64,000 nt of DNA from the NCBI RefSeq assembly GCF_006438965.1, contig NZ_RCZM01000002.1:372001-436000 (forward strand), read 5' to 3'. The DNA comes from Pedococcus bigeumensis (GTDB taxonomy: Bacteria > Actinomycetota > Actinomycetes > Actinomycetales > Dermatophilaceae). The position numbers and the translations under genes were made by a program. The notes beneath the pieces were generated by a model. That model saw nothing but the letters and a program-made list of their open reading frames with translations. It did no database searches and was not told where the DNA came from. Positions 1 to 64,000 of this stretch are shown piece after piece. The stretch's first letter is position 1, and each line of letters starts with the position of its first letter.

Positions 1-567
1 CGACTCGGTGCCCGTCCACTTCTCCGCGGGGACGGCGTCGGCGAACCGGGAGACGTTGACGCCGTTGGGGATGACGACGGCGTCGCCGCCGAGGTGGGTC
101 GTGACGGTGCGTCGCGCGTCCTCCGACACGGCGATCCGCCCGTTGATCTTCTCCAGGCTCGGCCGCAGCAGCGGGTAGGCCGCCTGCATCGCTCGCGACC
201 GCAGGTTCGAGGTGTGGAAGGTCGCGACGACCGGCCCCTCAGCCGACCAGAGGGCGAGCAGCGCGATGCTGGGGGTGACCGGCTCGTGGATGTGGACGAC
301 GTCGAAGTCGCCGGCCTCCAGCCAGCGGCCAACCCGCGCGGCGGTCAGCGGGCCGAAGTTCAGCCGGGCCACCGAGCCGTTGTAGCGCACCGGAACCGCT
401 CGGCCGACGGACTCGACGTAGGACGGCAGCGGGGTGTCCTCGTCGGCGGGAGCAAGGACGGACGCGTGGTGCCCCTGCCCCAGGAAGTGCTCGGCCAGGT
501 CACGGACGTGGAACTGCACTCCCCCGGGGACGTCGAAGGAGTAGGGACAGACGATGCCGATCCTCAC
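1..567 (-). CDS. pimA: Phosphatidylinositol alpha-mannosyltransferase PimA, N-terminal part (gene runs off the window)
   Basis: PimA transfers the first mannose from GDP-mannose to phosphatidylinositol on the inner face of the membrane, starting PIM synthesis. The visible 189 codons begin MRIGIVCPYSFDVPGGVQFH, the glycine-rich GT-B N-terminus of the family, followed by YNGSVARLNFGP and an HIHEP motif typical of GT4 mannosyltransferases. The GTG start at 567-565 overlaps the stop of the upstream acyltransferase gene (GTGA), so the two are translationally coupled. The C-terminal GDP-mannose-binding Rossmann domain lies outside the window. Order and strand match the mycobacterial pgsA-acyltransferase-pimA operon. 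The family is clear; the truncation is only the window edge. Confidence 0.93.
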   Translation of the reverse strand, partial: MRIGIVCPYSFDVPGGVQFHVRDLAEHFLGQGHHASVLAPADEDTPLPSYVESVGRAVPVRYNGSVARLNFGPLTAARVGRWLEAGDFDVVHIHEPVTPSIALLALWSAEGPVVATFHTSNLRSRAMQAAYPLLRPSLEKINGRIAVSEDARRTVTTHLGGDAVVIPNGVNVSRFADAVPAEKWTGTES

Positions 568-1544
568 GGCCAGCTCCCCTTTGCCCGGTCAGGGCGCGAG
601 GTCCGCTCGGCCCCCTGCGACTGTTCAGCCCGCGGTTCGAGGTCGTCGAGGAAGACCCGCTGCAGCATGTGCCAGTCGGCGGTGTGCGCCCCGATCGTGG
701 AGCCGAGAGCGTCCGCGCACTGCTGGGTCATCGCCACGGCCTTGGTCCGGGTCGTGCCCGACGACGGCACCTCGACCCGGTCGTGCCAGGTGATGACGAT
801 GCGGTGCTTCCAGCTCGACCCCTCGACGCGCTCGTAGTGGATCGATACCGGGTGCAGTGCGGCACCGGTGGCCAGCGACAGCGCAGCCGGACCGGCGGCC
901 ATCTTCGTGCGATGGCCGCACAGGTCCACCTCGACGCCCCGGTCGGTCAGGTCGCGGTCGGCCAGCAGCGGCATCAGCACCGGCTTGGTGAGGTGCCCGC
1001 GCAGCTGCGCGAAGACGTCCCCACCGCCGGTCAACGGCAGGATCGTCATGCCGAGCGACTCCCGGAAGGCGAGGAACTCGGCATACACCTCCTCAGGCTT
1101 GAGGCGCTCGGCGACGGTGACGACGGGGCCGATCGCCTTGGTGCCCCAGGCGCCGGCGAGGTCCCAGTTGCCGAGGTGACCGAGGAAGCACACCACGGGC
1201 CGCCCGGCGGCGAGCTCGGCGCGGACCGGTCCGTCGCCCACCACCCGGACCGACGCGGCGATCTGCTCCTGGGACCGGTCCGGGAGCCGGAAGGCTTCGC
1301 AGTAGTACCGCAGGTACGAACGCATCCCCTCACGCACCAGGGCGTCCAGGTCCCGGGATGACAGTTCGGGACGCACCTTGGCGTAGTTGCTGCGCAGCCG
1401 CTGCACCCCCTTGCCACCGCGGGCCACCGTGAGGTCGGCGATCTGCTCGAAGACGGTGTATGCCGTGCGCTCGGGCAGCCGTCGAACGGTGCCCCACCCG
1501 AGGCGGTAGCCGCTGACGGCGATGTGGTCGCCGAAGCCGGTCAC
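564..1544 (-). CDS. patA: PIM acyltransferase (PatA-like, LpxL/HtrB family)
   Basis: This 326-residue protein belongs to the lysophospholipid/LpxL acyltransferase family. The HX4D catalytic motif is visible as GHLGNWD (His about 123, Asp about 128). In mycobacteria the enzyme at this place in the operon (PatA) moves palmitate from acyl-CoA to the mannose of PIM1/PIM2 at the cytoplasmic membrane face. It lies between pgsA (13 bp gap) and pimA (4-bp overlap), so all three should be co-transcribed. The start ATG at 1544 follows the pgsA stop closely. Function is inferred from family plus conserved gene order; the acyl donor and acceptor are not visible in sequence. Confidence 0.9.
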   Translation of the reverse strand: MTGFGDHIAVSGYRLGWGTVRRLPERTAYTVFEQIADLTVARGGKGVQRLRSNYAKVRPELSSRDLDALVREGMRSYLRYYCEAFRLPDRSQEQIAASVRVVGDGPVRAELAAGRPVVCFLGHLGNWDLAGAWGTKAIGPVVTVAERLKPEEVYAEFLAFRESLGMTILPLTGGGDVFAQLRGHLTKPVLMPLLADRDLTDRGVEVDLCGHRTKMAAGPAALSLATGAALHPVSIHYERVEGSSWKHRIVITWHDRVEVPSSGTTRTKAVAMTQQCADALGSTIGAHTADWHMLQRVFLDDLEPRAEQSQGAERTSRPDRAKGSWP

Positions 1545-1557
1545 GACGCGAGCCCGC

Positions 1558-2172
1558 TCAGGAGGCTTCGACCAGGGCCTGCCGACGCACGAGCAGCATG
1601 CGCTGGAACACCGTGACGAGGCTGGCGACGGCGAGCAGGGCGAGAACGATGGTGAGGACGACCTCGGGCAGGCCCAGGCCCACCAGCCCGGTGATCACCA
1701 GGACGGCCACGAGGCGGTCGGCACGCTCGGCGATCCCGACGTTGGCGGTGAAGCCCAGTCCCTCGGCGCGGGCCTTGGCGTAGGACACGACGCTGCCGAG
1801 GATCAGGCAGGCCAGGGCCAGCCCGGCCATCAGGAAGTCGTCGCCGCGCCCGGCATACCAGAGCACGAGGCCCCCGAAGATGGCCGAGTCGCCGACCCGG
1901 TCGAGGGTCGAGTCGAGGTAGGCGCCCCACTTGCCGGACCGACCGGACATCCGCGCCATGACGCCGTCCACCGTGTCCGAGAAGACGAACAGGGTGATGA
2001 CGACGGTCCCCCAGAAGAACTCGTGCCGCGGGTAGAAGGCCAGTGCGCCGAAGCACACGCCGAGCGTGCCGACGATCGTCACGACGTCCGGGCTGATCCC
2101 CAGCTTGAGGAAGAGCCGGGCGACCGGGGTGAAGATCTTCGTGAAGAGGGCGCGTGCGTACTTGTTGAGCAT
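1558..2172 (-). CDS. pgsA: Phosphatidylinositol phosphate synthase (CDP-alcohol phosphotransferase)
   Basis: A 204-residue polytopic membrane enzyme that joins CDP-diacylglycerol with inositol 1-phosphate, the first step to PI and PIMs. The CDP-alcohol phosphotransferase signature is intact: D66-x2-D69-G70-x2-A73-R74-x8-G83-x3-D87-x3-D91 (TVDGVMARMSGRSGKWGAYL region). Translation was started at ATG 2172 (MLNKYARALF). An in-frame extension upstream to 2358 looks non-coding: proline/arginine-rich, and overlapping the DCC gene in another frame. It stands first in the pgsA-patA-pimA run, 8 bp after the DCC-family gene. Assignment to PIP synthase rather than another PgsA paralogue rests on gene order. 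Confidence 0.92.
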   Translation of the reverse strand: MLNKYARALFTKIFTPVARLFLKLGISPDVVTIVGTLGVCFGALAFYPRHEFFWGTVVITLFVFSDTVDGVMARMSGRSGKWGAYLDSTLDRVGDSAIFGGLVLWYAGRGDDFLMAGLALACLILGSVVSYAKARAEGLGFTANVGIAERADRLVAVLVITGLVGLGLPEVVLTIVLALLAVASLVTVFQRMLLVRRQALVEAS

Positions 2173-2180
2173 GGTGGTGG

Positions 2181-2621
2181 TCAGCCTACTGAGACTGAGC
2201 CGCTGTCCCCTGCAACGCCGCTGTCGGACAGGTGAGTGGGTGCACACGCCGGAGTGCCGCCCGGGAGGGCGTAGCGGTGGTCTGCCACCCACGTGTAGAC
2301 CCGACCCGCCAGCCAGCTGATCCCCGGCAACGTAACCAGGTGGCCGAGTGGACGCCACAGCGGGGCGCCGTGCTTGAGGCCCTCGGCGATGGCGAGGTGG
2401 GCGGCCACGACGGTGCCGTCACGGCGGACGAACTGGGCCGCCTCGATGCAGTCCGCCTCGGTGAGGTCGAACCGCTCGAGGTCGACCTGCTGCCACGGCT
2501 CGACGTCGTACCGGCGACGCCGGTCGACCCAGCGCGTGGCGAACCGGGCACTGGTCGTGCAGAACCCGCAGTCGCCGTCGAAGATGAGCAGGCCCCGCTC
2601 GTTCCCTGTCAGCTGGTCCAT
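2181..2621 (-). CDS. DCC-family thiol-disulfide oxidoreductase-like protein (DUF393)
   Basis: A 146-residue protein opening with LLIFDGDCGFC, the DxxC-containing motif that names the DCC (DUF393) family, which has a thioredoxin-like fold and a probable redox role. No signal peptide or membrane segment is seen, so it is probably cytosolic. It stands head-to-head with the plus-strand membrane pair starting at 2669, separated by under 50 bp. DCC proteins are often found next to HTTM/vitamin-K-carboxylase-like membrane proteins, and one lies here at 3154-4041, so the three may be functionally linked. It also sits inside the PIM operon between the HIT gene and pgsA, as if this block was inserted there. 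The substrate is unknown. Confidence 0.8.
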   Translation of the reverse strand: MDQLTGNERGLLIFDGDCGFCTTSARFATRWVDRRRRYDVEPWQQVDLERFDLTEADCIEAAQFVRRDGTVVAAHLAIAEGLKHGAPLWRPLGHLVTLPGISWLAGRVYTWVADHRYALPGGTPACAPTHLSDSGVAGDSGSVSVG

Positions 2622-2668
2622 GTCCTCAGTCTGTCACCCGCGTGGGAGCATGACCGCGTGAGGGGAGC

Positions 2669-3157
2669 ATGAGGGGGCCGACGCGCTCACTGGGCCCGTA
2701 TGCCGCGCTGTGGCGGCTGGCTGTGGCGGCGGCCGTGGTGACCACGGTGTGCCTCGGCACCTGGGTCGGCAACGATGACTGGTGGCCGTTCGCGCCGATG
2801 TCGCAGTACGCCTTCTCGGTGCAGAACAACGGCATCATCAACTCGCTGACCATGGACGCCCTCACCGTCGACGGCGAGGTGGTGCGGGTGCCGTTGTCCA
2901 AGGAGAAGATCGGTATCGAGCGCGCGGAGATCGAGGGGCAGGCCCCCCGGATCATCGCGCACCCGGAGCTGCTCCAGGACATCGCCGTGCTCCACAGCCG
3001 GCTGCTCCCGCACGAGCCTGCGTACCAGGTCATCTACCTGCGCAACACCTCCACCCAGATCGGCACCGGTGCCGCCACGATCCACACCTTGGCCACGTGG
3101 CAGGTCCGCGATCCGCTGCGACCGCAGCCGAGCGGCATACCCGGCGGTGCGCCGTGA
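2669..3157 (+). CDS. Membrane-anchored protein of unknown function, paired with an HTTM protein
   Basis: A 162-residue protein with one N-terminal hydrophobic segment (about residues 14-32, WRLAVAAAVVTTVCLGTWVG), then a WWPFAPMSQYAF motif and a soluble domain that should face outside. The WPFxxMxxY motif recurs in small proteins encoded beside HTTM membrane proteins; that is recalled knowledge. An AGGGGAG stretch precedes ATG 2669 at very short spacing, so the start may lie slightly downstream. Its stop overlaps the GTG start of the next gene (GTGA), so the two are coupled. No catalytic motif could be recognised. Confidence 0.72.
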   Translation: MRGPTRSLGPYAALWRLAVAAAVVTTVCLGTWVGNDDWWPFAPMSQYAFSVQNNGIINSLTMDALTVDGEVVRVPLSKEKIGIERAEIEGQAPRIIAHPELLQDIAVLHSRLLPHEPAYQVIYLRNTSTQIGTGAATIHTLATWQVRDPLRPQPSGIPGGAP

Positions 3158-4041
3158 ACGCCGTTGAACGGTCTGTCGAGAACTTCCTGGCTCCCGAACT
3201 GCCGCTGGCCCGGGTCGCCTGGCTGCGCCGCTTCGTCTACGCCTTCGTCTGGCTCGACGTGCTGTGGATCGTGACCGACCCGATCCCGCACGGCGACGTG
3301 CCTCCGAGCCTGTACCGCGGGCTCGAGGTCCGCACCCTGCTGCACCTGCCTGCGCCGTCGCACGACTACGTGCGGGTGCTGCTGGCGGTGATCCTCGTGA
3401 GCTCCGCGGTGGCGTTCACCGGCCGGGTGCCGCGGCTGGCAGGGTGGGTCTGCGCCGTGGGGATGCTCGACTGGGTGAGCAACGCCTTCGCCTACTCCAA
3501 GGTCGACCACGACCACTTCGCGCTGATGGTGGCCCTGTTCGTGCTGCCGACCGCCGGACGGGCCCGGCTCAGCGACGTCGACGTGACGTCCCGCGCCGCC
3601 GGCTGGGCGATCCGGATGGTCCAGATCGGTGCCGTCTCGATCTACTTCCTGTCGGCCAACGCGAAGATGCGGTTCGGTGGCTGGGGCTGGGCAAACGGCG
3701 CCACCCTCACCTGGGCCCTGAGCCGGCGCCCGAACAGCATCGGCCCGTGGGTGGCGTCGCACCCTGCGCTGGTGCACGCACTGCAGTGGGTGGCGCTCGT
3801 GGCCGAGTTCAGCTCACCGGTCGTGCTGTGGCTGAGGGGCAAGGCGTTGTATGCCGCGCTCCTCTTCTGGGCGGGCTTCCACCTGACGACCTACGTCATG
3901 CTGAAGATCCACTTCCTGCCGCTCGTGGTCTGCCTGCTCAGCTTTCTGCCGCTGGAGCGGCTGCCCCACCCGGCCACGCTGCGACGAGTCGTGACCGCAC
4001 GTCCTCGAGCAGCATCGGAAGCGCCTTCGTCTGCCCGATGA
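3154..4041 (+). CDS. HTTM-like polytopic membrane protein
   Basis: A 295-residue integral membrane protein with about six hydrophobic segments (for example RVLLAVILVSSAVAF and WAGFHLTTYVMLKIHFLP). Its layout fits the HTTM group, the membrane domain related to vitamin-K-dependent gamma-carboxylase. Visible hallmarks are a SANAKMRFGGWGWANG stretch in the middle and a late His-rich helix (FHLTTYVMLKIHFLP). It overlaps the previous gene by 4 bp and shares 104 bp tail-to-tail with the HIT gene on the other strand (3938-4041). The role is unknown; a redox or modification partnership with the nearby DCC protein is inferred only from proximity. Confidence 0.75.
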   Translation: MNAVERSVENFLAPELPLARVAWLRRFVYAFVWLDVLWIVTDPIPHGDVPPSLYRGLEVRTLLHLPAPSHDYVRVLLAVILVSSAVAFTGRVPRLAGWVCAVGMLDWVSNAFAYSKVDHDHFALMVALFVLPTAGRARLSDVDVTSRAAGWAIRMVQIGAVSIYFLSANAKMRFGGWGWANGATLTWALSRRPNSIGPWVASHPALVHALQWVALVAEFSSPVVLWLRGKALYAALLFWAGFHLTTYVMLKIHFLPLVVCLLSFLPLERLPHPATLRRVVTARPRAASEAPSSAR

Positions 4042-4507
4042 CGGGCAGGAAGTTCGAGTCGCCGCCCCACCTCGGCACGATGTGCTGGTGCAGGTGGGCC
4101 TGCACGCCGGCTCCGGCGACCGCTCCCTGGTTCATGCCGATGTTGTAACCGTGCGGGCCGGAGGCGGTGTCGATCGCGGCGATGACCTGCTTGGTCAGCA
4201 GGGCGAACTCGGCCGTCTCCTCGTCGGTCAGGTCGACGTAGAGCGAGACGTGGCGATAGGGACAGACCAGCACGTGACCGGGGTTGTAGGGGAACAGGTT
4301 CATCACGACGTAGCAGCTGGTGCCGCGGTGCACGATGAGCCCGGCTTCGTCGTCCTTAGCTGGCGCTGCGCAGAACGGGCACCCGTCACCCGCGTTCTCG
4401 CTCGGGCGCTCTCCTGTCACGTAGGCCATCCGGTGCGGGGTCCACAGCCGCTCGAAGCCGTCCCGCGTCCCGGCGAACTCCGTGTCGGGCTGCATCGCGT
4501 CGGTCAT
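3938..4507 (-). CDS. HIT-domain nucleotide phosphorylase/hydrolase (Ap4A phosphorylase type)
   Basis: A 189-residue histidine-triad protein. The triad is HLHQHIVPRW (His 138, 140, 142), preceded by a CPFC metal-site pair near residues 43-46 and the YNPGHVLVCPYRH core. In mycobacteria the orthologous position (between thrS and pgsA) holds a diadenosine tetraphosphate phosphorylase, so Ap4A breakdown is the best guess. Start ATG 4507 lies 6 bp after the thrS stop. The last 35 codons overlap the convergent HTTM gene, which is unusual and could create antisense transcripts. Family certain, exact substrate inferred. Confidence 0.9.
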   Translation of the reverse strand: MTDAMQPDTEFAGTRDGFERLWTPHRMAYVTGERPSENAGDGCPFCAAPAKDDEAGLIVHRGTSCYVVMNLFPYNPGHVLVCPYRHVSLYVDLTDEETAEFALLTKQVIAAIDTASGPHGYNIGMNQGAVAGAGVQAHLHQHIVPRWGGDSNFLPVIGQTKALPMLLEDVRSRLVAAWPGGAAAPAAES

Positions 4508-4513
4508 CTGCCG

Positions 4514-6490
4514 TCAGACCTGGACGCGTGCCTCGACAGCGGCCACGATCTCGGCGATCGCGTCGTCGATGGGCACGCCGTTCTTCTGCTCGCCGTCGCG
4601 GTAGCGGAACGACACAGCCCTGGCGCTGCGGTCCTCATCACCGGCGATGAGGACGAACGGCACCTTGGACTTCGAGGCGTTGCGGATCTTCTTGGGGAAG
4701 CGGTCGTCGCTGTCATCGACCTCGACGCGAATCCCCTTGCGGCGCAGCTGGTCTGCCACCTCGTGCAGGTAGGGCGAGAACTCGTCGGCAACGGGCACGC
4801 CGAGCACCTGCACCGGCGACAGCCAGGGCGGGAACGCGCCGGCGTAGTGCTCGACGAGGACGCCGAGGAACCGCTCGATCGAGCCGAACTTCGCGGAGTG
4901 GATCATGACGGGCTGCTGGCGCGAACCGTCGGCCGCCTGGTACTCGAGCTCGAAGCCCCGCGGCTGGTTGAAGTCGTACTGGATGGTCGACATCTGCCAG
5001 GTACGACCGATGGCGTCCCGCGTCTGGACCGAGATCTTGGGGCCGTAGAAGGCCGCTCCACCCGGGTCCGCCACGAGCTCGAGTCCCGACTCGGTCGCGA
5101 CGTCCTCAAGGACCTTGGTCGCCACCTCCCACTCCTCGTCCGACCCGATGAACTTGTCGTTGTCGGCGTCGCGGGTGGACAGCTCGAGGTAGAAGTCGTC
5201 GAGCCCAAAGGCCTTGAGCAACCCGAGCACGAAGTCCAGCAGGTGCTTGATCTCGGCCGGCGCCTGCTCGGGGGTGACGTAGGAGTGCGAGTCGTCCTGG
5301 GTCATGCCGCGAACCCGGGTCAGCCCGTGGACGACGCCCGACTTCTCGAAGCGGTAGACCGAACCGAACTCGAACAGGCGAAGCGGCAGCTCACGGTAGG
5401 ACCGCCCGCGCGACCTGAAGATCAGGTTGTGCATCGGGCAGTTCATCGCCTTGAGGTAGTAGTTCGAGCCCTCGAACTCCATCGGCGGGAACATGGTGTC
5501 CGCGTAGTAGGGCAGGTGCCCCGAGGTGTGGAAGAGCCCCTCCTTCGAGATGTGCGGGGTGCCGACGTACTCGAAGCCCTCTTCGACGTGCCGCTGTCGG
5601 ACGTAGTCCTCCATGACCCGCTTGATCACCCCACCCTTGGGGTGGAAGACGGGCAGTCCGGAGCCCAGCTCGTCGGGGAAGCTGAAGAGGTCCTGCTCCT
5701 GCCCGATCTTGCGGTGGTCGCGGCGCTCTGCCTCAGCCAGTCGCTCGAGGTAGGCCTTGAGGTCGTCCTTGGTGGCCCACGCGGTGCCGTAGACGCGCTG
5801 CAGCTGCGGGTTCTTCTCGCTCCCCCGCCAGTAGGCACCGCCGCTGCGCATCAGCTTGAACGCGTTCCCGAGGACCTTGGTGGTGGGCACGTGCGGGCCG
5901 CGGCACAGGTCGCCCCAGGCACGGGACCCGTCGCGCTTGACGTTGTCGTAGATGGTCAGCTGAGCGCCACCCACCTCGACATCGGCGCCGTCGGCGGCGT
6001 CACCGGCAGCACCGCCCTTGAGGCCGATCAGCTCCACCTTGTAGGGCTCGTCGGCGAGCTCGACCGCCGCCTCGGCGTCGCTGATCTCGCGGCGCACGAA
6101 GGTCTGGCCCTCGTTCACGATCCGCTGCATGACCTTCTCGAGTGCCTTGAGGTCGTCCGGCTGGAACGGCTCGGCCACGTCGAAGTCGTAGTAGAAGCCG
6201 TCCCGCACCGGCGGCCCGATCCCGAGCCGAGCCTTGGGGTTGACCTCCTGGACCGCCTGAGCGAGGACGTGGGCAGCGCTGTGCCGCAACACATCCAGCC
6301 CGTCCTGCTCCTGGGCGGTCACGGGCTCGACGGCGTCGCCGTCGGCCAGCACGTGGGCCAGGTCGCGCAGCTCGCCGTTGACGCGGGCCACGAGGACGGC
6401 GCGGTCACCTTCGAAGAGGTCGGCGGCAGTCGTCTGCTCCGGCACCGATCGCTCGCTTCCGGCGACGGTGACAGTGATCTGGGCAGACAC
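4514..6490 (-). CDS. thrS: Threonine-tRNA ligase
   Basis: A 659-residue class II synthetase that charges tRNA-Thr. Domains in order: TGS domain (about 1-65), editing domain with the HSAAH metal motif (about 80-240), catalytic core ([10 protein letters not shown], then [20 protein letters not shown] as motif 2, and later [16 protein letters not shown]), and an anticodon-binding domain ([16 protein letters not shown]). GTG 6490 is preferred as start because AGGAG lies 8 nt upstream in the mRNA. Another GTG at 6499 touches that RBS, and a longer reading to 6610 would run through the hairpin at 6519-6554. It heads the thrS-HIT-pgsA-patA-pimA gene order seen in mycobacteria. Confidence 0.97.
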
Positions 6491-6515
6491 GGTGCTCACT
6501 CCTGGTGATGGATGA

Positions 6516-9473
<2,958 letters not shown>

Positions 9474-9506
9474 CGACGGCGCGCCGACCGAGGCGCTCGG
9501 CTGAGG

Positions 9507-9541
9507 AGGGCCGCCGGACGCGCACCGCGTCCGGCGGCCCT
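9507..9541. terminator. Bidirectional hairpin terminator between katG and the GPP34 gene
   Basis: A perfect 15-bp stem (AGGGCCGCCGGACGC at 9507-9521 with its complement at 9527-9541) and a 5-nt loop lie between two convergent genes. It lacks a long T tract, as is common in high-GC actinobacteria. Confidence 0.85.
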
Positions 9542-9561
9542 CGTCGTTGTCGTCTCGCCGC

Positions 9562-10266
9562 TCAGCCGGTCGCGCTGGTGGCGGCCACGCTGGATGCCAC
9601 GATCGCCGCCGTGATGGCGGTCTGGACGTCCTGGACCGCCTTGCGCACCGCCTCGGCGCCCCACTCGGCATCGGCGACCGCCTTGCCCCGAGCCCGCAGC
9701 GCACGCTTGGGCTGGTCGGGGAAGAGCTTGGGCAGCAGGTCGACGGCGTGCAGGAGGGCCACCAGGGCGGAGGTCCGCGCATCCGGTTCCGTGCCGGTCA
9801 CGACGGCGGCCCGCACCCTGTCGAGGATCTCGCGCTCGACCTCGGGCCGGGCGAGCGGCCACGCGTTGGTGGGGAACAGCCCGAGGACCTTGCCCTGCTT
9901 GTGCGTGAGGACTCCCTCGGCGACCAGGTCGTCGAGCACGGCGTCCTTGAGACCTCCGGCCCTGTCCTTCCACGCGCTCATCCCACCGATCCGTCCGACC
10001 GCGTCCTTGGGCTTGCGGTTGTGCGACAGCTCGGCCACCTCGGCCAGGCGTGGGTCTTCGACCGTCTGGGTGGTGCGGACCAGCCGTCCAGCCTTGAACT
10101 GCGGGTCGCCCGGCTCGGTCAGCCGCAGCGCCCCGTCGAAGGTCAGGTCGACGATTGCGGCGCCGGCCACGGCTGCCTTGAGCTTGGTGCTGTCGACAAG
10201 GGGTCTGCCCGAGTCGTCTCCGAGGGCCAGCAGGAGGAACTCGACGGTCAACGGACGTGGCGTCAT
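9562..10266 (-). CDS. GPP34 (Golgi phosphoprotein 3-like) family protein
   Basis: A 234-residue cytosolic protein with the GPP34 layout: N-terminal LTVEFLLLALGDDSGRPLVD, a central DLTFDGALRL strand-helix, and a long helical C-terminus ending in an alanine-rich segment (AITAAIVASSVAATSATG). Eukaryotic GOLPH3 binds phosphatidylinositol-4-phosphate. Actinobacterial members are widespread but their function is unknown, and lipid binding is only inferred. It is transcribed towards katG and is separated from it by the bidirectional terminator. Start ATG 10266 faces the acetyltransferase gene at 10360 across 93 bp. Confidence 0.85.
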   Translation of the reverse strand: MTPRPLTVEFLLLALGDDSGRPLVDSTKLKAAVAGAAIVDLTFDGALRLTEPGDPQFKAGRLVRTTQTVEDPRLAEVAELSHNRKPKDAVGRIGGMSAWKDRAGGLKDAVLDDLVAEGVLTHKQGKVLGLFPTNAWPLARPEVEREILDRVRAAVVTGTEPDARTSALVALLHAVDLLPKLFPDQPKRALRARGKAVADAEWGAEAVRKAVQDVQTAITAAIVASSVAATSATG

Positions 10267-10359
10267 GTGGCCACTGTACGAACCGGGTCTCGTCGCGTCT
10301 GTGCTCGCGGACACAAAAACCACGCGCGTGCGACCGGCCCCGGCTTCTACCGTCAGACC

Positions 10360-11115
10360 ATGGACCTCCTGATCGTCAACCTTGCCGACCGCCCGGACCT
10401 CGTCGACACGATGTGGGACTTCGAGGGCCTCTGGCCGGTCTTCATGCAGCAGGACCCCGTGTCCGACCTGTTCTACTCGCGCGCCACCTCGACGTACGCG
10501 GCATACACCTTGGTGGCCTTTGCCGCGGACGACATGGACCACCCGGTGGCACGGTCCTGCTCGATCCCGTTCGCCATGGGTGCGGCGCTCGGTCGGGACG
10601 CGCTGCCGGACGACGGCTGGGACGGGGTGATCCGGTGGGCCTGGCTGGACGAGCAGATCGGCCGCGCACCCACCCACCTGTCCGCCATCGAGGTCGCCAT
10701 CCGGCCCGACCTGCGTGGGACCGGGCTCGCATCGGTGATGCTGGAAGCCAAGCGGCAGAACGCGATCCGACTCGGGTTCAAGGACCTGTACGCCCCGGTG
10801 CGTCCGAGTCTCAAGACCGCCGAGCCGCACACGCCGATGCGGGAGTATGCCGCGCGGACGCGTGACGACGGGCTGCCCGAAGATCCCTGGTTGCGGCTGC
10901 ACGTCAGGGCCGGTGGGACGATCGTCAAGGTCTGCCCGCGCGCCATGACCATGTCCGGGACCTTGTCCGAGTGGCGCTCCTGGACCGGCCAGCCGTTCGA
11001 CGCAACCGGCGACGTGGTGGTCCCGTTCGCCCTCAACCCCGTGCACTGCAGCGTCGAGCACGACCACGCCGTCTACGTCGAGCCCGGGGTCTGGGTGCAC
11101 CACCGGCTCGGCTGA
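10360..11115 (+). CDS. GNAT-like N-acetyltransferase domain protein
   Basis: A 251-residue protein whose middle contains THLSAIEVAIRPDLRGTGLA followed by SVMLEAKRQNA. This resembles the acetyl-CoA-binding R/Q-x-x-G-x-G/A loop and following helix of GNAT enzymes (RGTGLAS around residue 125). The flanking regions are not recognisable, so the acceptor is unknown. TACCGT at 10347-10352 ends 7 nt before ATG 10360, so the mRNA may be leaderless. It is divergent from the GPP34 gene and followed 8 bp later by another acetyltransferase, suggesting a two-gene unit. Confidence 0.65.
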   Translation: MDLLIVNLADRPDLVDTMWDFEGLWPVFMQQDPVSDLFYSRATSTYAAYTLVAFAADDMDHPVARSCSIPFAMGAALGRDALPDDGWDGVIRWAWLDEQIGRAPTHLSAIEVAIRPDLRGTGLASVMLEAKRQNAIRLGFKDLYAPVRPSLKTAEPHTPMREYAARTRDDGLPEDPWLRLHVRAGGTIVKVCPRAMTMSGTLSEWRSWTGQPFDATGDVVVPFALNPVHCSVEHDHAVYVEPGVWVHHRLG

Positions 11116-11123
11116 CCACCGTG

Positions 11124-11723
11124 ATGCGGTTCGATGGAGGCATGTCAGCGCTGCAGCCACCCGGGTCCGGTTCGCTGTCGGTCGGGGCGGTCTCGTTCGC
11201 GGATCCGCGAGTGCAGCGACTGGTCGACGAGGTGCAGGCCCACTATGTCGTGATCTACGGCGGCCCGGACGACTCCCCCGTGGACCCGACCGAGTTCGAG
11301 CCGCCCCGCGGCCTGTTCGCGCTCGGCGCCGTGGACGGCCGGGAGGTCGCCATGGGCGGCTGGCGTCATCGGCCCGACCTGGCGGGGATGTTCGACGGGG
11401 CGCGCGTGGCCGAGATCAAGCGGATGTATGTCGCGCCGCCGGGTAGGCGGCAGGGTCATGCCCACCGGGTGCTCACCTTCCTGGAGGACACCGCCCGCGA
11501 GGCGGGTGCCGATGTCCTCGTCCTCGAGACCGGCACGATGCAGCCCGACGCCATCGCCCTGTACGAGGCCAGCGGCTACGAGCCGACGGTGCGGTTCGGG
11601 CACTACGCCGACTCGGACCTGTCGCGGTACTTCGCCAAACCGCTGGCGCCTGGCGCCTGCGTCAGGCGCGGCCGACGATGCGGCGCGCAGGCTTGCGGAT
11701 GGGGCCGCTGTCGGTCGGCATGA
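11124..11723 (+). CDS. GNAT family N-acetyltransferase
   Basis: A 199-residue acetyltransferase. The GNAT motif A is clear: EIKRMYVAPPGRRQGHAHRV, followed by LEDTAREAGADVLVLETG and the NALYEA-like QPDAIALYEASGYEPT motif, the typical last helix-strand of the fold. The acceptor substrate is unknown. The start is uncertain: ATG 11124 lies 8 bp after the previous stop and could be coupled, whereas ATG 11142 has GGAGG placed only one base upstream, too close for good pairing. The 3' end overlaps the convergent FUSC gene by 62 bp, and the last 30 residues (arginine/glycine-rich) are unlikely to be part of the fold. Confidence 0.82.
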   Translation: MRFDGGMSALQPPGSGSLSVGAVSFADPRVQRLVDEVQAHYVVIYGGPDDSPVDPTEFEPPRGLFALGAVDGREVAMGGWRHRPDLAGMFDGARVAEIKRMYVAPPGRRQGHAHRVLTFLEDTAREAGADVLVLETGTMQPDAIALYEASGYEPTVRFGHYADSDLSRYFAKPLAPGACVRRGRRCGAQACGWGRCRSA

Positions 11724-12885
11724 CCGCCTTGTGGCTGTGCACCTCGAGCTCGCGGATGAGTCGCTGAGCGTCCAGGAGCATCGCGCCGTAGGCCGGCCAG
11801 GCCTGTGGGTCCTCGAGGTCGGCGGTGCGGACCTCGTTGCCCAGCCGGTCGATGATCTCGTCCGCCGTCCGCAGGTAGGTCGCCACGACCTCGCGCTCAG
11901 CGTCGGCCGGCAGCCCGAAGTGGCTGATCGCCCCGGCGATCTCGTCCAGGACCTGCGCGTAGCTCTCCAGGAACCGCTGGGTCGGAGCGGGCTGGGCGTC
12001 GTTCTCGTCCGCGGCATCCACGAGCGTGCGGGCGATCCCGGAGACCTGCCACTGGCTGCGCCGGACCGCTTCGACTGTCTGGGTGTAGCCCGCCCAGTCG
12101 ACCTCGACCCGCCGCAGGTTGTCCCGGGGGTTGAACTTGGTGCTCTCCCGGCCCTCGTCGATCGCGGTCTGGATTGCCGGCGCCAGCTGGATGATCTCGG
12201 TGCTCGTGTCGTACCACTGGTGCGCCATGTCGCTGTCCCAGCCGTCGCGCAGTCCGGCGGCCATGTCGTTGAGCAGCAGGCACACCTTCCGCGTCAGGGC
12301 CCTAATCTGGTCGCGGGGCTGGTGGATGTGCAAGGGCGCCAGCACGATGGCGTTGGTGAGCACGCCGATGACTCCACCGACCACGGTCTCCACGATCGTG
12401 AGGTAGGTGAACTCCGTGTCCGTTCCGCCGACGGTCAGCAGGGACAGCAGCACCATCGACGGGACCTGGATCCCGTGGTCACCGAGGCGACGCCACCGAG
12501 CAATGAGCAGGGCCAGGTAGATGACCGGCAGCATGCTCCACCAGTGCACGCCGACCCACGAGCCCACGAGCCACGCGGCACTGATTCCCACGACGACCGC
12601 GAGCACTCGCTGACCGCTGGCACCCAGCGAGCGCACCATGGTGCGGTCGACGACCAGCAACGCCGCCATCGGCGCGTAGAAGGGCGCTGGGCTGTGCAGG
12701 ACCCGCACGGCGAACTGCCAGGCGATCACCGTCGCGAGTGCCGCCTTGCCCATCAGGAGGGCGGCATCGCGCTCAGGTCCGGCGTGTCGAACAGCCTCGT
12801 TGGCGGCGCGGATCGAGCCAACCCCGCCCTGACGGACCGAGTGCAGCCATGACGCCGGAGACGGCCGCTCGGGAGTGGGTTCCAT
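11662..12885 (-). CDS. FUSC/aromatic-acid-exporter-type membrane protein
   Basis: A protein of about 407 residues. Its N-terminal half carries several hydrophobic helices, including APFYAPMAALLVVDRTMVRS, VLAVVVGISAAWLVGSWVGV and VLLSLLTVGGTDTEF. The second half is a long helical cytosolic domain, as in the FUSC/ArAE exporter family. The FYAPMAALL motif with a conserved PxxA turn is typical. Transported compounds are unknown; aromatic acids or fusaric-acid-like toxins are possible. ATG 12885 (MEPTPERP) was chosen; ATG 12921 in frame is an alternative without clear RBS. It is convergent with the acetyltransferase gene (62-bp overlap). Confidence 0.8.
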   Translation of the reverse strand: MEPTPERPSPASWLHSVRQGGVGSIRAANEAVRHAGPERDAALLMGKAALATVIAWQFAVRVLHSPAPFYAPMAALLVVDRTMVRSLGASGQRVLAVVVGISAAWLVGSWVGVHWWSMLPVIYLALLIARWRRLGDHGIQVPSMVLLSLLTVGGTDTEFTYLTIVETVVGGVIGVLTNAIVLAPLHIHQPRDQIRALTRKVCLLLNDMAAGLRDGWDSDMAHQWYDTSTEIIQLAPAIQTAIDEGRESTKFNPRDNLRRVEVDWAGYTQTVEAVRRSQWQVSGIARTLVDAADENDAQPAPTQRFLESYAQVLDEIAGAISHFGLPADAEREVVATYLRTADEIIDRLGNEVRTADLEDPQAWPAYGAMLLDAQRLIRELEVHSHKAVMPTDSGPIRKPARRIVGRA

Positions 12886-12993
12886 TTCGCCGACATTAGG
12901 CGCCACCTCATGACGCACCAAGACGCCGTCCGCCGATGTGGGTGATTCGGACGCCTTGCGATGGTTTCGACAGGCAGGGGCCAGTGGTCGAGG

Positions 12994-13845
12994 TCAGGGA
13001 CGCGCGAGGGTCAAGGTCAGGTGCGGCTTGGCCGGGTCCTTGACAGAGCGCAGCCCGGCTACGATCACCGGGCTCTCGTCGTCGACCACGAGCTCCACCG
13101 TGCTCGGCAGGAAGACCGGCTTGGCAAACCACAGGTGCGAGCTCGATGCGTCGTTTCCGCGCGGCTCGAGCGCGGCCAGCGTGCGAGCGGCGGTCCACAT
13201 GCCGTGGGCGATGGCTCGCGGAAACCCCATCGCCTTGGCGCTCAACGCGTGCAGGTGGATCGGGTTCACGTCACCCGACAGCGCGGCATACGCCCGACCC
13301 TGTCCCTCGGGGACTCGGATGACCCCAGCTGGCGGTCCCTCAGGCAACGGCGGGGCCTGGTCACCCGGTGACGCGTCGACGTCGCCGGGTCCGCGTCGCA
13401 GGTAGGTGCTGCGCCCGTCCCAGACGCGCACGCCGTCGACCTCCACCTCGGTGACGAGGTCCACGAGACGGCCCTTGACGTGCGGTCGCAGTCCCTCGGC
13501 CCGCACCGTGACGTCCAGCCGGTCGTCGGCCGTGAGGCGGCGGTGGACGGTGATCTGGTTCTCCAGGTGCACCAGTCCGGGCAGCGGCAGCGGGAAGGAC
13601 CGGTCGGCCATCAGTGCCACCTGGAGCGGGAAGCCGAGGACGTGGGGGTAGGTGTGCGGCAGGATGTCGCCGCCCGTGAACCCACAGACCCGCTGGTAGG
13701 CGAGGAGGTGCCCGCGGTCCACGACCACTCCTTCGCGGCGCCAGGCGGTGGCTGGCAGGTCACCGCGCCGACCGCGCTGGGTGAGCGCCGCCTTGACGAA
13801 CAGCGGTGCCAGCGAAGGCGACTCGCTCAGCGTCTGGGTCGCCAT
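12994..13845 (-). CDS. MaoC-family (R)-specific enoyl/hydroxyacyl dehydratase, HtdX-like
   Basis: A 283-residue double-hotdog dehydratase. The hydratase-2 motif is YAALSGDVNPIHLHALSAKA followed by GFPRAIAHGMW, with the catalytic Asp and His in the GDVNPIH segment. The N-terminal hotdog is degenerate. It follows the FabG4-like reductase by 1 bp and the thiolase before that, the same trio as mycobacterial htdX-fabG4 next to fadA2. It should act on (3R)-hydroxyacyl thioesters in fatty-acid elongation or breakdown. Start ATG 13845 was chosen because it directly follows the fabG stop at 13847. Direction of flux is not visible in sequence. Confidence 0.88.
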   Translation of the reverse strand: MATQTLSESPSLAPLFVKAALTQRGRRGDLPATAWRREGVVVDRGHLLAYQRVCGFTGGDILPHTYPHVLGFPLQVALMADRSFPLPLPGLVHLENQITVHRRLTADDRLDVTVRAEGLRPHVKGRLVDLVTEVEVDGVRVWDGRSTYLRRGPGDVDASPGDQAPPLPEGPPAGVIRVPEGQGRAYAALSGDVNPIHLHALSAKAMGFPRAIAHGMWTAARTLAALEPRGNDASSSHLWFAKPVFLPSTVELVVDDESPVIVAGLRSVKDPAKPHLTLTLARP

Positions 13846-13846
13846 C

Positions 13847-15190
13847 TCAGGCACCGAGCAGGCTCTGGCCGCAGACCCGGAGGACGTTGCCCGTGACACC
13901 GGCGTTGGCGTCCTGGCTGAACCAGGCGATCGTCTCCGCCACGTCCACGGGCAGCCCTCCCTGGCTGAGCGAGTTGAGCAGGCGGCCGACCTCGCGGGTC
14001 GCGAACGGCACCTTGGCCGTCATCTCGGTCTCGATGAAGCCGGGTGCCACCGCGTTGACGGTGATGCCGCGGGCGACGAGAGCCGCGTCGGCTGACAGGG
14101 CGTCGACCAGCCCGATCACCCCGGCCTTGGAGGCGCCGTAGTTGGTCTGGCCCCGGTTGCCGGCGATGCCGGCGATCGAGGAGACCAGAACCACGTGTCC
14201 ACCGTCCCGCACACCGCCGTCTGCGAGGAGGACCTCGTTCATCCGCAGGATCGACCCGAGGTTGACGTCGAGCACGGATGCCCACCGCCCCTCGTCCATG
14301 TTGGCGAGCAGCTTGTCGCGGGTGATGCCCGCGTTGTGCACGACGATGTCGAGACCACCGTGCCGGCTGGTCGCGTGGTCGAGGATCCGCTGCCCGGCGT
14401 CGGCCGCCGTGACGTCGAGCTGGAAGGCAGTCCCACCGACCCGGTTGGCGGTCCTGGCCAGCGAGTCGCCCGCCGCCGGGATGTCGACGCACACCACCGT
14501 CGCGCCGTCGCGCGCCAGGACGTCGGCGATCGACGCACCGATCCCGCGCGCGGCACCGGTGACCACGGCCACCTTCCCGGCCAGTGGCTTCGCCCAGTCG
14601 GCTGGTTCCGCGGGCGTCCCTGCGCCCACACGGATGACCTGCCCGTCCACGTATGCCGCGCGGCCGGACAGCAGGAACCGCACCGCGGCGTCGACGTTGG
14701 CGTCCGCTCCGTCGTCGACGAGCACGAGGTTGGCGGTGGCCCCGGCCCGCAGCTCCTTGCCGATCGACCGCGTGATGCCCTCCAAGGCGCGACGAGTGGC
14801 TGCCTGCGCAAATCCGTTGGCGCCCTTGGGGTTACGGCCCACGATGATGATCCTGCCGCTGGACCGTAGCCCCTTGAGGGCAGGAGCCACGAGGGCACGC
14901 AGGGCATCGAGCTCTCCGAGTACGGCGGCCTCGGTCAGGTCGGCCACGACCGCGGCCACCCGTTCGCCTGCGGCCACCTCAGTCACCGTGTCGACGCCCT
15001 CGAGCTTGAGCAGGTCGCCGACCCGCTCCGCCACGGGAGCTTCACCAAGGCCGCCGACGAGGACTGGGCCCTCGATGAGTGGTGCGCCCACGGCATACCT
15101 GCGCAGCCTTGCCGGGCGAGGCAGGCCGAGCTGCGCGGCGAGCTTGGCGCCCACTGCGCTGTTGACGATGCCCGCGTAGGTGCCGGCCAT
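13847..15190 (-). CDS. fabG4: FabG4-type 3-oxoacyl-thioester reductase with extra N-terminal domain
   Basis: A 447-residue SDR, nearly twice the usual 250. The last 240 residues form the active reductase: TGAARGIG cofactor loop, HNAG, SSIAG with the catalytic Ser, and NYGASKAG with the Tyr and Lys. The first 200 residues form a degenerate flavodoxin/Rossmann-like half without cofactor motif, as in mycobacterial FabG4 (HMwFabG), which uses NADH and long-chain CoA substrates. The ATG at 15190 overlaps the thiolase stop by one base (TGATG), so the two are coupled. The regulator is probably the TetR encoded divergently at 16592. Confidence 0.92.
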   Translation of the reverse strand: MAGTYAGIVNSAVGAKLAAQLGLPRPARLRRYAVGAPLIEGPVLVGGLGEAPVAERVGDLLKLEGVDTVTEVAAGERVAAVVADLTEAAVLGELDALRALVAPALKGLRSSGRIIIVGRNPKGANGFAQAATRRALEGITRSIGKELRAGATANLVLVDDGADANVDAAVRFLLSGRAAYVDGQVIRVGAGTPAEPADWAKPLAGKVAVVTGAARGIGASIADVLARDGATVVCVDIPAAGDSLARTANRVGGTAFQLDVTAADAGQRILDHATSRHGGLDIVVHNAGITRDKLLANMDEGRWASVLDVNLGSILRMNEVLLADGGVRDGGHVVLVSSIAGIAGNRGQTNYGASKAGVIGLVDALSADAALVARGITVNAVAPGFIETEMTAKVPFATREVGRLLNSLSQGGLPVDVAETIAWFSQDANAGVTGNVLRVCGQSLLGA

Positions 15191-16503
15191 CAGGCGGCCT
15201 CGAGGATCGCCATGACACCCTGGCCACCGGCGGCGCAGATGGAGATGAGGCCGCGTGAGCCGGATCCCTTCTCGTGCAACATCTTCGCGAGCGAGGCGAC
15301 GATGCGTCCTCCGGTCGCGGCAAATGGGTGCCCGGCGGCCAGCGAGGACCCGTTGACGTTGAGCTTGCTCCGGTCGAGCACGCCGATCGGGGCGTCGAGT
15401 CCGAGCCGGTCGCGGCAGAACTCCTCGCTCTCCCAGGCAGCCAGCGTGGTCAGCACGGTCGCAGCGAAGGCCTCGTGGATCTCGACGAGGTCGAAGTCCT
15501 GCAGCTTCATCCCCTGGCGCTCGAGCAGGTGGGGCAACGCATAGGCCGGGGCCATCAGCAGACCCTCGTTGCCGGTCACGTAGTCGACAGCCGCGGTCTG
15601 GGCGTCGACGAGGTGCGCGAGGACGGGAAGGCCGTGCTCTGCCGCCCACTCGTCGGAGCCGAGCAGCACCGCCGACGCACCGTCGGTCAGTGGCGTCGAG
15701 TTCCCCGCGGTCATGGTGGCGCCCTCGCCCCTGCCGAAGACGGGCGTCAGCTTGGCGAGCTTCTCGACGGTGGAGTCGGCCCGCAGGTTCTGGTCGCGGG
15801 TCTGGCCGAGGAACGGCGTCACCAGGTCGTCGAAGAAGCCACGCTCGTAGGCCGCCGCGAGGTTCTGGTGCGACGCGGCGGCGATCTCGTCCTGCGCCTC
15901 GCGGGTGATCCCCCACTGCTTGGCCGTCTGAGCCATGTGCTCGCCCATCGACAGGCCGGTGCGCGGCTCGACGTTGCGCGGGATCTCGGGGACCAGCTGG
16001 CCCGGGCGCAGGTGGGTCAGCGCCTTGGCGCGCTGGCCCGGGGTCTTGGCGCGGTTGAGGGTGAGCAGCGTCTCGCGCAGGCCCTCGTTGACGGCGATGG
16101 GAGCGTCGGACGCGGTGTCGGTGCCGCCGGCGATTCCCGAGTCGATCTGCCCGAGCGCGATCTTGTTGCCGACCAGGATGGCCGCCTCGAGCCCGGTGCC
16201 ACAGGCCTGCTGGACGTCGTAGGCGGGCGTCCGCGCCGACAGGCTCGACCCGAGGACCGACTCACGGGTCAGGTTGAAGTCACGCGAGTGCTTGAGGACG
16301 GCGCCGGCAGCGACCTCGCCGACCTGCTCCCCCGCGAGACCATGTCGGGCCACGAGTCCCTCGATGGCCGCGGTCAGCATGTCCTGGTTGGTGGCCCTGG
16401 CGTAGGCGCCGTTCTGCCGCGCGAACGGGATGCGGTTGCCGCCGATGACGGCAGCGCGGCGTGGCTGGCTGGACGGACGGGCGGGCTTGGGCGAGGTGGC
16501 CAC
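15190..16503 (-). CDS. Acetyl-CoA acyltransferase (thiolase), FadA2/FadI-like
   Basis: A 437-residue thiolase that cleaves or condenses 3-ketoacyl-CoA. The active-site cysteine is in YDVQQACGTGLEAA (Cys 101). Other hallmarks are MTAGNSTPLTDGASAVLLGS, VEIHEAFAATVL with the catalytic His, AAGHPFAATGGR, and the C-terminal CAAGGQGV that carries the second cysteine. GTG 16503 was taken as start since AGGAG lies 5 nt upstream; GTG 16509 would overlap that RBS. It is first in a three-gene operon thiolase-fabG4-maoC. A near-perfect operator at 16548-16586 lies 45 bp before the start. Confidence 0.95.
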   Translation of the reverse strand: MATSPKPARPSSQPRRAAVIGGNRIPFARQNGAYARATNQDMLTAAIEGLVARHGLAGEQVGEVAAGAVLKHSRDFNLTRESVLGSSLSARTPAYDVQQACGTGLEAAILVGNKIALGQIDSGIAGGTDTASDAPIAVNEGLRETLLTLNRAKTPGQRAKALTHLRPGQLVPEIPRNVEPRTGLSMGEHMAQTAKQWGITREAQDEIAAASHQNLAAAYERGFFDDLVTPFLGQTRDQNLRADSTVEKLAKLTPVFGRGEGATMTAGNSTPLTDGASAVLLGSDEWAAEHGLPVLAHLVDAQTAAVDYVTGNEGLLMAPAYALPHLLERQGMKLQDFDLVEIHEAFAATVLTTLAAWESEEFCRDRLGLDAPIGVLDRSKLNVNGSSLAAGHPFAATGGRIVASLAKMLHEKGSGSRGLISICAAGGQGVMAILEAA

Positions 16504-16547
16504 GAGCACTCCTGGGATCGGTACGGCTGTGCGACAAGTAACTGATA

Positions 16548-16586
16548 CGGACAGTAGCAGGTACACCCAGTACCTGCTACTGTCCG
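16548..16586. promoter_or_regulatory. TetR operator: 17+17 bp perfect inverted repeat, shared divergent promoter
   Basis: CGGACAGTAGCAGGTAC (16548-16564) and its exact complement (16570-16586) flank a 5-nt spacer ACCCA. TACTGT at 16578-16583 inside the right arm can serve as -10 for tetR, with transcription starting at GTG 16592. The dyad lies between the thiolase and tetR starts, so one protein could repress both directions. The long arms suggest binding by two dimers. Confidence 0.88.
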
Positions 16587-16591
16587 GACCC

Positions 16592-17272
16592 GTGAGCACC
16601 ACCACGAACGGCACCACCGATGGCCGGAGCACCCGCTGGGACCAGCACCGGGCCACCCGTCGTCGCGAGCTCGTCGAGGCCACCCTGCGGGCCATCCGCC
16701 GCCACGGCGCCGGAGTGGGCATGGACGACATCGCCGCCGTGGCGGGCACGTCCAAGACGGTGATCTACCGCCACTTCACCGACCGCCAGGGCCTGTATGC
16801 CGCGGTGTGCGAGAGCGTGGACGCGCTGATCCTGCGCAACCTGGGCGAGGCCACCGCCGCCTCGGGCGAGGACTCCTCCACCACCGGCGTCTCCCCTCGC
16901 GACCTCATCGCCGGCGCCGTCGACGCCTACCTCACGCTGGTGGAGAAGGACCCCGAGGTCTACCGGTTCGTGGTCACCGCACCGCTGCTCGACCAGACCT
17001 CGGGCGACCCCGCCGCCACCGTGACCGACCACATCGCGGCCCAGATGGCTGCAGTCATCGCCGAGGCGCTGAGCAGCGCCGGTCGCAGCACCACCCCCGC
17101 GCCCGTCTGGGGTGCCGGCTTGGTCGGCATGGTGCGCGCCGCCGCGGACCAGTGGCTCGCTGACTCCGCCGCCATGAGCCGCAGCGAGCTCACCCAGCAC
17201 CTCACCGACCTGGCCTGGGGCGGCCTCTGCGCCGCCTGGCCCGCAGACACCCCCACCCAGGAGGACACATGA
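16592..17272 (+). CDS. TetR-family regulator of the fatty-acid locus
   Basis: A 226-residue repressor. The helix-turn-helix is GVGMDDIAAVAGTSKTVIYRHF (the family's IYRHF ending recognition helix, about residues 45-66). The rest is an all-helical ligand pocket, probably for an acyl-CoA given its neighbours. GTG 16592 lies 5 bp after the operator arm and 8 nt after a -10, implying a leaderless message and autorepression. Its TGA overlaps the ATG of the acyl-CoA oxidase (ATGA). It likely also controls the divergent thiolase-fabG4-maoC genes. Confidence 0.93.
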   Translation: MSTTTNGTTDGRSTRWDQHRATRRRELVEATLRAIRRHGAGVGMDDIAAVAGTSKTVIYRHFTDRQGLYAAVCESVDALILRNLGEATAASGEDSSTTGVSPRDLIAGAVDAYLTLVEKDPEVYRFVVTAPLLDQTSGDPAATVTDHIAAQMAAVIAEALSSAGRSTTPAPVWGAGLVGMVRAAADQWLADSAAMSRSELTQHLTDLAWGGLCAAWPADTPTQEDT

Positions 17273-19185
17273 CCACCCTCGCCACGGCCATCCAGAAGAG
17301 TCTCGACGGTCGTTGGGCCGCGCTTCGCGACGAAGCCCGCACCGACCTCGACCCCGGGCGCTTCGCCCCGCCGTCCGAGCCCCTGGACCTCGAGGGCTAC
17401 CGCGCCCGGATCGCCGACCAGGTGCAGGCTCTCGCCGCGACCGGTCACCCGAAGCGGGGGTTCCCGAAGTCGATGGGCGGCAACGGCGACCTCGGCGGGT
17501 CGGTCACGGCCTTCGAGCTGCTGGGCCATGCCGACCTGTCGCTCATGGTGAAGGCGGGCGTGCACTGGGGCCTGTTCGGCGGCGCGGTGGCCAACCTCGG
17601 CACCGAACGGCACCACACGGCATACCTGCCGTCGATCATCGACGCCTCCCTCCCGGGCTGCTTCGCGATGTCCGAGACCGGGCACGGCTCCGACGTGCAG
17701 TCCCTCGGGACCACGGCGACCTACGACCCCGACACCGACGAGCTGGTCGTCCACACCCCGGACCTGCGTTCCCGCAAGGACTACATCGGCGGCGCGGCGC
17801 GGGACGGGCGGATGGCTGCCGTCTTCGCGCAGCTCGTGACCGGCGGGGAGAGCCACGGCGTCCACTGCGTGCTCGTCCCGATCCGCGACGACTCCGGCGC
17901 CACGATGCCGGGCGTGACCATCGGCGACTGTGGAGCCAAGGAAGGCCTCCCCGGAGTCGACAACGGGCGACTCACCTTCGACCAGGTGCGCGTGCCGCGG
18001 ACCAACCTGCTCAACCGGTACGGCGACATCGACGAGCACGGCACCTACACCTCCCCCATCGAGAACCAGACGCGACGGTTCTTCACGATGCTCGGCACCC
18101 TGGTGCGCGGGCGGATCAGCGTGGCCGGCGGCGCCGGCGCGGCGACCCGCAGCGCGCTCACGCTGGCGATCACGTATGCCGGGCACCGGCGCCAGTTCGC
18201 GCCTCCCGGTGGCGACGACGAGGTCATCCTGCTCGACTACCGGGTGCACCAGCGCAAGCTGCTCCCGGCGCTGGCCAGGTCCTATGCGCTGCAGTTCGCC
18301 CAGAACGAGCTGGTGTCCCTCATGCACGACGTGCAGTCCGCGGGGGATGCTGCCGACGAGCACCAGCAGCGTGAGCTGGAGGCGCGGGCAGCAGGCATCA
18401 AGGCGGTCGCGACGACCCACGCGACGACCACGATCCAGACCTGTCGCGAGGCCTGCGGCGGCGCGGGCTACCTCGCGGTCAACCGCCTCCCGGCGCTCAA
18501 GGCCGACACCGATGTCTTCACCACGTTCGAGGGCGACAACACGGTGCTGCTCCAGCTGGTCGCCAAGGGCCTGCTCACCGACTACCGCGACGCGTTCGGC
18601 GACCTGGACACCTTCGGCATGGCCAAGTTCGGCGCACGCCAGTTCGCCGGAGCAGTCATCGAGCGGACCTCCGCGCGCGGACTGATCCAGCGGCTCATCG
18701 ACTCCGCTCCGGGCCGTGACAGCGAGAAGGGCCCGACCGACCGCGGCTGGCAGCTCGACCTGTTCGAGGACCGTGAGAAGCACCTCCTCGAGACGCTGGC
18801 GCTGCGCCTGCGCAAGGCGGGCAAGCCCGGCGCCGACCTGTTCGCGGTGTTCAACGAGTCGCAGGACCACGTCATCGAGGCGGCCCGCGCTCATGTCGAC
18901 CGGGTGATCCTTGAGTCGTTCGTCGCGGGGATCGACGCCTGCGAGGATCCCGCTGCCGCGCAGACCCTGGCGCGGGTCTGCGACCTCTACGCACTGAGCA
19001 GCATCGAGGCGGACAAGGGCTGGTTCCTCGAGCACGGTCGGATCACCCCGGCGCGCAGCAAGCAGGTGACCGCGGCGGTCAACGACCTGTGCGCGTCCCT
19101 GCGCCCGCACGCCCAGGAGCTGGTCGATGCCTTCGGCATCCCGCGTGAGTGGCTGGGCACCGAGCTGCTGGCACCGCTGGCCTGA
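17269..19185 (+). CDS. Acyl-CoA dehydrogenase/oxidase (ACOX-like)
   Basis: A 638-residue flavoprotein catalysing the first step of beta-oxidation. The CFAMSETGHGSDVQ motif, acyl-CoA dehydrogenase signature 1 in the peroxisomal-oxidase form, lies near residues 127-144. The FAD/catalytic region ends with DTDVFTTFEGDNTVLLQLVAK, with Glu 421 as the probable base. A further 200-residue helical C-terminal domain, as in acyl-CoA oxidases, makes it longer than ordinary 390-residue dehydrogenases. Whether electrons go to oxygen or to ETF cannot be told from sequence. It is translated in overlap with tetR and ends before a hairpin shared with the VOC gene. Confidence 0.9.
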   Translation: MTTLATAIQKSLDGRWAALRDEARTDLDPGRFAPPSEPLDLEGYRARIADQVQALAATGHPKRGFPKSMGGNGDLGGSVTAFELLGHADLSLMVKAGVHWGLFGGAVANLGTERHHTAYLPSIIDASLPGCFAMSETGHGSDVQSLGTTATYDPDTDELVVHTPDLRSRKDYIGGAARDGRMAAVFAQLVTGGESHGVHCVLVPIRDDSGATMPGVTIGDCGAKEGLPGVDNGRLTFDQVRVPRTNLLNRYGDIDEHGTYTSPIENQTRRFFTMLGTLVRGRISVAGGAGAATRSALTLAITYAGHRRQFAPPGGDDEVILLDYRVHQRKLLPALARSYALQFAQNELVSLMHDVQSAGDAADEHQQRELEARAAGIKAVATTHATTTIQTCREACGGAGYLAVNRLPALKADTDVFTTFEGDNTVLLQLVAKGLLTDYRDAFGDLDTFGMAKFGARQFAGAVIERTSARGLIQRLIDSAPGRDSEKGPTDRGWQLDLFEDREKHLLETLALRLRKAGKPGADLFAVFNESQDHVIEAARAHVDRVILESFVAGIDACEDPAAAQTLARVCDLYALSSIEADKGWFLEHGRITPARSKQVTAAVNDLCASLRPHAQELVDAFGIPREWLGTELLAPLA

Positions 19186-19215
19186 CCGGCGCCAGCGGCT
19201 CAGGTAGGCCGGGTC

Positions 19216-19243
19216 GCGCAGCTGATCAGTCGCTCAGCTGCGC
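19216..19243. terminator. Bidirectional hairpin between convergent acyl-CoA oxidase and VOC genes
   Basis: GCGCAGCTGA (19216-19225) pairs perfectly with TCAGCTGCGC (19234-19243) around an 8-nt loop. The right arm includes the stop codon of the minus-strand VOC gene. Confidence 0.7.
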
Positions 19244-19653
19244 AGCAGCGTCCGGCCGTCGTCGGTGACCGTCCAGAACGGGTTGTGCGCGACTTCCCAC
19301 GGGTGACCGTCGGGGTCGACGAAGATGCCCGAGTAGCCGCCCCAGACGGTCTCGGCACCCTGCCTGCCGATCACCGCCCCGGCACCCGCGGCCTGCTCGA
19401 GCACCTCATCGACCTCGTCCGGGCTGCGTACGTTGAGGGCCAGCGTCACCCCGCCCCAGCCGCCGTTGTCCTCGACTGCGGAGTCCTCGGCCAGCGAGCC
19501 GCGGTCCCACAGGGCGACCACCAGGCCGCCACACTGGAAGAAGGCCACCTCGTCCTCGTTGTTGCCCCGCTCCCAACCCAGGGCGGTGTAGAACGCCTCA
19601 GCCCGTGCGAGATCTGCCACTCCGAGGGTGACCAGCGAAAGTCGTTGCTCCAC
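19234..19653 (-). CDS. VOC (glyoxalase/bleomycin-resistance fold) protein
   Basis: A 139-residue vicinal-oxygen-chelate protein. The pattern LSLVTLGVADLARAEAFYTA at the start and GIFVDPDGHPWEVAHNP at the end are the two beta-alpha-beta hallmarks, with the metal-ligand Glu in HPWEVA. GTG 19653 overlaps the TAG of the cyclopropane-synthase-like gene by one base (TAGTG), so it is the third cistron of the tmsA-tmsB run. Its link to branched fatty acid synthesis is only positional. Substrate unknown. Confidence 0.88.
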   Translation of the reverse strand: MEQRLSLVTLGVADLARAEAFYTALGWERGNNEDEVAFFQCGGLVVALWDRGSLAEDSAVEDNGGWGGVTLALNVRSPDEVDEVLEQAAGAGAVIGRQGAETVWGGYSGIFVDPDGHPWEVAHNPFWTVTDDGRTLLRS

Positions 19654-20972
19654 TAGGCGTTCCACCACGGTCGCAGTGGGAGTCCTGCGTTGCCCCGGTC
19701 GTCGAGCTTGACGGCCAGGACCTGGTGCAGCTGGACGACGTTGCGCTCGAAGCCGACCCGCGAACCCGCCATGTAGAGGCCCCAGACCCGTGCAGTGGCC
19801 TCACCGACCTCCTCGACGCAAGCGTCCCAGTTCGCCTGCAGGTTGGCGCACCAGCCGGCCAGGGTCCGCGCGTAGTGCTCACGCAGGTTCTCCTCGTGGC
19901 GCACCTCGAGCCCGGCGTCCTGCGCCGAGGCGATGATGGTCCCGGAGCCGATCAGCTCCCCATCGGGGAAGACGTAGCGGTCGATGAACGGACCGGTCGA
20001 CGTCCGACGGTTGTCGGGGCGGGTGATGGAGTGGTTGAGCAGCATGCCGCCGGTGCGCAGGTGGTCCTTGATGAAGGCGAAGTAGGCCGCGTAGTTGCGC
20101 ACCCCGATGTGCTCGGTCAGCCCGATCGACGAGACAGCGTCGAACCCGGTCTCGGTCACGTCCCGGTAGTCGGAATGCCGCACCTCGGCGAAGTCCTGCA
20201 GACCCTCCTGCCGGATCGCCTCCTGGGCCCAGGCCGCCTGCTCGGCCGAGAGGGTGGCGCCGATGACGTGCACTCCCCGCCGCGCGGCATACCGGACCAT
20301 GCCTCCCCAGCCGCAGCCGATGTCGAGGAGATGGTCACCCTCCTTGAGGCGCAGCTTGTCGAAGACAAGGCGGTACTTGTTCTCCTGCGCCTCCTCGAGG
20401 GTGGCGCCGTCGTGCGGGTAGCAGGCGCAGGTGTAGGTCATCGACGGGCCGAGGACGTACTCGTAGAAGGTGTTGGAGACGTCGTAGTGGTGGTGGATCG
20501 CCTCGGCGTCACGGACCTTGCTGTGGCGCAGCCCCTCGGCCACGCGACGCCACCGCGGCAGCACCTCCTGGGGCGGCGGGGGTGGCGGCTTCAGCAGCTC
20601 GACACCGAGTGAGCGCGCAATGGCCGCCGCGGTCTTGGGCGGCGGCATCCTGAAGTGCAGGTCACCCATCGCGTTGAGGAGCTCGTAGGGGTCGCCCGGG
20701 TGGACGCCCACCAGGTCGAGGTCACCCGCAACGTAGGCGCGGGCCATCCCCAGGTCACCGGGAGCCGTCGCGAGATAGCTGGCGCCCCGCGGCGACTTGA
20801 GGTCGAGTCCATAGGCGGCGTCGGCAGGTCCGGTGGCCGAGCCGTCGAAGGCGGTGAACCGCAACGGCACACCATCGGCTGACAGGGCGTCGAGGATCTG
20901 GGCCATCGACAGTCGTTGGGGAGCCTGGGAACCGTGGTTGGAGTCAGACCTGTTGGTCCTGAGGATCGTCAC
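19653..20972 (-). CDS. tmsB: SAM-dependent fatty-acyl phospholipid methyltransferase (TmsB-like)
   Basis: A 439-residue member of the cyclopropane-fatty-acid synthase family. The SAM site is LLDIGCGWGGMVRYAARRG. The nearby IHHHYDVSNTFYEYVLGPSM stretch and the EHIGVRNYAAYF and NHSITRP segments are family hallmarks. Paired with an FAD oxidoreductase gene, such proteins (TmsB/BfaB) add a methylene to oleoyl chains to give a 10-methylene product. That is the first step to 10-methylstearic (tuberculostearic) acid. The N-terminal 150 residues form an extra lipid-binding half. GTG 20972 overlaps the stop of tmsA (GTGA). Confidence 0.88.
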   Translation of the reverse strand: MTILRTNRSDSNHGSQAPQRLSMAQILDALSADGVPLRFTAFDGSATGPADAAYGLDLKSPRGASYLATAPGDLGMARAYVAGDLDLVGVHPGDPYELLNAMGDLHFRMPPPKTAAAIARSLGVELLKPPPPPPQEVLPRWRRVAEGLRHSKVRDAEAIHHHYDVSNTFYEYVLGPSMTYTCACYPHDGATLEEAQENKYRLVFDKLRLKEGDHLLDIGCGWGGMVRYAARRGVHVIGATLSAEQAAWAQEAIRQEGLQDFAEVRHSDYRDVTETGFDAVSSIGLTEHIGVRNYAAYFAFIKDHLRTGGMLLNHSITRPDNRRTSTGPFIDRYVFPDGELIGSGTIIASAQDAGLEVRHEENLREHYARTLAGWCANLQANWDACVEEVGEATARVWGLYMAGSRVGFERNVVQLHQVLAVKLDDRGNAGLPLRPWWNA

Positions 20973-22387
20973 TTGCGTTGCACCGCCTTGGAGTAGAGGT
21001 CGAGCAGTCGGGATTCCGGGTCGTAGCGCCGCTTCAGTGCGGCGTAGGTGTCTCCGCCGTAGAGCCGCCAGAACTGGCTCTGGTCGTAGTAGCTGTCGGA
21101 GTAGAGGGACTTGTGGCCGTCGAGGGCGGTGACCTGCTCCTCGATGAGGCGGTTGGCGGCACCCTCGGGCCCGGAGGGGTCGCGCGGAACGCTGGACCAG
21201 AACCCCACGTTGACGTAGGTCTCCCCCGGTCGCAACGGGTAGAGGGACCAGGACCCGTGGCTGAGCACGGGGCACAGCCAGATCGGCTCGATCGGGATCT
21301 CGCGCAGGAACCAGTGGACGAACTCAGCCGTGCGCCCCAGTGGCACCTCGATGTCCTGCACCACGCGCTCTCGCGGAGGCTGGCCCTTGCGCGCCTCGAG
21401 CCGGTCGGCGATGGCGTAGCGGTGGTCGAGCCCTATCAGCTTCCAGTAGAACGAGCTCCGGCGGTAGCGGCGGGGCCAGAGCCGGCGGATGCGGGGGTTC
21501 TGGGCACCAAAGGCCCGGCTGCACCAGAACCAGTCGGTGTCCCAGCGCCAGAGGTAGTCGTGGATGGTGAGCCGGTCGACCTTGGGCACAGGAGAGTCGT
21601 GCTGGATCGAGCGGTAGTAGACCTGCTGACCGGTGTAGTCGCTCACCGGACCCGGTGCAGCGGTCTTGGTGCCCAGGGTGAGGTAGGACTCCGTCGCGGA
21701 GAACACCACGCCGTCGAGGTAGTCCACCCGGACCCCGTCGTGCTCCGACGTGTCGGCGATCGCGCCCATCGTGGCGACCAGGGACTCCACGTCGTGGAAG
21801 CGCAGGTGTCGCAGCGCCACGAACGGCTCGACCGGCTCGAGGGCGATGCGCAGACGCGTGGCGTAGCCGAGGGTGCCGTAGGAGTTGGGGAACCCGTGGA
21901 ACAGGTCCGCGTGCTCGCCCTCGGGCCGAGCCGTGACGATCTCGCCGGCGCCGGTGAGGATGTCCATCTCGACGACCGACTCGTGCGGCAGACCGCTGCG
22001 GAAGGACGTCGACTCGATGCCGAGTCCCGTCACCGCCCCGCCCAGGGTGATGGTCTTGAGCTGCGGCACCACCAGCGGCGCCAGCCCGTGGGGCAACGTC
22101 GCCTCGACGAGGTGTTCGTAGGTGCACATGCCCTGGACGTCTGCGGTGCGTGCCTGCGCGTCGACCACGATGACGCCCCCAAGGCCCGAGACGTCCAGAC
22201 CGGGTGCGTCGGAGGCCGCCCTGGCTCGGAACAGGTTGGAGGTCTTCTTGGCGAGCCGGACCGGCGCGTCGGAGGGGATGGCGCGGTAGCTCGCGGCGAG
22301 CCTGCCCACCGCAAGGTCGTGGCGGGCCTGGGCATCGGTGTTGACCCTCACCGGCTGCCCCTGCCCGGTGTCGACGATGTCCGTCAC
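20969..22387 (-). CDS. tmsA: FAD-dependent oxidoreductase (TmsA-like 10-methylene reductase)
   Basis: A 472-residue FAD-linked oxidase-fold protein related to plant DWF1/24-dehydrocholesterol reductase. The FAD pyrophosphate loop is VPQLKTITLGGAVTGLGIES near residue 110. The second half carries WCPV-like SHGSWSLYPLRPG and the QFWRLYGGDTYAALKRRYDP ending typical of VAO-type flavoproteins. Next to a CFA-type methyltransferase it is predicted to reduce the 10-methylene intermediate to 10-methyl acyl chains using NADPH (TmsA/BfaA). ATG 22387 starts the three-gene run tmsA-tmsB-VOC. A third gene, tmsC, described in some actinobacteria, is not obvious here. Confidence 0.87.
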   Translation of the reverse strand: MTDIVDTGQGQPVRVNTDAQARHDLAVGRLAASYRAIPSDAPVRLAKKTSNLFRARAASDAPGLDVSGLGGVIVVDAQARTADVQGMCTYEHLVEATLPHGLAPLVVPQLKTITLGGAVTGLGIESTSFRSGLPHESVVEMDILTGAGEIVTARPEGEHADLFHGFPNSYGTLGYATRLRIALEPVEPFVALRHLRFHDVESLVATMGAIADTSEHDGVRVDYLDGVVFSATESYLTLGTKTAAPGPVSDYTGQQVYYRSIQHDSPVPKVDRLTIHDYLWRWDTDWFWCSRAFGAQNPRIRRLWPRRYRRSSFYWKLIGLDHRYAIADRLEARKGQPPRERVVQDIEVPLGRTAEFVHWFLREIPIEPIWLCPVLSHGSWSLYPLRPGETYVNVGFWSSVPRDPSGPEGAANRLIEEQVTALDGHKSLYSDSYYDQSQFWRLYGGDTYAALKRRYDPESRLLDLYSKAVQRK

Positions 22388-22457
22388 GCTTCGACCCTAT
22401 GCCGCTGTGCCGACAGCCGTCACGTGGGTTCCCGGAAAGTGGTCCCCCGACGCGCGC

Positions 22458-22808
22458 TCAGTCGACACGGTCCACCACCTCGACCTGGTCGCCGACCTGC
22501 AGGTCCCCCGGGCGCCGCACCGCGGCATACACGCCCGGGCAGTTGCTCGGAGCTCCGGTGACCTCGAGCTCGACGGCACCCACGCGGAGCACCTTGCCGA
22601 TGCTCGCAGCGAGGTCCGCCGAGTCCAGGGAGACGACCAGGTTGGCGCGGGTGTCGGGTCGGACGTCCTCGGCAGCGACCACCTGGACCGCCGCCTTCTT
22701 GCGCCGGTCGCCCGCCAGACCCTCGGGCTCGACCACGGTGTTGCGCAGGTCCTGACCTGCTTCGCCGTGGACCGGGAAGATGTGGATCTCGTTGACCTGA
22801 GAGGACAT
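22458..22808 (-). CDS. MOSC domain protein
   Basis: A 116-residue stand-alone MOSC (molybdenum cofactor sulfurase C-terminal) domain: GEAGQDLRNTVVEPEGLAGD near the start and the conserved cysteine in GAPSNCPGVYAAV. MOSC domains are believed to carry sulfur to metal centres or to take part in detoxification of N-hydroxylated compounds. It is 3 bp downstream of a small unknown gene in a minus-strand run with a dienelactone-hydrolase gene. A link with the molybdenum hydroxylase at 46.9-50.7 kb is possible but only by theme. Confidence 0.85.
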   Translation of the reverse strand: MSSQVNEIHIFPVHGEAGQDLRNTVVEPEGLAGDRRKKAAVQVVAAEDVRPDTRANLVVSLDSADLAASIGKVLRVGAVELEVTGAPSNCPGVYAAVRRPGDLQVGDQVEVVDRVD

Positions 22809-22811
22809 TCG

Positions 22812-23072
22812 TCACACGCCTTCGGGTGCTGAGGCCAATGCGACCTCGATCGCGCGAACCAGCCGGGTGGCCGAGTCGCGGGTGAGCTCGACGGCGAGCC
22901 TCGCGCCCGGCCCGCGCGATGGGTCGGCCAGGTCGATGTTGAGGGTGTGGTCCGCCATGGCGTGGACCGGGTGGTCGTAGTAGACGGTCGCGTCGGTCAC
23001 GTGGAACCACTGGCCGCCGGGCCCCTTCGCGCTGCCGTCGACCTGCTCGGAAACCGTTGCGTACGTGCACAT
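22812..23072 (-). CDS. Small conserved protein (DUF6295-like)
   Basis: An 86-residue protein starting MCTYATVSEQVDGSAKGPGG, with a VTDATVYYDHPVHAMADHTL centre and a helical tail. The opening and the YDHP-H-HTLN pattern match a small actinobacterial family I recall as DUF6295. Function unknown; the His-rich centre could bind metal. It lies between the dienelactone-hydrolase-like gene (1 bp gap) and the MOSC gene (3 bp gap), so all three are probably one operon. Confidence 0.68.
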   Translation of the reverse strand: MCTYATVSEQVDGSAKGPGGQWFHVTDATVYYDHPVHAMADHTLNIDLADPSRGPGARLAVELTRDSATRLVRAIEVALASAPEGV

Positions 23073-23073
23073 G

Positions 23074-23835
23074 TCAGGACTCCTGCGAGTTGTCGGCAGA
23101 CAGGTTTGCGCCGAAGAAGGCGCTGATCCGTTCCCAGCCGTCGTTGGCGGCTGCCACCCGGTAGCTCGGCCGGTCGACGGCGAAGAACGCGTGCCCGGCC
23201 TCGTCGTAGGAGTGGAGGTCGTGCGGCTTGCCGAGCTCGTCGAGCCGCCGCCCCAGCTCCGCGACGTGGTCCGGGCTCGGGGTCTTGTCCTCGACCCCGA
23301 ACAGCCCGAGAAGGGGCGCCCGCAGCGACGGGAGCTGGTCCACGAGATTGGTCACCTTGAGCGGGAACCCCGCCGGCGGCTCTCCGGTCACGAACGCGCC
23401 GTAACAGTCGACTGCCGCGTCCAGGTCGAGGTGACACGCCGCGAGCACGGCCTGCCGGCCACCCGAGCAGTGCCCGACGACGCCGACCTTCCCGTTGCTG
23501 GTGGAGAGCCCACGCAGGTAGGCCGCTGCGGCGCCGACGTCGCCCACGAGCCGCTCGTCGGGGATGCCACCCTGCGCCCGAACCATGGCGGCCGCGTCGG
23601 CAGGGTCGGCTCCCGGCGCCTCACGCGAGTAGAGGTTCGGGCAGATGGCGTCGTAGCCGAGCTCGGCGAACCGGCGCACCATCTCCTTGGTCGCCCGGTC
23701 GTAGCCGGGGAGGTGGTGGATGACCACCACGCCACCACGTGTGTGCTGGCCGTCCGGTCGGGCGAGGTAGGCCTCGACCGCCGCCCCGTCGGCTCCGGTC
23801 AGGGAGACAGTGGTTGCACTGAGGGAGTCGCTCAC
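23074..23835 (-). CDS. Dienelactone hydrolase family protein
   Basis: A 253-residue alpha/beta hydrolase. The nucleophile elbow is GHCSGGRQ, a cysteine as in true dienelactone hydrolases. It is followed by the acid in LFGVEDKTPSPD and the histidine in DEAGHAFFAVDRPSYR. The family cleaves cyclic ester dienelactones in chloroaromatic breakdown, but many members act on other small esters. GTG 23835 (VSDSLSATTV) was chosen over the in-frame ATG 23877 because AAGG precedes it. It leads a three-gene run with the DUF6295-like and MOSC genes. Confidence 0.88.
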   Translation of the reverse strand: MSDSLSATTVSLTGADGAAVEAYLARPDGQHTRGGVVVIHHLPGYDRATKEMVRRFAELGYDAICPNLYSREAPGADPADAAAMVRAQGGIPDERLVGDVGAAAAYLRGLSTSNGKVGVVGHCSGGRQAVLAACHLDLDAAVDCYGAFVTGEPPAGFPLKVTNLVDQLPSLRAPLLGLFGVEDKTPSPDHVAELGRRLDELGKPHDLHSYDEAGHAFFAVDRPSYRVAAANDGWERISAFFGANLSADNSQES

Positions 23836-23964
23836 CTTGCGGATGCTATGCCCGGCGGTCCTCGGCGCCACTGACACCCGTCATGCACCCGTCCTTCACC
23901 CGTCCCGGCATGCACGACGAAGCCGCACCCGGATCCCGGGGGCGGCGTGGTCGAGTTGCACGCG

Positions 23965-24041
23965 TGGTGGACGTGAAGGGACTCGAACCCATGGCCTCTC
24001 GCGTGTGAAGCGAACGCTCTAACCAACTGAGCTACACGTCC
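23965..24041 (-). tRNA. tRNA-Val (anticodon CAC), CCA encoded
   Basis: The minus strand folds as a cloverleaf: acceptor GGACGTG pairs with CACGTCC, the D arm is GCTCAGTTGGTTAGAGC, and the anticodon loop TTCACAC has CAC at positions 34-36. The T loop is TTCGAGT, then discriminator A and an encoded CCA at 23967-23965. The 157-bp stretch upstream (24042-24198) has two short dyads centred on GGTCACC and one GTATGCCG motif, but no gene. Confidence 0.96.
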
Positions 24042-24198
24042 AGTGCCCTGGTCACCAGGTGACGGTCGGGCCTGCCGAAGAATAGCCGGATCGGGCGGAT
24101 CAGGTGAAATCCGGGGGTATGCCGTGTGGTCACCACCCCGGCACCTGGACCAGCCACCAGGGTGGCTCGCGTCGTCACCGGCGGCCTGACGCAGGTCC

Positions 24199-24648
24199 TC
24201 AGAGCCCTGGCAGCTCCTTGATCCGGTCCTCGGCGAAGTCGGGGATGAAACCGGGGACGCCGGACAGCAAGAACAGCCCGTAGAAGATCGCCAGGACTAG
24301 GGCGAGCGTGACCAGCCCGACCAGGCCCTTGAACCAGAGCGGCTTGGGTGACAGCCAGTCGTTCCAGTCCTTGAGTCGCGCCTTGCCCCAGGTCAGCAGC
24401 TGCTGGGCCTTCTCGAACTCGGAGGCCAGGATCGCGATGCCGACGAAGACGATGACCCAGCCGGGTCCGGGTGCGGGGACGAGGATCAGCCCGCCGATGG
24501 TGATGACCGCGCCGACGATCCCGACGACCCATTTGTAGATCCGGTGCGTGTGCGGGTTGGAGCGGATCTTGCGCCGCCACGCCCAGTCGTCGTCCTCCTG
24601 CTCGGCGACAGACTCCCCCGACGCGACCTGCCCGTCGCGATCGATCAC
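24199..24648 (-). CDS. PGPGW-motif transmembrane protein
   Basis: A 149-residue membrane protein with the signature PAPGPGWVIVFVGIAILASE between two of three hydrophobic helices (YKWVVGIVGAVITIGGLILV, the PGPGW helix, and LVGLVTLALVLAIFYGLFLL). This matches the actinobacterial PGPGW/TIGR02611 group of unknown function. The N-terminus is acidic and cytosolic. Its start overlaps the end of the aminotransferase-IV gene (24645-24648, ATGA), so it is the last cistron of a pabB-pabC run. Confidence 0.85.
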   Translation of the reverse strand: MIDRDGQVASGESVAEQEDDDWAWRRKIRSNPHTHRIYKWVVGIVGAVITIGGLILVPAPGPGWVIVFVGIAILASEFEKAQQLLTWGKARLKDWNDWLSPKPLWFKGLVGLVTLALVLAIFYGLFLLSGVPGFIPDFAEDRIKELPGL

Positions 24649-25493
24649 GGGTCCAACCGTTCGCCGCAGAGCCGGGCGAACACCGCCGCGGCCCTCGCCG
24701 TCACCGGTCCCGGCTCGACGGCCCGGTCGTCGACACCGTGCACGGCCAGCACGTCCTTGGTGCTGCTGGTGATGAACACCTCGTCCGCCTCACGGAGCAC
24801 GTCCAGCGGCAGGGTCTCCTCCCGCACCTCCATGCCGTCCTCGAGGCACCACTCGATGGTGACCTCGCGGGTGATCCCCGCGAGGCAGCCGGAGTCGAGG
24901 GGCGGCGTCAGGATCGCACCGTCCACGACGACGAAGATGTTGGAGCCAGTGCACTCGCACAGCTCGCCACGTGTGTTGGCGAACACCGCTTCGATCGCCC
25001 CGCGCTCCTTGGCGTAGGCGAGGGCGACCACGTTCTCGGCGTACGACGTGGTCTTCAGACCCGCCACGGCGGAGCGCTCGTTGCGGGTCCACGGCACCAC
25101 CGCCACCGACGCACTGCCGGGCGGTCGCGGTTGCGAGCCGGCCGTCACGATGTAGGTCAGCGGGCTGTCGTCCCGGTCCGAACCGAGCGGCCCTGCTCCC
25201 CCGGTCACCGAGTAACGCAACCGGCCGAACTCGATCTCGTGGCCGGCCTCGAGGACCGCCTTGGCGCCCTCCGCGATGTAGTCGTGGTCGGCCGCCGGCA
25301 GGCCGAGCCCGGCCAGCGTCCGGTCCAGCCTGCGGGCGTGGCGGGTCGCGGCGAAGACTCGGCCCCGGTCGACCTTGGCCGTCTCGAACGCTCCGTCGCC
25401 GACGGTCACCCCGTGGTCGAGCGCCGTGATCGACGGCTCGTCCACCCCCGTCAGCCTGCCGTTGACCCAGACCCTGGGCTCGTTGCTGCTCAT
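24645..25493 (-). CDS. pabC: Aminotransferase class IV, aminodeoxychorismate lyase-like
   Basis: A 282-residue PLP enzyme of fold type IV. Hallmarks are DHGVTVGDGAFETAKV near residue 27, RLRYSVTGG, and KTTSYAENVVALAYAKERGA, which holds the PLP lysine. GSNIFVVVDG is followed by GCLAGITREVTIE. Directly downstream of a chorismate-binding gene with a 4-bp ATGA overlap, it most likely releases pyruvate from 4-amino-4-deoxychorismate to give p-aminobenzoate for folate. Branched-chain or D-amino acid aminotransferase activity cannot be excluded. ATG 25493 is preceded by GGTGGAGG at short spacing. Confidence 0.85.
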   Translation of the reverse strand: MSSNEPRVWVNGRLTGVDEPSITALDHGVTVGDGAFETAKVDRGRVFAATRHARRLDRTLAGLGLPAADHDYIAEGAKAVLEAGHEIEFGRLRYSVTGGAGPLGSDRDDSPLTYIVTAGSQPRPPGSASVAVVPWTRNERSAVAGLKTTSYAENVVALAYAKERGAIEAVFANTRGELCECTGSNIFVVVDGAILTPPLDSGCLAGITREVTIEWCLEDGMEVREETLPLDVLREADEVFITSSTKDVLAVHGVDDRAVEPGPVTARAAAVFARLCGERLDP

Positions 25494-26545
25494 GCCTCCA
25501 CCTTTCCAGACGCCAGCCCCACCAGGCGTCGGGATTTCACCTGAGTCTCCACCCATTCCTGCTCAGGGTCGGACCCCCACGTGATCCCCGCACCCGTCCC
25601 GAACCGCAGCCATCGCCGACCGGCGTCGTCCCGTTCTGCCCAGAACGACCGGATGCCCACCGCGAGTTCCGCCGTGCCCTCGTCGGCATCGATCCAGCCG
25701 ACGGCACCGCAGTACGGACCGCGATCGGCAGTCTCGAGGTCCGCGATCGCTTGCAACGCAGTGTGTTTTGGCGCCCCCGACACAGACCCCGGCGGGAACG
25801 TCGCCGCCATCAGCTCCGACCACCCCACTCCCGGGCGCAGCTCACCGGACACAGCGGACACGAGGTGGACCAGCCCCGGATGCTCCTCGGGGCGGCAGAG
25901 GTGGTCGACCCGCACCGTCCCCTCCCGGCAGACGTGCGACAGGTCGTTGCGCACCAGGTCCACGATCATGACGTTCTCGGCGTAGTCCTTGGGCAGCATC
26001 GCCTCGATGCTGGTCGCCGTCCCCTTGATCGGGCGGGACTCCAACCGGTCGCCGTCGCGCAGCAGGAACGCCTCTGGGCTCGCGCACACCACATCGAGCC
26101 CGGCGGACGGCACCCAGATCCGCCCGGCGTGCGGGGCGGGGTTACCCCGCTCGAGCAGGCGGGCCAGGCCCTCGAGGTCCGCGTCGTCCGGGAGCTCGTG
26201 CGACATCACGCGGCAGAGGTTCACCTGGTAGACGGTGCCGGCGGCGATCCGTTCGCGGATCTCGGCAACCCCGTCGAGGTATGCCGCGTGGTCCAGACTG
26301 CTGTCCCACTCACCTTCCAGCGGTGACCAGGGCGTGGGTGGCGGGGCCGCGGCATACCTGTCCACGGTCTCGAAGCGGACTGCGGTGACGTCGCCCTCGA
26401 ACTCTGCGACGACGGCCCAGAACCCCGACTCGATGGCGTCCACGTCGTGACGGACCTCCACCGGGTGGGTGGCGAGAAGGCCACCGAACCGTGCGTGCCC
26501 TGTCGCCGCCTCCACGGTGGCGATCCTAGGGCGACCTACACTCAC
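25490..26545 (-). CDS. pabB: Aminodeoxychorismate synthase component I (chorismate-binding)
   Basis: A protein of up to 351 residues that aminates chorismate to aminodeoxychorismate. The chorismate-binding hallmarks are YQVNLCRVMS, ESRPIKGTATS, AENVMIVDLVRNDLSHVC, and PGSVSGAPKHTALQAI followed by GPYCGAVGWID. It lacks the N-terminal TrpE-like region, so it is a short PabB form. No glutaminase (PabA) gene is in the window. GTG 26545 leaves only 5 bp to the divergent CapA gene; GTG 26515 (VEAATGHARF) is an equally good start. It overlaps pabC by 4 bp. Confidence 0.92.
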   Translation of the reverse strand: MSVGRPRIATVEAATGHARFGGLLATHPVEVRHDVDAIESGFWAVVAEFEGDVTAVRFETVDRYAAAPPPTPWSPLEGEWDSSLDHAAYLDGVAEIRERIAAGTVYQVNLCRVMSHELPDDADLEGLARLLERGNPAPHAGRIWVPSAGLDVVCASPEAFLLRDGDRLESRPIKGTATSIEAMLPKDYAENVMIVDLVRNDLSHVCREGTVRVDHLCRPEEHPGLVHLVSAVSGELRPGVGWSELMAATFPPGSVSGAPKHTALQAIADLETADRGPYCGAVGWIDADEGTAELAVGIRSFWAERDDAGRRWLRFGTGAGITWGSDPEQEWVETQVKSRRLVGLASGKVEA

Positions 26546-26550
26546 CGATC

Positions 26551-27693
26551 ATGCGCCCTCTCGCCCACGCAGTGGCAGCCGCCGTGCTGGCGCTGGCTGT
26601 CGCGGGATGCGAAGGCGTACCGCAGGCTGCGCCGGCCGGCACGCAGCCGCCTGCTCAGGCGTCGACGACCGCAGTGCCAGCACCGTCGCAGACCCCTGCC
26701 TCCCCCACGACCAGCACCACGACTCCCCCGGATCCGGGGACCCTGACGATGGCTTTCGCCGGGGACGTCCACTTCGAGGACTACGTGGCACCGCTCGCGC
26801 GGGACCCGCACGGCCTGGACGAGCTGCAGTCCTCGCTCGGCGCGGCCGACCTCGCGATGGTCAACCTCGAGACCGCCATCACCGAGCGGGGGACCAAGAT
26901 CGGCAAGGAGTTCCACTTCCGCGCCCCCGCGTCGGCCCTCGACACGATCAAGAGCGCCGGGATCGACGCGGTGAGCATGGCCAACAACCACGGGGTCGAC
27001 TTCGGGCCGGTCGGGCTCAAGGACACCCTGGCCGCCAAGAAAGCGAGCCCCATCCCGATCGTGGGGATTGGGGCTGACGAGGACGAGGCCTTCGCGCCGG
27101 CGATCCTGCAGGCGAAGGGACTCAAGGTCGCGGTATTCGGGGCGTCCGAGGTGTTCGAGATGACCCTCGCGCGCTACGCCGCAGGTCCGGACAAGGGCGG
27201 CATCGCCAGCGCCAGTCCCGTCAACAGGATCCGGTCGGCCGTGTCCGCGGCGGCCGCGAAGTACGACCTCGTCGTGGTGTTCCTGCACTGGGGCCTGGAC
27301 TACCAGGCGTGCCCTGACCAGCTGTCGGTCCAGACGGCCAAGGCACTCGAGGACGCCGGCGCCGACATCGTCGTGGGCGGCCACTCGCACCGGGTGAACG
27401 GGGCCGGCTGGCTGGGCCGTGCCTATGTGGACTACGGGTTCGGCAACTTCGTGTGGTGGCGCAGCAACGAGCCAGACGCGCGATCCGGTGTGCTCACGCT
27501 GTCGATCGACGTCGACGCCGCCCGCGGCACCAAGCGGGGCACGTCCAGCGCGGTCCGCAAGGCGGTCTGGACGCCGATGCTGATCGGCACGGACGGCATC
27601 CCCCGCGAGCCCGATGCCGTGAACAGCGCCCGACTGCTCAAGCTCTGGAAGCAGGCCAGCACCTGTTCCGGTCTGGCCACCGCACCGAAGTGA
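26551..27693 (+). CDS. CapA-family lipoprotein (metallophosphatase-like)
   Basis: A 380-residue exported lipoprotein: signal peptide with lipobox LALAVAGC (Cys about 20), a Thr/Pro/Ser-rich linker to about residue 65, then a CapA/PgsA-like calcineurin-fold domain. Metal-site motifs are FAGDVHFED, MVNLETAIT, MANNHGVDFG, FLHWGLDY and VGGHSHRVNG. CapA proteins are linked to poly-gamma-glutamate or cell-surface polymer handling. No capBC genes are near, so a cell-wall phosphoesterase role is equally likely. TACACT at 26537-26542 ends 8 nt before ATG 26551, suggesting leaderless transcription. Divergent from pabB. Confidence 0.88.
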   Translation: MRPLAHAVAAAVLALAVAGCEGVPQAAPAGTQPPAQASTTAVPAPSQTPASPTTSTTTPPDPGTLTMAFAGDVHFEDYVAPLARDPHGLDELQSSLGAADLAMVNLETAITERGTKIGKEFHFRAPASALDTIKSAGIDAVSMANNHGVDFGPVGLKDTLAAKKASPIPIVGIGADEDEAFAPAILQAKGLKVAVFGASEVFEMTLARYAAGPDKGGIASASPVNRIRSAVSAAAAKYDLVVVFLHWGLDYQACPDQLSVQTAKALEDAGADIVVGGHSHRVNGAGWLGRAYVDYGFGNFVWWRSNEPDARSGVLTLSIDVDAARGTKRGTSSAVRKAVWTPMLIGTDGIPREPDAVNSARLLKLWKQASTCSGLATAPK

Positions 27694-27740
27694 CCGGCAG
27701 CGTCCCGCTCGGAATGAAACCCACCTGGACCTCGTTCAGG

Positions 27741-27758
27741 TAGTTGAATTCGCAACTA
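27741..27758. promoter_or_regulatory. MarR-type palindrome before the flavin monooxygenase pair
   Basis: TAGTTG (27741-27746), six bases AATTCG, then CAACTA (27753-27758) is a perfect 6-6-6 inverted repeat of the TAGTTG/CAACTA class often used by MarR/DUF24 regulators. It lies 22 bp before ATG 27781, with the RBS AAGGAG at 27765-27770 between. No matching regulator gene is in the window. Confidence 0.7.
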
Positions 27759-27780
27759 ACTACCAAGGAGCGCGAGCCAG

Positions 27781-28902
27781 ATGCAGTTCGGGATCTTCAC
27801 CGTCGGGGACCTGACCCAGGACCCCACCACCGGCACGACCATCAGCGAGAACCAGCGGATCAAGAACACGGTCGAGCTGGCCCGCCACGTCGAACAGGTC
27901 GGGCTCGATGTCTTCGCCACCGGCGAGCACCACAACCCGCCCTTCGTGCCATCCTCCCCCACCACGACCCTCGGGTTCATCGCCGCGCAGACCGACAAGC
28001 TCCTGCTGTCGACCTCGACGACCCTGATCACCACGAACGACCCGGTGAAGATCGCCGAGGACTACGCGACCCTGCAGCACCTCGCCGACGGCCGCGTCGA
28101 CCTGATGATGGGCCGCGGCAACACCGGACCGGTCTACCCGTGGTTCGGCAAGGACATCCGCGACGGCATCCCGCTCGCGATCGAGAACTACGCCCTGCTG
28201 CGCAGGCTCTGGACGGAGGACGTCGTCACCTGGGAGGGCAAGTACCGCACCCCGCTGCAGTCCTTCACCGCCACGCCTCGTCCGCTGGACGGCATACCTC
28301 CCTTTGTCTGGCACGGCTCGATCCGCAGCACCGAGATCGCCGAACAGGCGGCCTACTACGGTGACGGCTTCTTCCACAACAACATCTTCTGGCCGATGAG
28401 CCACACCCGGCAGATGGTGGCGCTCTACCGCCGTCGGTTCGAGCACTACGGCCACGGGTCCGCGGACCAGGCCATCGTCGGGCTCGGCGGCCAGGTGTTC
28501 ATGCGGGCCAACAGCCAGGACGCGGTGCGCGAGTTCCGCCCCTACTTCGACAACGCGCCGGTCTACGGCCACGGACCGTCGTTGGAGGAGTTCAGCCGCG
28601 AGACACCGCTCACCGTGGGTTCGCCCGAGCAGGTCATCGAGCGGTATGCCGCGATGGCCGACTCCGTCGGCGACTACCAGCGCCAGCTGTTCCTCCTCGA
28701 CCACGCCGGACTCCCCCACCAGGCGGTGATGGAGCAGGTCGAGATCCTCGGCACCCAGGTCGTCCCCGAGCTGCGCAAGATCGCGGCAGCCCGCAAGCCG
28801 GCCCACGTGCCCGACGCCCCCACCCACGCCAGCCGGCTCGCCGCGGCGGCCGCGAACGCGGAGACGCACAGCACCCAGGACCTGGAGGAGGTCTCCCGAT
28901 GA
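27781..28902 (+). CDS. LLM-class flavin-dependent oxidoreductase (CE1758 type)
   Basis: A 373-residue luciferase-like monooxygenase with a TIM-barrel fold. Visible are GLDVFATGEHHNPPFVPSSP, LADGRVDLMMGRGNTGPVYP, and FVWHGSIRSTEIAEQAAYYG. It stands in 4-bp overlap with an NAD(P)H-FMN reductase gene, the two-gene arrangement known as LLM_duo (CE1758-CE1759). The reductase supplies reduced FMN and this protein hydroxylates an unknown substrate. Start ATG 27781 has AAGGAG upstream. The operator-like palindrome at 27741 indicates inducible control. Confidence 0.92.
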   Translation: MQFGIFTVGDLTQDPTTGTTISENQRIKNTVELARHVEQVGLDVFATGEHHNPPFVPSSPTTTLGFIAAQTDKLLLSTSTTLITTNDPVKIAEDYATLQHLADGRVDLMMGRGNTGPVYPWFGKDIRDGIPLAIENYALLRRLWTEDVVTWEGKYRTPLQSFTATPRPLDGIPPFVWHGSIRSTEIAEQAAYYGDGFFHNNIFWPMSHTRQMVALYRRRFEHYGHGSADQAIVGLGGQVFMRANSQDAVREFRPYFDNAPVYGHGPSLEEFSRETPLTVGSPEQVIERYAAMADSVGDYQRQLFLLDHAGLPHQAVMEQVEILGTQVVPELRKIAAARKPAHVPDAPTHASRLAAAAANAETHSTQDLEEVSR

Positions 28903-29534
28903 CCACTCGCCGGATCGTCGTGGTGCAAGCCGGCCTCGGCCAGCCCAGCACCACGCGCCTGCTCGCCGAGCGCTTGGCCAACGCGTTCGAGGACGCCCTC
29001 CTCGAGCGCGGCGAGGAGACCGAGGTGACCTTCGTCGACCTGCGCGAGCACGCCCACGACCTGGCCAACACGCTGCTGACCGGTTTCGCGACCGGTCGGC
29101 TGCGCGAGGCCCTCGATGCGGTGCGGGATGCCGACGCGGTGATCGCGGTGACGCCGGTGTTCCAGGCGTCCTACAGCGGGCTGTTCAAGACCTTCGTCGA
29201 CGTGCTCGACGACGGAGCGTTGCGCGGGACCCCGGTGCTGATGGCTGCAACGGCTGGCACGGCTCGACACTCGCTCGTCCTCGAGCACGCGATGCGGCCG
29301 ATGTTCGCCTACCTCAAGGCGATCACGGTGCCGACCGGTGTCTTTGCCGCCTCCGAGGACTGGGGCACGGGCGGCACGGTGGATACCGGGCTCTCGAACC
29401 GCATCACCGTCGCCGCTGCGGAGCTTGCCGACCTCGTCACCGGCGGCGGGGGTCGGGCGGCCAAGGCGTCAAACGCCCCACAGGTCGACGAGTTCGCCGA
29501 CCCGGTGCCCTTCGAGGACCTGCTCGCCCGCTGA
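28899..29534 (+). CDS. NAD(P)H-dependent FMN reductase (CE1759 type)
   Basis: A 211-residue flavodoxin-fold reductase. FMN-binding segments are VVQAGLGQPSTTRLLAERLA near the start and TPVFQASYSGLFKTFVDVLD in the middle, then MAATAGTARHSLVLEHAMRP. It overlaps the LLM monooxygenase gene by 4 bp (ATGA) and should feed it reduced FMN. The C-terminal 30 residues are flexible. No further gene follows in the operon; a promoter with an SOS box for the next gene starts about 75 bp downstream. Confidence 0.9.
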   Translation: MTTRRIVVVQAGLGQPSTTRLLAERLANAFEDALLERGEETEVTFVDLREHAHDLANTLLTGFATGRLREALDAVRDADAVIAVTPVFQASYSGLFKTFVDVLDDGALRGTPVLMAATAGTARHSLVLEHAMRPMFAYLKAITVPTGVFAASEDWGTGGTVDTGLSNRITVAAAELADLVTGGGGRAAKASNAPQVDEFADPVPFEDLLAR

Positions 29535-29610
29535 CGGCCCACCACGGCCAGATCGGTTCTCGCGTCGACCCAATTCGCTTTCGTCGCAATAGAATTCGAT
29601 GCCCGGGGTC

Positions 29611-29639
29611 TTGGTTCGTGATTCGAACAAGTGTACGAT
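29611..29639 (+). promoter_or_regulatory. SOS (LexA) box within the DUF222 gene promoter
   Basis: TCGAACAAGTGTACGA at 29623-29638 fits the actinobacterial LexA box (TCGAAC-N4-GTTCGA) with one mismatch. It sits between -35 TTGGTT (29611-29616) and -10 TACGAT (29634-29639), 17 nt apart, overlapping the -10. Transcription would begin about 6 nt later, at ATG 29646. Mycobacterial 13E12/DUF222 genes are likewise LexA-controlled (recalled). Confidence 0.82.
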
Positions 29640-29645
29640 TGCGGT

Positions 29646-30602
29646 ATGTCGATCAGCCCGGTGGCAGTGCAGCGTGACGAGGTCCAACGCGACCTGTGGA
29701 CGCGCACCGCTGCCGTGGCCGGCCGGCTGAACCGGGCCCACGCGGACCTGGTCGACGTCGCCGTCGAGCTGATCGAGGGCGGGCACTGGGGTGGTGGCGG
29801 GTTCACCTCGGCCGAGCACTACTTCGTCGTCCGGGCCGGACTGTCACCCGCCCACGCCCGTGACGTGGTCGCGGTAGCGAGACGGCGCACCGAGCTACCG
29901 GTGGTGGCCGCGTCCGTCACGGCCGGGCGGCTCTCGTTGGACCAGGCCGCGGTCGTGGCGCATCACGTGCCGGCCTCCTACCAGCGCTCCGTCGGCGAGC
30001 TCGCCCAGCACATGACCGTGCCGCAGCTGCGTCGCGCCGTGTCCCGTCACGCGTTCAACGTCGAACCCGAACCCGCCTCCGACGTCACGACCGAGAAAAG
30101 CCCTTCGGAGCAGCGGGCCTGCGCCCGACCGGACCTGTCGATGCACTACGACCGCGACGACCGGTTCCAGCTGCGCTACAGCGCACCCGCCACCATCGGC
30201 GCCCTGGTCGAACAAGCCCTCAAGGAAGCGAAGGACGCCCTCTTCACCGCCCAGTCGGGCGGCGCCGATGCCACCGATGGGCTGGCGGACCATGGGTTGT
30301 CGGACGTGACCGGCGACCGCCCGACCTACGCCGACGCGCTGGCCGAGATCGCCCACCGGTCCCTGTCCACCGTGACCTCGACCAGCCGGTCCAGCCACTA
30401 CCGGGTCTACCTGCACCTGTCGACCGACGGCGCCTGGCGCGGCGGCGCCGGCCCCATCCCCGCCCGGCTGCTCGAGCGGTTCCTGACCGACGAGGCCATC
30501 CAGCCCGTCTGGGAGACCGACGGCCGACCCGTCAGCGTCGGCCGGAGCATGCGCATCCTGCTGCCACCACGAACCCGTCTGCGCGTCATCCCTGGCGGCT
30601 GA
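29646..30602 (+). pseudogene. DUF222 (13E12-type) gene truncated before its HNH nuclease domain
   Basis: 318 codons. The DUF222 domain is well preserved (GLSPAHARDVVAVARRRTEL, LSLDQAAVVAHHVP, the LHLSTDGAW strand). Full-length relatives run on with a C-terminal HNH nuclease module beginning around a DRGCRxPGC motif. Here the protein ends RLRVIPGG-stop: the first cysteines are replaced and the HNH half is missing. No HNH remnant is visible in the next 160 bp. It therefore looks like a decayed or regulatory stub of an SOS-induced mobile-type nuclease gene. Promoter and LexA box remain intact. Confidence 0.75.
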
Positions 30603-30673
30603 TCAGCTCAGGCGCCAAGCCCACCCAGGGCGCCAAGCGTCGTCGTGCCTGATCGTATGTACGTCATCTTGCT

Positions 30674-30693
30674 GATGCCGTCCGGGCGGCATC
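30674..30693. repeat. 7-bp inverted repeat ahead of the six-gene cassette
   Basis: GATGCCG (30674-30680) and CGGCATC (30687-30693) flank TCCGGG. It lies 73 bp before the protease ATG at 30767 and could be a terminator of the truncated DUF222 gene or an operator. Just upstream GGCGCCAAGC occurs twice in direct order (30611-30620 and 30629-30638). The 164-bp gap holds no gene. Confidence 0.6.
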
Positions 30694-30766
30694 GTGGTCA
30701 TACTGAGGCATCTGCAGGGAAGCCCCTCCGACCAGCAGCAAGGACGACCACGGAGGCGTTACGCGG

Positions 30767-31810
30767 ATGGCGATCATGAGTGCACTTCCCGACCCCCCAG
30801 CCGGGCCGGGTCCCAATGCGGTGCTGCCCGAGTCCACCTTCACCCCCGAGCCTGCGTCAGTCGAGCAGATTGAGCAGGTGCGCTCGGCGAAGCAGGATGC
30901 CTGGCGCACCGAACCCTTGGCCCGCAAGGTGGCCTACGCCAGGCGTCAGGGCGCGCCGGTGCCCAACAACGCTCCCCCGACGGTGGTCGACGAGACGCTG
31001 GAGCGGATCTTCAAGAACGCCGACTTCCTTCCCGGATGGTGGTTGACCACGGGCGCCAAGCGCGCCGACGCGGTCGCCAAGCTCACTACAGCCGTCGAGA
31101 TGGGCACCGGTTTCCTCGTCTCACCGTGGCTGCTGATGACCAACCACCACGTGCTCGACTCGGTCGAGACAGCCGCCGACACGATCGCGTGGTTCCGCTA
31201 CGTCGAGGACGAGGACGGCGCGAGCCAGCCCACCAAGGTCGCGTTGCAACCCGAGAAGTGCTTCGTCACGAGCCCGGCGGACGACCTCGACTTCACCTTG
31301 GTGGCCGTAGCGCCGGTGGACGACAAGCCCCCGAGTGAGACGTTCGGCTACATCGCCCTGCACGGCGGCGTCGGGAAGATCGTCAAGGGTCAGTCGGTCA
31401 ACGTGATCCAGCACCCCCAAGGGCGGCATCGCGAGGTCACCCTGCGCAACAACACGTTCAGCGGCCCGCTCGTCGACGCCCAGGGCGTGGAGAACCCCAA
31501 GTACCTGCTCTACGACGCCGACACCGAGCCGGGCTCGTCCGGGGCTCCCCTGCTCAGCGACACCTGGGAGCTCATCGGCCTCCACCACGCGAGCGAGCAG
31601 AAGCGCAACGCCCAGGGGCAGTTCGTCGACCTCGACGGCAATCTCGCCGACGCGAACACCCCTGAGAGCAAACGGATCTGGATCGCCAACAGCGGCATCC
31701 GGATCTCCGCGATCGTCAAGGACCTGACATCACGAACCATCGACGCGAGCAACGGCACGGAAGCACCAGACATGGTGAGCCACCTGCTCGGACTGGGAGG
31801 AAACTTATGA
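30767..31810 (+). CDS. Trypsin-like serine protease, cytosolic (cassette gene 1)
   Basis: A 347-residue protein with no signal peptide. The chymotrypsin-fold triad is visible: His in LLMTNHHVL (about 128), Asp in DLDFTLVAV (about 175), Ser in EPGSSGAPLL (about 258). Before it, residues 75-110 hold TVVDETLERIFKNADFLPGW, a segment resembling a helical pre-domain in other bacterial proteases of this type (ERIIG...LLP pattern, recalled). GGAGG lies 10 nt before ATG 30767; ATG 30776 is an alternative. Its stop overlaps the next start (ATGA). It opens a six-gene run of envelope-directed functions. Target unknown. Confidence 0.85.
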   Translation: MAIMSALPDPPAGPGPNAVLPESTFTPEPASVEQIEQVRSAKQDAWRTEPLARKVAYARRQGAPVPNNAPPTVVDETLERIFKNADFLPGWWLTTGAKRADAVAKLTTAVEMGTGFLVSPWLLMTNHHVLDSVETAADTIAWFRYVEDEDGASQPTKVALQPEKCFVTSPADDLDFTLVAVAPVDDKPPSETFGYIALHGGVGKIVKGQSVNVIQHPQGRHREVTLRNNTFSGPLVDAQGVENPKYLLYDADTEPGSSGAPLLSDTWELIGLHHASEQKRNAQGQFVDLDGNLADANTPESKRIWIANSGIRISAIVKDLTSRTIDASNGTEAPDMVSHLLGLGGNL

Positions 31811-32817
31811 GCACCGCACTGCTGCTGGTCCACGGACGAAGCCAACAGATGCCGGCTGGGCTGGTTCGCACGGACTCCTCCGTCGCGGACTTCGTCGCGG
31901 CCAAGCGGCGGGAGTGGCTCGCGGGCCTCGCCAAGGGGATGACCCTCGCCGGTCGCCCCGGCGTGACTCCCGACGCGGTCTACTTTCCCTACTACGGCAA
32001 CGTGCTGGCCGACGCGATCGCCAAGCACGTCAAGGCGGGTGGCCGCACTCCGGAGCTCGAGGGAACGTCGATCGAGGCGCTGGCCGCCACGACATCCGAC
32101 GACATGGTGCTCGACGCAGCCGCCGAGCTCGGGTTCGTCGCCTCGCGCCGGCTCGAGCAGAGCGAGCCCGAGCTCGCGGCCGCAGCACGCGACGTCGAGA
32201 AGTCCCGCGCCGCCGGCGAAGAAGCCTCGTGGGGCGACCTGCTCAAGCCCAAGGTGGTCCGGGAGGCACTGCGGTTCCTCAGCGACAAGACGGGAGCACC
32301 GCAGCTCATCATCACCCAGTTCCTCAGCGACGTGGCCTACTACCTCGAGGACGACGCCATGCGCGACGAGGTGCAGGCCGTCGTCACCACCTCACTCGCC
32401 AAGATCACCGACGACGGCCACAGCGACGTGGTCGTCGTCGGGCACAGCCTCGGCAGCTGCGTCGCCTACGACGCGCTGCAGCGCTACGCCGGCTCCGCCC
32501 GGGTACGCCTGTTCGTGACGGCAGGCTGCCCCGACGGGTATCCCGCCGTGAAGCGCAACCTCTGGGGCGGCCCGGAAGGGGCGGCCGAACGCGGCATACC
32601 GTCCGTCATCAACCCGGTGAGCGGCACCCTCCGCTGGCTCAACGTCTACGACGAGCACGACGTCGTCGCACTGGTCCACCCACTCACCCCTCTGTTCGCG
32701 GCGGGCAGTGACGCGATGCGCGACGAGCGCACCCAGAACCCGTCGGACCCCCACTCGATCCAGGACTACCTGTCCGATCCGGACGTCGCCGGCCCCATCG
32801 CCGACGCCCTGGCCTGA
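31807..32817 (+). CDS. Alpha/beta hydrolase, lipase/esterase-like (cassette gene 2)
   Basis: A 336-residue alpha/beta hydrolase without signal peptide. It starts TALLLVHGRSQQM, the oxyanion strand-loop. The nucleophile elbow is VVVGHSLGSCVAYDAL (Ser about 214), the acid is probably in WLNVYDEHDVV, and the histidine in SDPHSIQDYL. An insert of about 80 charged residues (85-165) forms a likely cap. The protein is coupled to the protease gene by a 4-bp overlap and followed by the cell-wall enzyme gene 16 bp later. Lipid or ester substrate unknown; no close named family recognised. Confidence 0.82.
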   Translation: MSTALLLVHGRSQQMPAGLVRTDSSVADFVAAKRREWLAGLAKGMTLAGRPGVTPDAVYFPYYGNVLADAIAKHVKAGGRTPELEGTSIEALAATTSDDMVLDAAAELGFVASRRLEQSEPELAAAARDVEKSRAAGEEASWGDLLKPKVVREALRFLSDKTGAPQLIITQFLSDVAYYLEDDAMRDEVQAVVTTSLAKITDDGHSDVVVVGHSLGSCVAYDALQRYAGSARVRLFVTAGCPDGYPAVKRNLWGGPEGAAERGIPSVINPVSGTLRWLNVYDEHDVVALVHPLTPLFAAGSDAMRDERTQNPSDPHSIQDYLSDPDVAGPIADALA

Positions 32818-32833
32818 GGCAAAGGACGATGAG

Positions 32834-33724
32834 ATGACCATCACCGACCCGGAGAGCACCAACTCGCTCGGCGAGGTCGAAGCCGAACCGCAGCAGACCG
32901 ACAACGGCCCCAAGGAGGGTGACGCCGACGTCGACCAGGAGTCGGTGGAGCTGCCGTCGGGCGGCGAACACGAGGGCGCGGGACTCGCGTCCGCCGTCCT
33001 CGCTGCCGCCTTGAAGCACCGCGGCACCATCGAGTCCCCACCCGGCAGCAACCGCACCCCGTTCGGCGCGGACTACGGCTGGAACGGCGTCGCCTGGTGC
33101 AACATCTTCGTCTCCCGCATGGGCTTCGAGGTGGCTGGGGACTACGACCTGCTCGGCAAGTTCGCCGGCACCATCGCCTGCGCGCAGTGGTGGCAGAAGC
33201 AGGGGCGGTTCGGCGCCGAGCCCCGTCCCGGTGCCACCGTGTTCTTCGACTGGAAGGGCGGCCGGAGCATCGCGGCGATCGACCACATCGGCCTGGTGAT
33301 CGACGACCTCGGCAACGGCCGGGTGCGCACGATCGAGGGGAACGCCGCGATCAAGGGCAAGACCGACGGCGTGTGGGTGCACGACCGGTCGACCGCTTTC
33401 ATCGTCGGCTACGGCTACCCGAGCTACGCCGGCAGCGTGGCCAAGGCCGCAGCCCATACCGCGGCCCAGCCTGTCGCCCTCGCCGCGAAAGGTGTTGCGG
33501 TGCCGGCGTTCCCGGGCCTGATGGTGAAGGGAAAGACCGGCGCCGGGGTGCGCGCCGTGCAGCAGCGGCTCAAGGCGCGGGGCTGGAAGATCACGGTCGA
33601 CGGGGAGTTCGGGCCCAAGACCGACCACATCGTGCGCGCCTTCCAGAAGGACAAGGGGTTGACCGTCGACGGCGAGGTGGGTCCGCGCACGTGGAGCGCC
33701 CTGTGGACCACGGCTATCACCTGA
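32834..33724 (+). CDS. CHAP-like cysteine hydrolase with peptidoglycan-binding domain (cassette gene 3)
   Basis: A 296-residue protein. After an acidic, disordered N-terminus (1-48, no signal peptide) comes a CHAP/NlpC-like domain with WNGVAWCNIFVSRMGFE (Cys 89), the IDHIGLVID strand (His 151) and RTIEGN (Glu 168). A PG_binding_1 domain with repeat-like ends (GVRAVQQRLKARGWKITVDG ... FGPKTDHIVRAFQKDKGLTV) spans about 232-293. Such enzymes cut peptidoglycan stem peptides, yet this one has no export signal, like phage endolysins. AAAGGA precedes ATG 32834. Tail overlaps the next gene by 22 bp. Confidence 0.85.
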   Translation: MTITDPESTNSLGEVEAEPQQTDNGPKEGDADVDQESVELPSGGEHEGAGLASAVLAAALKHRGTIESPPGSNRTPFGADYGWNGVAWCNIFVSRMGFEVAGDYDLLGKFAGTIACAQWWQKQGRFGAEPRPGATVFFDWKGGRSIAAIDHIGLVIDDLGNGRVRTIEGNAAIKGKTDGVWVHDRSTAFIVGYGYPSYAGSVAKAAAHTAAQPVALAAKGVAVPAFPGLMVKGKTGAGVRAVQQRLKARGWKITVDGEFGPKTDHIVRAFQKDKGLTVDGEVGPRTWSALWTTAIT

Positions 33725-34755
33725 GCCTCCCGGACGAGCCAGGGAGACGTCGACCGGACGGGTCGCCCAGCGCGGCATGGCCCGCTCCCCTGCTCGGGCT
33801 CGGCTTCCTCGGGGTCATCGCAGCGGGGATCGCGCTGCTCAGCATCGGGGAGCGCTCGTCTGCGGACGGCAGCGGGGAGTTCGTCACGACGGTGACCTGG
33901 GTCGCGTGGAAGTTCGTGGCCTCCTTGTCGATCGCGATGTTCGGCTTGCTGTTCGTCCAGGGCGTGCGGCTGCTGCGCAACCCCACCCAGTGGGGCCTGC
34001 CGGCGACATCCCCGCGCACCCATCCATATGTCGTGGTGGCTGCGGTGTCGGCGTCGCTGCTCGCGATAGTGCAGTGGAAGTTCGGCCAAGCTGTTCCAGT
34101 GCCCGTCGGCGAGATGGGCTGGCGCTCCCGCGCCGTCCTGTATGCCGGCCTGCTGGGGTCCGTCCCGTGGCTCACCATCGTGTGGCTCGCCTACGACACG
34201 TGCAGGGCGTTGGACCGGGTCGAGGCCGGTCAGATCGGGGCCCACGCACACGCGCAGGCGCTGGCCCACCACCTGGATCGGCTGGTCGACCTGTGGCGCC
34301 TCCTGCTGGCCACTGCCGGAGCCTTCGCCACCGGCGTCGTCGCGGCCATCGTGACCGCGGGAGCCCTGCGGTCTGCTGCCGTCGTCGCCCACGACCAGTG
34401 CCTCGCCCGTCAGCCCGCACCCGCGTCGGGCGCGGCTGGGGTGGCCTGCGCCGAGGCCTTCCCCGCGTCGAACGTGCTGCTCTACGGTGCGGTGTTCGCC
34501 TTCCTGCTCAGCGTGATGGCGGCGCCGCTCGGGGCGGCGTGGCGCGCCCGGGCCATGGAGTTCGTCGACGACTGCCATCCGTTGCCGGAGAACGGACGCC
34601 CGACCGCGGAGTGGATCGAGGGCCGGGACCGGCTCTCATCAGTGCTGCACCTCGACCAGTCGATCGTCCGTAACCCGTTGACTGCGCTGAGCGTGTTCGT
34701 CCCGCTGCTGGCAAGCCTGCTGGCGCAGTTCGTGCCTCAGCTCGGAGGTGACTGA
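33703..34755 (+). CDS. Polytopic membrane protein of unknown function (cassette gene 4)
   Basis: About 350 residues with roughly seven hydrophobic segments, for example LLGLGFLGVIAAGIALLSIG, AWKFVASLSIAMFGLLFVQG, LLLATAGAFATGVVAAIVTA and LSVFVPLLASLLAQFVPQL. Between segments 4 and 5 is a His-rich amphipathic stretch (GAHAHAQALAHHLDRLVD) and near the end an extended hydrophilic loop. No family recognised. Start GTG 33703 (GGAG 7 nt upstream) lies inside the end of gene 3; no ATG is available. Position suggests it is a membrane anchor, channel or holin-like partner of the hydrolases, but this is inference. Confidence 0.7.
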   Translation: MDHGYHLSLPDEPGRRRPDGSPSAAWPAPLLGLGFLGVIAAGIALLSIGERSSADGSGEFVTTVTWVAWKFVASLSIAMFGLLFVQGVRLLRNPTQWGLPATSPRTHPYVVVAAVSASLLAIVQWKFGQAVPVPVGEMGWRSRAVLYAGLLGSVPWLTIVWLAYDTCRALDRVEAGQIGAHAHAQALAHHLDRLVDLWRLLLATAGAFATGVVAAIVTAGALRSAAVVAHDQCLARQPAPASGAAGVACAEAFPASNVLLYGAVFAFLLSVMAAPLGAAWRARAMEFVDDCHPLPENGRPTAEWIEGRDRLSSVLHLDQSIVRNPLTALSVFVPLLASLLAQFVPQLGGD

Positions 34756-34756
34756 G

Positions 34757-35398
34757 ATGGAAACCCGCTGGCACCGACCACTACGGACGTTCCTCGCCGT
34801 GCTCCTGGCTCTCTCCCTGGCCGCCTGCGCCGGACCCGGCGGCGGTGGCGGGTCCGGCAGCTCGACCTCGGACCAGTCGTCGTCCGAGCCGGCCCCCGAG
34901 CCGGAACCCACCGCCGAGGGCACCGACCCCACCACTGCGGCCTCGTCCAGCAGCAACGGCAACCCTTCGATCTCGGTCGCCCGGCTGCCTGTCGGCGGGG
35001 GGTCCGAGCTGCGTGAGGACGATCCCACGCTGCAGTGCGCCGAGGTGTCCTGGATCGTCGACAACAACGGGGAGATCCCGCGCGGCCTGGCGGTCGAGAT
35101 CACGGCGCCGCTGTTCACCCCGAAGGTCTTCCAGGTGGTGCGTGGTGGCTGCGGTACCTCGCAGCCGAACTGTGTCGGGTACATCTTCCGGTCGGCTGCC
35201 CAGCGCTGCGACCTGCTCGTCCGGCTCGTCGGCACCATTCCCGAGAACACCAGCCCGTCGGTGGGCTTCGCCGGCCTCGTCTACTGCCCGCACAACGACT
35301 CGACCACCTGCCGACGATTCGTGGCGGCGATGGGCCACCAGCAGCAGATCTCCGTCCAGCTCACGGTGCCGCCCCTGCCCGAGCCCGGAACGACCTGA
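34757..35398 (+). CDS. Lipoprotein of unknown function (cassette gene 5)
   Basis: A 213-residue lipoprotein: signal peptide with lipobox LSLAAC (Cys 24), then a Gly/Ser/Pro/Glu-rich linker to about residue 70. The globular domain has several cysteines (CAEVSW, RGGCGTSQPNC, AAQRCDLLV, LVYCPHNDSTTC) that may form disulfides outside the cell. GGAGG lies 8 nt before ATG 34757. It directly follows cassette gene 4 and precedes gene 6 by 2 bp. No known family recognised; it may sense or shield at the outer membrane face. Confidence 0.75.
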   Translation: METRWHRPLRTFLAVLLALSLAACAGPGGGGGSGSSTSDQSSSEPAPEPEPTAEGTDPTTAASSSSNGNPSISVARLPVGGGSELREDDPTLQCAEVSWIVDNNGEIPRGLAVEITAPLFTPKVFQVVRGGCGTSQPNCVGYIFRSAAQRCDLLVRLVGTIPENTSPSVGFAGLVYCPHNDSTTCRRFVAAMGHQQQISVQLTVPPLPEPGTT

Positions 35399-35400
35399 CG

Positions 35401-36342
35401 ATGAGCCCTGACCCCAGCTCGGACACCGGCGCCGAGCCGAGCCCAGACCCGAGCACAGGGCCGAGCACGGGGCCGAGCACGGGGCCGAGCACGGGGCCGA
35501 ACCCCGAGCCGAGCCAACCTTCCAGCGGCCTGTCGTGGGACCGGGTCTACAGCTTCGCCGGCAACATCGTCGCCCCGGCCACCGCACTCAGCACCCTGCT
35601 GTTCTACTTCGGCTACGTCTCGACCCGGGCGCAGTACCTGTACTTCGGGCTCGACGTGGACACCATCGGGCTGTCCACCCAGGCGTTCGTCATGCGTAGC
35701 CCGCAGCCCTTGCTCGTGCCCCTTCTCGTCCTCTTCCTCCTGGTGGCGGGTGGCATCGCGGTCAGCCGCTGGCTGGGACCACGACTGACCGGACACACGG
35801 GTGCGGCTCTCGTGCTGGGAACGACGATCGTCGGAGTAGGTCTCCTGGTGCTGTTCGCCTACCCGGCCATCGGACGGTGGACCTACTACCCGCTCGTCAC
35901 GCCCGTCCTGCTCGCGCTGGGAGCCGGCATCACGGCATACGTGATGGGGGTGCGGCGCGGACCGGTCCGGTTGCGAGTCGCGCTGTGGCTCACGGTCGCC
36001 GCCGCGGTCTTCTGGACCAACGCGACCCTCGCGCAGTGGTCAGGAGCGGGGCTGGGCCAGGAGCAGGCCAGCCGGCTCAACGAGCTGCCCCGCGTCGTAC
36101 TCGACACCCGCGAACGGCTCTACCTGCGCAACGCCGACGTGTCCGAAGCAGTCCTGCAGCCGGAGGAGGGACAGACGTTCCGCTACCGGTACCGCGGCCT
36201 GCGGCTGCTGGTCCAGAACGGCGACAAGATGTTCCTCGTGCCATGCACCGAGAGGGTGGACCCCTGTCCCTACCACCCGGGAAGCGCGACCCTCGTCGTG
36301 CGCTTCTCGGACAGCACCCGCGTCCAGTTCCTCTCCCCGTAG
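35401..36342 (+). CDS. Membrane protein with YFG-motif helices (cassette gene 6)
   Basis: A 313-residue protein. A low-complexity head (SPDPS... STGPSTGPSTGPSTGP) encoded by the 12-bp repeat at 35451-35498 is followed by four to five membrane helices. The first includes TLLFYFGYVSTRAQYLYFGL, a YFG-xx-R-xx-YFG pattern that I recall from other actinobacterial membrane proteins of unknown function. A C-terminal soluble domain of about 100 residues (QASRLNELPRVVLDTRERLY onward) contains a CTERVDPC cysteine pair. It ends the cassette. Role unknown; together with genes 4 and 5 it could form an envelope complex. Confidence 0.72.
   Translation: MSPDPSSDTGAEPSPDPSTGPSTGPSTGPSTGPNPEPSQPSSGLSWDRVYSFAGNIVAPATALSTLLFYFGYVSTRAQYLYFGLDVDTIGLSTQAFVMRSPQPLLVPLLVLFLLVAGGIAVSRWLGPRLTGHTGAALVLGTTIVGVGLLVLFAYPAIGRWTYYPLVTPVLLALGAGITAYVMGVRRGPVRLRVALWLTVAAAVFWTNATLAQWSGAGLGQEQASRLNELPRVVLDTRERLYLRNADVSEAVLQPEEGQTFRYRYRGLRLLVQNGDKMFLVPCTERVDPCPYHPGSATLVVRFSDSTRVQFLSP
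35451..35498 (+). repeat. Four tandem 12-bp repeats (GAGCACGGGGCC) inside cassette gene 6
   Basis: Four direct units at 35451, 35463, 35475 and 35487. Only the first differs, by one base (GAGCACAGGGCC). They encode the peptide repeat STGP. In-frame unit length means slippage would change the linker length without breaking the gene. Confidence 0.92.
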
Positions 36343-36383
36343 CCCGCAGCCGAACAGCTGGACGGACGTCGGAGGGCCAGCCG

Positions 36384-36605
36384 TCAGCCCCGGTTGCGTG
36401 GGTGCTCGCGCGCCTGGCGTTCGTTGCCCCGCCGGTAGTTGCCCGTCACCCGGGCCATCAGCTCCTGCGGGTCGCCGCGTTCGACGTCCTCGAGGAACTC
36501 CCGGGCGCGCGCACCTCGAAGGACCGTGGCGCGGCGACCGTGGTGCAGCACCACGACCTCCCTGCCACGCTCCCCGAACTCGAAGCCTTCCGGTCGCCCT
36601 GGCAC
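36384..36605 (-). CDS. Small conserved actinobacterial protein of unknown function
   Basis: 73 codons from GTG 36605: PGRPEGFEFGERGREVVVLH, then RATVLRGARAREFLEDVERG, and DPQELMARVTGNYRRGNERQ near the end. The beta-rich start with an HHGR turn and the TGNYRRGNER tail look like a small family I have seen in actinobacteria, without known role. Codon use is typical. TACGCT (minus strand, 36610-36615 area) may be a -10, giving a leaderless mRNA; the GTATGCCG motif overlaps it. Divergent from the SDR gene at 36670 and convergent with the cassette. Confidence 0.68.
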   Translation of the reverse strand: MPGRPEGFEFGERGREVVVLHHGRRATVLRGARAREFLEDVERGDPQELMARVTGNYRRGNERQAREHPRNRG

Positions 36606-36669
36606 CGCCCGAGCGTATGCCGTGCCGCTACCGGTGTGCCGCGGGATTTCCGCGCCTAGATTGGGCCCC

Positions 36670-37437
36670 ATGAACGCACTGGACCGATTCTCCCTGGTTG
36701 ACCGGGTCGCCGTCGTCACCGGCGGGACCCGCGGGCTCGGCGCCGGGTTCGCCCGAGCCCTGGGTGACGCCGGAGCTGCTGTGGTGCTGGTCGGACGGGA
36801 CTCCGAGGCGGCCGACGGCGTCCTGGACTCGTTGCGGAGCAACGACATCCGGGCCGACTTCGTCAGAGCCGACGTCACGGTCGCAGCGGACGTGGAGCAG
36901 GTGCTCGAGGCCACCCTGTCGCTGCACGGGCGGGTCGACGTGCTCATCAACAACGCCGGCGCCTGCGTGCACGCCCCCGCACTCGACGTGACCCCAGAGG
37001 ACTGGCGTGCCGTCATGGACGTCAACCTGGACGCGGTCTGGACCTGCTCGCAGACCTTCGGCCGGCAGTTCGTGTCGCAAGGTTCGGGCTCGATCGTCAA
37101 CATCGGGTCGATGTCGGGGTTCATCGTCAACCGGCCGCAGTGGCAGCCGGCCTACAACGCCTCCAAAGCGGCGGTGCACCACCTGACCAGGAGCCTGGCC
37201 GCCGAGTGGGCCCCGCACGGCGTCCGCGTCAACGCGCTGGCACCCGGCTACATCAAGACGGACATGTCCCCCGTCGACGACCCGCAGTTCCGCCAGCACT
37301 GGATCGAGGACGCCCCCATGCAGCGCTACGGCGCCGTCGAGGAGCTCGCACCGGCGGTCGTCTTCCTGGCCAGCGACGCGTCCTCGTTCGTCACCGGATC
37401 CGTGCTGGTGGCGGACGGCGGCTACACCGCGTTCTGA
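36670..37437 (+). CDS. Short-chain dehydrogenase/reductase (SDR)
   Basis: A 255-residue classical SDR. The cofactor loop is VVTGGTRGLGAGFA, NNAG lies at about 95, and the catalytic Ser-Tyr-Lys are in GSMSGFIVNRPQWQPAYNAS followed by KAA. It ends with the usual GSVLVADGGYTAF. An Asp is absent after strand 2 (VLVGRDSEAA), which favours NADP(H). TAGATT at 36657-36662 ends 7 nt before ATG 36670, suggesting a leaderless transcript. Substrate unknown; the sugar/polyol or 3-oxoacyl reductase groups are both possible. A strong hairpin terminator begins at its stop codon. Confidence 0.9.
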   Translation: MNALDRFSLVDRVAVVTGGTRGLGAGFARALGDAGAAVVLVGRDSEAADGVLDSLRSNDIRADFVRADVTVAADVEQVLEATLSLHGRVDVLINNAGACVHAPALDVTPEDWRAVMDVNLDAVWTCSQTFGRQFVSQGSGSIVNIGSMSGFIVNRPQWQPAYNASKAAVHHLTRSLAAEWAPHGVRVNALAPGYIKTDMSPVDDPQFRQHWIEDAPMQRYGAVEELAPAVVFLASDASSFVTGSVLVADGGYTAF

Positions 37438-37474
37438 CGCAGTCCCCGCCGGCAGGGGCCGGCGGGGACTGCGT
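37437..37474 (+). terminator. Strong hairpin terminator after the SDR gene
   Basis: A perfect 17-bp stem (ACGCAGTCCCCGCCGGC, 37437-37453, with its complement 37458-37474) and a 4-nt loop. The left arm begins in the stop codon. It also serves the convergent membrane-protein gene at 37493. Confidence 0.9.
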
Positions 37475-37492
37475 CAGGGTTACTGCGGGTGG

Positions 37493-38083
37493 TCAGGCGA
37501 TGGCCGGACTGGGGACGGCGCGGCGCTGGCCCACGATGACCTCTTCCTCGGCCGGCACCCGGCGGAGGTGCAGGAAGCCGAGCAGTGCGAGCCCGAGCAT
37601 CGCGGCGGCTCCGGCGAAGGCGGCCCAGGCGGCATACATCGCGATCGTGCCCATGGTGCCGAAGGCGTAGGCGTTCAGCAGGAGGCCGCGGAGGGTCTCA
37701 CCCTTGAAGGCGAGCTCGACCAGGCCCTGGGCCTTGGCGTCGTTCGGGTTCGCCCGGGCTGCCGCACTGAGCTCCGAGTACGTCTTGCCCCCGGTCGACT
37801 CGTCCAGGTGAACCTTGATGTAGTGGTCCGCCCAGGCCTTGGCCTGCGCGCCGGTGGTCAGCTGCTGGCCTGCGTACTGCTCGAGGTAGGGCTTGACCAG
37901 GGGGTCGTTCAGCTGCTCGGACCCCGCCTTCGGGAAGTAGATCCGCTGGGCGACCAGCTGGGTGTGGACGTTGTCGGCCACGAAGCTGCTGGCCCAGGTC
38001 ATGAGTCCGCCTGCGACCAACAGGACGGTGGCGACGATAAGACCACCGGTGGTGAGCAGGGCGTCGAGTGTGCGTCGTCGCAT
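37493..38083 (-). CDS. Two-helix membrane protein of unknown function, putative DevR target
   Basis: A 196-residue protein with one helix near each end (LLTTGGLIVATVLLVAGGLM and WAAFAGAAAMLGLALLGFLH) and a 100-residue external domain between. The latter opens SFVADNVHTQLVAQRIYFPK and includes LKPYLEQYAGQQL-like helices. No family recognised. ATG 38083 has AAGGAGG upstream. A DosR-type box at 38172-38185 lies 88 bp before the start, so it may be induced in hypoxia or stationary phase by the DevR-like protein. The short cytosolic tail is arginine-rich. Confidence 0.75.
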   Translation of the reverse strand: MRRRTLDALLTTGGLIVATVLLVAGGLMTWASSFVADNVHTQLVAQRIYFPKAGSEQLNDPLVKPYLEQYAGQQLTTGAQAKAWADHYIKVHLDESTGGKTYSELSAAARANPNDAKAQGLVELAFKGETLRGLLLNAYAFGTMGTIAMYAAWAAFAGAAAMLGLALLGFLHLRRVPAEEEVIVGQRRAVPSPAIA

Positions 38084-38171
38084 AGCGGGTGATGCCTCCT
38101 TCGGGTGACAAGCACCCGTTCGTAAGTCGTTCTGACACAATCAGTTTCGCGTGGCTGAGGCCGTGCGATCA

Positions 38172-38185
38172 GGGCCGAAGGTCCC
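38172..38185 (-). promoter_or_regulatory. DosR/DevR-like box upstream of the membrane-protein gene at 37493
   Basis: On the minus strand it reads GGGACCTTCGGCCC, flanked by GTC as in the other boxes. The centre lies about 95 bp before ATG 38083. It fits the mycobacterial core GGGACTWWAGTCCC in spacing and symmetry. Confidence 0.6.
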
Positions 38186-38210
38186 GACTTCGGGAGCAGT
38201 TGTGCACCGC

Positions 38211-38654
38211 TCAGGTCGAGGGCGCCACACGGTGGCCACCGTGCACGGCGAACCGCCGTCCGGAGACCGAGTCGGGGTGCACCCTCATGACACGGGGCTT
38301 GGGTCCCTCGTGCCACGGGAAGAGGGGCAGCCGCAGCGCCGCGATGGCGTCGTCGAGCTCGTAGACCTCGTGGGCCACCCCACGCACCACGACGCTCCAT
38401 GCGGTCGCATCAGCCGTGTCGTAGCCGTCCACCTCGACAGCGACGAAGGCGCCGTCCGCGGACCTGAACAGGGTGCCGGAGCCGGTCCGGAACACCAGGG
38501 TGCCGTGGTCGACGGCGAAGTTGACCGGGAAGACGTCCGGTCGGCGGTCGTGGACCACGGCCACCCGCGCGACTGCCGTCGAGCGGAGCATGGTCCAGCA
38601 CTGTGCGGCGCTCAGTTCCTGGGTCGTTGCCTGGTCTTTCGCGTGGGTGTCCAT
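38211..38654 (-). CDS. Pyridoxamine 5'-phosphate oxidase-family flavin protein
   Basis: A 147-residue split-beta-barrel flavoprotein (PPOX/nitroimidazole-reductase type): CWTMLRSTAVARVAVVHDRR, then PVNFAVDHGTLVFRTGSG and VAVEVDGYDTADATAWSVVV. Such proteins use FMN or F420 and reduce or bind small compounds. ATG 38654 was chosen at MDTHAKDQAT. A DosR-type box (38690-38703) lies 35 bp upstream, exactly the spacing seen before the USP-like gene at 54603. That makes it a likely member of the DevR regulon, as nitroreductase-like genes are in mycobacteria. Confidence 0.87.
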   Translation of the reverse strand: MDTHAKDQATTQELSAAQCWTMLRSTAVARVAVVHDRRPDVFPVNFAVDHGTLVFRTGSGTLFRSADGAFVAVEVDGYDTADATAWSVVVRGVAHEVYELDDAIAALRLPLFPWHEGPKPRVMRVHPDSVSGRRFAVHGGHRVAPST

Positions 38655-38689
38655 GAGGCCACCATCGCCCCTCGTCGACCCCGCGTTCA

Positions 38690-38703
38690 GGGTCCAAGGT
38701 CCC
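38690..38703 (-). promoter_or_regulatory. DosR/DevR-like box before the PPOX gene
   Basis: Minus strand GGGACCTTGGACCC. The surrounding 23 bases (38687-38709) are identical in the opposite orientation to 53797-53819 before doxX, a strong sign of shared control. It also lies about 50 bp before the -10 of the divergent osmC gene. Confidence 0.75.
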
Positions 38704-38732
38704 GACATCCGCGCCCGTCCCGGTCCCGCCGA

Positions 38733-38760
38733 TTGCGATGCCGCGTGTTGGCTCTAGATT
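38733..38760 (+). promoter_or_regulatory. osmC promoter
   Basis: TTGCGA (38733-38738), 16-nt spacer, TAGATT (38755-38760). The ATG is at 38799, preceded by GAAGGAG, so this mRNA has a short leader. Confidence 0.55.
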
Positions 38761-38798
38761 GGCGAGTAGCCCGTTACACCCCCTGCGAAGGAGAAGAC

Positions 38799-39227
38799 AT
38801 GGCCACCACCCGCACCGCCGCTGCCCACTGGGAGGGTTCCCTCATGGAGGGATCCGGACAGGTCGAGCTCCAGTCGTCCGGGATAGGGACGTACCCCGTG
38901 TCGTGGCCGTCCCGCGCTGAGGCCGCGAACGGCAAGACGAGCCCCGAGGAGCTCATCGCCGCCGCGCACTCGACCTGCTTCTCGATGGCCCTCTCGCACG
39001 GGCTGGCCCAGGCCGGCACGCCGCCCACGACCATCGACACCACCGCGAACGTCACCTTCCAGCCCGGCACCGGCATCACCGGCATCGTCCTGTCGGTCGT
39101 CGGCAACGTCCCCGGCATCACCGCCGAGCAGTTCGAGGAGGCGGCGCAGGCTGCCAAGGCGGGTTGCCCCGTGAGCCAGGCGCTGGCCGCGGTCCCGATC
39201 ACGCTGGAGACGAGCTTCACCGGCTGA
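38799..39227 (+). CDS. OsmC-family peroxiredoxin
   Basis: A 142-residue OsmC/Ohr-type peroxide reductase. The two redox cysteines are in AAAHSTCFSMAL and KAGCPVSQAL, and TSPEELIAAAH is the family motif before the first cysteine. It reduces organic hydroperoxides using a thiol partner. GAAGGAG lies ahead of ATG 38799. It is divergent from the PPOX gene with a DosR-type box between them and is followed by corA after 38 bp. OsmC rather than Ohr is favoured by the short length and the lack of a regulatory OhrR nearby. Confidence 0.9.
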   Translation: MATTRTAAAHWEGSLMEGSGQVELQSSGIGTYPVSWPSRAEAANGKTSPEELIAAAHSTCFSMALSHGLAQAGTPPTTIDTTANVTFQPGTGITGIVLSVVGNVPGITAEQFEEAAQAAKAGCPVSQALAAVPITLETSFTG

Positions 39228-39265
39228 GGCCGGACGCTCGACCAGCACACGGTCGGACCACAGCG

Positions 39266-40252
39266 ATGATGGGCACCTGGTGGGTGTCCGACGCCGGGCT
39301 CGAGGAGCACGACGTCGCGCAGCTCGACGCCCTGCTGCAGCGGGACAGCGGCTTCGTGTGGGTGGACATCCCCGAGTTCGACGAGGCCGCCGAGGCGGTC
39401 CTTCGGGACCGGTTCCATGCACACCCGATGGTCGTGAAGGCCTGTCGGGAAAGGAACTTCGTCCCCTCCGTGCACGGCTACGAGGACCACACCTTCGTGA
39501 TCGTGCACACCCCGCTGGCCGGTGAGGGTGGGCACGTCCACATGCTCGAGCTCGACCAGCTCGTCGGCACCCGCTACCTCGTGACGGTGCACGGCCCGCG
39601 CAACCCCGCCGTGTCCTTGGTGGATGCCACCGAGGAGACCCGGACCGTCCGCGAACGGATCGAGGCAGGACGGTTCCACCCGCGCAGCCCCAGCGAGCTC
39701 TCCTACGCCATCGGATCGGCGGTCGCCCGCCGGCAGAGCGCCGCGGTGAAGTCCGTGGCCAGCCGGCTCCCGGCTCTGGAGATGCGGGTGATGGGCTCGG
39801 ACTTCCACCAGCCCGAGGAGCTGCTCGAAGAGCTCTTCCTGCTGCGCCACGAGCTACTCATCTCCCGCACCCAGGCCGGTCAGGCGCACGAGATCTACGG
39901 CCGCCTCGCGTCATTGGAGCGGTTCGCCAGCGAGGAGTCGCAACGGCATGCGCGCGACCTGTCCGAGCAGTTCGACCGGGTCCGCAGCCTGGCCGACGGC
40001 GAGAGCCATTTTCTTTTCGGCGTGATCGAGCTCTACCAGACCCGGGTCACCACGAAGATGACGGTGGCCATGGAGCGGCTGGCCGTCATCGCCGCCATCA
40101 CCCTGCCCGTCACCGCAATCGCGTCGATCTACGGCATGAACGTCATCGTGAACACCCAGACCCACTGGGTGCAGCTGACCGTCGTGCTCGTCGTGATGGC
40201 CTCGATCAGCCTGTGGCTGCTGCGCTGGGCCCGCCGCCAGGGCTGGTGGTGA
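39266..40252 (+). CDS. CorA-like divalent cation transporter
   Basis: A 328-residue CorA-family protein: large N-terminal cytosolic alpha/beta domain with helical stalk, then two C-terminal membrane helices. The signature loop YGMN is present (TAIASIYGMNVIVNTQTHWV), though the residues after GMN differ from the usual MPE, so cation choice (Mg, Co, Ni or Zn efflux) is open. ATG 39266 or 39269 start; no strong RBS. The 52-bp gap to the convergent nrdB contains a 16-bp tandem duplication. Confidence 0.88.
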   Translation: MMGTWWVSDAGLEEHDVAQLDALLQRDSGFVWVDIPEFDEAAEAVLRDRFHAHPMVVKACRERNFVPSVHGYEDHTFVIVHTPLAGEGGHVHMLELDQLVGTRYLVTVHGPRNPAVSLVDATEETRTVRERIEAGRFHPRSPSELSYAIGSAVARRQSAAVKSVASRLPALEMRVMGSDFHQPEELLEELFLLRHELLISRTQAGQAHEIYGRLASLERFASEESQRHARDLSEQFDRVRSLADGESHFLFGVIELYQTRVTTKMTVAMERLAVIAAITLPVTAIASIYGMNVIVNTQTHWVQLTVVLVVMASISLWLLRWARRQGWW

Positions 40253-40286
40253 GCCAGCCCCGGCGGCGCACCCTGGAACCGGCCGC

Positions 40287-40318
40287 CCCTAGAACTTCTC
40301 GTCCCTAGAACTCCTCGT
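40287..40318 (-). repeat. 16-bp tandem duplication covering the nrdB stop codon
   Basis: Units 40287-40302 and 40303-40318 are identical except one base. The inner unit holds the last codons and stop of nrdB (EEF-stop); the outer unit repeats them, shifted out of frame, just after the stop. Confidence 0.85.
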
Positions 40319-41348
40319 TGAAGGCCACCGAGCCGGTCACGCCGACCTGGTAGGCGGAGACGCGACGCTCGAAGAAGTTCGACAGCTCCTGGACGTCCTG
40401 CAGCTCCATGAACGCCAGTGGGTTCTTCGAGCCGTACTCCGGTTCGAGCCCAAGCTGCTCGAGTCGACGGTCCGCAACCGACTCTAGGTAGGTGCGCATG
40501 TCGGTGGTGGACAAGCCGGCCACCCCTCCTCCGAGCAGGTCCTCGGCGAACTGGGCCTCGGCGTCCACGGCGTCGCGCATCATGGCGCGCACCTGGGCAG
40601 CCAGGTCGTCGTCGAACAGGTCGGGCTCCTCGCGGCGCACGGTCTCGACGACCTCGAAGGCGAAGGCCATGTGCATCGACTCGTCACGGAACACCCAGTT
40701 GGTGCCGCTCGCGAGCCCGTTGAGCAGACCGCGCGACCGCAGGAAGTAGACGTAGGCGAAGGCACCGTAGAAGAAGAGGCCCTCGATGCACGCCGCGAAA
40801 CAGATGACGTTGAGCAGGAACGCCCTCCGATGCTCCCTGGTCTCGAGCTTGTCGAGGTCGAAGACCGAGTCGATCCACCTGAAGCAGAAGTCGGCCTTGG
40901 TCTTGATCGACGGGATGTTGTCGACTGCCGCGAAGGCCTCGTGGCGCTGCTGCTCGTCGGGGACGTAGGTGTCGAGCAGGGTGAGGTAGAACTGCACGTG
41001 CACGGCCTCCTCGAACAGCTGACGACTCAGGTACAGCCGCCCCTCAGGGGAGTTGATGTGCTGGTAGAGGTTGAGCACCAGGTTGTTGGCCACGATCGTG
41101 TCGCCGGTGGCGAAGAAGGCGACCAGCCGGCCCACGAGGTGCCGCTCGGCGTCGGTCAGCCGCTGCAGGTCCTTGAGGTCGGTGTGCAGGTCGACCTCCT
41201 CGACGGTCCAGGTGTTCTTGATGGCGTCGCGGTAGCGCTCGTAGAAGTGCGGGTAGCGCATCGGCCGCAGCGTCAGGTTCATGCCCGGGTCGAGGAGCAT
41301 CTTGGTGTCCGCGGGGGCTGTGGTGGTGGTGGTCGCAGTGGTGGTCAT
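40305..41348 (-). CDS. nrdB: Ribonucleotide reductase class I, small (radical) subunit
   Basis: A 347-residue R2-type ferritin-like protein that houses the metal-radical cofactor. Metal ligands are visible in QLFEEAVHVQFY, in CIEGLFFYGAFAYV and in RDESMHMAFAFE. The conserved C-terminal tail that docks into the large subunit ends FNEEF. It starts MTTTATTTTTAPADT, a flexible threonine-rich head. The ATG at 41348 overlaps the nrdA stop (ATGA). Control is presumably by the cobalamin riboswitch ahead of nrdA. Subclass (Fe or Mn) cannot be told. Confidence 0.96.
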   Translation of the reverse strand: MTTTATTTTTAPADTKMLLDPGMNLTLRPMRYPHFYERYRDAIKNTWTVEEVDLHTDLKDLQRLTDAERHLVGRLVAFFATGDTIVANNLVLNLYQHINSPEGRLYLSRQLFEEAVHVQFYLTLLDTYVPDEQQRHEAFAAVDNIPSIKTKADFCFRWIDSVFDLDKLETREHRRAFLLNVICFAACIEGLFFYGAFAYVYFLRSRGLLNGLASGTNWVFRDESMHMAFAFEVVETVRREEPDLFDDDLAAQVRAMMRDAVDAEAQFAEDLLGGGVAGLSTTDMRTYLESVADRRLEQLGLEPEYGSKNPLAFMELQDVQELSNFFERRVSAYQVGVTGSVAFNEEF

Positions 41349-43765
41349 TCGCAGGCCTCGCAGGTCTCGGGGTTCTCGAGGGAGCAGGCGATGGCTGCCT
41401 CGTCGGTCACGATGATGGGTGTCGTCGGTGCAGTCACCGCGGTGGTGGCCTGCTGGATCCGGGTCGCCGGGCGGGACCGCAGGTAGTAGGTCGTCTTGAG
41501 CCCGGCCTTCCACGCATAGAGGTACATCGAGCTGAGCTTCCCGATCGTCGGCGAGGCGAGGAAGAGGTTGAGCGACTGGCTCTGGTCGATGAAGGGCTGA
41601 CGAGCAGCGGCGATGTCGATGAGCGCCTTCTGCGGCAGCTCCCACGCCGTGCGGAACAGCAGCCGGACGTCATCAGGGATCGACGTGATCCCTTGCACCG
41701 AGCCGTCGCTGCGCTTGATCGCCTCGCGCACCTCCGGGGTCCACAGGCCACGCGCCTTGAGCTCGCGCACGAGCGCGGTGTTGACCTGGAGGAACTCCCC
41801 CGAGAGGGTCTCGCGCTTGAACAGGTTGGAGACCTGCGGCTCGATGCACTCGTAGGCGCCGGCAATCGAGGCGATCGTCGCGGTCGGCGCGATCGCGATG
41901 AGCAGCGAGTTGCGGAGCCCGTTCTCCTTGATCGCCTTCCGCACCGCATCCCACCGCTCGGTCTGGGTCGGGGTGACGCCCCAGAGGTCGGGCTGGAGGT
42001 CTCCTCGCGCTGCGCGCGTCTGCTCGTATGCCGGGTGCGCACCGTGGTCGGCGGCGAGCTGGGTCGAGCGCTCGAGCGCGGAGAGGTAGACCTCCTCGGC
42101 GATCCGGGTCGACAGCTCCTGGGCCTCCACCGAGTCGAACGGCAGGCGCAACGCGAACATCACGTCCTGCAGGCCCATCACGCCGAGGCCGACCGGACGC
42201 CACTTCGGGTTGCTGGCCGCCGACTCCGCGCTCGGGTAGTAGTTGATGTCGATGACGCGGTCCAGGTAGGTGACCGCCGTCCGCACGGTCGCCCGCACCT
42301 TGTCCCAGTCCATCGCGTCGCGACCCGGGGTCAGGTGCTGCGCGAGGTTGACCGAGCCCAGGTTGCACACGGCCGTCTCGTCGTTGCTCGAGACCTCGAT
42401 GATCTCGGTGCACAGGTTGGACAGGTGGACGACCGGGGCGCCGGGCGCCTGCTCGTCGTTGGTCTGGTTGCAGGTCCGGTTGCTGGCGTCCTTGAACGTC
42501 ATCCAGCCGTTGCCGGTCTGGGCCAGCGTGCGCATCATCTTGCCGTAGAGCTCACGGGCGCTGACCTGGCGCACGTACCGCCCGTCCCGCTCCGCCGCGG
42601 CATACACGGCCTCGAAGGCCGGCCCCCACAGGTCGGGGAGCTCGGGCACCTCGTTCGGGTCGATCAGGCTCCACTGCTCATCCGCCTCGACGCGCCGCAT
42701 GAACTCGTCCGGGATCCAGTTGGCGAGGTTGAGGTTGTGGGCGCGACGGGCGTCCTCCCCCGTGTTGTCGCGCAGCTCGAGGAACTCCTCGATGTCGGGG
42801 TGCCACGGCTCGAGGTAGACACAGGCGGCGCCCTTGCGACGGCCCCCCTGGTTGACGGCCGAGACCGAGCTGTCGAGGGTGCGCAGCCACGGGACGATGC
42901 CGTTCGAGTGGCCGTTGGTGCCGCGGATGAGCGCACCACGGGACCGCACCCGCGACCACGAGATCCCAATGCCACCAGCGAACTTCGAGAGCTTGGCGAC
43001 CTGGCTGTAGCGGTCGTAGATCGACTCCAGGTCGTCCTGGGGAGAGTCGACGAGGTAGCACGACGACATCTGCGTGTGTCGGGTGCCCGAGTTGAACAGT
43101 GTCGGTGAGCTGGGCAGGTAGGCCAGTGAGGCCATCAGCTGGTAGAACGCGATCGCCTCCTGCGGCGTGTGCGAGAGGCCGCAGGCGACCCGGAGCAGGA
43201 AGTACTGCGGCGACTCGATGACCTGCCGGGTGTCGGGGTGGCGCAACAGGTAGCGGTCATACACGGTCCGTAGGCCGAAGTACTCGAACCTGCGGTCGTT
43301 CGCGAGGTCGACGGCGTGGTCGAGCTTGCGGGCGTTCGCCTCCACGAACGCGGCCGTCTCGTCGCCGATCAGTCCTTCGAGGTGTCCGAGCCGGACGGCC
43401 TGGCTGAACGAGGCGATCTGCTGCCCGCGCACCTCCTTGTCGATGTAGTTCGAGAGCAGGCGCGCCGCGAGCCGGGAGTACTCCGGCTCGGCCGAGGTCA
43501 TGTCGGCGGCGGTCTGGATGGACAGGCGGTCGAGCTCGGCGGTGGTGGCTCCGTCGTACAGGCCGCTGATGGTGCGGGTGGCGATCGCCATCGGGTCGAC
43601 CTCGGCGAGATCGTCGCACCACCGCTCGACGGCGCGGACGATCTTCATGACGTCGACGGGTTCGGCGTCCCCGTTGCGCTTGCGCACGGCCATGGAGGTG
43701 CGGCGCGCTGCTGGTGGGCCCACGGCGTCCTGGGGCTCGACGACGTCGATGCTGGTGTCGGTCAT
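41345..43765 (-). CDS. nrdA: Ribonucleotide reductase class Ia, large (catalytic) subunit
   Basis: An 806-residue reductase with an N-terminal ATP-cone (VRKRNGDAEPVDVMKIVRAV), allosteric and catalytic domains (HLSNLCTEIIEVSSNDETAV, CNLGSVNLAQHL with an active-site cysteine, and the NALLIAIAPTATIASIAGAY-like LLIAIAPTATIASIAGAYEC). The C-terminal electron-relay cysteines are in ETCEACE. It converts ribonucleotides to deoxyribonucleotides with NrdB. ATG 43765 has GAGGAGAG upstream. The 5' leader of about 360 nt contains a cobalamin riboswitch, predicting repression when B12 lets a class II enzyme take over. Confidence 0.96.
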   Translation of the reverse strand: MTDTSIDVVEPQDAVGPPAARRTSMAVRKRNGDAEPVDVMKIVRAVERWCDDLAEVDPMAIATRTISGLYDGATTAELDRLSIQTAADMTSAEPEYSRLAARLLSNYIDKEVRGQQIASFSQAVRLGHLEGLIGDETAAFVEANARKLDHAVDLANDRRFEYFGLRTVYDRYLLRHPDTRQVIESPQYFLLRVACGLSHTPQEAIAFYQLMASLAYLPSSPTLFNSGTRHTQMSSCYLVDSPQDDLESIYDRYSQVAKLSKFAGGIGISWSRVRSRGALIRGTNGHSNGIVPWLRTLDSSVSAVNQGGRRKGAACVYLEPWHPDIEEFLELRDNTGEDARRAHNLNLANWIPDEFMRRVEADEQWSLIDPNEVPELPDLWGPAFEAVYAAAERDGRYVRQVSARELYGKMMRTLAQTGNGWMTFKDASNRTCNQTNDEQAPGAPVVHLSNLCTEIIEVSSNDETAVCNLGSVNLAQHLTPGRDAMDWDKVRATVRTAVTYLDRVIDINYYPSAESAASNPKWRPVGLGVMGLQDVMFALRLPFDSVEAQELSTRIAEEVYLSALERSTQLAADHGAHPAYEQTRAARGDLQPDLWGVTPTQTERWDAVRKAIKENGLRNSLLIAIAPTATIASIAGAYECIEPQVSNLFKRETLSGEFLQVNTALVRELKARGLWTPEVREAIKRSDGSVQGITSIPDDVRLLFRTAWELPQKALIDIAAARQPFIDQSQSLNLFLASPTIGKLSSMYLYAWKAGLKTTYYLRSRPATRIQQATTAVTAPTTPIIVTDEAAIACSLENPETCEACE

Positions 43766-43857
43766 TGCTCTCTCCTCGCGAGCGATTCGGTGCCGTGGGC
43801 GCGAGGAGGAGACGACGACGCAGCCATGCCACCGCCGAGACGGTGCGCCTGGTGCTG

Positions 43858-44130
43858 CGTATGCCGTGTGACCCACCCGCGAGGCCACGACTCACCGCAC
43901 ACGGTGTGCACGGTCGCTGGCAGGTCTTCGGACTCGCGGACGTGTCGCTCCGGCCCCCGGTTCTGGTCGGGCGCCGACTCGGTTCCTACTGGCCGTCGCT
44001 TCCCACCCGCGCGTGCGAGCAGTGCTTGATGACGGCGGTCGTTTCCGCTTACCGCTGCGGGGCAGTCCCGGAATCGCACCGGGTTCCCTCTTGCCCCGAA
44101 GACCGATTGCGCGGCCTTCGGACCAGCAAG
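43858..44130 (-). ncRNA. Cobalamin (B12) riboswitch controlling nrdAB
   Basis: On the minus strand the adenosylcobalamin aptamer reads in order: GGTGCGATTCCGGGACTGCC (44083-44063), CCGCAGCGGTAA, GGTGGGAAGCGACGGCCAGT (44011-43992) and the B12 box GTCCGAAGACCTGCC (43933-43919). Downstream, GTGTGC at 43897-43909 can pair either with GCACAC just before it or with the CACACGG at 43864-43871, a plausible switch. The stretch 43766-43857, between this and nrdA, holds no gene. The type is typical for class I RNR genes in organisms that also have a B12-dependent class II enzyme. Confidence 0.92.
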
Positions 44131-44174
44131 AGACACCATATGCGGGTGGTGGGTGCAAAGTCCGGCACCACATG

Positions 44175-44202
44175 TTGGGTCCGCGTGTCGCGTCCCTAGG
44201 AT
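44175..44202 (+). promoter_or_regulatory. Promoter of the lipoprotein gene at 44210
   Basis: TTGGGT (44175-44180), 16-nt spacer, TAGGAT (44197-44202); 7 nt to ATG 44210, so the mRNA should be leaderless. Confidence 0.65.
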
Positions 44203-44209
44203 TGCCTCC

Positions 44210-45373
44210 ATGCGCCGCATCGCCTCGTTCGTCGCAGGCGCAGCCCTAGTCTCCCTGACCCTGGTGGGATGCTCGGAGGCCGCCTCCCCCGCAGGTGACG
44301 CGACCCGCTCGGGTGACACCGCGGCCTACCCGAGGCTCACCCCGGCGTGCCCCCAGGTGACGTCCACGGGCAAGCCGCCGGTCGTCACGGTCGCCCAGCT
44401 CAACCGCATCGTGGCGGGGCTCGACCTGCCCCTGTGGCAGGCCGGTGACATCGGCGCCAGCGCCCGCCTGCCCGACGACCGGATCGTCTGGGTCTTCGGC
44501 GACACCGTTCGGCGGGACGGCATCACGCCACGGATCGTCGCGAACTCGATGCTCGTCACCAGTGGCCTGTGCACCTCCCAGGTCGAGGCTTCCACCCAGG
44601 GTCCGGTGATCCCCGACCGCGCCGACGGCGTCGTCCACTGGCCGATGTCGGTCGCCTCCCTGACGCGGCCCGAGGGCAACTTCCTGGTCGTCATCTCGGC
44701 GCGCATCCGGCGGGGAACAGCCGGCAGCTTCGACTTCACCTACCTCGGCAGCAGCGCAACGGTCTTCGAGATGCCGGCCGGCGGCGCTCCGCAGCTGCGG
44801 CACCAGCTCGACATCACGCCGGACACCACCGCGTCCGACCAGGTCAACTGGGGGTCGGCGATGACGGTGAGCGGTGACCGGCTCTACGTCTACGGCACCC
44901 GCCTGCCGAGTCCCGGCTCGTTCGGACGTGCCTTGTATGCCGCCCGGGCGCCCGTGGCGGACGCACGCGACCGCTCCACGTGGCAGTTCTGGGACGGCAC
45001 GGCCTGGGTGTCGGAACCGGAGCGAGCCGCCGCGATCCTGGCCGCCCAGGGCGGGGTGTCCCAGACCTTGTCGGTCGACGCGGTCGACGGCCACTTCGTC
45101 ATCGTCTCCAAGCGCGACGGCGACCTCGGCAACACCGTCTACGCGTGGTCGTCCGACTCGCCCGTCGGTCCGTGGACGGCGCAGCGCGGGACCAAGGCCG
45201 AGTTCCAGGACCCATCGGGACAGCTCAAGTACGCGCCGCTCGCCCACCCCGGTATCGAGCTGGCGGACGGACGGCTGCTGATCTCGATCTCGCGCAACAC
45301 CACCGACTTCGGCCGCCTGCTTCGTGATCCGACGTTGGGGCGCCCCGTGTTCGCCGAGATCGACCGCCCCTGA
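44210..45373 (+). CDS. Secreted lipoprotein with beta-propeller-like DUF4185-type domain
   Basis: A 387-residue lipoprotein: signal peptide with lipobox LTLVGC (Cys 21), then a domain of repeated beta-strands. Motifs like GASARLPDDRIVWVFGDTVR, VNWGSAMTVSGDRLYVYGTR and APLAHPGIELADGRLLISIS recall the DUF4185/DUF5005 glycoside-hydrolase-like propellers (GH43/GH117 style folds). The acidic residue in FGDT and the later His could be catalytic, but activity is unproven. It stands alone between the nrd riboswitch (divergent) and the USP gene. Confidence 0.75.
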   Translation: MRRIASFVAGAALVSLTLVGCSEAASPAGDATRSGDTAAYPRLTPACPQVTSTGKPPVVTVAQLNRIVAGLDLPLWQAGDIGASARLPDDRIVWVFGDTVRRDGITPRIVANSMLVTSGLCTSQVEASTQGPVIPDRADGVVHWPMSVASLTRPEGNFLVVISARIRRGTAGSFDFTYLGSSATVFEMPAGGAPQLRHQLDITPDTTASDQVNWGSAMTVSGDRLYVYGTRLPSPGSFGRALYAARAPVADARDRSTWQFWDGTAWVSEPERAAAILAAQGGVSQTLSVDAVDGHFVIVSKRDGDLGNTVYAWSSDSPVGPWTAQRGTKAEFQDPSGQLKYAPLAHPGIELADGRLLISISRNTTDFGRLLRDPTLGRPVFAEIDRP

Positions 45374-45427
45374 GGACCTCCTGACCAGCCGACCGGGCAG
45401 GCAGAGCTGGACTGCCGGGCCTTGTCT

Positions 45428-45441
45428 GGGACCAATGGCCC
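45428..45441 (+). promoter_or_regulatory. DosR/DevR-like box before the tandem USP gene
   Basis: GGGACCAATGGCCC, 63 bp before ATG 45505. It fits the same symmetric core as the other five boxes in the window. Confidence 0.7.
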
Positions 45442-45504
45442 TGTGCTGATGGATGCTGCCGGTGGAAGGTCGAGCTGAACCAGTCCTCACCACGGGAGTA
45501 CCCA

Positions 45505-46437
45505 ATGGACAGCACAGCCCGCGCCATCGTCGTCGGAATCGACCTGTCTGGAACCAGTGACCAGGCCCTCGACTGGGCTGCCACGGAGGCGGCCCGAGTC
45601 GGTCGACCGTTGACGGTCCTGCACGCCTACGAGCCGGCTGCCTATCCGGCTGTGCGCGCCGGCGTTCCGGGCGGCACCGTCGTCACCGACCTTGACGAGA
45701 CCCTGAAGGACCTCGCCGTCCAGACCGTCTCCCATTGCGCAGACCGGTTGCGCCAGTCACACCCTGGTCTCGAGGTCCGTACCCTCACCACCCTCGGACC
45801 GGCCGGTGCCACCTTGGTCGACGCCTCCCGCGAGGCCGAGCTGGTCGTCGTTGGCGCCCACGGTCGAGGCGCGCTGAAAGGCCTGCTCTTCGGCTCCGTG
45901 TCGACCCATGTCTGCGCCCACTCCCACACACCCGTCATCGTGGTCCGCGAGGCCGCCTCCCGCTCGCTCACCGATGCCCGGGTAGTCGTCGGCGTGGACG
46001 GTTCCGAGACCTCGCAGGCGGCCCTCGCCTTCGCCTACGCCCAGGCTTCCTCCCGCGGACTGGGGCTGACGATCGTGCACACCTGGCAGCTCGACGGGGA
46101 CGAGGTGTCCGTGGCCTGGGGTGTCGACTGGGAAGAGCTCGGCGAACAGGAGCGCTCGGTCGTGGCCGAGGCGGTTGCCGGGTTCGGTGAGCGTTACCCC
46201 GACGTCGACGTACGTCGGCACGTCACCCAGGCGGACGCTGTCGAGGAGCTGCGTCGACTGAGCGAGAACGCGTGCCTGCTGGTGGTCGGGACTCATGGTC
46301 GCGGCACGGTCTCCGGGTGGTTCAAGGGGTCGGTGTCGCAGCCGCTGCTTCGCGCGGCGCACTGTCCCGTGGCTGTGGTCCATCCGTCGGGTGTCAACCA
46401 GACTCGGGCCTCCGGGGGCCGCGCAGTCCACGCCTGA
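45505..46437 (+). CDS. Tandem universal stress protein (two USP domains)
   Basis: A 310-residue protein of two USP domains (about 1-145 and 155-300), each with the ATP-binding loop G-x2-G-x9-G-S: VVVGAHGRGALKGLLFGSVS and VVGTHGRGTVSGWFKGSVS. Similar tandem USPs are among the strongest DosR-induced genes of mycobacteria during hypoxia. Here a DosR-type box lies 63 bp before the start, supporting the same control. A GxG loop near each N-terminus (VVGIDLSGTS, VVGVDGSETS) is typical. Role: ATP-dependent stress signalling, unknown partner. Confidence 0.93.
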   Translation: MDSTARAIVVGIDLSGTSDQALDWAATEAARVGRPLTVLHAYEPAAYPAVRAGVPGGTVVTDLDETLKDLAVQTVSHCADRLRQSHPGLEVRTLTTLGPAGATLVDASREAELVVVGAHGRGALKGLLFGSVSTHVCAHSHTPVIVVREAASRSLTDARVVVGVDGSETSQAALAFAYAQASSRGLGLTIVHTWQLDGDEVSVAWGVDWEELGEQERSVVAEAVAGFGERYPDVDVRRHVTQADAVEELRRLSENACLLVVGTHGRGTVSGWFKGSVSQPLLRAAHCPVAVVHPSGVNQTRASGGRAVHA

Positions 46438-46516
46438 AGGCGGACGCCCCCGACACGCTGCTCGGGCCTTCGTGCAGCAGCGTCCTGCGGGGGGCACGGT
46501 CACCTACGCTGCGGGA

Positions 46517-46924
46517 ATGGCGGTCAACCGAAGTCGCCGGGCCGTCGCCGCCCGCCGCCGCAAGCGACGGATGGACCGTGTCGAGCACGACCTCAGCGAC
46601 GAGCAGTGGTCGGCGCTGAAGAAGGCGTGGGGCGGGTGCGCTTACTGCGGCGCGACCGACAAGCCGCTGCAACGGGACTGCGTGCTGGCCCTTTCTCGCG
46701 GCGGGCGCTACACACTCGACAACATCGCGCCCGCCTGCCCAGCGTGCAACGCCAGCAAGTGCAACGACGAGGTCACCGGCTGGCTGCGGCGCAAACGGCT
46801 GGACGAGCGTGCCTTCCTCGAGCGGCACGTCGAGATCAAGACAGCGCTCGCGGCGAGATTCGCTTCGGAAGCCGACCTCGAGCCGGCCCCGACCGAGGCC
46901 GTCGCTGTTCTCCCCCGACCCTGA
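46517..46924 (+). CDS. HNH endonuclease-like protein with His-to-Cys change
   Basis: A 135-residue HNH/McrA-like domain. The zinc pairs CAYC (41-44) and CPAC (74-77) are intact. The catalytic centre, normally D-H-V-x-P-L-S-x-G-G, reads RDCVLALSRGG: the first histidine is Cys 55. The second N (Asn 69) and NASK are present. So cleavage may be lost or altered. TACGCT at 46505-46510 ends 6 nt before ATG 46517 (leaderless). It follows the USP gene by 79 bp. A stand-alone nuclease with no methylase nearby; function unknown. Confidence 0.82.
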   Translation: MAVNRSRRAVAARRRKRRMDRVEHDLSDEQWSALKKAWGGCAYCGATDKPLQRDCVLALSRGGRYTLDNIAPACPACNASKCNDEVTGWLRRKRLDERAFLERHVEIKTALAARFASEADLEPAPTEAVAVLPRP

Positions 46925-46946
46925 CCACGCGTGGTTGGCGAACCGG

Positions 46947-49214
46947 TCAGCCGACGATGCGGTCGAGGGTCAGCGGCAGGTCGGTGACCCGTCTTCCGGT
47001 GGCGTGCCTGATCGCGTTGGCGACAGCGGCACCGACTCCGACGATGCCCACCTCCCCCGCACCGAGGATGCCAAGCGGCATCTGGGGGTCGGGGTCGTCG
47101 AGCGTGTGCACGTCCAGGTGGGGCACGTCCGCGTGCACGGGCACGTGGTACTCGGCAAGGCTCGGGTTCATGATCCGGGCGGTGCGGGTGTCGATCAGGG
47201 TCTCCTCCCCCATCGCCATCCCCAGGCCCATCACGATGCCGCCGCGCAGCTGGCTGTGCGTCGTCTTCGGATTGACCACCCGACCCACGTCAAAGACGCT
47301 GAGCCACCGACGAATTCGCAGCTCTCCGGTGTCGGCGTCGACCCGGACCTCGCAGTAGTGGGCACCGGTTGCTGCCTTCATCCACCGCCTGCTGTCCATC
47401 ACCATCTTGGACAGGAACCGCACCTGCCCCCACATGGCCTTCGGGCCGGTGTCGGCACCTACCTCGACCGTGAGCGACTGCTCCCCCGCGCGGGTCAGGA
47501 CCTCGGCTGGGTCTGAGCCGTCCGGCATACCTGACTTGGACGCCAGCGCGTCCAGCCGCTTCCGCATCGCCTGGCAGGCCTTCTCGATCGAGGCGGCCAG
47601 GCTCGCGGTCTGGCCGGAGCCACCCGCGCCCGGGCCCATGGGCAGGTCGGAGTCGCCGTAGAGCGCGCTGACCCGCTCCAGCGGCACGCCCAGGCAGTCG
47701 GCGACCATCTGGCCCACGACCGTGGCCGTCCCCATGCCCATCTCGTGGAAGGCGCACGCCAGGGTGGCACTCCCCGTGGCGTCGACGGTGAGCTGGACGT
47801 TGGCGACGAACTCCCACGCCGGGTGGATCGCTGCCGCCACGCCCCAGCCCACGAGGTCCTTGCCGTCTCGGGTGCCGGGCGCGGGACGGTCGGCCCAGCC
47901 GAAGAGGTCGCGCCCCTGTTCGAGTGCCTGGGCCAGCCTGCGGTGGGAGTACCGCGTGCCGTGGACGGGGCTCTTGTCGACCGGCTGGTTGAGCAGTCGC
48001 AGCTCGACCGGGTCGAGACCCAGCTCGATGGCGAGCTCGTCCACGGCCGACTCCACGGCGAAGCTGCCCTGTGCTTCGCCGGGTGCCCGCATCGCGGTGT
48101 TGGTCATCAGGTCGAGCTCGACGATCTTCTGTTCGGCCAGGATCGTCGCGGCGTCGTAGAGGTCGAGGCTGCAGGAGATGATCTGGTCCGCCTCGCCCCC
48201 GACCCTGCCCTTGCGTGACGTGGCCTGGTGGATCAGGGCCTCCATCTGCCCTGTGCGGGAGGCGCCGATCGCCACCCGCTGCCTGGTCGGGGTGCGGCCA
48301 CCCACCGTCCGGTAGACGCCCTCGCGGGTCAGCGCGAGCCGCACCGGCCGCTGCGCCACCTGGGCAGCCATGCAGGTGATCAGCGTGGCGGCCCACACCT
48401 TTGACTTGCCGCCGAACCCCCCACCGACGTACTTCGAGACGACGTGCACGTCACTGGCCGGCACGTCGAACCGTTTCGCAAGGAACTTCTGGGTCCAGTC
48501 GATGTTCTGGCAGCCCTCGTAGACCGTCAGCTTCTTGCCGTCCCAGACGGCGGTCGTGGCATGTGGTTCGAGGGCGTTGTGGTTGTGCTGCGGGGTGGTG
48601 AAGCTGAGATCCACCTGCACCGGCGCCTTCGTGTATGCCGCGCGGGCATCACCGCGCTTACCTCCCGTCGGGGGTAGCACCGGCATCGACCTCACCGCCT
48701 TGGCGGTGGGCAGCTCTGCCTCGAAATCGGCTGTGGGCGTGATGGTTTCGTAGTCGACCCGGACGAGGGAGGCGGCGTACTGGGCCGACTCGAGGGTCTC
48801 GGCCACGACCGCGGCCACCGGCTGGCCGTCGACGTGGACCTCGTCGGTGTTGAGGAACGCGATCGAGCTCCCTGCCGCCATCGTCGACAGGTCCATCGGG
48901 TTCATCCGGGTCGGCGGTGGCGTGAGACGCGGCGCATTGAGGTGGGTGAGCACGAGCACCACGCCGGGGTGCGCCTCAGCCTGGGCGACGTCGATGGACC
49001 TGATCCGGCCGCGGGCGATCGGGGCGTGGACGAGGACGGCGTGGGTCAGCCCCGGGATGGGGTACTCCGCCGAGAACCGTGCGGTGCCAGTCGTCTTCGC
49101 AAGCCCGTCAACCCGGTCGACCGCTCTGCCGATGGCGGGGCCGGTCCGGCCCGGGCCCGCGTCAGCCTCTGGCGGAGCAGATGGCCGCGCGGTCCGTTCG
49201 GGTGCCAGCGTCAT
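46947..49214 (-). CDS. Molybdenum hydroxylase large subunit (xanthine dehydrogenase family, PaoC-like)
   Basis: A 755-residue molybdopterin subunit. Cofactor motifs: VGGGFGGKSKVWAATLITC, MRAPGEAQGSFAVESAVDEL, GPGAGGSGQTASLA, and the C-terminal GAGEVGIVGVGAAVANAIRH with the catalytic Glu. It is last of three genes in the order 2Fe-2S, FAD, Mo subunit, the same as E. coli paoABC (periplasmic aldehyde oxidase). Length and the bound 4Fe-4S in the FAD subunit fit that group. No Tat signal is apparent here, so a cytosolic location is likely. Overlaps the FAD-subunit gene by 4 bp. No dedicated maturation gene lies nearby. Confidence 0.9.
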   Translation of the reverse strand: MTLAPERTARPSAPPEADAGPGRTGPAIGRAVDRVDGLAKTTGTARFSAEYPIPGLTHAVLVHAPIARGRIRSIDVAQAEAHPGVVLVLTHLNAPRLTPPPTRMNPMDLSTMAAGSSIAFLNTDEVHVDGQPVAAVVAETLESAQYAASLVRVDYETITPTADFEAELPTAKAVRSMPVLPPTGGKRGDARAAYTKAPVQVDLSFTTPQHNHNALEPHATTAVWDGKKLTVYEGCQNIDWTQKFLAKRFDVPASDVHVVSKYVGGGFGGKSKVWAATLITCMAAQVAQRPVRLALTREGVYRTVGGRTPTRQRVAIGASRTGQMEALIHQATSRKGRVGGEADQIISCSLDLYDAATILAEQKIVELDLMTNTAMRAPGEAQGSFAVESAVDELAIELGLDPVELRLLNQPVDKSPVHGTRYSHRRLAQALEQGRDLFGWADRPAPGTRDGKDLVGWGVAAAIHPAWEFVANVQLTVDATGSATLACAFHEMGMGTATVVGQMVADCLGVPLERVSALYGDSDLPMGPGAGGSGQTASLAASIEKACQAMRKRLDALASKSGMPDGSDPAEVLTRAGEQSLTVEVGADTGPKAMWGQVRFLSKMVMDSRRWMKAATGAHYCEVRVDADTGELRIRRWLSVFDVGRVVNPKTTHSQLRGGIVMGLGMAMGEETLIDTRTARIMNPSLAEYHVPVHADVPHLDVHTLDDPDPQMPLGILGAGEVGIVGVGAAVANAIRHATGRRVTDLPLTLDRIVG

Positions 49215-50206
49215 GCCGCGCCTCCTTCGTCGCGCAGTCGCCTGAGCGTGGCCGTGATCGTGCGGACTGCCAGCTCGATCTTGAACTCGGTGCTCGGTGT
49301 ACCGACCGCCTGGGCCAGCTCGGCACGAGCAGCGGCAGCGAACTCTTCGTCGGTGGCCGGCCGTCCCGCCAGGTACTGCTCGAGAGTCGTTGCCCGCCAG
49401 GGCTTGTGGGCCACTCCCCCGAGCGCCACGCGCGCCTGCGAGACGGTGCCGTTGGTGACCTCCAGGGCGGCTGCCACGGAGACCAGCGCAAAGGCGTAGG
49501 AGGCGCGGTCGCGCACCTTGCGGTAGCGAGAGCTGGCGGCCAACGGTTCGGCGGGGAGGGTGACCGCCGTGACGAGCTCGTCCGCGGCAAGGGTGGTGTC
49601 AAGGTGTGGCGACTCCCCCGGGAGCCGGTGGAAGTCCTGGATGGGGATCCTCCGCGTGCCTGTTCGGCTGGCCACCTCGACCTCGGCGTCCAGCATGACC
49701 AGGGCGACGGCCAGGTCGGAAGGATGGACCGCGACGCAGTGCTCGCTGGCTCCGAGGATGGCGCCCATCCGGTTGTGACCCGCGACGGCACCGCAGCCCG
49801 ACCCCAGGTCACGCTTGTTGCAGGCCGCGGCGGCGTCGTAGAAATAGAGACACCGGGTGCGCTGCAGGAGGTTTCCGCCGACCGTCGCCATGTTGCGGAT
49901 CTGGCCAGAGGCGCCCATCAGGACCGCCTGCGCGAGCACCGGATAGCGTTGGCGCACAGCCAGGTTGGCTGCCAGGTCGGTGTTCCGGACAGCGGCGCCG
50001 ATCCGCAGGCCACCCGCCGGTGTCTCGGTGATCTCGGCCAGCGGGAGGCGGGTGACGTCGACCAGGACCTCCGGCGTCTCGATCCCCTCACGCATCAGGT
50101 CCACCAGGTTCGTCCCGCCACCGAGGAACTTCGCACCCGGCAGGTCCACGATCGCAGCGAGGGCCTCGTCGATGCTGGCCGGCACGGCATACGAGATCGG
50201 CTTCAT
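49211..50206 (-). CDS. Molybdenum hydroxylase FAD subunit (PaoB-like)
   Basis: A 331-residue FAD-binding subunit. FAD loops: AKFLGGGTNLVDLMREG (near 26-42) and ATVGGNLLQRTRCLYF. Four cysteines (119, 129, 138, 157) in the region TRCLYFYDAAAACNKRD and SGCGA match the extra 4Fe-4S cluster of PaoB-type subunits, absent from ordinary xanthine dehydrogenases. Its ATG overlaps the iron-sulfur gene (ATGA at 50203-50206). It passes electrons from the Mo centre via 2Fe-2S clusters to FAD and then an acceptor. Confidence 0.9.
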   Translation of the reverse strand: MKPISYAVPASIDEALAAIVDLPGAKFLGGGTNLVDLMREGIETPEVLVDVTRLPLAEITETPAGGLRIGAAVRNTDLAANLAVRQRYPVLAQAVLMGASGQIRNMATVGGNLLQRTRCLYFYDAAAACNKRDLGSGCGAVAGHNRMGAILGASEHCVAVHPSDLAVALVMLDAEVEVASRTGTRRIPIQDFHRLPGESPHLDTTLAADELVTAVTLPAEPLAASSRYRKVRDRASYAFALVSVAAALEVTNGTVSQARVALGGVAHKPWRATTLEQYLAGRPATDEEFAAAARAELAQAVGTPSTEFKIELAVRTITATLRRLRDEGGAA

Positions 50207-50742
50207 CGGTGACTTCCCGTGGTGTCGGCGTACGACTCGATCGCGTCCGCGATGCCGTTGTAGGCGCCGCACCGGCACAGGTTCCCGCTCATGCGCTCGC
50301 GCACCTCGACGTTGGAGCGGCCGGGTGCCGCCCCCATGCTCTCCGAGACCGCGCTGGGCACCCCCTCGTCAAGCTCGCGGAGCATGCCCAGGGCCGAGCA
50401 GATCTGACCGGACGTGCAGTAGCCGCACTGGAAGCCGTCGGCGCCGATGAACGCCCGCTGCAGGTCGTGCGGCTCGTCGGGCGTGCCCACCCCCTCGATG
50501 GTGGTGACGTCCCGGCCTTCCACCTGGACCGCCAGGGTGAGGCAGGCCAGCACGCGCCGCCCGTCGACCAGGACGGTGCAGACACCGCAGGCGCCCTGGT
50601 TGCACCCCTTCTTGGTCCCCGACAGGTCGAGGTGCTCACGCAGGAGATCCAGCAGGCTGACCCCAGCGTCCACCTCGACCGCGGTCGGTGCTCCGTTGAG
50701 GCTGAAGCGGAGCTCTGGAGTGGTGCGGGGCTGCACGGGCAC
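50203..50742 (-). CDS. Molybdenum hydroxylase 2Fe-2S subunit
   Basis: A 179-residue iron-sulfur subunit. Plant-type cluster: KGCNQGACGVCTVLVDGRR plus a later C; second cluster: QCGYCTSGQI and NLCRCGAYNGI. GTG 50742 has an AAGGAAGGGAG stretch 8 nt upstream, a strong RBS. It opens the three-gene operon 2Fe-2S-FAD-Mo. No twin-arginine leader is seen, unlike E. coli PaoA. Acceptable substrates are aldehydes or N-heterocycles; not decidable from sequence. Confidence 0.93.
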   Translation of the reverse strand: MPVQPRTTPELRFSLNGAPTAVEVDAGVSLLDLLREHLDLSGTKKGCNQGACGVCTVLVDGRRVLACLTLAVQVEGRDVTTIEGVGTPDEPHDLQRAFIGADGFQCGYCTSGQICSALGMLRELDEGVPSAVSESMGAAPGRSNVEVRERMSGNLCRCGAYNGIADAIESYADTTGSHR

Positions 50743-50957
50743 GGGCGTCTCCCTTCCTTTTCCGGAGACTAGTCCAGCGAGGACCCGCCTGCCGGTCGCG
50801 TGGCCGTCCGGAGGATTGACGGACGTTCACCGGCAGAGGTCCCCCACCTGGACGGCTCTGCTGCGCAAGAATGAGCCATGTCCTCACGGCCGGACGACCG
50901 GCGCCACGAGCCGATGCCGCCTCGCCGGCTCGCCGCGTCCGAGCCCAGCGAGGCCAG

Positions 50958-53051
50958 GTGACCACCACTTTCGGCTTCCTCCACCGGTGGTCGGTCGCCG
51001 CCACCCTGGTGCTCATCGGCGTCTTCGTGCTCGGGGCAACCGCCGTGCGCTTCGCTCCGCCCGGGTCGTCGGTGGCTGTCTGGTGGCCGGCGGCAGGCCT
51101 CGGAGTGGCGTTCCTGCTCGCGACCGGCCCCGACCGGCGGCGCGCCCTGATCGTGGTCGCCGGCGTGGTGGTGTTCAGCGGCGCAGCGAACCTGTACGGC
51201 GGCAGGCCGCCGTTCACGGCCGCGTGCTTCGGCGTGGCCAACGCCACCGAGGCCCTGGTCGTCTGGTGGCTGATGACCCGCGGAGGGCGTCGCCCGCGCC
51301 TTGCGTCGCTGGAGGACCTCGGAAGGCTGCTGGTCGCCACCCTCGCGGGAGCCGTCGTCTTCGGGGTGCTCGCCGGTCTCACGGTGGCGTTCACCCTCCA
51401 CGGGACCTTCGTGCCCACGGCATACACCGTGGCGGCCTCCCACGCCGCCGCTGTCCTCACCATCGCGCCGCTGGGTGTGGCCGTCTCCACACGCAGGTCC
51501 GAACGCCGCCGCCTGGAGGACCTGTTCCAGTGGCTGGGACTCCTGGCTGTCGCCGTCTGGGTGTTCTGGTCCACCAACGGGCTGCCGCTCGCGTTCCTGC
51601 CCCTGCCCCTGCTCGTGTGGGGCGCGACCCGGCAGAGCCTGCGCACGCTCGCGGTACAGCTGTCCGGCCTGGGTGTGCTGGTCGTGGTCCTCACCAGCGA
51701 CGGTGGCGGACCCTTCGCCGCCGCGGGGCGATCAGGGGCCGTCGAGCCAGAGACCGTCGGGGCACTGACCCAGGCCTTCCTGGTCACAGCTGCGGTCACC
51801 GGCCTCGCGCTCGCAGTCGCGTCCACGCAGCGTCGGGACGCCCTCGCGGAGCTGTTCAGAGAGGCCGCCTTCACCCAGACAGTGCTGAACTCGGCCCCCG
51901 CGACGGCGATCATCGGCACCGACTCCTCCGGCACGATCACCTTGTTCAACCGGGGGGCGACGAACCTCCTGGGCTTCCCGCCCGAGGACGTGGTGGGCTC
52001 GATGAACTGGGTCGAGCTGCACGATCCCGCCGAGGTGGCTTGCCGGGCCGAGGAGCTGGGCCTGGATCCCGGCCCCGCAGTCCTCGTCCACGTGCTCGAG
52101 GACGCGGAGCGTACCGAGACCCGGGACTGGACCTGGGTCACCCGGGACGGACGCCACATGGTGGTCGACCTGACGACCAGCGCGATCGTCGACGAGGCAG
52201 GTGCGGTCACTGGTTACATCGGGGTCGCCGAGGACGTCACGGAGCGGCGCGTTGCCGCCGACGCCGTGCAGGCAGCCCTCGACCGCGAACGTCGGGCGGT
52301 CGAGGAGCTCACCGCGCTCGACCGGGCCAAGACCGACTTCCTGTCCTCCGTCAGCCATGAGCTGCGGACACCCTTGGCCAGCGTCCTCGGCTACACCGAG
52401 ATGCTGGAGGACGGCGCTGCCGGCGAGCTCTCGCAGAAGCAGCTCGACCTCGTGTCGCGCATCGATCGCAACGGGCGGCGCCTGCTCGCCCTGATCGAGG
52501 ACCTGTTGCTCAACTCACGCATCGAGTCCGGGCAGCTCCACCTGGCGCGCCGCCCGTGCGACCTCGCGGAGATCGTCGACCACGCCTGGGAGTCCACGGG
52601 CGCCCTCGTCCAGAAGCGCGAGCTCCACCTGCGTCGTGAGGTGTCGGGTGAACCCGTCCCGTTGGACGGTGACGCCACCGCCCTCGAGCGCGTCGTCACG
52701 AACCTGTTGTCCAACGCGGTGAAGTTCACCCCCGACGGGGGCGTCGTGACGCTGGCCCTCGGCAGGACCGAGGACGGCAACGGAGCAGGAATGGCTCGAC
52801 TGGTGGTGAGCGACAGCGGCTACGGGATCTCCGAGGAGGACCAACACCAGGTGTTCCGCCGCTTCTTCCGGTCCTCCGATGCCACCGACCGCGCCGTCCA
52901 GGGCACGGGACTGGGCCTGTCCATCGTCCAGGCGATCGTCGAGGGGCACGACGGCACCATCGACGTGGAGTCCACCCTGGGCGAGGGATCGACCTTCACC
53001 GTCCTCCTGCCACTGGCCACAGTCGCCGCACCGAGGTCGGGAACCGGCTGA
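50958..53051 (+). CDS. Orphan sensor histidine kinase with MASE1 and PAS domains
   Basis: About 697 residues. An N-terminal MASE1 membrane domain (about eight helices, starting LHRWSVAATLVLIG and the VAVWWPAAGLGVAFLL motif) spans about 1-290. A PAS domain (LNSAPATAIIGTDSSGTITL) follows at about 310-430, then HisKA with the phosphorylated His in SVSHELRTPLASVLGYTEML, and HATPase (NLLSNAVKFTPDGG; GTGLGLSIVQAI). No response regulator is adjacent. GTG 50958 was chosen as start: an in-frame ATG at 50871 gives an arginine/alanine-rich head with poor third-position GC. The signal is unknown. Confidence 0.9.
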   Translation: MTTTFGFLHRWSVAATLVLIGVFVLGATAVRFAPPGSSVAVWWPAAGLGVAFLLATGPDRRRALIVVAGVVVFSGAANLYGGRPPFTAACFGVANATEALVVWWLMTRGGRRPRLASLEDLGRLLVATLAGAVVFGVLAGLTVAFTLHGTFVPTAYTVAASHAAAVLTIAPLGVAVSTRRSERRRLEDLFQWLGLLAVAVWVFWSTNGLPLAFLPLPLLVWGATRQSLRTLAVQLSGLGVLVVVLTSDGGGPFAAAGRSGAVEPETVGALTQAFLVTAAVTGLALAVASTQRRDALAELFREAAFTQTVLNSAPATAIIGTDSSGTITLFNRGATNLLGFPPEDVVGSMNWVELHDPAEVACRAEELGLDPGPAVLVHVLEDAERTETRDWTWVTRDGRHMVVDLTTSAIVDEAGAVTGYIGVAEDVTERRVAADAVQAALDRERRAVEELTALDRAKTDFLSSVSHELRTPLASVLGYTEMLEDGAAGELSQKQLDLVSRIDRNGRRLLALIEDLLLNSRIESGQLHLARRPCDLAEIVDHAWESTGALVQKRELHLRREVSGEPVPLDGDATALERVVTNLLSNAVKFTPDGGVVTLALGRTEDGNGAGMARLVVSDSGYGISEEDQHQVFRRFFRSSDATDRAVQGTGLGLSIVQAIVEGHDGTIDVESTLGEGSTFTVLLPLATVAAPRSGTG

Positions 53052-53122
53052 GCGGAAGCCAGCTCCGTCCCGGGCGGTCAGGTGGGCGATGAGTCAGCGG
53101 CTCGGCGACGGTCTGATCCGGT

Positions 53123-53338
53123 ATGAACACATCGTTTCTCGCCGTGGTGGTGGCCGTCATCGGGGCCTTCGTGATCAGTGCAGTCTGGTATGCCGCGTGG
53201 GGACGTTCGCTGCCCCGGTTGCACCCGGCATACGCCGAGGGGGCGGCACGGCCGCCAGCGGCCCTGGCAGCGATCCACCTGGGCGACTGGCTGCTCAAGC
53301 TGCTCGCGATCTGCTCAGTCCTGTCAGTCTGGCCCTAG
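53123..53338 (+). CDS. Short membrane protein (DUF1761-like)
   Basis: 71 codons with two hydrophobic segments (FLAVVVAVIGAFVISAVWYA and ALAAIHLGDWLLKLLAICSV), typical of the start of DUF1761 proteins but only half as long. Both flanking GTATGCCG motifs (53189, 53227) fall inside it, encoding Trp-Tyr-Ala-Ala and Pro-Ala-Tyr. No RBS is obvious. It precedes the DUF1801 gene by 9 bp, so the two may be one operon. Function unknown. Confidence 0.62.
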   Translation: MNTSFLAVVVAVIGAFVISAVWYAAWGRSLPRLHPAYAEGAARPPAALAAIHLGDWLLKLLAICSVLSVWP

Positions 53339-53347
53339 GAGGCGGCC

Positions 53348-53764
53348 ATGTCCCGCGTGAAGTCCGGCGGAAAGAGCTACGAGGTCGAGCCGTTGGTGGA
53401 CACCTACATCGACGCGCTCCCACAGTGGCAACGCGAGCTGTGCCAACGGCTGCGCGACGTCGTGCACGCGGCCGACCCCGAGGTGCGGGAGACCATCAAG
53501 CGGCGGGTCCAGCCGTACTTCGTGCTCAACGGCAACATCTGTGCGCTGCTGGCCACGAAGGACCACGTCAACCTGTTCGTGTACGACGGTGCCGTCGTCG
53601 ACGACCCGCACGGCCTGGTGACCGCCGGCCACGACAACGCCACCGCGCGCACCATCGCGTTCTGGGAGGGCGATCCCGTCAACGAGCCCGCGCTGCTGGA
53701 GTTCCTGCGCCAGATCATCGCCAACAACCGGGCCGGCGGGTGGCGCAAGCTCAAGGAGCGCTGA
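53348..53764 (+). CDS. DUF1801 domain protein
   Basis: A 138-residue protein matching the DUF1801/YdhG-like fold: VDTYIDALPQWQRELCQRLR, VRETIKRRVQPYFVLNG, ICALLATKDHVNLFVYDGA and a closing AGGWRKLKER. Members are small cytosolic proteins, often linked to iron-sulfur or ferredoxin-like folds; function is unknown. AGGAGG lies 5 nt before ATG 53348. Single gene or second of a pair with the small membrane gene. Confidence 0.8.
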   Translation: MSRVKSGGKSYEVEPLVDTYIDALPQWQRELCQRLRDVVHAADPEVRETIKRRVQPYFVLNGNICALLATKDHVNLFVYDGAVVDDPHGLVTAGHDNATARTIAFWEGDPVNEPALLEFLRQIIANNRAGGWRKLKER

Positions 53765-53802
53765 GACCGTCGCGACGCTGGGCACTGTGCGTCCTCGATG
53801 TC

Positions 53803-53816
53803 GGGACCTTGGACCC
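53803..53816 (+). promoter_or_regulatory. DosR/DevR-like box before doxX
   Basis: GGGACCTTGGACCC, 84 bp before ATG 53901. The surrounding 53797-53819 is identical to the box region before the PPOX gene (38687-38709, opposite strand). Confidence 0.8.
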
Positions 53817-53900
53817 TGATACGAGGTGACGGGGCGGCTGCAGAGTGGCGTTGTCAGCGCACCGCAGTCAGCGGCGAGCGACCCAGCTGGGAGAGTCACC

Positions 53901-54473
53901 ATGAGCACCATCGTCCGATCGCACACCGATCAGGAGAGCGGCACCACGAGTCAACCGCAGGTGGCCACCTCTGGCGCGACTGGCGCCTCGAGAGCCCTCC
54001 CCTACGTCCTGGGCGCCATCCGCCTCAGCCTCGGCTGGGTCTTCCTCTGGGCCTTCCTGGACAAGGTCTTCGGACTGGGTCACGGGACCCCCAGCAAGGG
54101 TGCCTGGATCAACGGCGGACACCCGACCATGGGCTTTCTCAAGAATGCAGCGGCCGGCCCGTTCGCCGACTTCTACCACGGCATCGCTGGCGCGGCGTGG
54201 GCTGACTCCTTGTTCATGCTCGGCCTGCTCGGCATCGGCGTCGCCCTCATCGCCGGCGTCGCCATGCGGTTCGCAGCCTTCGCCGGTGCCCTGCTGCTCG
54301 TCCTGATGTGGACCGCGGTGCTGCCCCCCGAGAGCAACCTCTTCATGGATGACCACCTCATCTACGCCATGACCCTCGTGGCGCTCATGCTGCTCGGCGC
54401 CGGCAAGTACCTCGGCTTCGGCCAGCGGTGGGAGCGGCTCTCGATCGTGCGCCGCTACGCCTTCCTGCGCTGA
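53901..54473 (+). CDS. DoxX-family membrane protein, putative DevR target
   Basis: A 190-residue protein with four membrane helices (PYVLGAIRLSLGWVFLWAFL, SLFMLGLLGIGVALIAGVAM, FAGALLLVLMWTAVLPPESN, LIYAMTLVALMLLGAGKYLG). DoxX proteins are quinone-linked or thiosulfate/redox-associated subunits in some species; here the role is unknown. GGGAGAG precedes ATG 53901. The DosR-type box 84 bp upstream suggests induction by low oxygen or NO. A hairpin terminator follows at 54485. Confidence 0.87.
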   Translation: MSTIVRSHTDQESGTTSQPQVATSGATGASRALPYVLGAIRLSLGWVFLWAFLDKVFGLGHGTPSKGAWINGGHPTMGFLKNAAAGPFADFYHGIAGAAWADSLFMLGLLGIGVALIAGVAMRFAAFAGALLLVLMWTAVLPPESNLFMDDHLIYAMTLVALMLLGAGKYLGFGQRWERLSIVRRYAFLR

Positions 54474-54484
54474 ACCCAGCTCCC

Positions 54485-54521
54485 CGCGCACCTCCTGAGC
54501 CCCTGCTCCAGGAGGTGCGCG
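54485..54521 (+). terminator. Hairpin terminator after doxX
   Basis: A perfect 13-bp stem (CGCGCACCTCCTG, 54485-54497, with 54509-54521) and an 11-nt loop lie between doxX and the next box-driven unit. Confidence 0.82.
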
Positions 54522-54552
54522 TTCGTGTGCCCCCGCACCTGCCGCCGAGGTC

Positions 54553-54566
54553 GGGACGTTCGGCAC
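54553..54566 (+). promoter_or_regulatory. DosR/DevR-like box before the USP-like gene
   Basis: GGGACGTTCGGCAC, 36 bp before ATG 54603, preceded by GTC as in most of the other boxes. It is weaker in symmetry than the others. Confidence 0.55.
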
Positions 54567-54602
54567 TGGGAGCAGAGGGGCAGCGAGCCGCATCATTGGC
54601 CC

Positions 54603-55040
54603 ATGCCCCTCTATCCCGACCACGCGCGGTCCCGCATCCTGCACAAGGTGCACGTCCCTGACGTGGTCGCGGGACTGGTCCATGACGGGTTGGCGCCCCT
54701 CGTGGCACTGGCCGCAGTCCGGGAAGCGGTTCGCAGGGGTAGTCGCGTCCGCTTCCTCCAGGTGCTCCCCGCCGGCCTGAGCGACGAGGACCACGCAGGG
54801 GTAGAGGCGGCCCTGTTCAGCATCGCCATCAAGGCCCTCCACGCGCAGCCGCGGGTGCCCTGCACGTTCGAGTCAGTCGTGGGAACACCAGGCACCACCT
54901 TGGTCGAGGAGACACGTCACGCGGCGCTCCTCGTGGTGGGTCACAACGCCCCGGAGTCGCACGCGAAGTCCCAGGTCGCCGTCGCGGAGTACTGCCAGGA
55001 GCACTGCTCGTGCGAGGTCCTGGTCGTCACCACCCCATAG
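54603..55040 (+). CDS. Single-domain USP-like protein
   Basis: A 145-residue protein with a USP-like beta-alpha fold (DHARSRILHKVHVPDVVAGL ... LLVVGHNAPESHAKSQ ... EHCSCEVLVVTTP). The G-x2-G-x9-G ATP loop is not well conserved, so it may bind another ligand or none. The last stretch has two closely spaced cysteines (CQEHCSC) that could sense redox. The gene ends 9 bp before the DevS-like kinase GTG, so the two are one unit under the box at 54553. Confidence 0.75.
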   Translation: MPLYPDHARSRILHKVHVPDVVAGLVHDGLAPLVALAAVREAVRRGSRVRFLQVLPAGLSDEDHAGVEAALFSIAIKALHAQPRVPCTFESVVGTPGTTLVEETRHAALLVVGHNAPESHAKSQVAVAEYCQEHCSCEVLVVTTP

Positions 55041-55049
55041 GATCGAGCT

Positions 55050-56858
55050 GTGGAAGGCCCGCCACGGTCAGTGGCTCGAGAACAGAGCTGGCCCAGCACC
55101 GCCGCACTCGACCTGGACGACCTGCTGGATGAGCTCCGCGGGCGCGCCCAGGCCTCGACCCAAGCCCAGCAGCGTCTCAGCGCCCTCCTGGATGCCGTCA
55201 TGGCCGTCAACGCGGGACTCGACCTGGCAGAGGTGCTGACGCGGATCGTGCGCTCGGCCTGTGAGCTGGTCGACGCGAAGTACGGCGCCCTGGGGGTGCT
55301 CGGCCCCGACGGCGAGCACCTCGTGGAGTTCGTGACCCGCGGCCTGACCCCGGAGGAGCACGAGGCGATCGGGGACCTGCCCCGCGGCCACGGCGTGCTG
55401 GGACTGCTGATCCGCGACCCCCGTCCACTGCGGCTGGGCAACCTCGCAGACCACGCGGACTCCTACGGGTTCCCGCCGAACCACCCGCCGATGGGCAGCT
55501 TCATGGGCACCCCGGTCCTGATCCGCGACCAGGTCTTCGGCAACCTCTACCTCACCGAGAAGATCGGTGCCACGGGCTTCACCGCCGAGGACGAGGCCAT
55601 CCTGGTCGCCCTGGCTGCGGCTGCGGGCATCGCCATCGACAACGCCCGGCTGTTCGAGCGCACCCGCCGCCAGCGTCAGTGGATGGCGACCACCGGTGAA
55701 GTCAGCCAGATGCTCCTCGAGGGGCGCGACGAAGCCACCGCGATGGCCTACCTCGCCCATCAGGCCCGCACCCTGTCCCGTGCCGAGCTGGCGGTCGTGG
55801 CCCTCTACGACGACAACGCCGAGCTGGTCGTCTGCGCCACGGACACGGAGGGAACCGCCTCGGACACGGAGACAACACCTGACGAGCACGACACCGCGGG
55901 CGCCACCACGTCCCGGGCAACCGAAGGCCTCGTCCTCGACGACGTCAGGTGGCGGCACCTGGTTGCCGGTCGGAGTCCCGTCCTGGTGGTGACCCGGGAA
56001 GGCGAGCAGGCCGACGCCTCCTTGGCCGGTGCCGTTCGTCAGCTGGACACGACGGACCCGCACGGTCCGACGGCCTTGTTGCCCATCGCCATCGGGACCG
56101 ACGAGGTCGGGGTCCTCGCCGTCGCCTGGACGCCGGACGCGGAGCCGATCGTGAGCGACCTGTTGGAGCTCCTCGTGCCCCTGACCCACCAGCTGGCCCT
56201 GGCCCTCGTGGCGGCACGCAACCAGCACGCGCGGTCCCAGGTCGCGCTCCTCGAGGACCGGGACCGCATCGCCCGCGACATGCACGACCACGTCATCCAG
56301 CGTCTGTTCGCCACGGGCCTGTCGCTGCAGGCCACCTCTCGCGTCGCCCTCGCCGCCCCGGTGCGCGCGCGCCTCGACGACGCGGTGGAAGCCCTCGACG
56401 AGGCCATCAAGGACATCAGGCACACGATCTTCGAGCTGCACCGCGAGAAAGCCCCCACCGTCCTGCGCACGGAGGTCGAGGACCTCTTGCGGGCTGCCGA
56501 GGACGGCTTGGGCTTCGCCCCGGAGCTGACCATCGACGGGCCACTCACCTCGCTCACCGTCGAGCTCGAGGCGGACCTCGTCGCCGTGATCCGGGAGGCC
56601 GTCTCCAACGTCGCGCGGCACGCCCAGGGCACCAGCGTCGACGTCTCGGTGGTCGTGTCCGTGGGCGGTCGGCCGACGTTGACCATCACGGTGTCGGACA
56701 ACGGCATCGGCCTCGACCCGTCAGCCCCGCGCAGCGGCCTGTCGAACCTGCGGGCCCGCGCCGACAAGCACGGCGGGTCGTTCCGCGTGGAGCCGAACTC
56801 CCCTCACGGCACGGTGTTGACCTGGGCCGCGGAGATCCCGGCGGAGCCGTCCGGCTGA
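55050..56858 (+). CDS. devS: DevS/DosS-like sensor histidine kinase (two GAF domains, heme-binding type)
   Basis: A 602-residue kinase. GAF-A (about 45-195) matches mycobacterial DevS through the stretches RGHGVLGLLI, FPPNHPPM and VFGNLYLTEKIGATGF. His 145 in NHPPM and Tyr 167 in NLYL are spaced 22 residues apart, as are the heme ligand His149 and Tyr171 of DevS. GAF-B spans about 200-385. The HisKA_3 phosphorylation site is in RDMHDHVIQRLFATGLSLQA (His 412), then the HATPase (VSNVARHAQG; DNGIGL). GTG 55050 follows the USP-like stop by 9 bp. Predicted to sense O2, NO or CO and phosphorylate the DevR-like protein. The signal is inferred from the conserved heme residues. Confidence 0.9.
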   Translation: MEGPPRSVAREQSWPSTAALDLDDLLDELRGRAQASTQAQQRLSALLDAVMAVNAGLDLAEVLTRIVRSACELVDAKYGALGVLGPDGEHLVEFVTRGLTPEEHEAIGDLPRGHGVLGLLIRDPRPLRLGNLADHADSYGFPPNHPPMGSFMGTPVLIRDQVFGNLYLTEKIGATGFTAEDEAILVALAAAAGIAIDNARLFERTRRQRQWMATTGEVSQMLLEGRDEATAMAYLAHQARTLSRAELAVVALYDDNAELVVCATDTEGTASDTETTPDEHDTAGATTSRATEGLVLDDVRWRHLVAGRSPVLVVTREGEQADASLAGAVRQLDTTDPHGPTALLPIAIGTDEVGVLAVAWTPDAEPIVSDLLELLVPLTHQLALALVAARNQHARSQVALLEDRDRIARDMHDHVIQRLFATGLSLQATSRVALAAPVRARLDDAVEALDEAIKDIRHTIFELHREKAPTVLRTEVEDLLRAAEDGLGFAPELTIDGPLTSLTVELEADLVAVIREAVSNVARHAQGTSVDVSVVVSVGGRPTLTITVSDNGIGLDPSAPRSGLSNLRARADKHGGSFRVEPNSPHGTVLTWAAEIPAEPSG

Positions 56859-56890
56859 CGCACCGTCGCTTCGGCCGATCCGACGCGACA

Positions 56891-56904
56891 GGGACCATCG
56901 GCAC
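56891..56904 (+). promoter_or_regulatory. DosR/DevR-like box before devR
   Basis: GGGACCATCGGCAC, 85 bp before ATG 56990, the same distance as before doxX. It suggests positive autoregulation. Confidence 0.6.
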
Positions 56905-56989
56905 TGGTCGTCCGTCGCCAGGTGCGGCATCGTCAGACCCAGGACGACCCCATCGCCCACCATCGCACGCGAGCAGGAGAACGATTCGT

Positions 56990-57673
56990 ATGGAGCACGG
57001 CCCCGCGGCAACGGTCCGCGTCTTCCTCGTCGACGACCACGAGATCGTCCGGCGAGGTCTGCGCGAGCTCCTCGAGACGGTGGCCGAGTTCGAGGTCGTG
57101 GGTGAGGCCGGGACCGCAGCCGAGGCGATGGCCCGGATCCCAGCGGCCCGTCCCGACGTGGCCATCTTCGACGCCCGCCTCCCCGATGGGTCGGGGATCG
57201 ACGTATGCCGCGAAATCCGCTCCCAGCAGCCGGCCACCAGGGCGCTCATCCTCACCTCGTTCGACGACGAGCGGGCCCTGTCCAGCGCCATCCTCGCGGG
57301 AGCGGCCGGCTACCTGCTCAAGGACATCAAGGGCAACGGACTGATCGAGGCGATCAAGGCCGTGGCTGCCGGCCAGCAGCTGATCGGACCGGCCGACGTC
57401 GAGCGGGCTCGGCGCAGCTGGGCGCGGGAGACCCAGGCCGACCCTCGGCTGCAGCGGCTCTCACCGCAGGAGCAGCGTGTCCTCGACCATGTCGCCCAGG
57501 GACTGACGAACCGCGAGATCGGCGTGGCCCTGTCGCTGGCCGAGAAGACGGTCAAGAACTATGTGACCGCCGTGCTGGGCAAGCTCGGCATGGAGAGCCG
57601 GACCCAGGCAGCGGTGTTCGCCGTCACCCACTCGGTGACGGCCAAGCCGGCGCGGCCCGCACCCTCGTCGTGA
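56990..57673 (+). CDS. devR: DevR/DosR-like response regulator
   Basis: A 227-residue NarL/LuxR-type regulator. Receiver: VRVFLVDDHEIVRRGLRELL, phospho-Asp in AIFDARLPDGSGI (about 61), Thr/Ser switch in ALILTSFDDE and Lys in YLLKDIKG. DNA-binding HTH: RLSPQEQRVLDHVAQGLTNR, then LAEKTVKNYVTAVLGKLGM. The AEKTVKNYV and LGMESRTQAAVFA segments closely match mycobacterial DevR, the dormancy regulator. It lies 131 bp after devS with its own box. It should bind the six GGGACC boxes in the window. Confidence 0.93.
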   Translation: MEHGPAATVRVFLVDDHEIVRRGLRELLETVAEFEVVGEAGTAAEAMARIPAARPDVAIFDARLPDGSGIDVCREIRSQQPATRALILTSFDDERALSSAILAGAAGYLLKDIKGNGLIEAIKAVAAGQQLIGPADVERARRSWARETQADPRLQRLSPQEQRVLDHVAQGLTNREIGVALSLAEKTVKNYVTAVLGKLGMESRTQAAVFAVTHSVTAKPARPAPSS

Positions 57674-57743
57674 GGCACGTGCCCCCAAGGGGCTGACCGG
57701 TCAGGACGGGCTGAGCGGCGGGATCGCCGTGCTCCGGCGCCGG

Positions 57744-58520
57744 TCAGTTCAGCTTGCGGGTGCCCTCGGGCAGTGCGCCACCGGCATACACGTCCTCGGC
57801 GAGCGAGGCCAAGGCGGTGAGGGCGACGTTCTGGCTCCACGGGCCGTAGGAGACCCGGGCGACACCCAGCCGCTGGGCGTCCGCGAGGCTCAATGACCCG
57901 GGTATGCCGATCAGGTTCACCTTCTGCGGACCGAGTGCCTCGACGAGTGCGGTCACGGTGGGCTCGTCCAGCATGCCGGGGCAGAAGAAGGTCGCGGCTC
58001 CAGCGCCGAGATAGGCGCTGCCCCGCTCGATCGCGTCAGCCAGGACGGCGGCCGGGTCCTTGTCACCGGCCTTGAGGAACGCGTCGGTACGGGCGTTGAG
58101 GACGAACGGCACGCCGGCCTTCTCCCCTGCCGCGATGGCCGCCTCGACGGCTCGCACCGCGTCCGGCAACGGCTTGAGCTGGTCCTCGAGGTTTGCGCCG
58201 ACGATGCCGACGTCGATGGCCCTGCTGATCGTCTCCCCCGCGTTGCCGTAGCCGGCTTCGAGGTCGGCACTCACCGGCAGGTCCACCGCCGCGGCGATCC
58301 GGCCGACGGCCTCGATCATCAGGTCCCGCGGGATCTGCTCACCGTCGGGGTAGCCGTATGCCGCGGCGATCGAGTGGCTGGCCGTGGCCAGTGCCTTCGT
58401 CCCCGGGGTGTCCGCCACGACCTTGGCCGTGATGACGTCCCAGACGTTGACGACGAGGAGCAGCTCCGGGTCCTGGTGGAGGCGGAGCAGCTCGTGGGCC
58501 TTGTTGACAGTGGTGGTCAT
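57744..58520 (-). CDS. Isocitrate lyase/PEP mutase family protein
   Basis: A 258-residue TIM-barrel protein: LLVVNVWDVITAKVVADTPG, ADLEAGYGNAGETIS, VGANLEDQLKPLPDAV, FVLNARTDAFLKAG. The key catalytic motif of phosphoenolpyruvate mutase (EDK-x5-NS) and the KKCGH motif of isocitrate lyase are absent, so it belongs to the related carboxyvinyl/oxaloacetate-hydrolase-like group of unknown substrate. Its ATG overlaps the DUF2237 gene end (ATGA at 58517-58520). First gene of the minus-strand block going towards devR. Confidence 0.85.
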   Translation of the reverse strand: MTTTVNKAHELLRLHQDPELLLVVNVWDVITAKVVADTPGTKALATASHSIAAAYGYPDGEQIPRDLMIEAVGRIAAAVDLPVSADLEAGYGNAGETISRAIDVGIVGANLEDQLKPLPDAVRAVEAAIAAGEKAGVPFVLNARTDAFLKAGDKDPAAVLADAIERGSAYLGAGAATFFCPGMLDEPTVTALVEALGPQKVNLIGIPGSLSLADAQRLGVARVSYGPWSQNVALTALASLAEDVYAGGALPEGTRKLN

Positions 58521-58912
58521 GACTTCTCCATCGAGCTGAGGTCGGGTGGGACATCGACGGCGTGCTCCCGCAGGGCACGCAGCGGCACGACCCGCAGCAC
58601 GGCCTCGTTGGTCGCCGCCAGCACCACGTGGGCGGCTGCCCCGTCGCGATGTGCGCGGGCCCAGTTGAGGGCCGTCACGCACCAGCGGTCTCCCGGGACG
58701 AGCCCCGGAAAGCGGTACTCCGGCATCGGCGTCGACAGGTCGTTGCCGATGCCCCGCTGGTGCTCGAGGAACTCGGCCGTCACCACCGCGCAGATGGTGT
58801 GGCTGCCGAGGTCCTGCGGCCCGGTGCTGCAGCAGCCGTCCCGGAAGAACCCCGTCATCGGCTCTGTACCGCACACCTCGAGGTCGCCCCCGAGGACGTT
58901 GCGTTCCGCCAT
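58517..58912 (-). CDS. DUF2237 protein
   Basis: A 131-residue protein with the DUF2237 signature: NVLGGDLEVCGTEPMTGFFR, then DGCCSTGPQDLGSHTICAVV and LSTPMPEYRFPGLVPGDRWC. A CC pair and further cysteines may bind metal. Function is unknown in all species. ATG 58912 was chosen (MAERNVLGG). It is coupled to the PEP-mutase-like gene and lies 11 bp after the DinB-like gene. Confidence 0.9.
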   Translation of the reverse strand: MAERNVLGGDLEVCGTEPMTGFFRDGCCSTGPQDLGSHTICAVVTAEFLEHQRGIGNDLSTPMPEYRFPGLVPGDRWCVTALNWARAHRDGAAAHVVLAATNEAVLRVVPLRALREHAVDVPPDLSSMEKS

Positions 58913-58923
58913 GGTCCCAGCCC

Positions 58924-59529
58924 CTAGTCGCTGGTCCGTGGCTGCCACCACGGCTCGCGACCGGATCGAGCCAGCACCCGGTCGAACGGCGGCGCATCAC
59001 CGGCGATCTCGACGGCCGGTCCGAACAGGCCCGGCGTCCCGGCGGCATCGAAACCTGACACGAACTCGAGCAGGGCGTGCGCCGAGGCGTCGTCACAGCT
59101 GTACTCCTGACCCGTGGCCCGCGCGAGGTCCCAGCCGTGCAGCATCACCTCGTCAAGGGCGACCAAGCCGGCGACCCGCCCTGGCAGGTCCTGCCCGCCA
59201 GCACGCGTCATGCCCTGCCACGCCTCCGGCGCTGCCCACGACTCGACCAGGGCTGGGCCGCGCCTGGCCAGCTCATCGCGCCATCCGTCCTCTGCCTCGG
59301 GCCACCCGCCGTCGTCGGGATTGCGGTCGGTCCAGGGGCCGAGGTCCTTGTCGGCCGCCGCGCGGAAGGCGCCCAGCAGGCCGGACACGTGGGCGAGGAG
59401 CTGGCTGATGGTCCTGCCCTCACACGGAGTCGGGTCGACGAGCTGCTCGTCCTCGACGGTCGAGGCCAGGTGCAGGAGCTGGGCTGTGGGGAGCTGGAAG
59501 TCGAACGGCACTGGCGAGGTGGTCGTCAT
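58924..59529 (-). CDS. DinB/maleylpyruvate-isomerase-like metal-binding protein (TIGR03086 type)
   Basis: A 201-residue four-helix protein with the DinB fold. It begins LPTAQLLHLASTVEDEQLVD, TPCEGRTISQLLAHVSGLLG, and contains EVMLHGWDLARATGQEY with the typical metal-binding His. This group often uses mycothiol and acts as thiol-dependent isomerase or S-transferase in actinobacteria. ATG 59529 (MTTTSPVPF) chosen. It leads the DUF2237-PEP mutase-like run. Confidence 0.87.
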   Translation of the reverse strand: MTTTSPVPFDFQLPTAQLLHLASTVEDEQLVDPTPCEGRTISQLLAHVSGLLGAFRAAADKDLGPWTDRNPDDGGWPEAEDGWRDELARRGPALVESWAAPEAWQGMTRAGGQDLPGRVAGLVALDEVMLHGWDLARATGQEYSCDDASAHALLEFVSGFDAAGTPGLFGPAVEIAGDAPPFDRVLARSGREPWWQPRTSD

Positions 59530-59576
59530 CCCAGCAGTCTGCCCCAGCACCCATCACCACACACCTCGGCGACAGG

Positions 59577-60323
59577 TCAGGGAGACGGAACCTGCGGGGT
59601 CCCCTGGGTGGTGAGGTCTGGGTGGCTGGTGGGGTCGGTGACGATCGCCTGCGCGATGTCGGTCAACCGGTAGTGGTGGCGGCGCGCATAGTGGCGCATC
59701 AGCTCGAAGGCGGCGTTGACGTCGACCCCGTGGGTCCGGGCGAGGACGCCCTTGGCCTGCTCGATGGTGATCCGGCTGTTGAGCGCGCCCTGGAGCTGCT
59801 CGGTGAGGACCTCGCCGCTACGGATGCTCCGCTCCTGCAGCAGGCCGATGGTGGCGATGTCGGCCAGGGACTGGAGGATGCGGACGTCGCCGGGCTCGAG
59901 CAGGCCGGTGTTGGTGCTGAACATGTTCAGAGCCCCGATGACCCTCTGGCGGTGCCGCAGTGGAAACGCGTGGACGGACTGGAATCCGGCCTCGACCGCG
60001 CGGGGGGCGAACAGCGGCCACCGTCCAGCCGCCTCGTGGAGGTCCGTGTTGATCACAGCCGTGCCCGTCCGGAAACAGTCGAGGCAGGGCCCTTCCTGGT
60101 ACTGCAGCTGGAAGAGCTCGAGCAGCTTGACCGACTCGGCTGAGGCGGCCATGTACTGCAGCTGGCCGTGTGCGTCAGCCAGTAGCAGTCCAGCGGAGGC
60201 GGTACTGCTGACATCGGCGGTGTGCTTGGTCAACGTCTCGAGGAACTCGATGACGTCGAAGTCGTCGACCAGGGTGTCCGCCACCTCGACGAAGACCTCG
60301 GCGAGCTGGTCAGCGGCAATCAT
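59577..60323 (-). CDS. GAF-ANTAR transcription antiterminator
   Basis: A 248-residue regulator: GAF domain (about 25-165; QLQYQEGPCLDCFRTGTAVI, then FPLRHRQRVIGALNMFSTN) and C-terminal ANTAR RNA-binding domain (NSRITIEQAKGVLARTHGVD ... HYRLTDIAQAIV, about 180-235). ANTAR proteins bind paired hairpins in nascent RNA to block termination. It follows 54 bp after the second GAF-ANTAR gene, so the two may act together. The ligand is unknown. ATG 60323. Confidence 0.93.
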   Translation of the reverse strand: MIAADQLAEVFVEVADTLVDDFDVIEFLETLTKHTADVSSTASAGLLLADAHGQLQYMAASAESVKLLELFQLQYQEGPCLDCFRTGTAVINTDLHEAAGRWPLFAPRAVEAGFQSVHAFPLRHRQRVIGALNMFSTNTGLLEPGDVRILQSLADIATIGLLQERSIRSGEVLTEQLQGALNSRITIEQAKGVLARTHGVDVNAAFELMRHYARRHHYRLTDIAQAIVTDPTSHPDLTTQGTPQVPSP

Positions 60324-60377
60324 GGTGTGCGCCCTTCCCCGATGTGTCCCTCGCGGGAAGGTCTATGTCTTGGTAGC

Positions 60378-61115
60378 TCATGGCGCATCCCGCTTCAGTC
60401 TCAGTCTACCGGCGACGATGTCCCTGGCGACATCGCTGACGGGACGGCCTTCGGCGTAGGCATGACCCCGGAAGCGGGCCATGGCCTCGTCGATGGTCAC
60501 ACCCAGGTCGACCATCACCATGCCCTGTGCCTGGTAGACCTCGAGTCGATAGGCCAGTGCGTCGTCGAGGTCGGTGATCGTCCGGCCGTCCGGAGCGCCG
60601 TCCTGCCCGTCCACCAGCAGTCCCATCGCCACCTCGGCGAAGGTGACCGCCTGGGTGAGGCCATCGGCGGTGAGCGACCCGGGCTCGACGCGGTAGACAT
60701 CCAGCGCCCCGACCCGAGCAGCCCCGACCTGCAGGGGGAACGCGAAGACGGCCTGCACGCCATGGTCACAGGCGGCGCGGGCATAGCCGGGCCAGCGACG
60801 CATGCCGTGGGTTGTCAGGTCCGGCTCCAGCACGGGGCGCCGGGAGGTGTAGGCGTCGATGCATGGACCCTCGCCGAGGGAGAACTGCAGCTCCTCGAGC
60901 CTCCTGCTGGCTGCGCTCGACGCTGCGACCGTGCCGCCTCCCTGGTGGTCCTCGGTCAGCAGGCTGACTCCGACACCCGTCGCGGGCAGTGAGCGGGTCA
61001 GTGCCGTGCAGAGCCGTTCCAGACGACCGATGGTTCCGGGCGCGCCGTGCGGGTCCGTCGGCTCGTCGTCGATGAGCTGGTTGGCATGGGCGAGCCGTCC
61101 CTGCGAGGCGGTCAT
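60378..61115 (-). CDS. GAF-ANTAR transcription antiterminator (second copy)
   Basis: A 245-residue relative of the next gene: GAF domain with FSLGEGPCIDAYTSRRPVLE and FAFPLQVGAARVGALDVYRV, then ANTAR (YRLEVYQAQGMVMVDLGVTI ... GRPVSDVARDIV). The two share the pattern GPC near the start of the GAF core. Its ATG at 61115 overlaps the stop of the acyltransferase (ATGA), so it is coupled to it. Possibly it senses a membrane or redox signal linked to lipid remodelling. Confidence 0.92.
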   Translation of the reverse strand: MTASQGRLAHANQLIDDEPTDPHGAPGTIGRLERLCTALTRSLPATGVGVSLLTEDHQGGGTVAASSAASRRLEELQFSLGEGPCIDAYTSRRPVLEPDLTTHGMRRWPGYARAACDHGVQAVFAFPLQVGAARVGALDVYRVEPGSLTADGLTQAVTFAEVAMGLLVDGQDGAPDGRTITDLDDALAYRLEVYQAQGMVMVDLGVTIDEAMARFRGHAYAEGRPVSDVARDIVAGRLRLKRDAP

Positions 61116-61681
61116 CGCGACGCCCGCTCCTCTTCGCGCAGGCGGGGCTCGGTCCGCCGCTCTGGGTGTATGCCGTGCTTGTCGCGGTAGAACTCACGCA
61201 CCTGGTCCATGTCCGCGACGACATCTGGTGTGGCCGAGATCGTGGGACCGAATCCCGCTGTGCGAGTAGGGCCGTCGATGAAGGCAAGCGCAATGGGAAG
61301 CTTCGCTGACCGCGCGATGCGCCAGAAGCCGGACTTCCAGTACTCACCCTTCGTGCGGGTGCCCTCCGCGGCGAGAATGAGCAGGAACGGCTCACCGCTG
61401 CGCGCCTCACGCACGAGCTCTCGCACCACGGCACTGGGATTGTCACGATCGAGCGGCAGTCCGCCGAGCCGGTGCAGGAGCCACCCGAGCGGCCCGCGGA
61501 ACAGCTCCTTCTTGATGAGGACCCGCGGGGTCACCCCTCCGCGCCACATGATGAGGAGCATCATGACGAAGTCCCAGTTGGAGGTGTGCGGCGCCCCGAC
61601 AAGCACGCCGGTCCTGGGCACCTGACCGACAGCGGTCCAGCGACTGGCCCGCAACGCCAGACTGGCGAGCCGACTCCTCAT
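61112..61681 (-). CDS. 1-acyl-glycerol-3-phosphate-type acyltransferase
   Basis: A 189-residue PlsC-family protein. HX4D motif GAPHTSNWDFVMML (His near residue 32), the FRGPLG helix, and the AAEGTRTKGEYWKSGF motif in place of FPEGTRS. Such small acyltransferases add a second fatty acid to lysophosphatidate or related lipids. No transmembrane segment is obvious. It starts at ATG 61681, convergent-free, and leads the acyltransferase-ANTAR-ANTAR run. Substrate specificity unclear. Confidence 0.87.
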   Translation of the reverse strand: MRSRLASLALRASRWTAVGQVPRTGVLVGAPHTSNWDFVMMLLIMWRGGVTPRVLIKKELFRGPLGWLLHRLGGLPLDRDNPSAVVRELVREARSGEPFLLILAAEGTRTKGEYWKSGFWRIARSAKLPIALAFIDGPTRTAGFGPTISATPDVVADMDQVREFYRDKHGIHPERRTEPRLREEERASR

Positions 61682-61836
61682 GGTGTGCCTCTCGGGTGGG
61701 GCGAAACATGTCGCCTACCAGGAGCGACGCGGACCGTGCATTGCACGTCCTCCGATGCACGAGAGGTCGCTGCTCAAAGGCTACTCGCACGGTGGAGTGG
61801 TTCACGCAGAACACCCCCGCCCCTACAGTCGCTTTC

Positions 61837-62484
61837 ATGGGACAGATGAGCATGAACAAGGTGATCCACGGCGCATTCCGGCGGGACCTCGACCGGTTCA
61901 TCGCCGCACTGGCGGCATTCCAGCCCGGTGACCGCGCGAGGGCGACAGCCCTTGGCACGGCGTGGGCCAACTTCGACGACCAGCTCACCTACCACCACGA
62001 GGGAGAGCACGAGATCGCCTGGCCGGCGCTCGCGGCCGTGGGGGTCAGCCCTGAGCTGCTCGCTGCGATGGACGCGGAGCACGAGACCATGGCAGCGGCA
62101 CTGAGCGAGACCCGGACCGCCATGGCCGCGCTTCTCCGCGATCCCGGCGTAGGGCCGGCCTCGTCCGCACAGGCGGCCTTCCAGAAGCTCCGAGCGGTCA
62201 CCGTGCAGCACCTCGACCACGAGGAGTCCGAGCTCGAGCCCGTCTACCAGGCCAAGCGGGACACCCCTGAGATCAAGGCGATGGGCAGGGCCTTCGGGAA
62301 GTCGGGCCTGGCTCGAGGTGGCAGGTTCTTCACCTGGGTGCTCGACGGCGCGTCGGGTGAGGAGGAGGCCGCGGTGAGGGCAGAGGTGCCCGGTCCGGTG
62401 ATCGCGGTCATCGGTGGGATCTTCGGTCGTGGCTACCGCCGCGACATCGCGCCGGTCTGGTCGGGGAACGACGCGCAGCGCTAG
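61837..62484 (+). CDS. Hemerythrin-like (HHE) domain protein
   Basis: A 215-residue protein with hemerythrin-type iron ligands: TYHHEGEHEIAWPAL, DAEHETMAAALSE, and QHLDHEESELEPVYQ. The C-terminal 70 residues add an unrelated hydrophobic-ended extension. HHE proteins bind oxygen or NO at a di-iron site and serve in nitrosative/oxidative stress. TACAGT at 61823-61828 ends 8 nt before ATG 61837 (leaderless). The 155-bp gap from the divergent acyltransferase contains the dyad CGTGCATTGCACG (about 61735-61747). Confidence 0.88.
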   Translation: MGQMSMNKVIHGAFRRDLDRFIAALAAFQPGDRARATALGTAWANFDDQLTYHHEGEHEIAWPALAAVGVSPELLAAMDAEHETMAAALSETRTAMAALLRDPGVGPASSAQAAFQKLRAVTVQHLDHEESELEPVYQAKRDTPEIKAMGRAFGKSGLARGGRFFTWVLDGASGEEEAAVRAEVPGPVIAVIGGIFGRGYRRDIAPVWSGNDAQR

Positions 62485-62633
62485 GTGAAAGTCCGGGCGC
62501 GCTGTCGGTCAGACGGCTTCCGAGACAGCGTGCGACGACACGAGGGCATTCAGGGCACCGATGAGTCGCGGCCACTCGGCGAGTCCATTCCCGTGACGGC
62601 ACACTCTGACCGAGCGCCACAGGAGGTACTCCC

Positions 62634-62696
62634 ATGTTCGTCGCAGCGCCCATCGTGTATCTGGACGAGTGCTTCGCAGCGCGGGTCCACCGGTGA
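62634..62696 (+). CDS. Possible 20-codon leader peptide overlapping the FAD oxidase start
   Basis: ATG 62634 has a perfect AGGAGG 7 nt upstream and encodes MFVAAPIVYLDECFAARVHR then TGA 62694-62696. The stop overlaps GTG 62693, a possible start of the FAD oxidase (GTGA). The FAD oxidase itself lacks a good RBS, so translation through this mini-gene could drive it. It could also be chance. Confidence 0.5.
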   Translation: MFVAAPIVYLDECFAARVHR

Positions 62697-63988
62697 TCGC
62701 CGGTCTGCGCCCGGGCGACTCCGGGTATGACCGGGCCCGCGCCGTGTGGAACGCGATGGTGGACCGCAGGCCGGCCCTGATCCTCCCCTGCAGGTCTGCC
62801 GCGGGCGTGGTCGCGGCCGTCCGGCACGGTCGCGAGGAGGGCCTGGAGATCGGGGTGCGCTGCGGCGGACACAGCGTCCTCGGTCTCCCGCTGACCGACG
62901 GCGGTCTGCTCATCGACCTGGCCCCGATGGGCGCCGTGCAGGTGGACCCGGCCAGTCGACGGGCCCGGGTCGGTGGTGGGGCGCTGCTGGGTGCCCTCGA
63001 CATCGCGTCCCAACGACACGGCCTGGCGACGACGGCCGGCAACGTGTCCCACACGGGTGTGGGTGGACTGACCCTCGGTGGCGGGGTCGGGTGGCTGTCT
63101 CGCCTCTGTGGGCTGAGCTCCGACAACGTCACCTCGTTCGAAGTGGTCACCGCCGCCGGGGACGTGGTCACGGCCAGTGCGACCGAGCGGCCGGACCTGT
63201 ACTGGGGGCTGCGCGGTGGTGGTGGGAACTTCGGCGTGGTCACCGAGTTCGAGTTCCGCCTGCACCAGGTCGGAACCCGAGCGCTCGAGGTGGAGTTCGT
63301 GCACGAGCTCGAGGACGCCCACGAGGCGTTGCGAGGGTGGCGGGAGCTCCTGGCCGAGGCGCCTCGACGTGCGACGCCAGTTGCACGAGTGGGCGATCTC
63401 GACGGTCGTCCGGTCGCGCGGATCGGCTTCGTCTGGGTGGGTGACCCCGCCGAGGGGCGCCGCCTGGTCCCGTCGTACCGGTCGATCGGCCGACCGATTG
63501 CTGAACGCGTCGAGGAGCTGAGCTACCTCGACCTGCAGACCGCCGGTGACGACGTGGAGGGCCACGCGATCCGTCGGTACTGGAAGGGCCACTACCTCCG
63601 CCAGCTGAGCGACGACGCCATCGAGGCGTTCCTCGACCGCGGCGACGGCAGCTTTCCGGCAGCGCGCCTCACCCTGAACGCCGGCGCCATCTCGGACCTG
63701 CCCGACGAGGACTCCGCCTACAGCCACCGGGACGCCTTGGTCGAGTTCACCACCTCGGCGGGCTGGCTTGACCCGGCGGAGGACCAGGCACGGATGACCG
63801 CGGCGCGGGTGTACGCCGCCGGCATCGAGCCGTTCGCCAGCGGCGCCTACGTGAACGCCCTGGCGGACGAAGGAGACCAGGGCGTTCGACGCGCGTACCG
63901 CCCGGAGAAGCTGGCTCGGTTGACCGAGCTGAAGCGCGCGTACGACCCGGACAACGTGTTCCACCTCAACCCCAACATCCGCCCATGA
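62669..63988 (+). CDS. FAD-binding oxidoreductase, berberine-bridge-enzyme type
   Basis: A flavoprotein of about 439 residues with the PCMH/BBE fold: GYDRARAVWNAMVDRRPALI, RCGGHSVLGL (the usual His flavin-link site, R-x-G-G-H), TTAGNVSHTGVGGLTLGGGV, GLRGGGGNFGVVTEF. The second covalent cysteine of some BBE enzymes was not identified. It ends with YDPDNVFHLNPNI, the family's C-terminal signature. Start GTG 62669 is weak; GTG 62693 coupled to the leader ORF is an alternative. It oxidises an unknown secondary metabolite, sugar or aldehyde. Confidence 0.9.
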   Translation: MLRSAGPPVIAGLRPGDSGYDRARAVWNAMVDRRPALILPCRSAAGVVAAVRHGREEGLEIGVRCGGHSVLGLPLTDGGLLIDLAPMGAVQVDPASRRARVGGGALLGALDIASQRHGLATTAGNVSHTGVGGLTLGGGVGWLSRLCGLSSDNVTSFEVVTAAGDVVTASATERPDLYWGLRGGGGNFGVVTEFEFRLHQVGTRALEVEFVHELEDAHEALRGWRELLAEAPRRATPVARVGDLDGRPVARIGFVWVGDPAEGRRLVPSYRSIGRPIAERVEELSYLDLQTAGDDVEGHAIRRYWKGHYLRQLSDDAIEAFLDRGDGSFPAARLTLNAGAISDLPDEDSAYSHRDALVEFTTSAGWLDPAEDQARMTAARVYAAGIEPFASGAYVNALADEGDQGVRRAYRPEKLARLTELKRAYDPDNVFHLNPNIRP

Positions 63989-64000
63989 CCCGCCTCCCCC

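Follow-up and report, generated by a model that had tools for sequence, protein, structure and literature searches.

An abundant octamer with strand-specific spacing in Dermatophilaceae, a candidate uptake-type DNA signal

Copies of the octamer in the window

The window is the whole 64,000-nucleotide stretch of Pedococcus bigeumensis DNA that was analyzed. By direct count it holds 43 exact copies of the octamer GTATGCCG, 22 on the plus strand and 21 on the minus strand, in agreement with the numbers counted by eye in a preliminary description of this DNA. The first copy lies at 1079-1086 and the last at 61168-61175; the span given earlier (1080..61175) therefore ended correctly but started one base late. 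In 100 dinucleotide shuffles of the window the octamer occurred 0.95 times on average and at most 4 times, and an order-3 Markov model predicts 1.8 copies, which bears out the excess over about two chance copies described before. The heptamer GTATGCC is found 43 times as well, so the eighth base is invariant, and the 30 extended copies reported earlier consist of 20 that continue as ...CG and 10 that continue as ...TG. The copies are as follows (coordinates, strand; every one an exact match).

1079..1086, minus
1458..1465, plus
1851..1858, minus
2698..2705, plus
3133..3140, minus
3849..3856, plus
6520..6527, plus, left arm of hairpin (also by folding)
6546..6553, minus, right arm of hairpin (also by folding)
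10499..10506, minus
10845..10852, plus
13284..13291, minus
14651..14658, plus
15091..15098, minus
16795..16802, plus
17618..17625, minus
18174..18181, plus
20285..20292, minus
22523..22530, minus
24117..24124, plus
26279..26286, plus, convergent with 26350
26350..26357, minus, convergent with 26279
28290..28297, minus
28644..28651, plus
32592..32599, minus
34140..34147, plus
35933..35940, minus
36615..36622, plus
37630..37637, minus
42026..42033, plus
42598..42605, minus
43859..43866, plus
44935..44942, plus
47523..47530, minus
48633..48640, plus
50185..50192, minus
51418..51425, minus
53188..53195, plus, convergent with 53226
53226..53233, minus, convergent with 53188
57203..57210, plus
57782..57789, minus
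57902..57909, plus
58356..58363, plus
61168..61175, plus

The inverted pair at 6519-6554 forms the hairpin that had been proposed for it, with a 14-bp stem and an 8-nt loop (-31.1 kcal/mol; z -4.77 in folding against shuffles). It sits just upstream of a threonyl-tRNA synthetase-like gene (4514-6499, minus strand; Pfam). The convergent pair 53188/53226 folded no better than its shuffles (z 0.65).

Abundance, distribution and selection on the DNA

The source genome (4.2 Mb) contains 2,551 copies of GTATGCCG compared to 74 of the reversed word (35 plus, 39 minus), a 34-fold excess; the count near expectation that had been named earlier as a refutation was not observed. In 464 kb of DNA 298 copies were counted, whereas 2.7 (masked order 3), 5.7 (masked order 4) or 13.9 (unmasked order 3) were expected, corresponding to a 21- to 110-fold enrichment over Markov models. 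The original observation is true, and its extent is larger than first noted.

When genomes with at least 150 copies per Mb are called motif-rich, this class comprises all 11 genomes of the genus, 12 of 25 other Dermatophilaceae genera (one genome per genus) and none of 22 genomes from other families, membership of the family being judged by named relatives. Among the named carriers are Phycicoccus elongatus, Knoellia remsis, Terrabacter, Humibacillus, Ornithinimicrobium and Arsenicicoccus. Within the genus the extended form is GGTATGCCGYG, and sub-clades use different dialects, namely strict GTATGCCG, GTATGNCG or CGTATGCCGCTGRGC. No strong replacement word was found in seven motif-poor family members (44-64 kb each); G034 has a mild one. 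Placed on a ComEC tree, the rich or poor state changes about 8 times, with at least 3 changes forced. One inserted-element stretch (L047) carries only 3 copies in 20 kb. A search of open-licence papers by top-ranked titles returned no report of GTATGCCG or of any uptake signal in Actinobacteria, and we know of no earlier uptake-type signal from Actinomycetota.

Within genes, the copies are distributed unevenly. All reading frames are occupied, as had been claimed, but in the source-genome sample 116 of 231 coding copies fall in the Tyr-Ala sense frame and 59 of 231 in the Ala-Tyr antisense frame (crude gene models). This clustering is what favors an explanation by mutation or codon-pair bias without any function. 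However, GCC follows TAT in 151 of 287 codons and TAC in only 155 of 2,358, and G.TAT.GCC.G occurs 116 times compared to 15 for the synonymous G.TAC.GCC.G. Codon-pair bias alone, which had been named earlier as a finding that could overturn the proposal, is rejected by this comparison, as the TAT spelling is enriched and the TAC spelling is not. Further observations also speak against a functionless bias: 231 of 1,160 copies are intergenic, though non-coding DNA makes up 10.7%; one-mismatch forms of the octamer are not depleted but sum to 1.5-1.7 times expectation; and between species of about 80% identity, orthologous motif positions are identical in 234 of 346 cases (68%), compared to 231 of 1,357 control windows (17%). 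Such a bias is hardly credible as the cause. Collectively, the forced TAT spelling and the site-by-site conservation uphold the view that selection acts on DNA rather than on protein.

Spacing of copies on each strand

Neighboring copies tend to alternate in orientation, with 745 opposite-orientation and 330 same-orientation neighbors. The observed-to-expected ratio of same-orientation pairs rises from 0.07 below 40 bp to 1.05 at 1.6-2 kb, and this repulsion reaches about 1.5 kb, whereas copies in opposite orientation show none. For divergent pairs the ratio scatters around 1, and convergent pairs are favored both below 40 bp (35 observed, 8.5 expected) and at 40 to 450 bp (124 compared to 77). 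Counted in 20-kb stretches, the copies on each strand are more evenly distributed than a Poisson process predicts (variance/mean 0.27-0.87); total counts in G003 are no more even than chance (variance/mean 1.30). The alternation is absent in some genomes, for example G013 (24 opposite, 22 same), G035 (1 and 6) and, with a relaxed motif, G021 (18 and 17).

Polarity with replication was scanned in two single-contig genomes of the genus, G003 and G004, using 20 stretches of 20 kb each. No replichore polarity was found in these half/half scans: the best splits (54% and 52%) were both within chance (p = 0.70 for G004 and 0.99 for G003). Together with the balanced strands of the source genome (1264 plus, 1287 minus), this result sustains the earlier argument against polar motifs.

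Repulsion between same-orientation copies without repulsion between opposite ones argues against a motif that works in either orientation. The spacing points to reading machinery that is confined to one strand or direction and reaches roughly 1-1.5 kb. Because the exclusion over about 1.5 kb is confined to the same orientation, the signal may be one-way or single-stranded, and a one-way signal would need its own series of copies on each strand. Strand-specific spacing of this kind is new and is not known as a property of uptake signals. The octamer may thus be a genome-wide signal with a single strand as its functional unit, which was not found described for uptake sequences in the literature searched.

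Known genome-wide words, candidate machinery and competing readings

Several genome-wide words offer themselves for comparison. HIP1 of cyanobacteria is a very abundant palindromic octamer; GTATGCCG is similarly abundant but non-palindromic and shows orientation effects. KOPS and other FtsK-type words are polar, non-palindromic octamers, and GTATGCCG resembles KOPS in being non-palindromic but differs from it in the lack of replichore polarity. Uptake signals are known from Pasteurellaceae and Neisseriaceae, according to extracts of PMC7811141. Compared to the DUS of Neisseriaceae, whose receptor is ComP, GTATGCCG shares abundance, a core with clade-specific dialects, hairpin pairs, intergenic copies and the existence of word-free relatives (extracts of PMC3630211 and PMC1939737). 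The string ATGCCG is common to GTATGCCG and the DUS 12-mer ATGCCGTCTGAA, probably by chance. The hosts of GTATGCCG differ in being high-GC actinobacteria with Tad-type pilus genes. To our knowledge, no ComP counterpart has been described in them.

The USS of Pasteurellaceae also occurs in thousands of copies, many of them in genes, with inverted pairs and no chromosomal orientation bias. In the excerpted text of PMC1939737, H. influenzae is given 1,471 USS copies and uptake is described as independent of USS orientation. Extracts of PMC2346458 describe a Pasteurellaceae sub-clade with a different motif. They also describe a tendency of USS copies in the two orientations to lie at opposite ends of genes, and GTATGCCG has a weak counterpart of this tendency. 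The alternation of neighbors sets GTATGCCG apart from both words, as judged from small viral-contig samples in which the USS word gave 97 same and 87 opposite neighbors and the DUS word 46 and 45. The earlier likening of the octamer to DUS and USS thus fits in abundance, dialects, intergenic excess, inverted pairs and conservation, but not in the alternation.

Competence genes, which had been suggested as a check, are present. ComEC was found in 41 of 41 genomes and DprA in 22 of 22 examined; a Tad-type pilin occurs in 29 of 33, missing only from G016, G023 and G024 (motif-poor) and G027 (motif-rich); and a gene that by its position is probably ComEA-like precedes comEC in 22 of 24 named loci. 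The source genome carries ComEC, DprA and Tad-type pilus genes. As most of these genes are also found in motif-poor relatives, they are non-specific and do not single out the motif. Presence of ComEC, T2SSE ATPases, AdnAB-like PDDEXK pairs, the Tad-type pilin or DprA fails to separate rich from poor genomes. For PilM, only 4 of the 41 genomes gave a match (two from the family; one match partial), and type IVa pili were rejected as the machinery. No receptor was identified among ComEC, PilM, T2SSE ATPases, one Tad-type pilin and DprA. No motif-linked gene was found in the neighborhood of comEC or around one Tad locus, and the literature yielded nothing on elements in tadA.

The same spacing could also be produced by a Chi-like signal that makes a one-way helicase-nuclease stop and start recombination, the enzyme being, e.g., AdnAB, perhaps with a RecB-like nuclease encoded nearby. 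If such an enzyme enters at a DNA break, it reads the motif in a single orientation and each strand would need its own regular series, which explains both the independence of the strands and the redundancy of same-strand copies over about 1.5 kb. Chi, too, is an asymmetric octamer, and its reading appears to be limited to one orientation. A pair of PDDEXK-domain proteins encoded 3-4 kb apart, probably AdnAB, was found in 36 of 36 family genomes, but such a pair also occurs in motif-poor genomes. Known Chi is polarized with replication (extracts of PMC8022716), whereas the copies of GTATGCCG alternate without polarity. RecC was found in 12 of the 41 genomes; within the genus a single genome of 11 has it, and RecBCD-Chi was rejected because the other 10 lack it. 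Close relatives of a third PDDEXK protein, the RecB-like nuclease encoded about 12 kb from the pair, were detected at E below 1e-90 in 24 of 36 genomes (several families having been tried and ancestry being uncorrected). By genus, they occur in 11 of the 13 motif-rich ones, in 1 of the 3 weak ones and in 2 of the 10 motif-poor ones. The nuclease is absent from motif-rich G021 and G035 and present in motif-poor G011 and G033. Because it fails both ways and ancestry is uncorrected, this nuclease is a lead, not a cause, and it fits a DNA-end-processing role of the octamer at least as well as one in uptake. The association lowered our probability for an uptake signal from 0.55 to 0.50 and raised that for a Chi-like signal by the same small amount; we regard the latter as possible but doubtful.

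A nucleoid-protein site and a methylase site had been named earlier as alternatives. Evenly spaced, strand-oriented anchors for a chromosome-organizing or nucleoid protein would agree with the sub-Poisson counts on each strand and with the favored convergent pairs at 40 to 450 bp. The total counts in G003 do not agree with such anchors, and the repeated changes between rich and poor states, together with the dialects, would be unusual for a house-keeping site; this explanation is unlikely. A self-mark for a defense or modification system, based on methylation or on a directional translocating nuclease, appears still more improbable. Directional translocating enzymes do read asymmetric sites, and the copy-poor inserted-element stretch would fit a mark of self, but restriction sites are usually depleted rather than enriched, and neither the positional conservation nor the dialects would be expected.

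The best explanation is that GTATGCCG is an uptake-type self-DNA signal of Dermatophilaceae that acts in one direction or on one strand, to which we assign a probability of about 0.5. Part of the transformation machinery (Tad/Flp pilus, ComEA, ComEC or a downstream component), either a receptor or a protein that processes DNA, would prefer motif-bearing DNA. Recombination into the genomes of relatives would then be more frequent for fragments with the motif, which would be spread and maintained by biased exchange together with selection. The signal might be read in one direction or as single-stranded DNA, e.g., on the strand that enters via ComEC, or it might set the direction of entry. Each strand would then have its own series, with copies roughly every 2-4 kb, and little would be gained from another copy on the same strand within about 1.5 kb. 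That the octamer is a one-way signal in two independent per-strand series, and as such either the first strand-read or entry-directing uptake signal or a non-polar Chi-like signal for an actinobacterial helicase-nuclease, falls slightly short of even odds in our estimate.

If the uptake reading is true, the octamer represents an independent case of an uptake signal in high-GC actinobacteria, and the dialects and the repeated changes of state within the family would allow ideas on the evolution of such signals to be tested by comparison. Some members of the family are polyphosphate-accumulating bacteria from sewage plants (extracts of PMC9123174), and, as a speculation, adding the motif to DNA might ease the transformation of such sewage strains.

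Abundance, sequence context and distribution of the octamer

The octamer GTATGCCG occurs 43 times in the window (22 copies on the forward and 21 on the reverse strand), compared to a mean of 0.95 copies and a maximum of 4 in 100 dinucleotide shuffles and an order-3 Markov expectation of 1.8. The whole genome, 4,223,823 bases in 13 contigs, contains 1264 + 1287 copies versus 35 + 39 for the reversed word. In a 464-kb sample of it made up of the window and 20 stretches from contig 1, 298 copies were counted when the order-3 model expects 13.9, or 2.7 (order 3) and 5.7 (order 4) with the motif masked. The strong excess in both orientations claimed in the preliminary description was thus upheld in the window, in the sample relative to Markov models and, relative to the reversed word, genome-wide. 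Within the genus, the word is preceded by G in 55% of copies and followed by a pyrimidine (77%) and then G (74%), with G at offset +12 in 61%.

Crude gene models of the same sample placed GCC after 151 of 287 TAT codons versus 155 of 2,358 TAC codons, a comparison that ruled out codon usage as the cause of the motif. Tyr-Ala/Ala-Tyr codon-pair bias alone, which the preliminary description had regarded as fatal to its reading, does not explain the motif either, as G.TAT.GCC.G was found 116 times and the synonymous G.TAC.GCC.G 15 times. Four genomes of the genus yielded 1,160 copies, 231 of them intergenic in a sample with only 10.7% of its DNA outside called genes; the rest comprise 535 sense and 378 antisense copies and 16 that cross a gene boundary. 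Coding copies prefer the frames reading Tyr-Ala (459) and Ala-Tyr (264). Sense copies lie slightly earlier in genes and antisense copies slightly later (KS p = 0.05), a weak counterpart of the bias described in a passage of PMC2346458, where in most Pasteurellaceae tested one orientation of the uptake word (USS) is shifted towards the gene 5′ end and the other towards the 3′ end. Misleading start codons from copies of the Neisseriaceae uptake word (DUS) are reported there for Neisseria, and one motif copy in the window could mislead start-codon calling in the same manner.

Window features at this site
4514-6499, reverse strand: threonyl-tRNA synthetase-like gene
6519-6554: two-copy motif hairpin, directly upstream of the synthetase-like gene and preceding the peroxidase-family gene
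6522-9473: long frame of 983 aa started by an ATG within a motif copy
7218-9473, forward strand: peroxidase-family gene

Motif sites are conserved between species. Four species of the genus were compared over alignments of 400 bases or more (average identity 77-81%); 234 of 346 sites were identical in another species versus 231 of 1,357 shifted control windows, both directions of every species pair being counted, so that the events are not independent.

A count in relatives, suggested in the preliminary description, covered 58 genomes including that of the window. All 11 genomes of the genus carry at least 150 copies per Mb, here called motif-rich, as do 12 of the 25 other family genera, each represented by one genome, and none of the 22 genomes from other families of the order does; of the remaining family members, three are weak (44-81 per Mb) and ten lower (5-37 per Mb). 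An alignment search with ComEC named the relatives as Phycicoccus, Knoellia, Intrasporangium, Humibacillus, Terrabacter, Ornithinimicrobium, Arsenicicoccus, Tetrasphaera, Janibacter and Dermacoccus, and the family is therefore probably Dermatophilaceae in the GTDB sense. On the 51-row ComEC tree, a gene tree that may differ from the species tree, the motif-rich label changes about 8 times, at least three of them forced by well-supported branches. Among 80 named loci, mostly of about 20 kb, those from other families held 0 to 3 copies each, and none was found in the loci of Phycicoccus jejuensis, Janibacter indicus, Intrasporangium flavum and Dermacoccus abyssi.

Named loci dense in the motif
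Phycicoccus elongatus: 20 copies
Ornithinimicrobium cavernae: 15 copies
Humibacillus xanthopallidus: 15 and 13 copies (two loci)
Terrabacter Root85: 11 copies
Knoellia remsis: 11 copies in 13.8 kb
Intrasporangium oryzae: 10 copies

The motif also has dialects. The strict word is used by the genus, four other family genomes (G017, G027, G031, G032), P. elongatus and Humibacillus, with GTATGACG at no more than 28 per Mb per sample. Position 6 is relaxed in G013, G014, G021, Arsenicicoccus and, more weakly, Ornithinimicrobium (GTATGACG at 89-409 per Mb, several of these samples spanning only 19-67 kb), and the consensus of G025 is longer (CGTATGCCGCTGRGC, from 20 copies). In the motif-poor genome G034 (loci L085-L087, L017), CGTACGCC (47 vs 7.9 expected) and CGATGCCG (44 vs 11.3 expected) are mildly over-represented; both resemble the motif in look, and their excess may reflect composition.

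Orientation-resolved spacing

The orientation-resolved spacing of the motif is a new result of this analysis. Across 1.74 Mb from four genomes of the genus, with 1,160 copies, neighbouring copies were opposite in 745 cases and in the same orientation in 330 (p = 7e-14 to 3.5e-5 across the four genomes). For copies of like orientation, the pair correlation starts at 0.07 (below 40 bp), is 0.22-0.32 at 40-450 bp and 0.5-0.6 at 600-1000 bp, and reaches 1 at about 1.6 kb. Divergent (-+) pairs scatter near 1 (0.73 to 1.48), and convergent (+-) pairs stand at 4.1 below 40 bp and 1.3-1.6 at 40-450 bp. Per 20 kb, counts on each strand are sub-Poisson (variance/mean 0.27-0.87) and are correlated between the strands (0.37-0.68); summed over both strands, they fall below Poisson in three genomes and above it in G003 (1.30).

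In the 464-kb sample, the opposite-neighbour fraction is 0.708 (196/277), compared to 0.489 (n = 180, sd 0.050, maximum 0.660) for control octamers with 150-450 copies, words overlapping the motif being left out. TACGCC, the usual Tyr-Ala spelling, leans the other way (71 opposite, 106 same). Alternation is weaker outside the genus: the 17 named loci with six or more copies together have 127 opposite and 77 same neighbours, and single genomes gave 41/15 (G014), 24/22 (G013) and 1/6 (G035).

Viral-contig stretches with Haemophilus-type or Neisseria-type words served as yardsticks. Only loci with at least four copies were used, namely 36 of 74 USS loci (after de-duplication of 120) and 18 of 22 DUS loci (of 44). 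Neighbours at least 60 bp apart were 97 same and 87 opposite for USS and 46 and 45 for DUS, in contrast to 329 and 691 for GTATGCCG; the alternation of the genus is thus absent from these samples, which, being small and phage-linked, are a guide and not proof. Closer neighbours were nearly all opposite in USS, DUS and GTATGCCG (7/7, 27/28 and 54/55), the DUS pairs having been selected by the search itself.

Competence, pilus and nuclease genes

Competence and pilus genes, to which the preliminary description had pointed, were widely found but do not set motif-poor genomes apart. ComEC was present in 41/41 genomes searched, DprA in 22/22, T2SSE-type ATPases in 36/36 (weakly in G016) and PilM, of type IVa pili, in 4/41, two of them in the family. 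A pilin of the window's genome, probably Tad-type from its position beside tadA-like genes, has relatives in 29/33 genomes, both searched outgroups included; it was not found in motif-poor G016, G023 and G024 and motif-rich G027. None of these five splits motif-rich from motif-poor genomes. In the otherwise motif-rich G005, comEC lies in two frames (G005:C1:1517076-1517881), either because the gene is broken or through a sequencing error.

A split of the tadA-like gene for the pilus ATPase was seen in four genomes; in G004, G009 and G017 its right-hand piece adjoins a gene resembling, as judged by eye, a serine recombinase.

Interrupted tadA-like genes
G004 (L269, L270): pieces meet at codon 233, about 71 kb apart
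G009 (L271, L272): codons 1-213 and 233-405, about 79 kb apart
G017 (L273): codons 1-207 and 193-405, about 11 kb apart
G027 (L274): frame stops near codon 209, remainder not found

Phages elsewhere insert into competence genes, and the split tadA recalls such cases. Between the G004 pieces, L047 (G004:C1:2380001-2400000) has 3 motif copies in 20 kb, compared to 8 to 17 in the other 19 stretches, as expected of recently acquired DNA.

RecC was found in 12/41 genomes and 1/11 within the genus. Two PDDEXK matches lying 3-4 kb from each other, a pair that looks like AdnAB, were listed in 36/36 genomes.

Possible function of the motif

The motif shares with the uptake sequences of Neisseriaceae and Pasteurellaceae its abundance, dialects, positional conservation, frame use, inverted pairs, intergenic excess and balanced strands, a set that to our knowledge no other known class shows in full. 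The uptake-signal reading of the preliminary description keeps its density, strand balance and inverted pairs, but same-orientation repulsion is unlike the USS and DUS samples. Same-strand exclusion with opposite-strand independence suggests that whatever reads the motif is confined to one strand or one direction and reaches about 1-1.5 kb. Such spacing would follow from an uptake signal that is read on the single strand entering the cell or that sets the direction of entry; USS uptake itself is described as orientation-independent in a passage of PMC1939737. The spacing would equally follow from a Chi-like signal recognised by AdnAB or by some other nuclease. However, Chi sites are described as polarised in part of PMC8022716, which predicts neighbouring sites on the same strand more often than chance, and the dialects, the strong enrichment and the absence of polarity favour uptake. 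A putative uptake signal of one of these two kinds, read on the entering strand or setting the direction, is thus preferred, at a probability of about one half.

Among the gene families tried, a RecB-like nuclease alone leans with the motif. In the window's genome it (L439, G000:C8:74301-75900) lies some 12 kb from the AdnAB-like pair. Close relatives of the 268-residue query (E below 1e-90, 54-100% identity) occur in 24/36 family genomes; the other 12 have distant paralogues only, G021 none. By genus, it is present in 11/13 motif-rich, 1/3 weak (G026) and 2/10 motif-poor genera, the exceptions being its absence from rich G021 and G035 and its presence in poor G011 and G033; in the clade that groups G013, G014 and G020 with support on the ComEC tree, the member lacking it is motif-poor G020. 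Since the association was picked from several families, with counts that ignore ancestry, and fails in both directions, the nuclease is a lead only. Such an association would fit a nuclease that trims incoming or broken DNA and is restrained by the motif.
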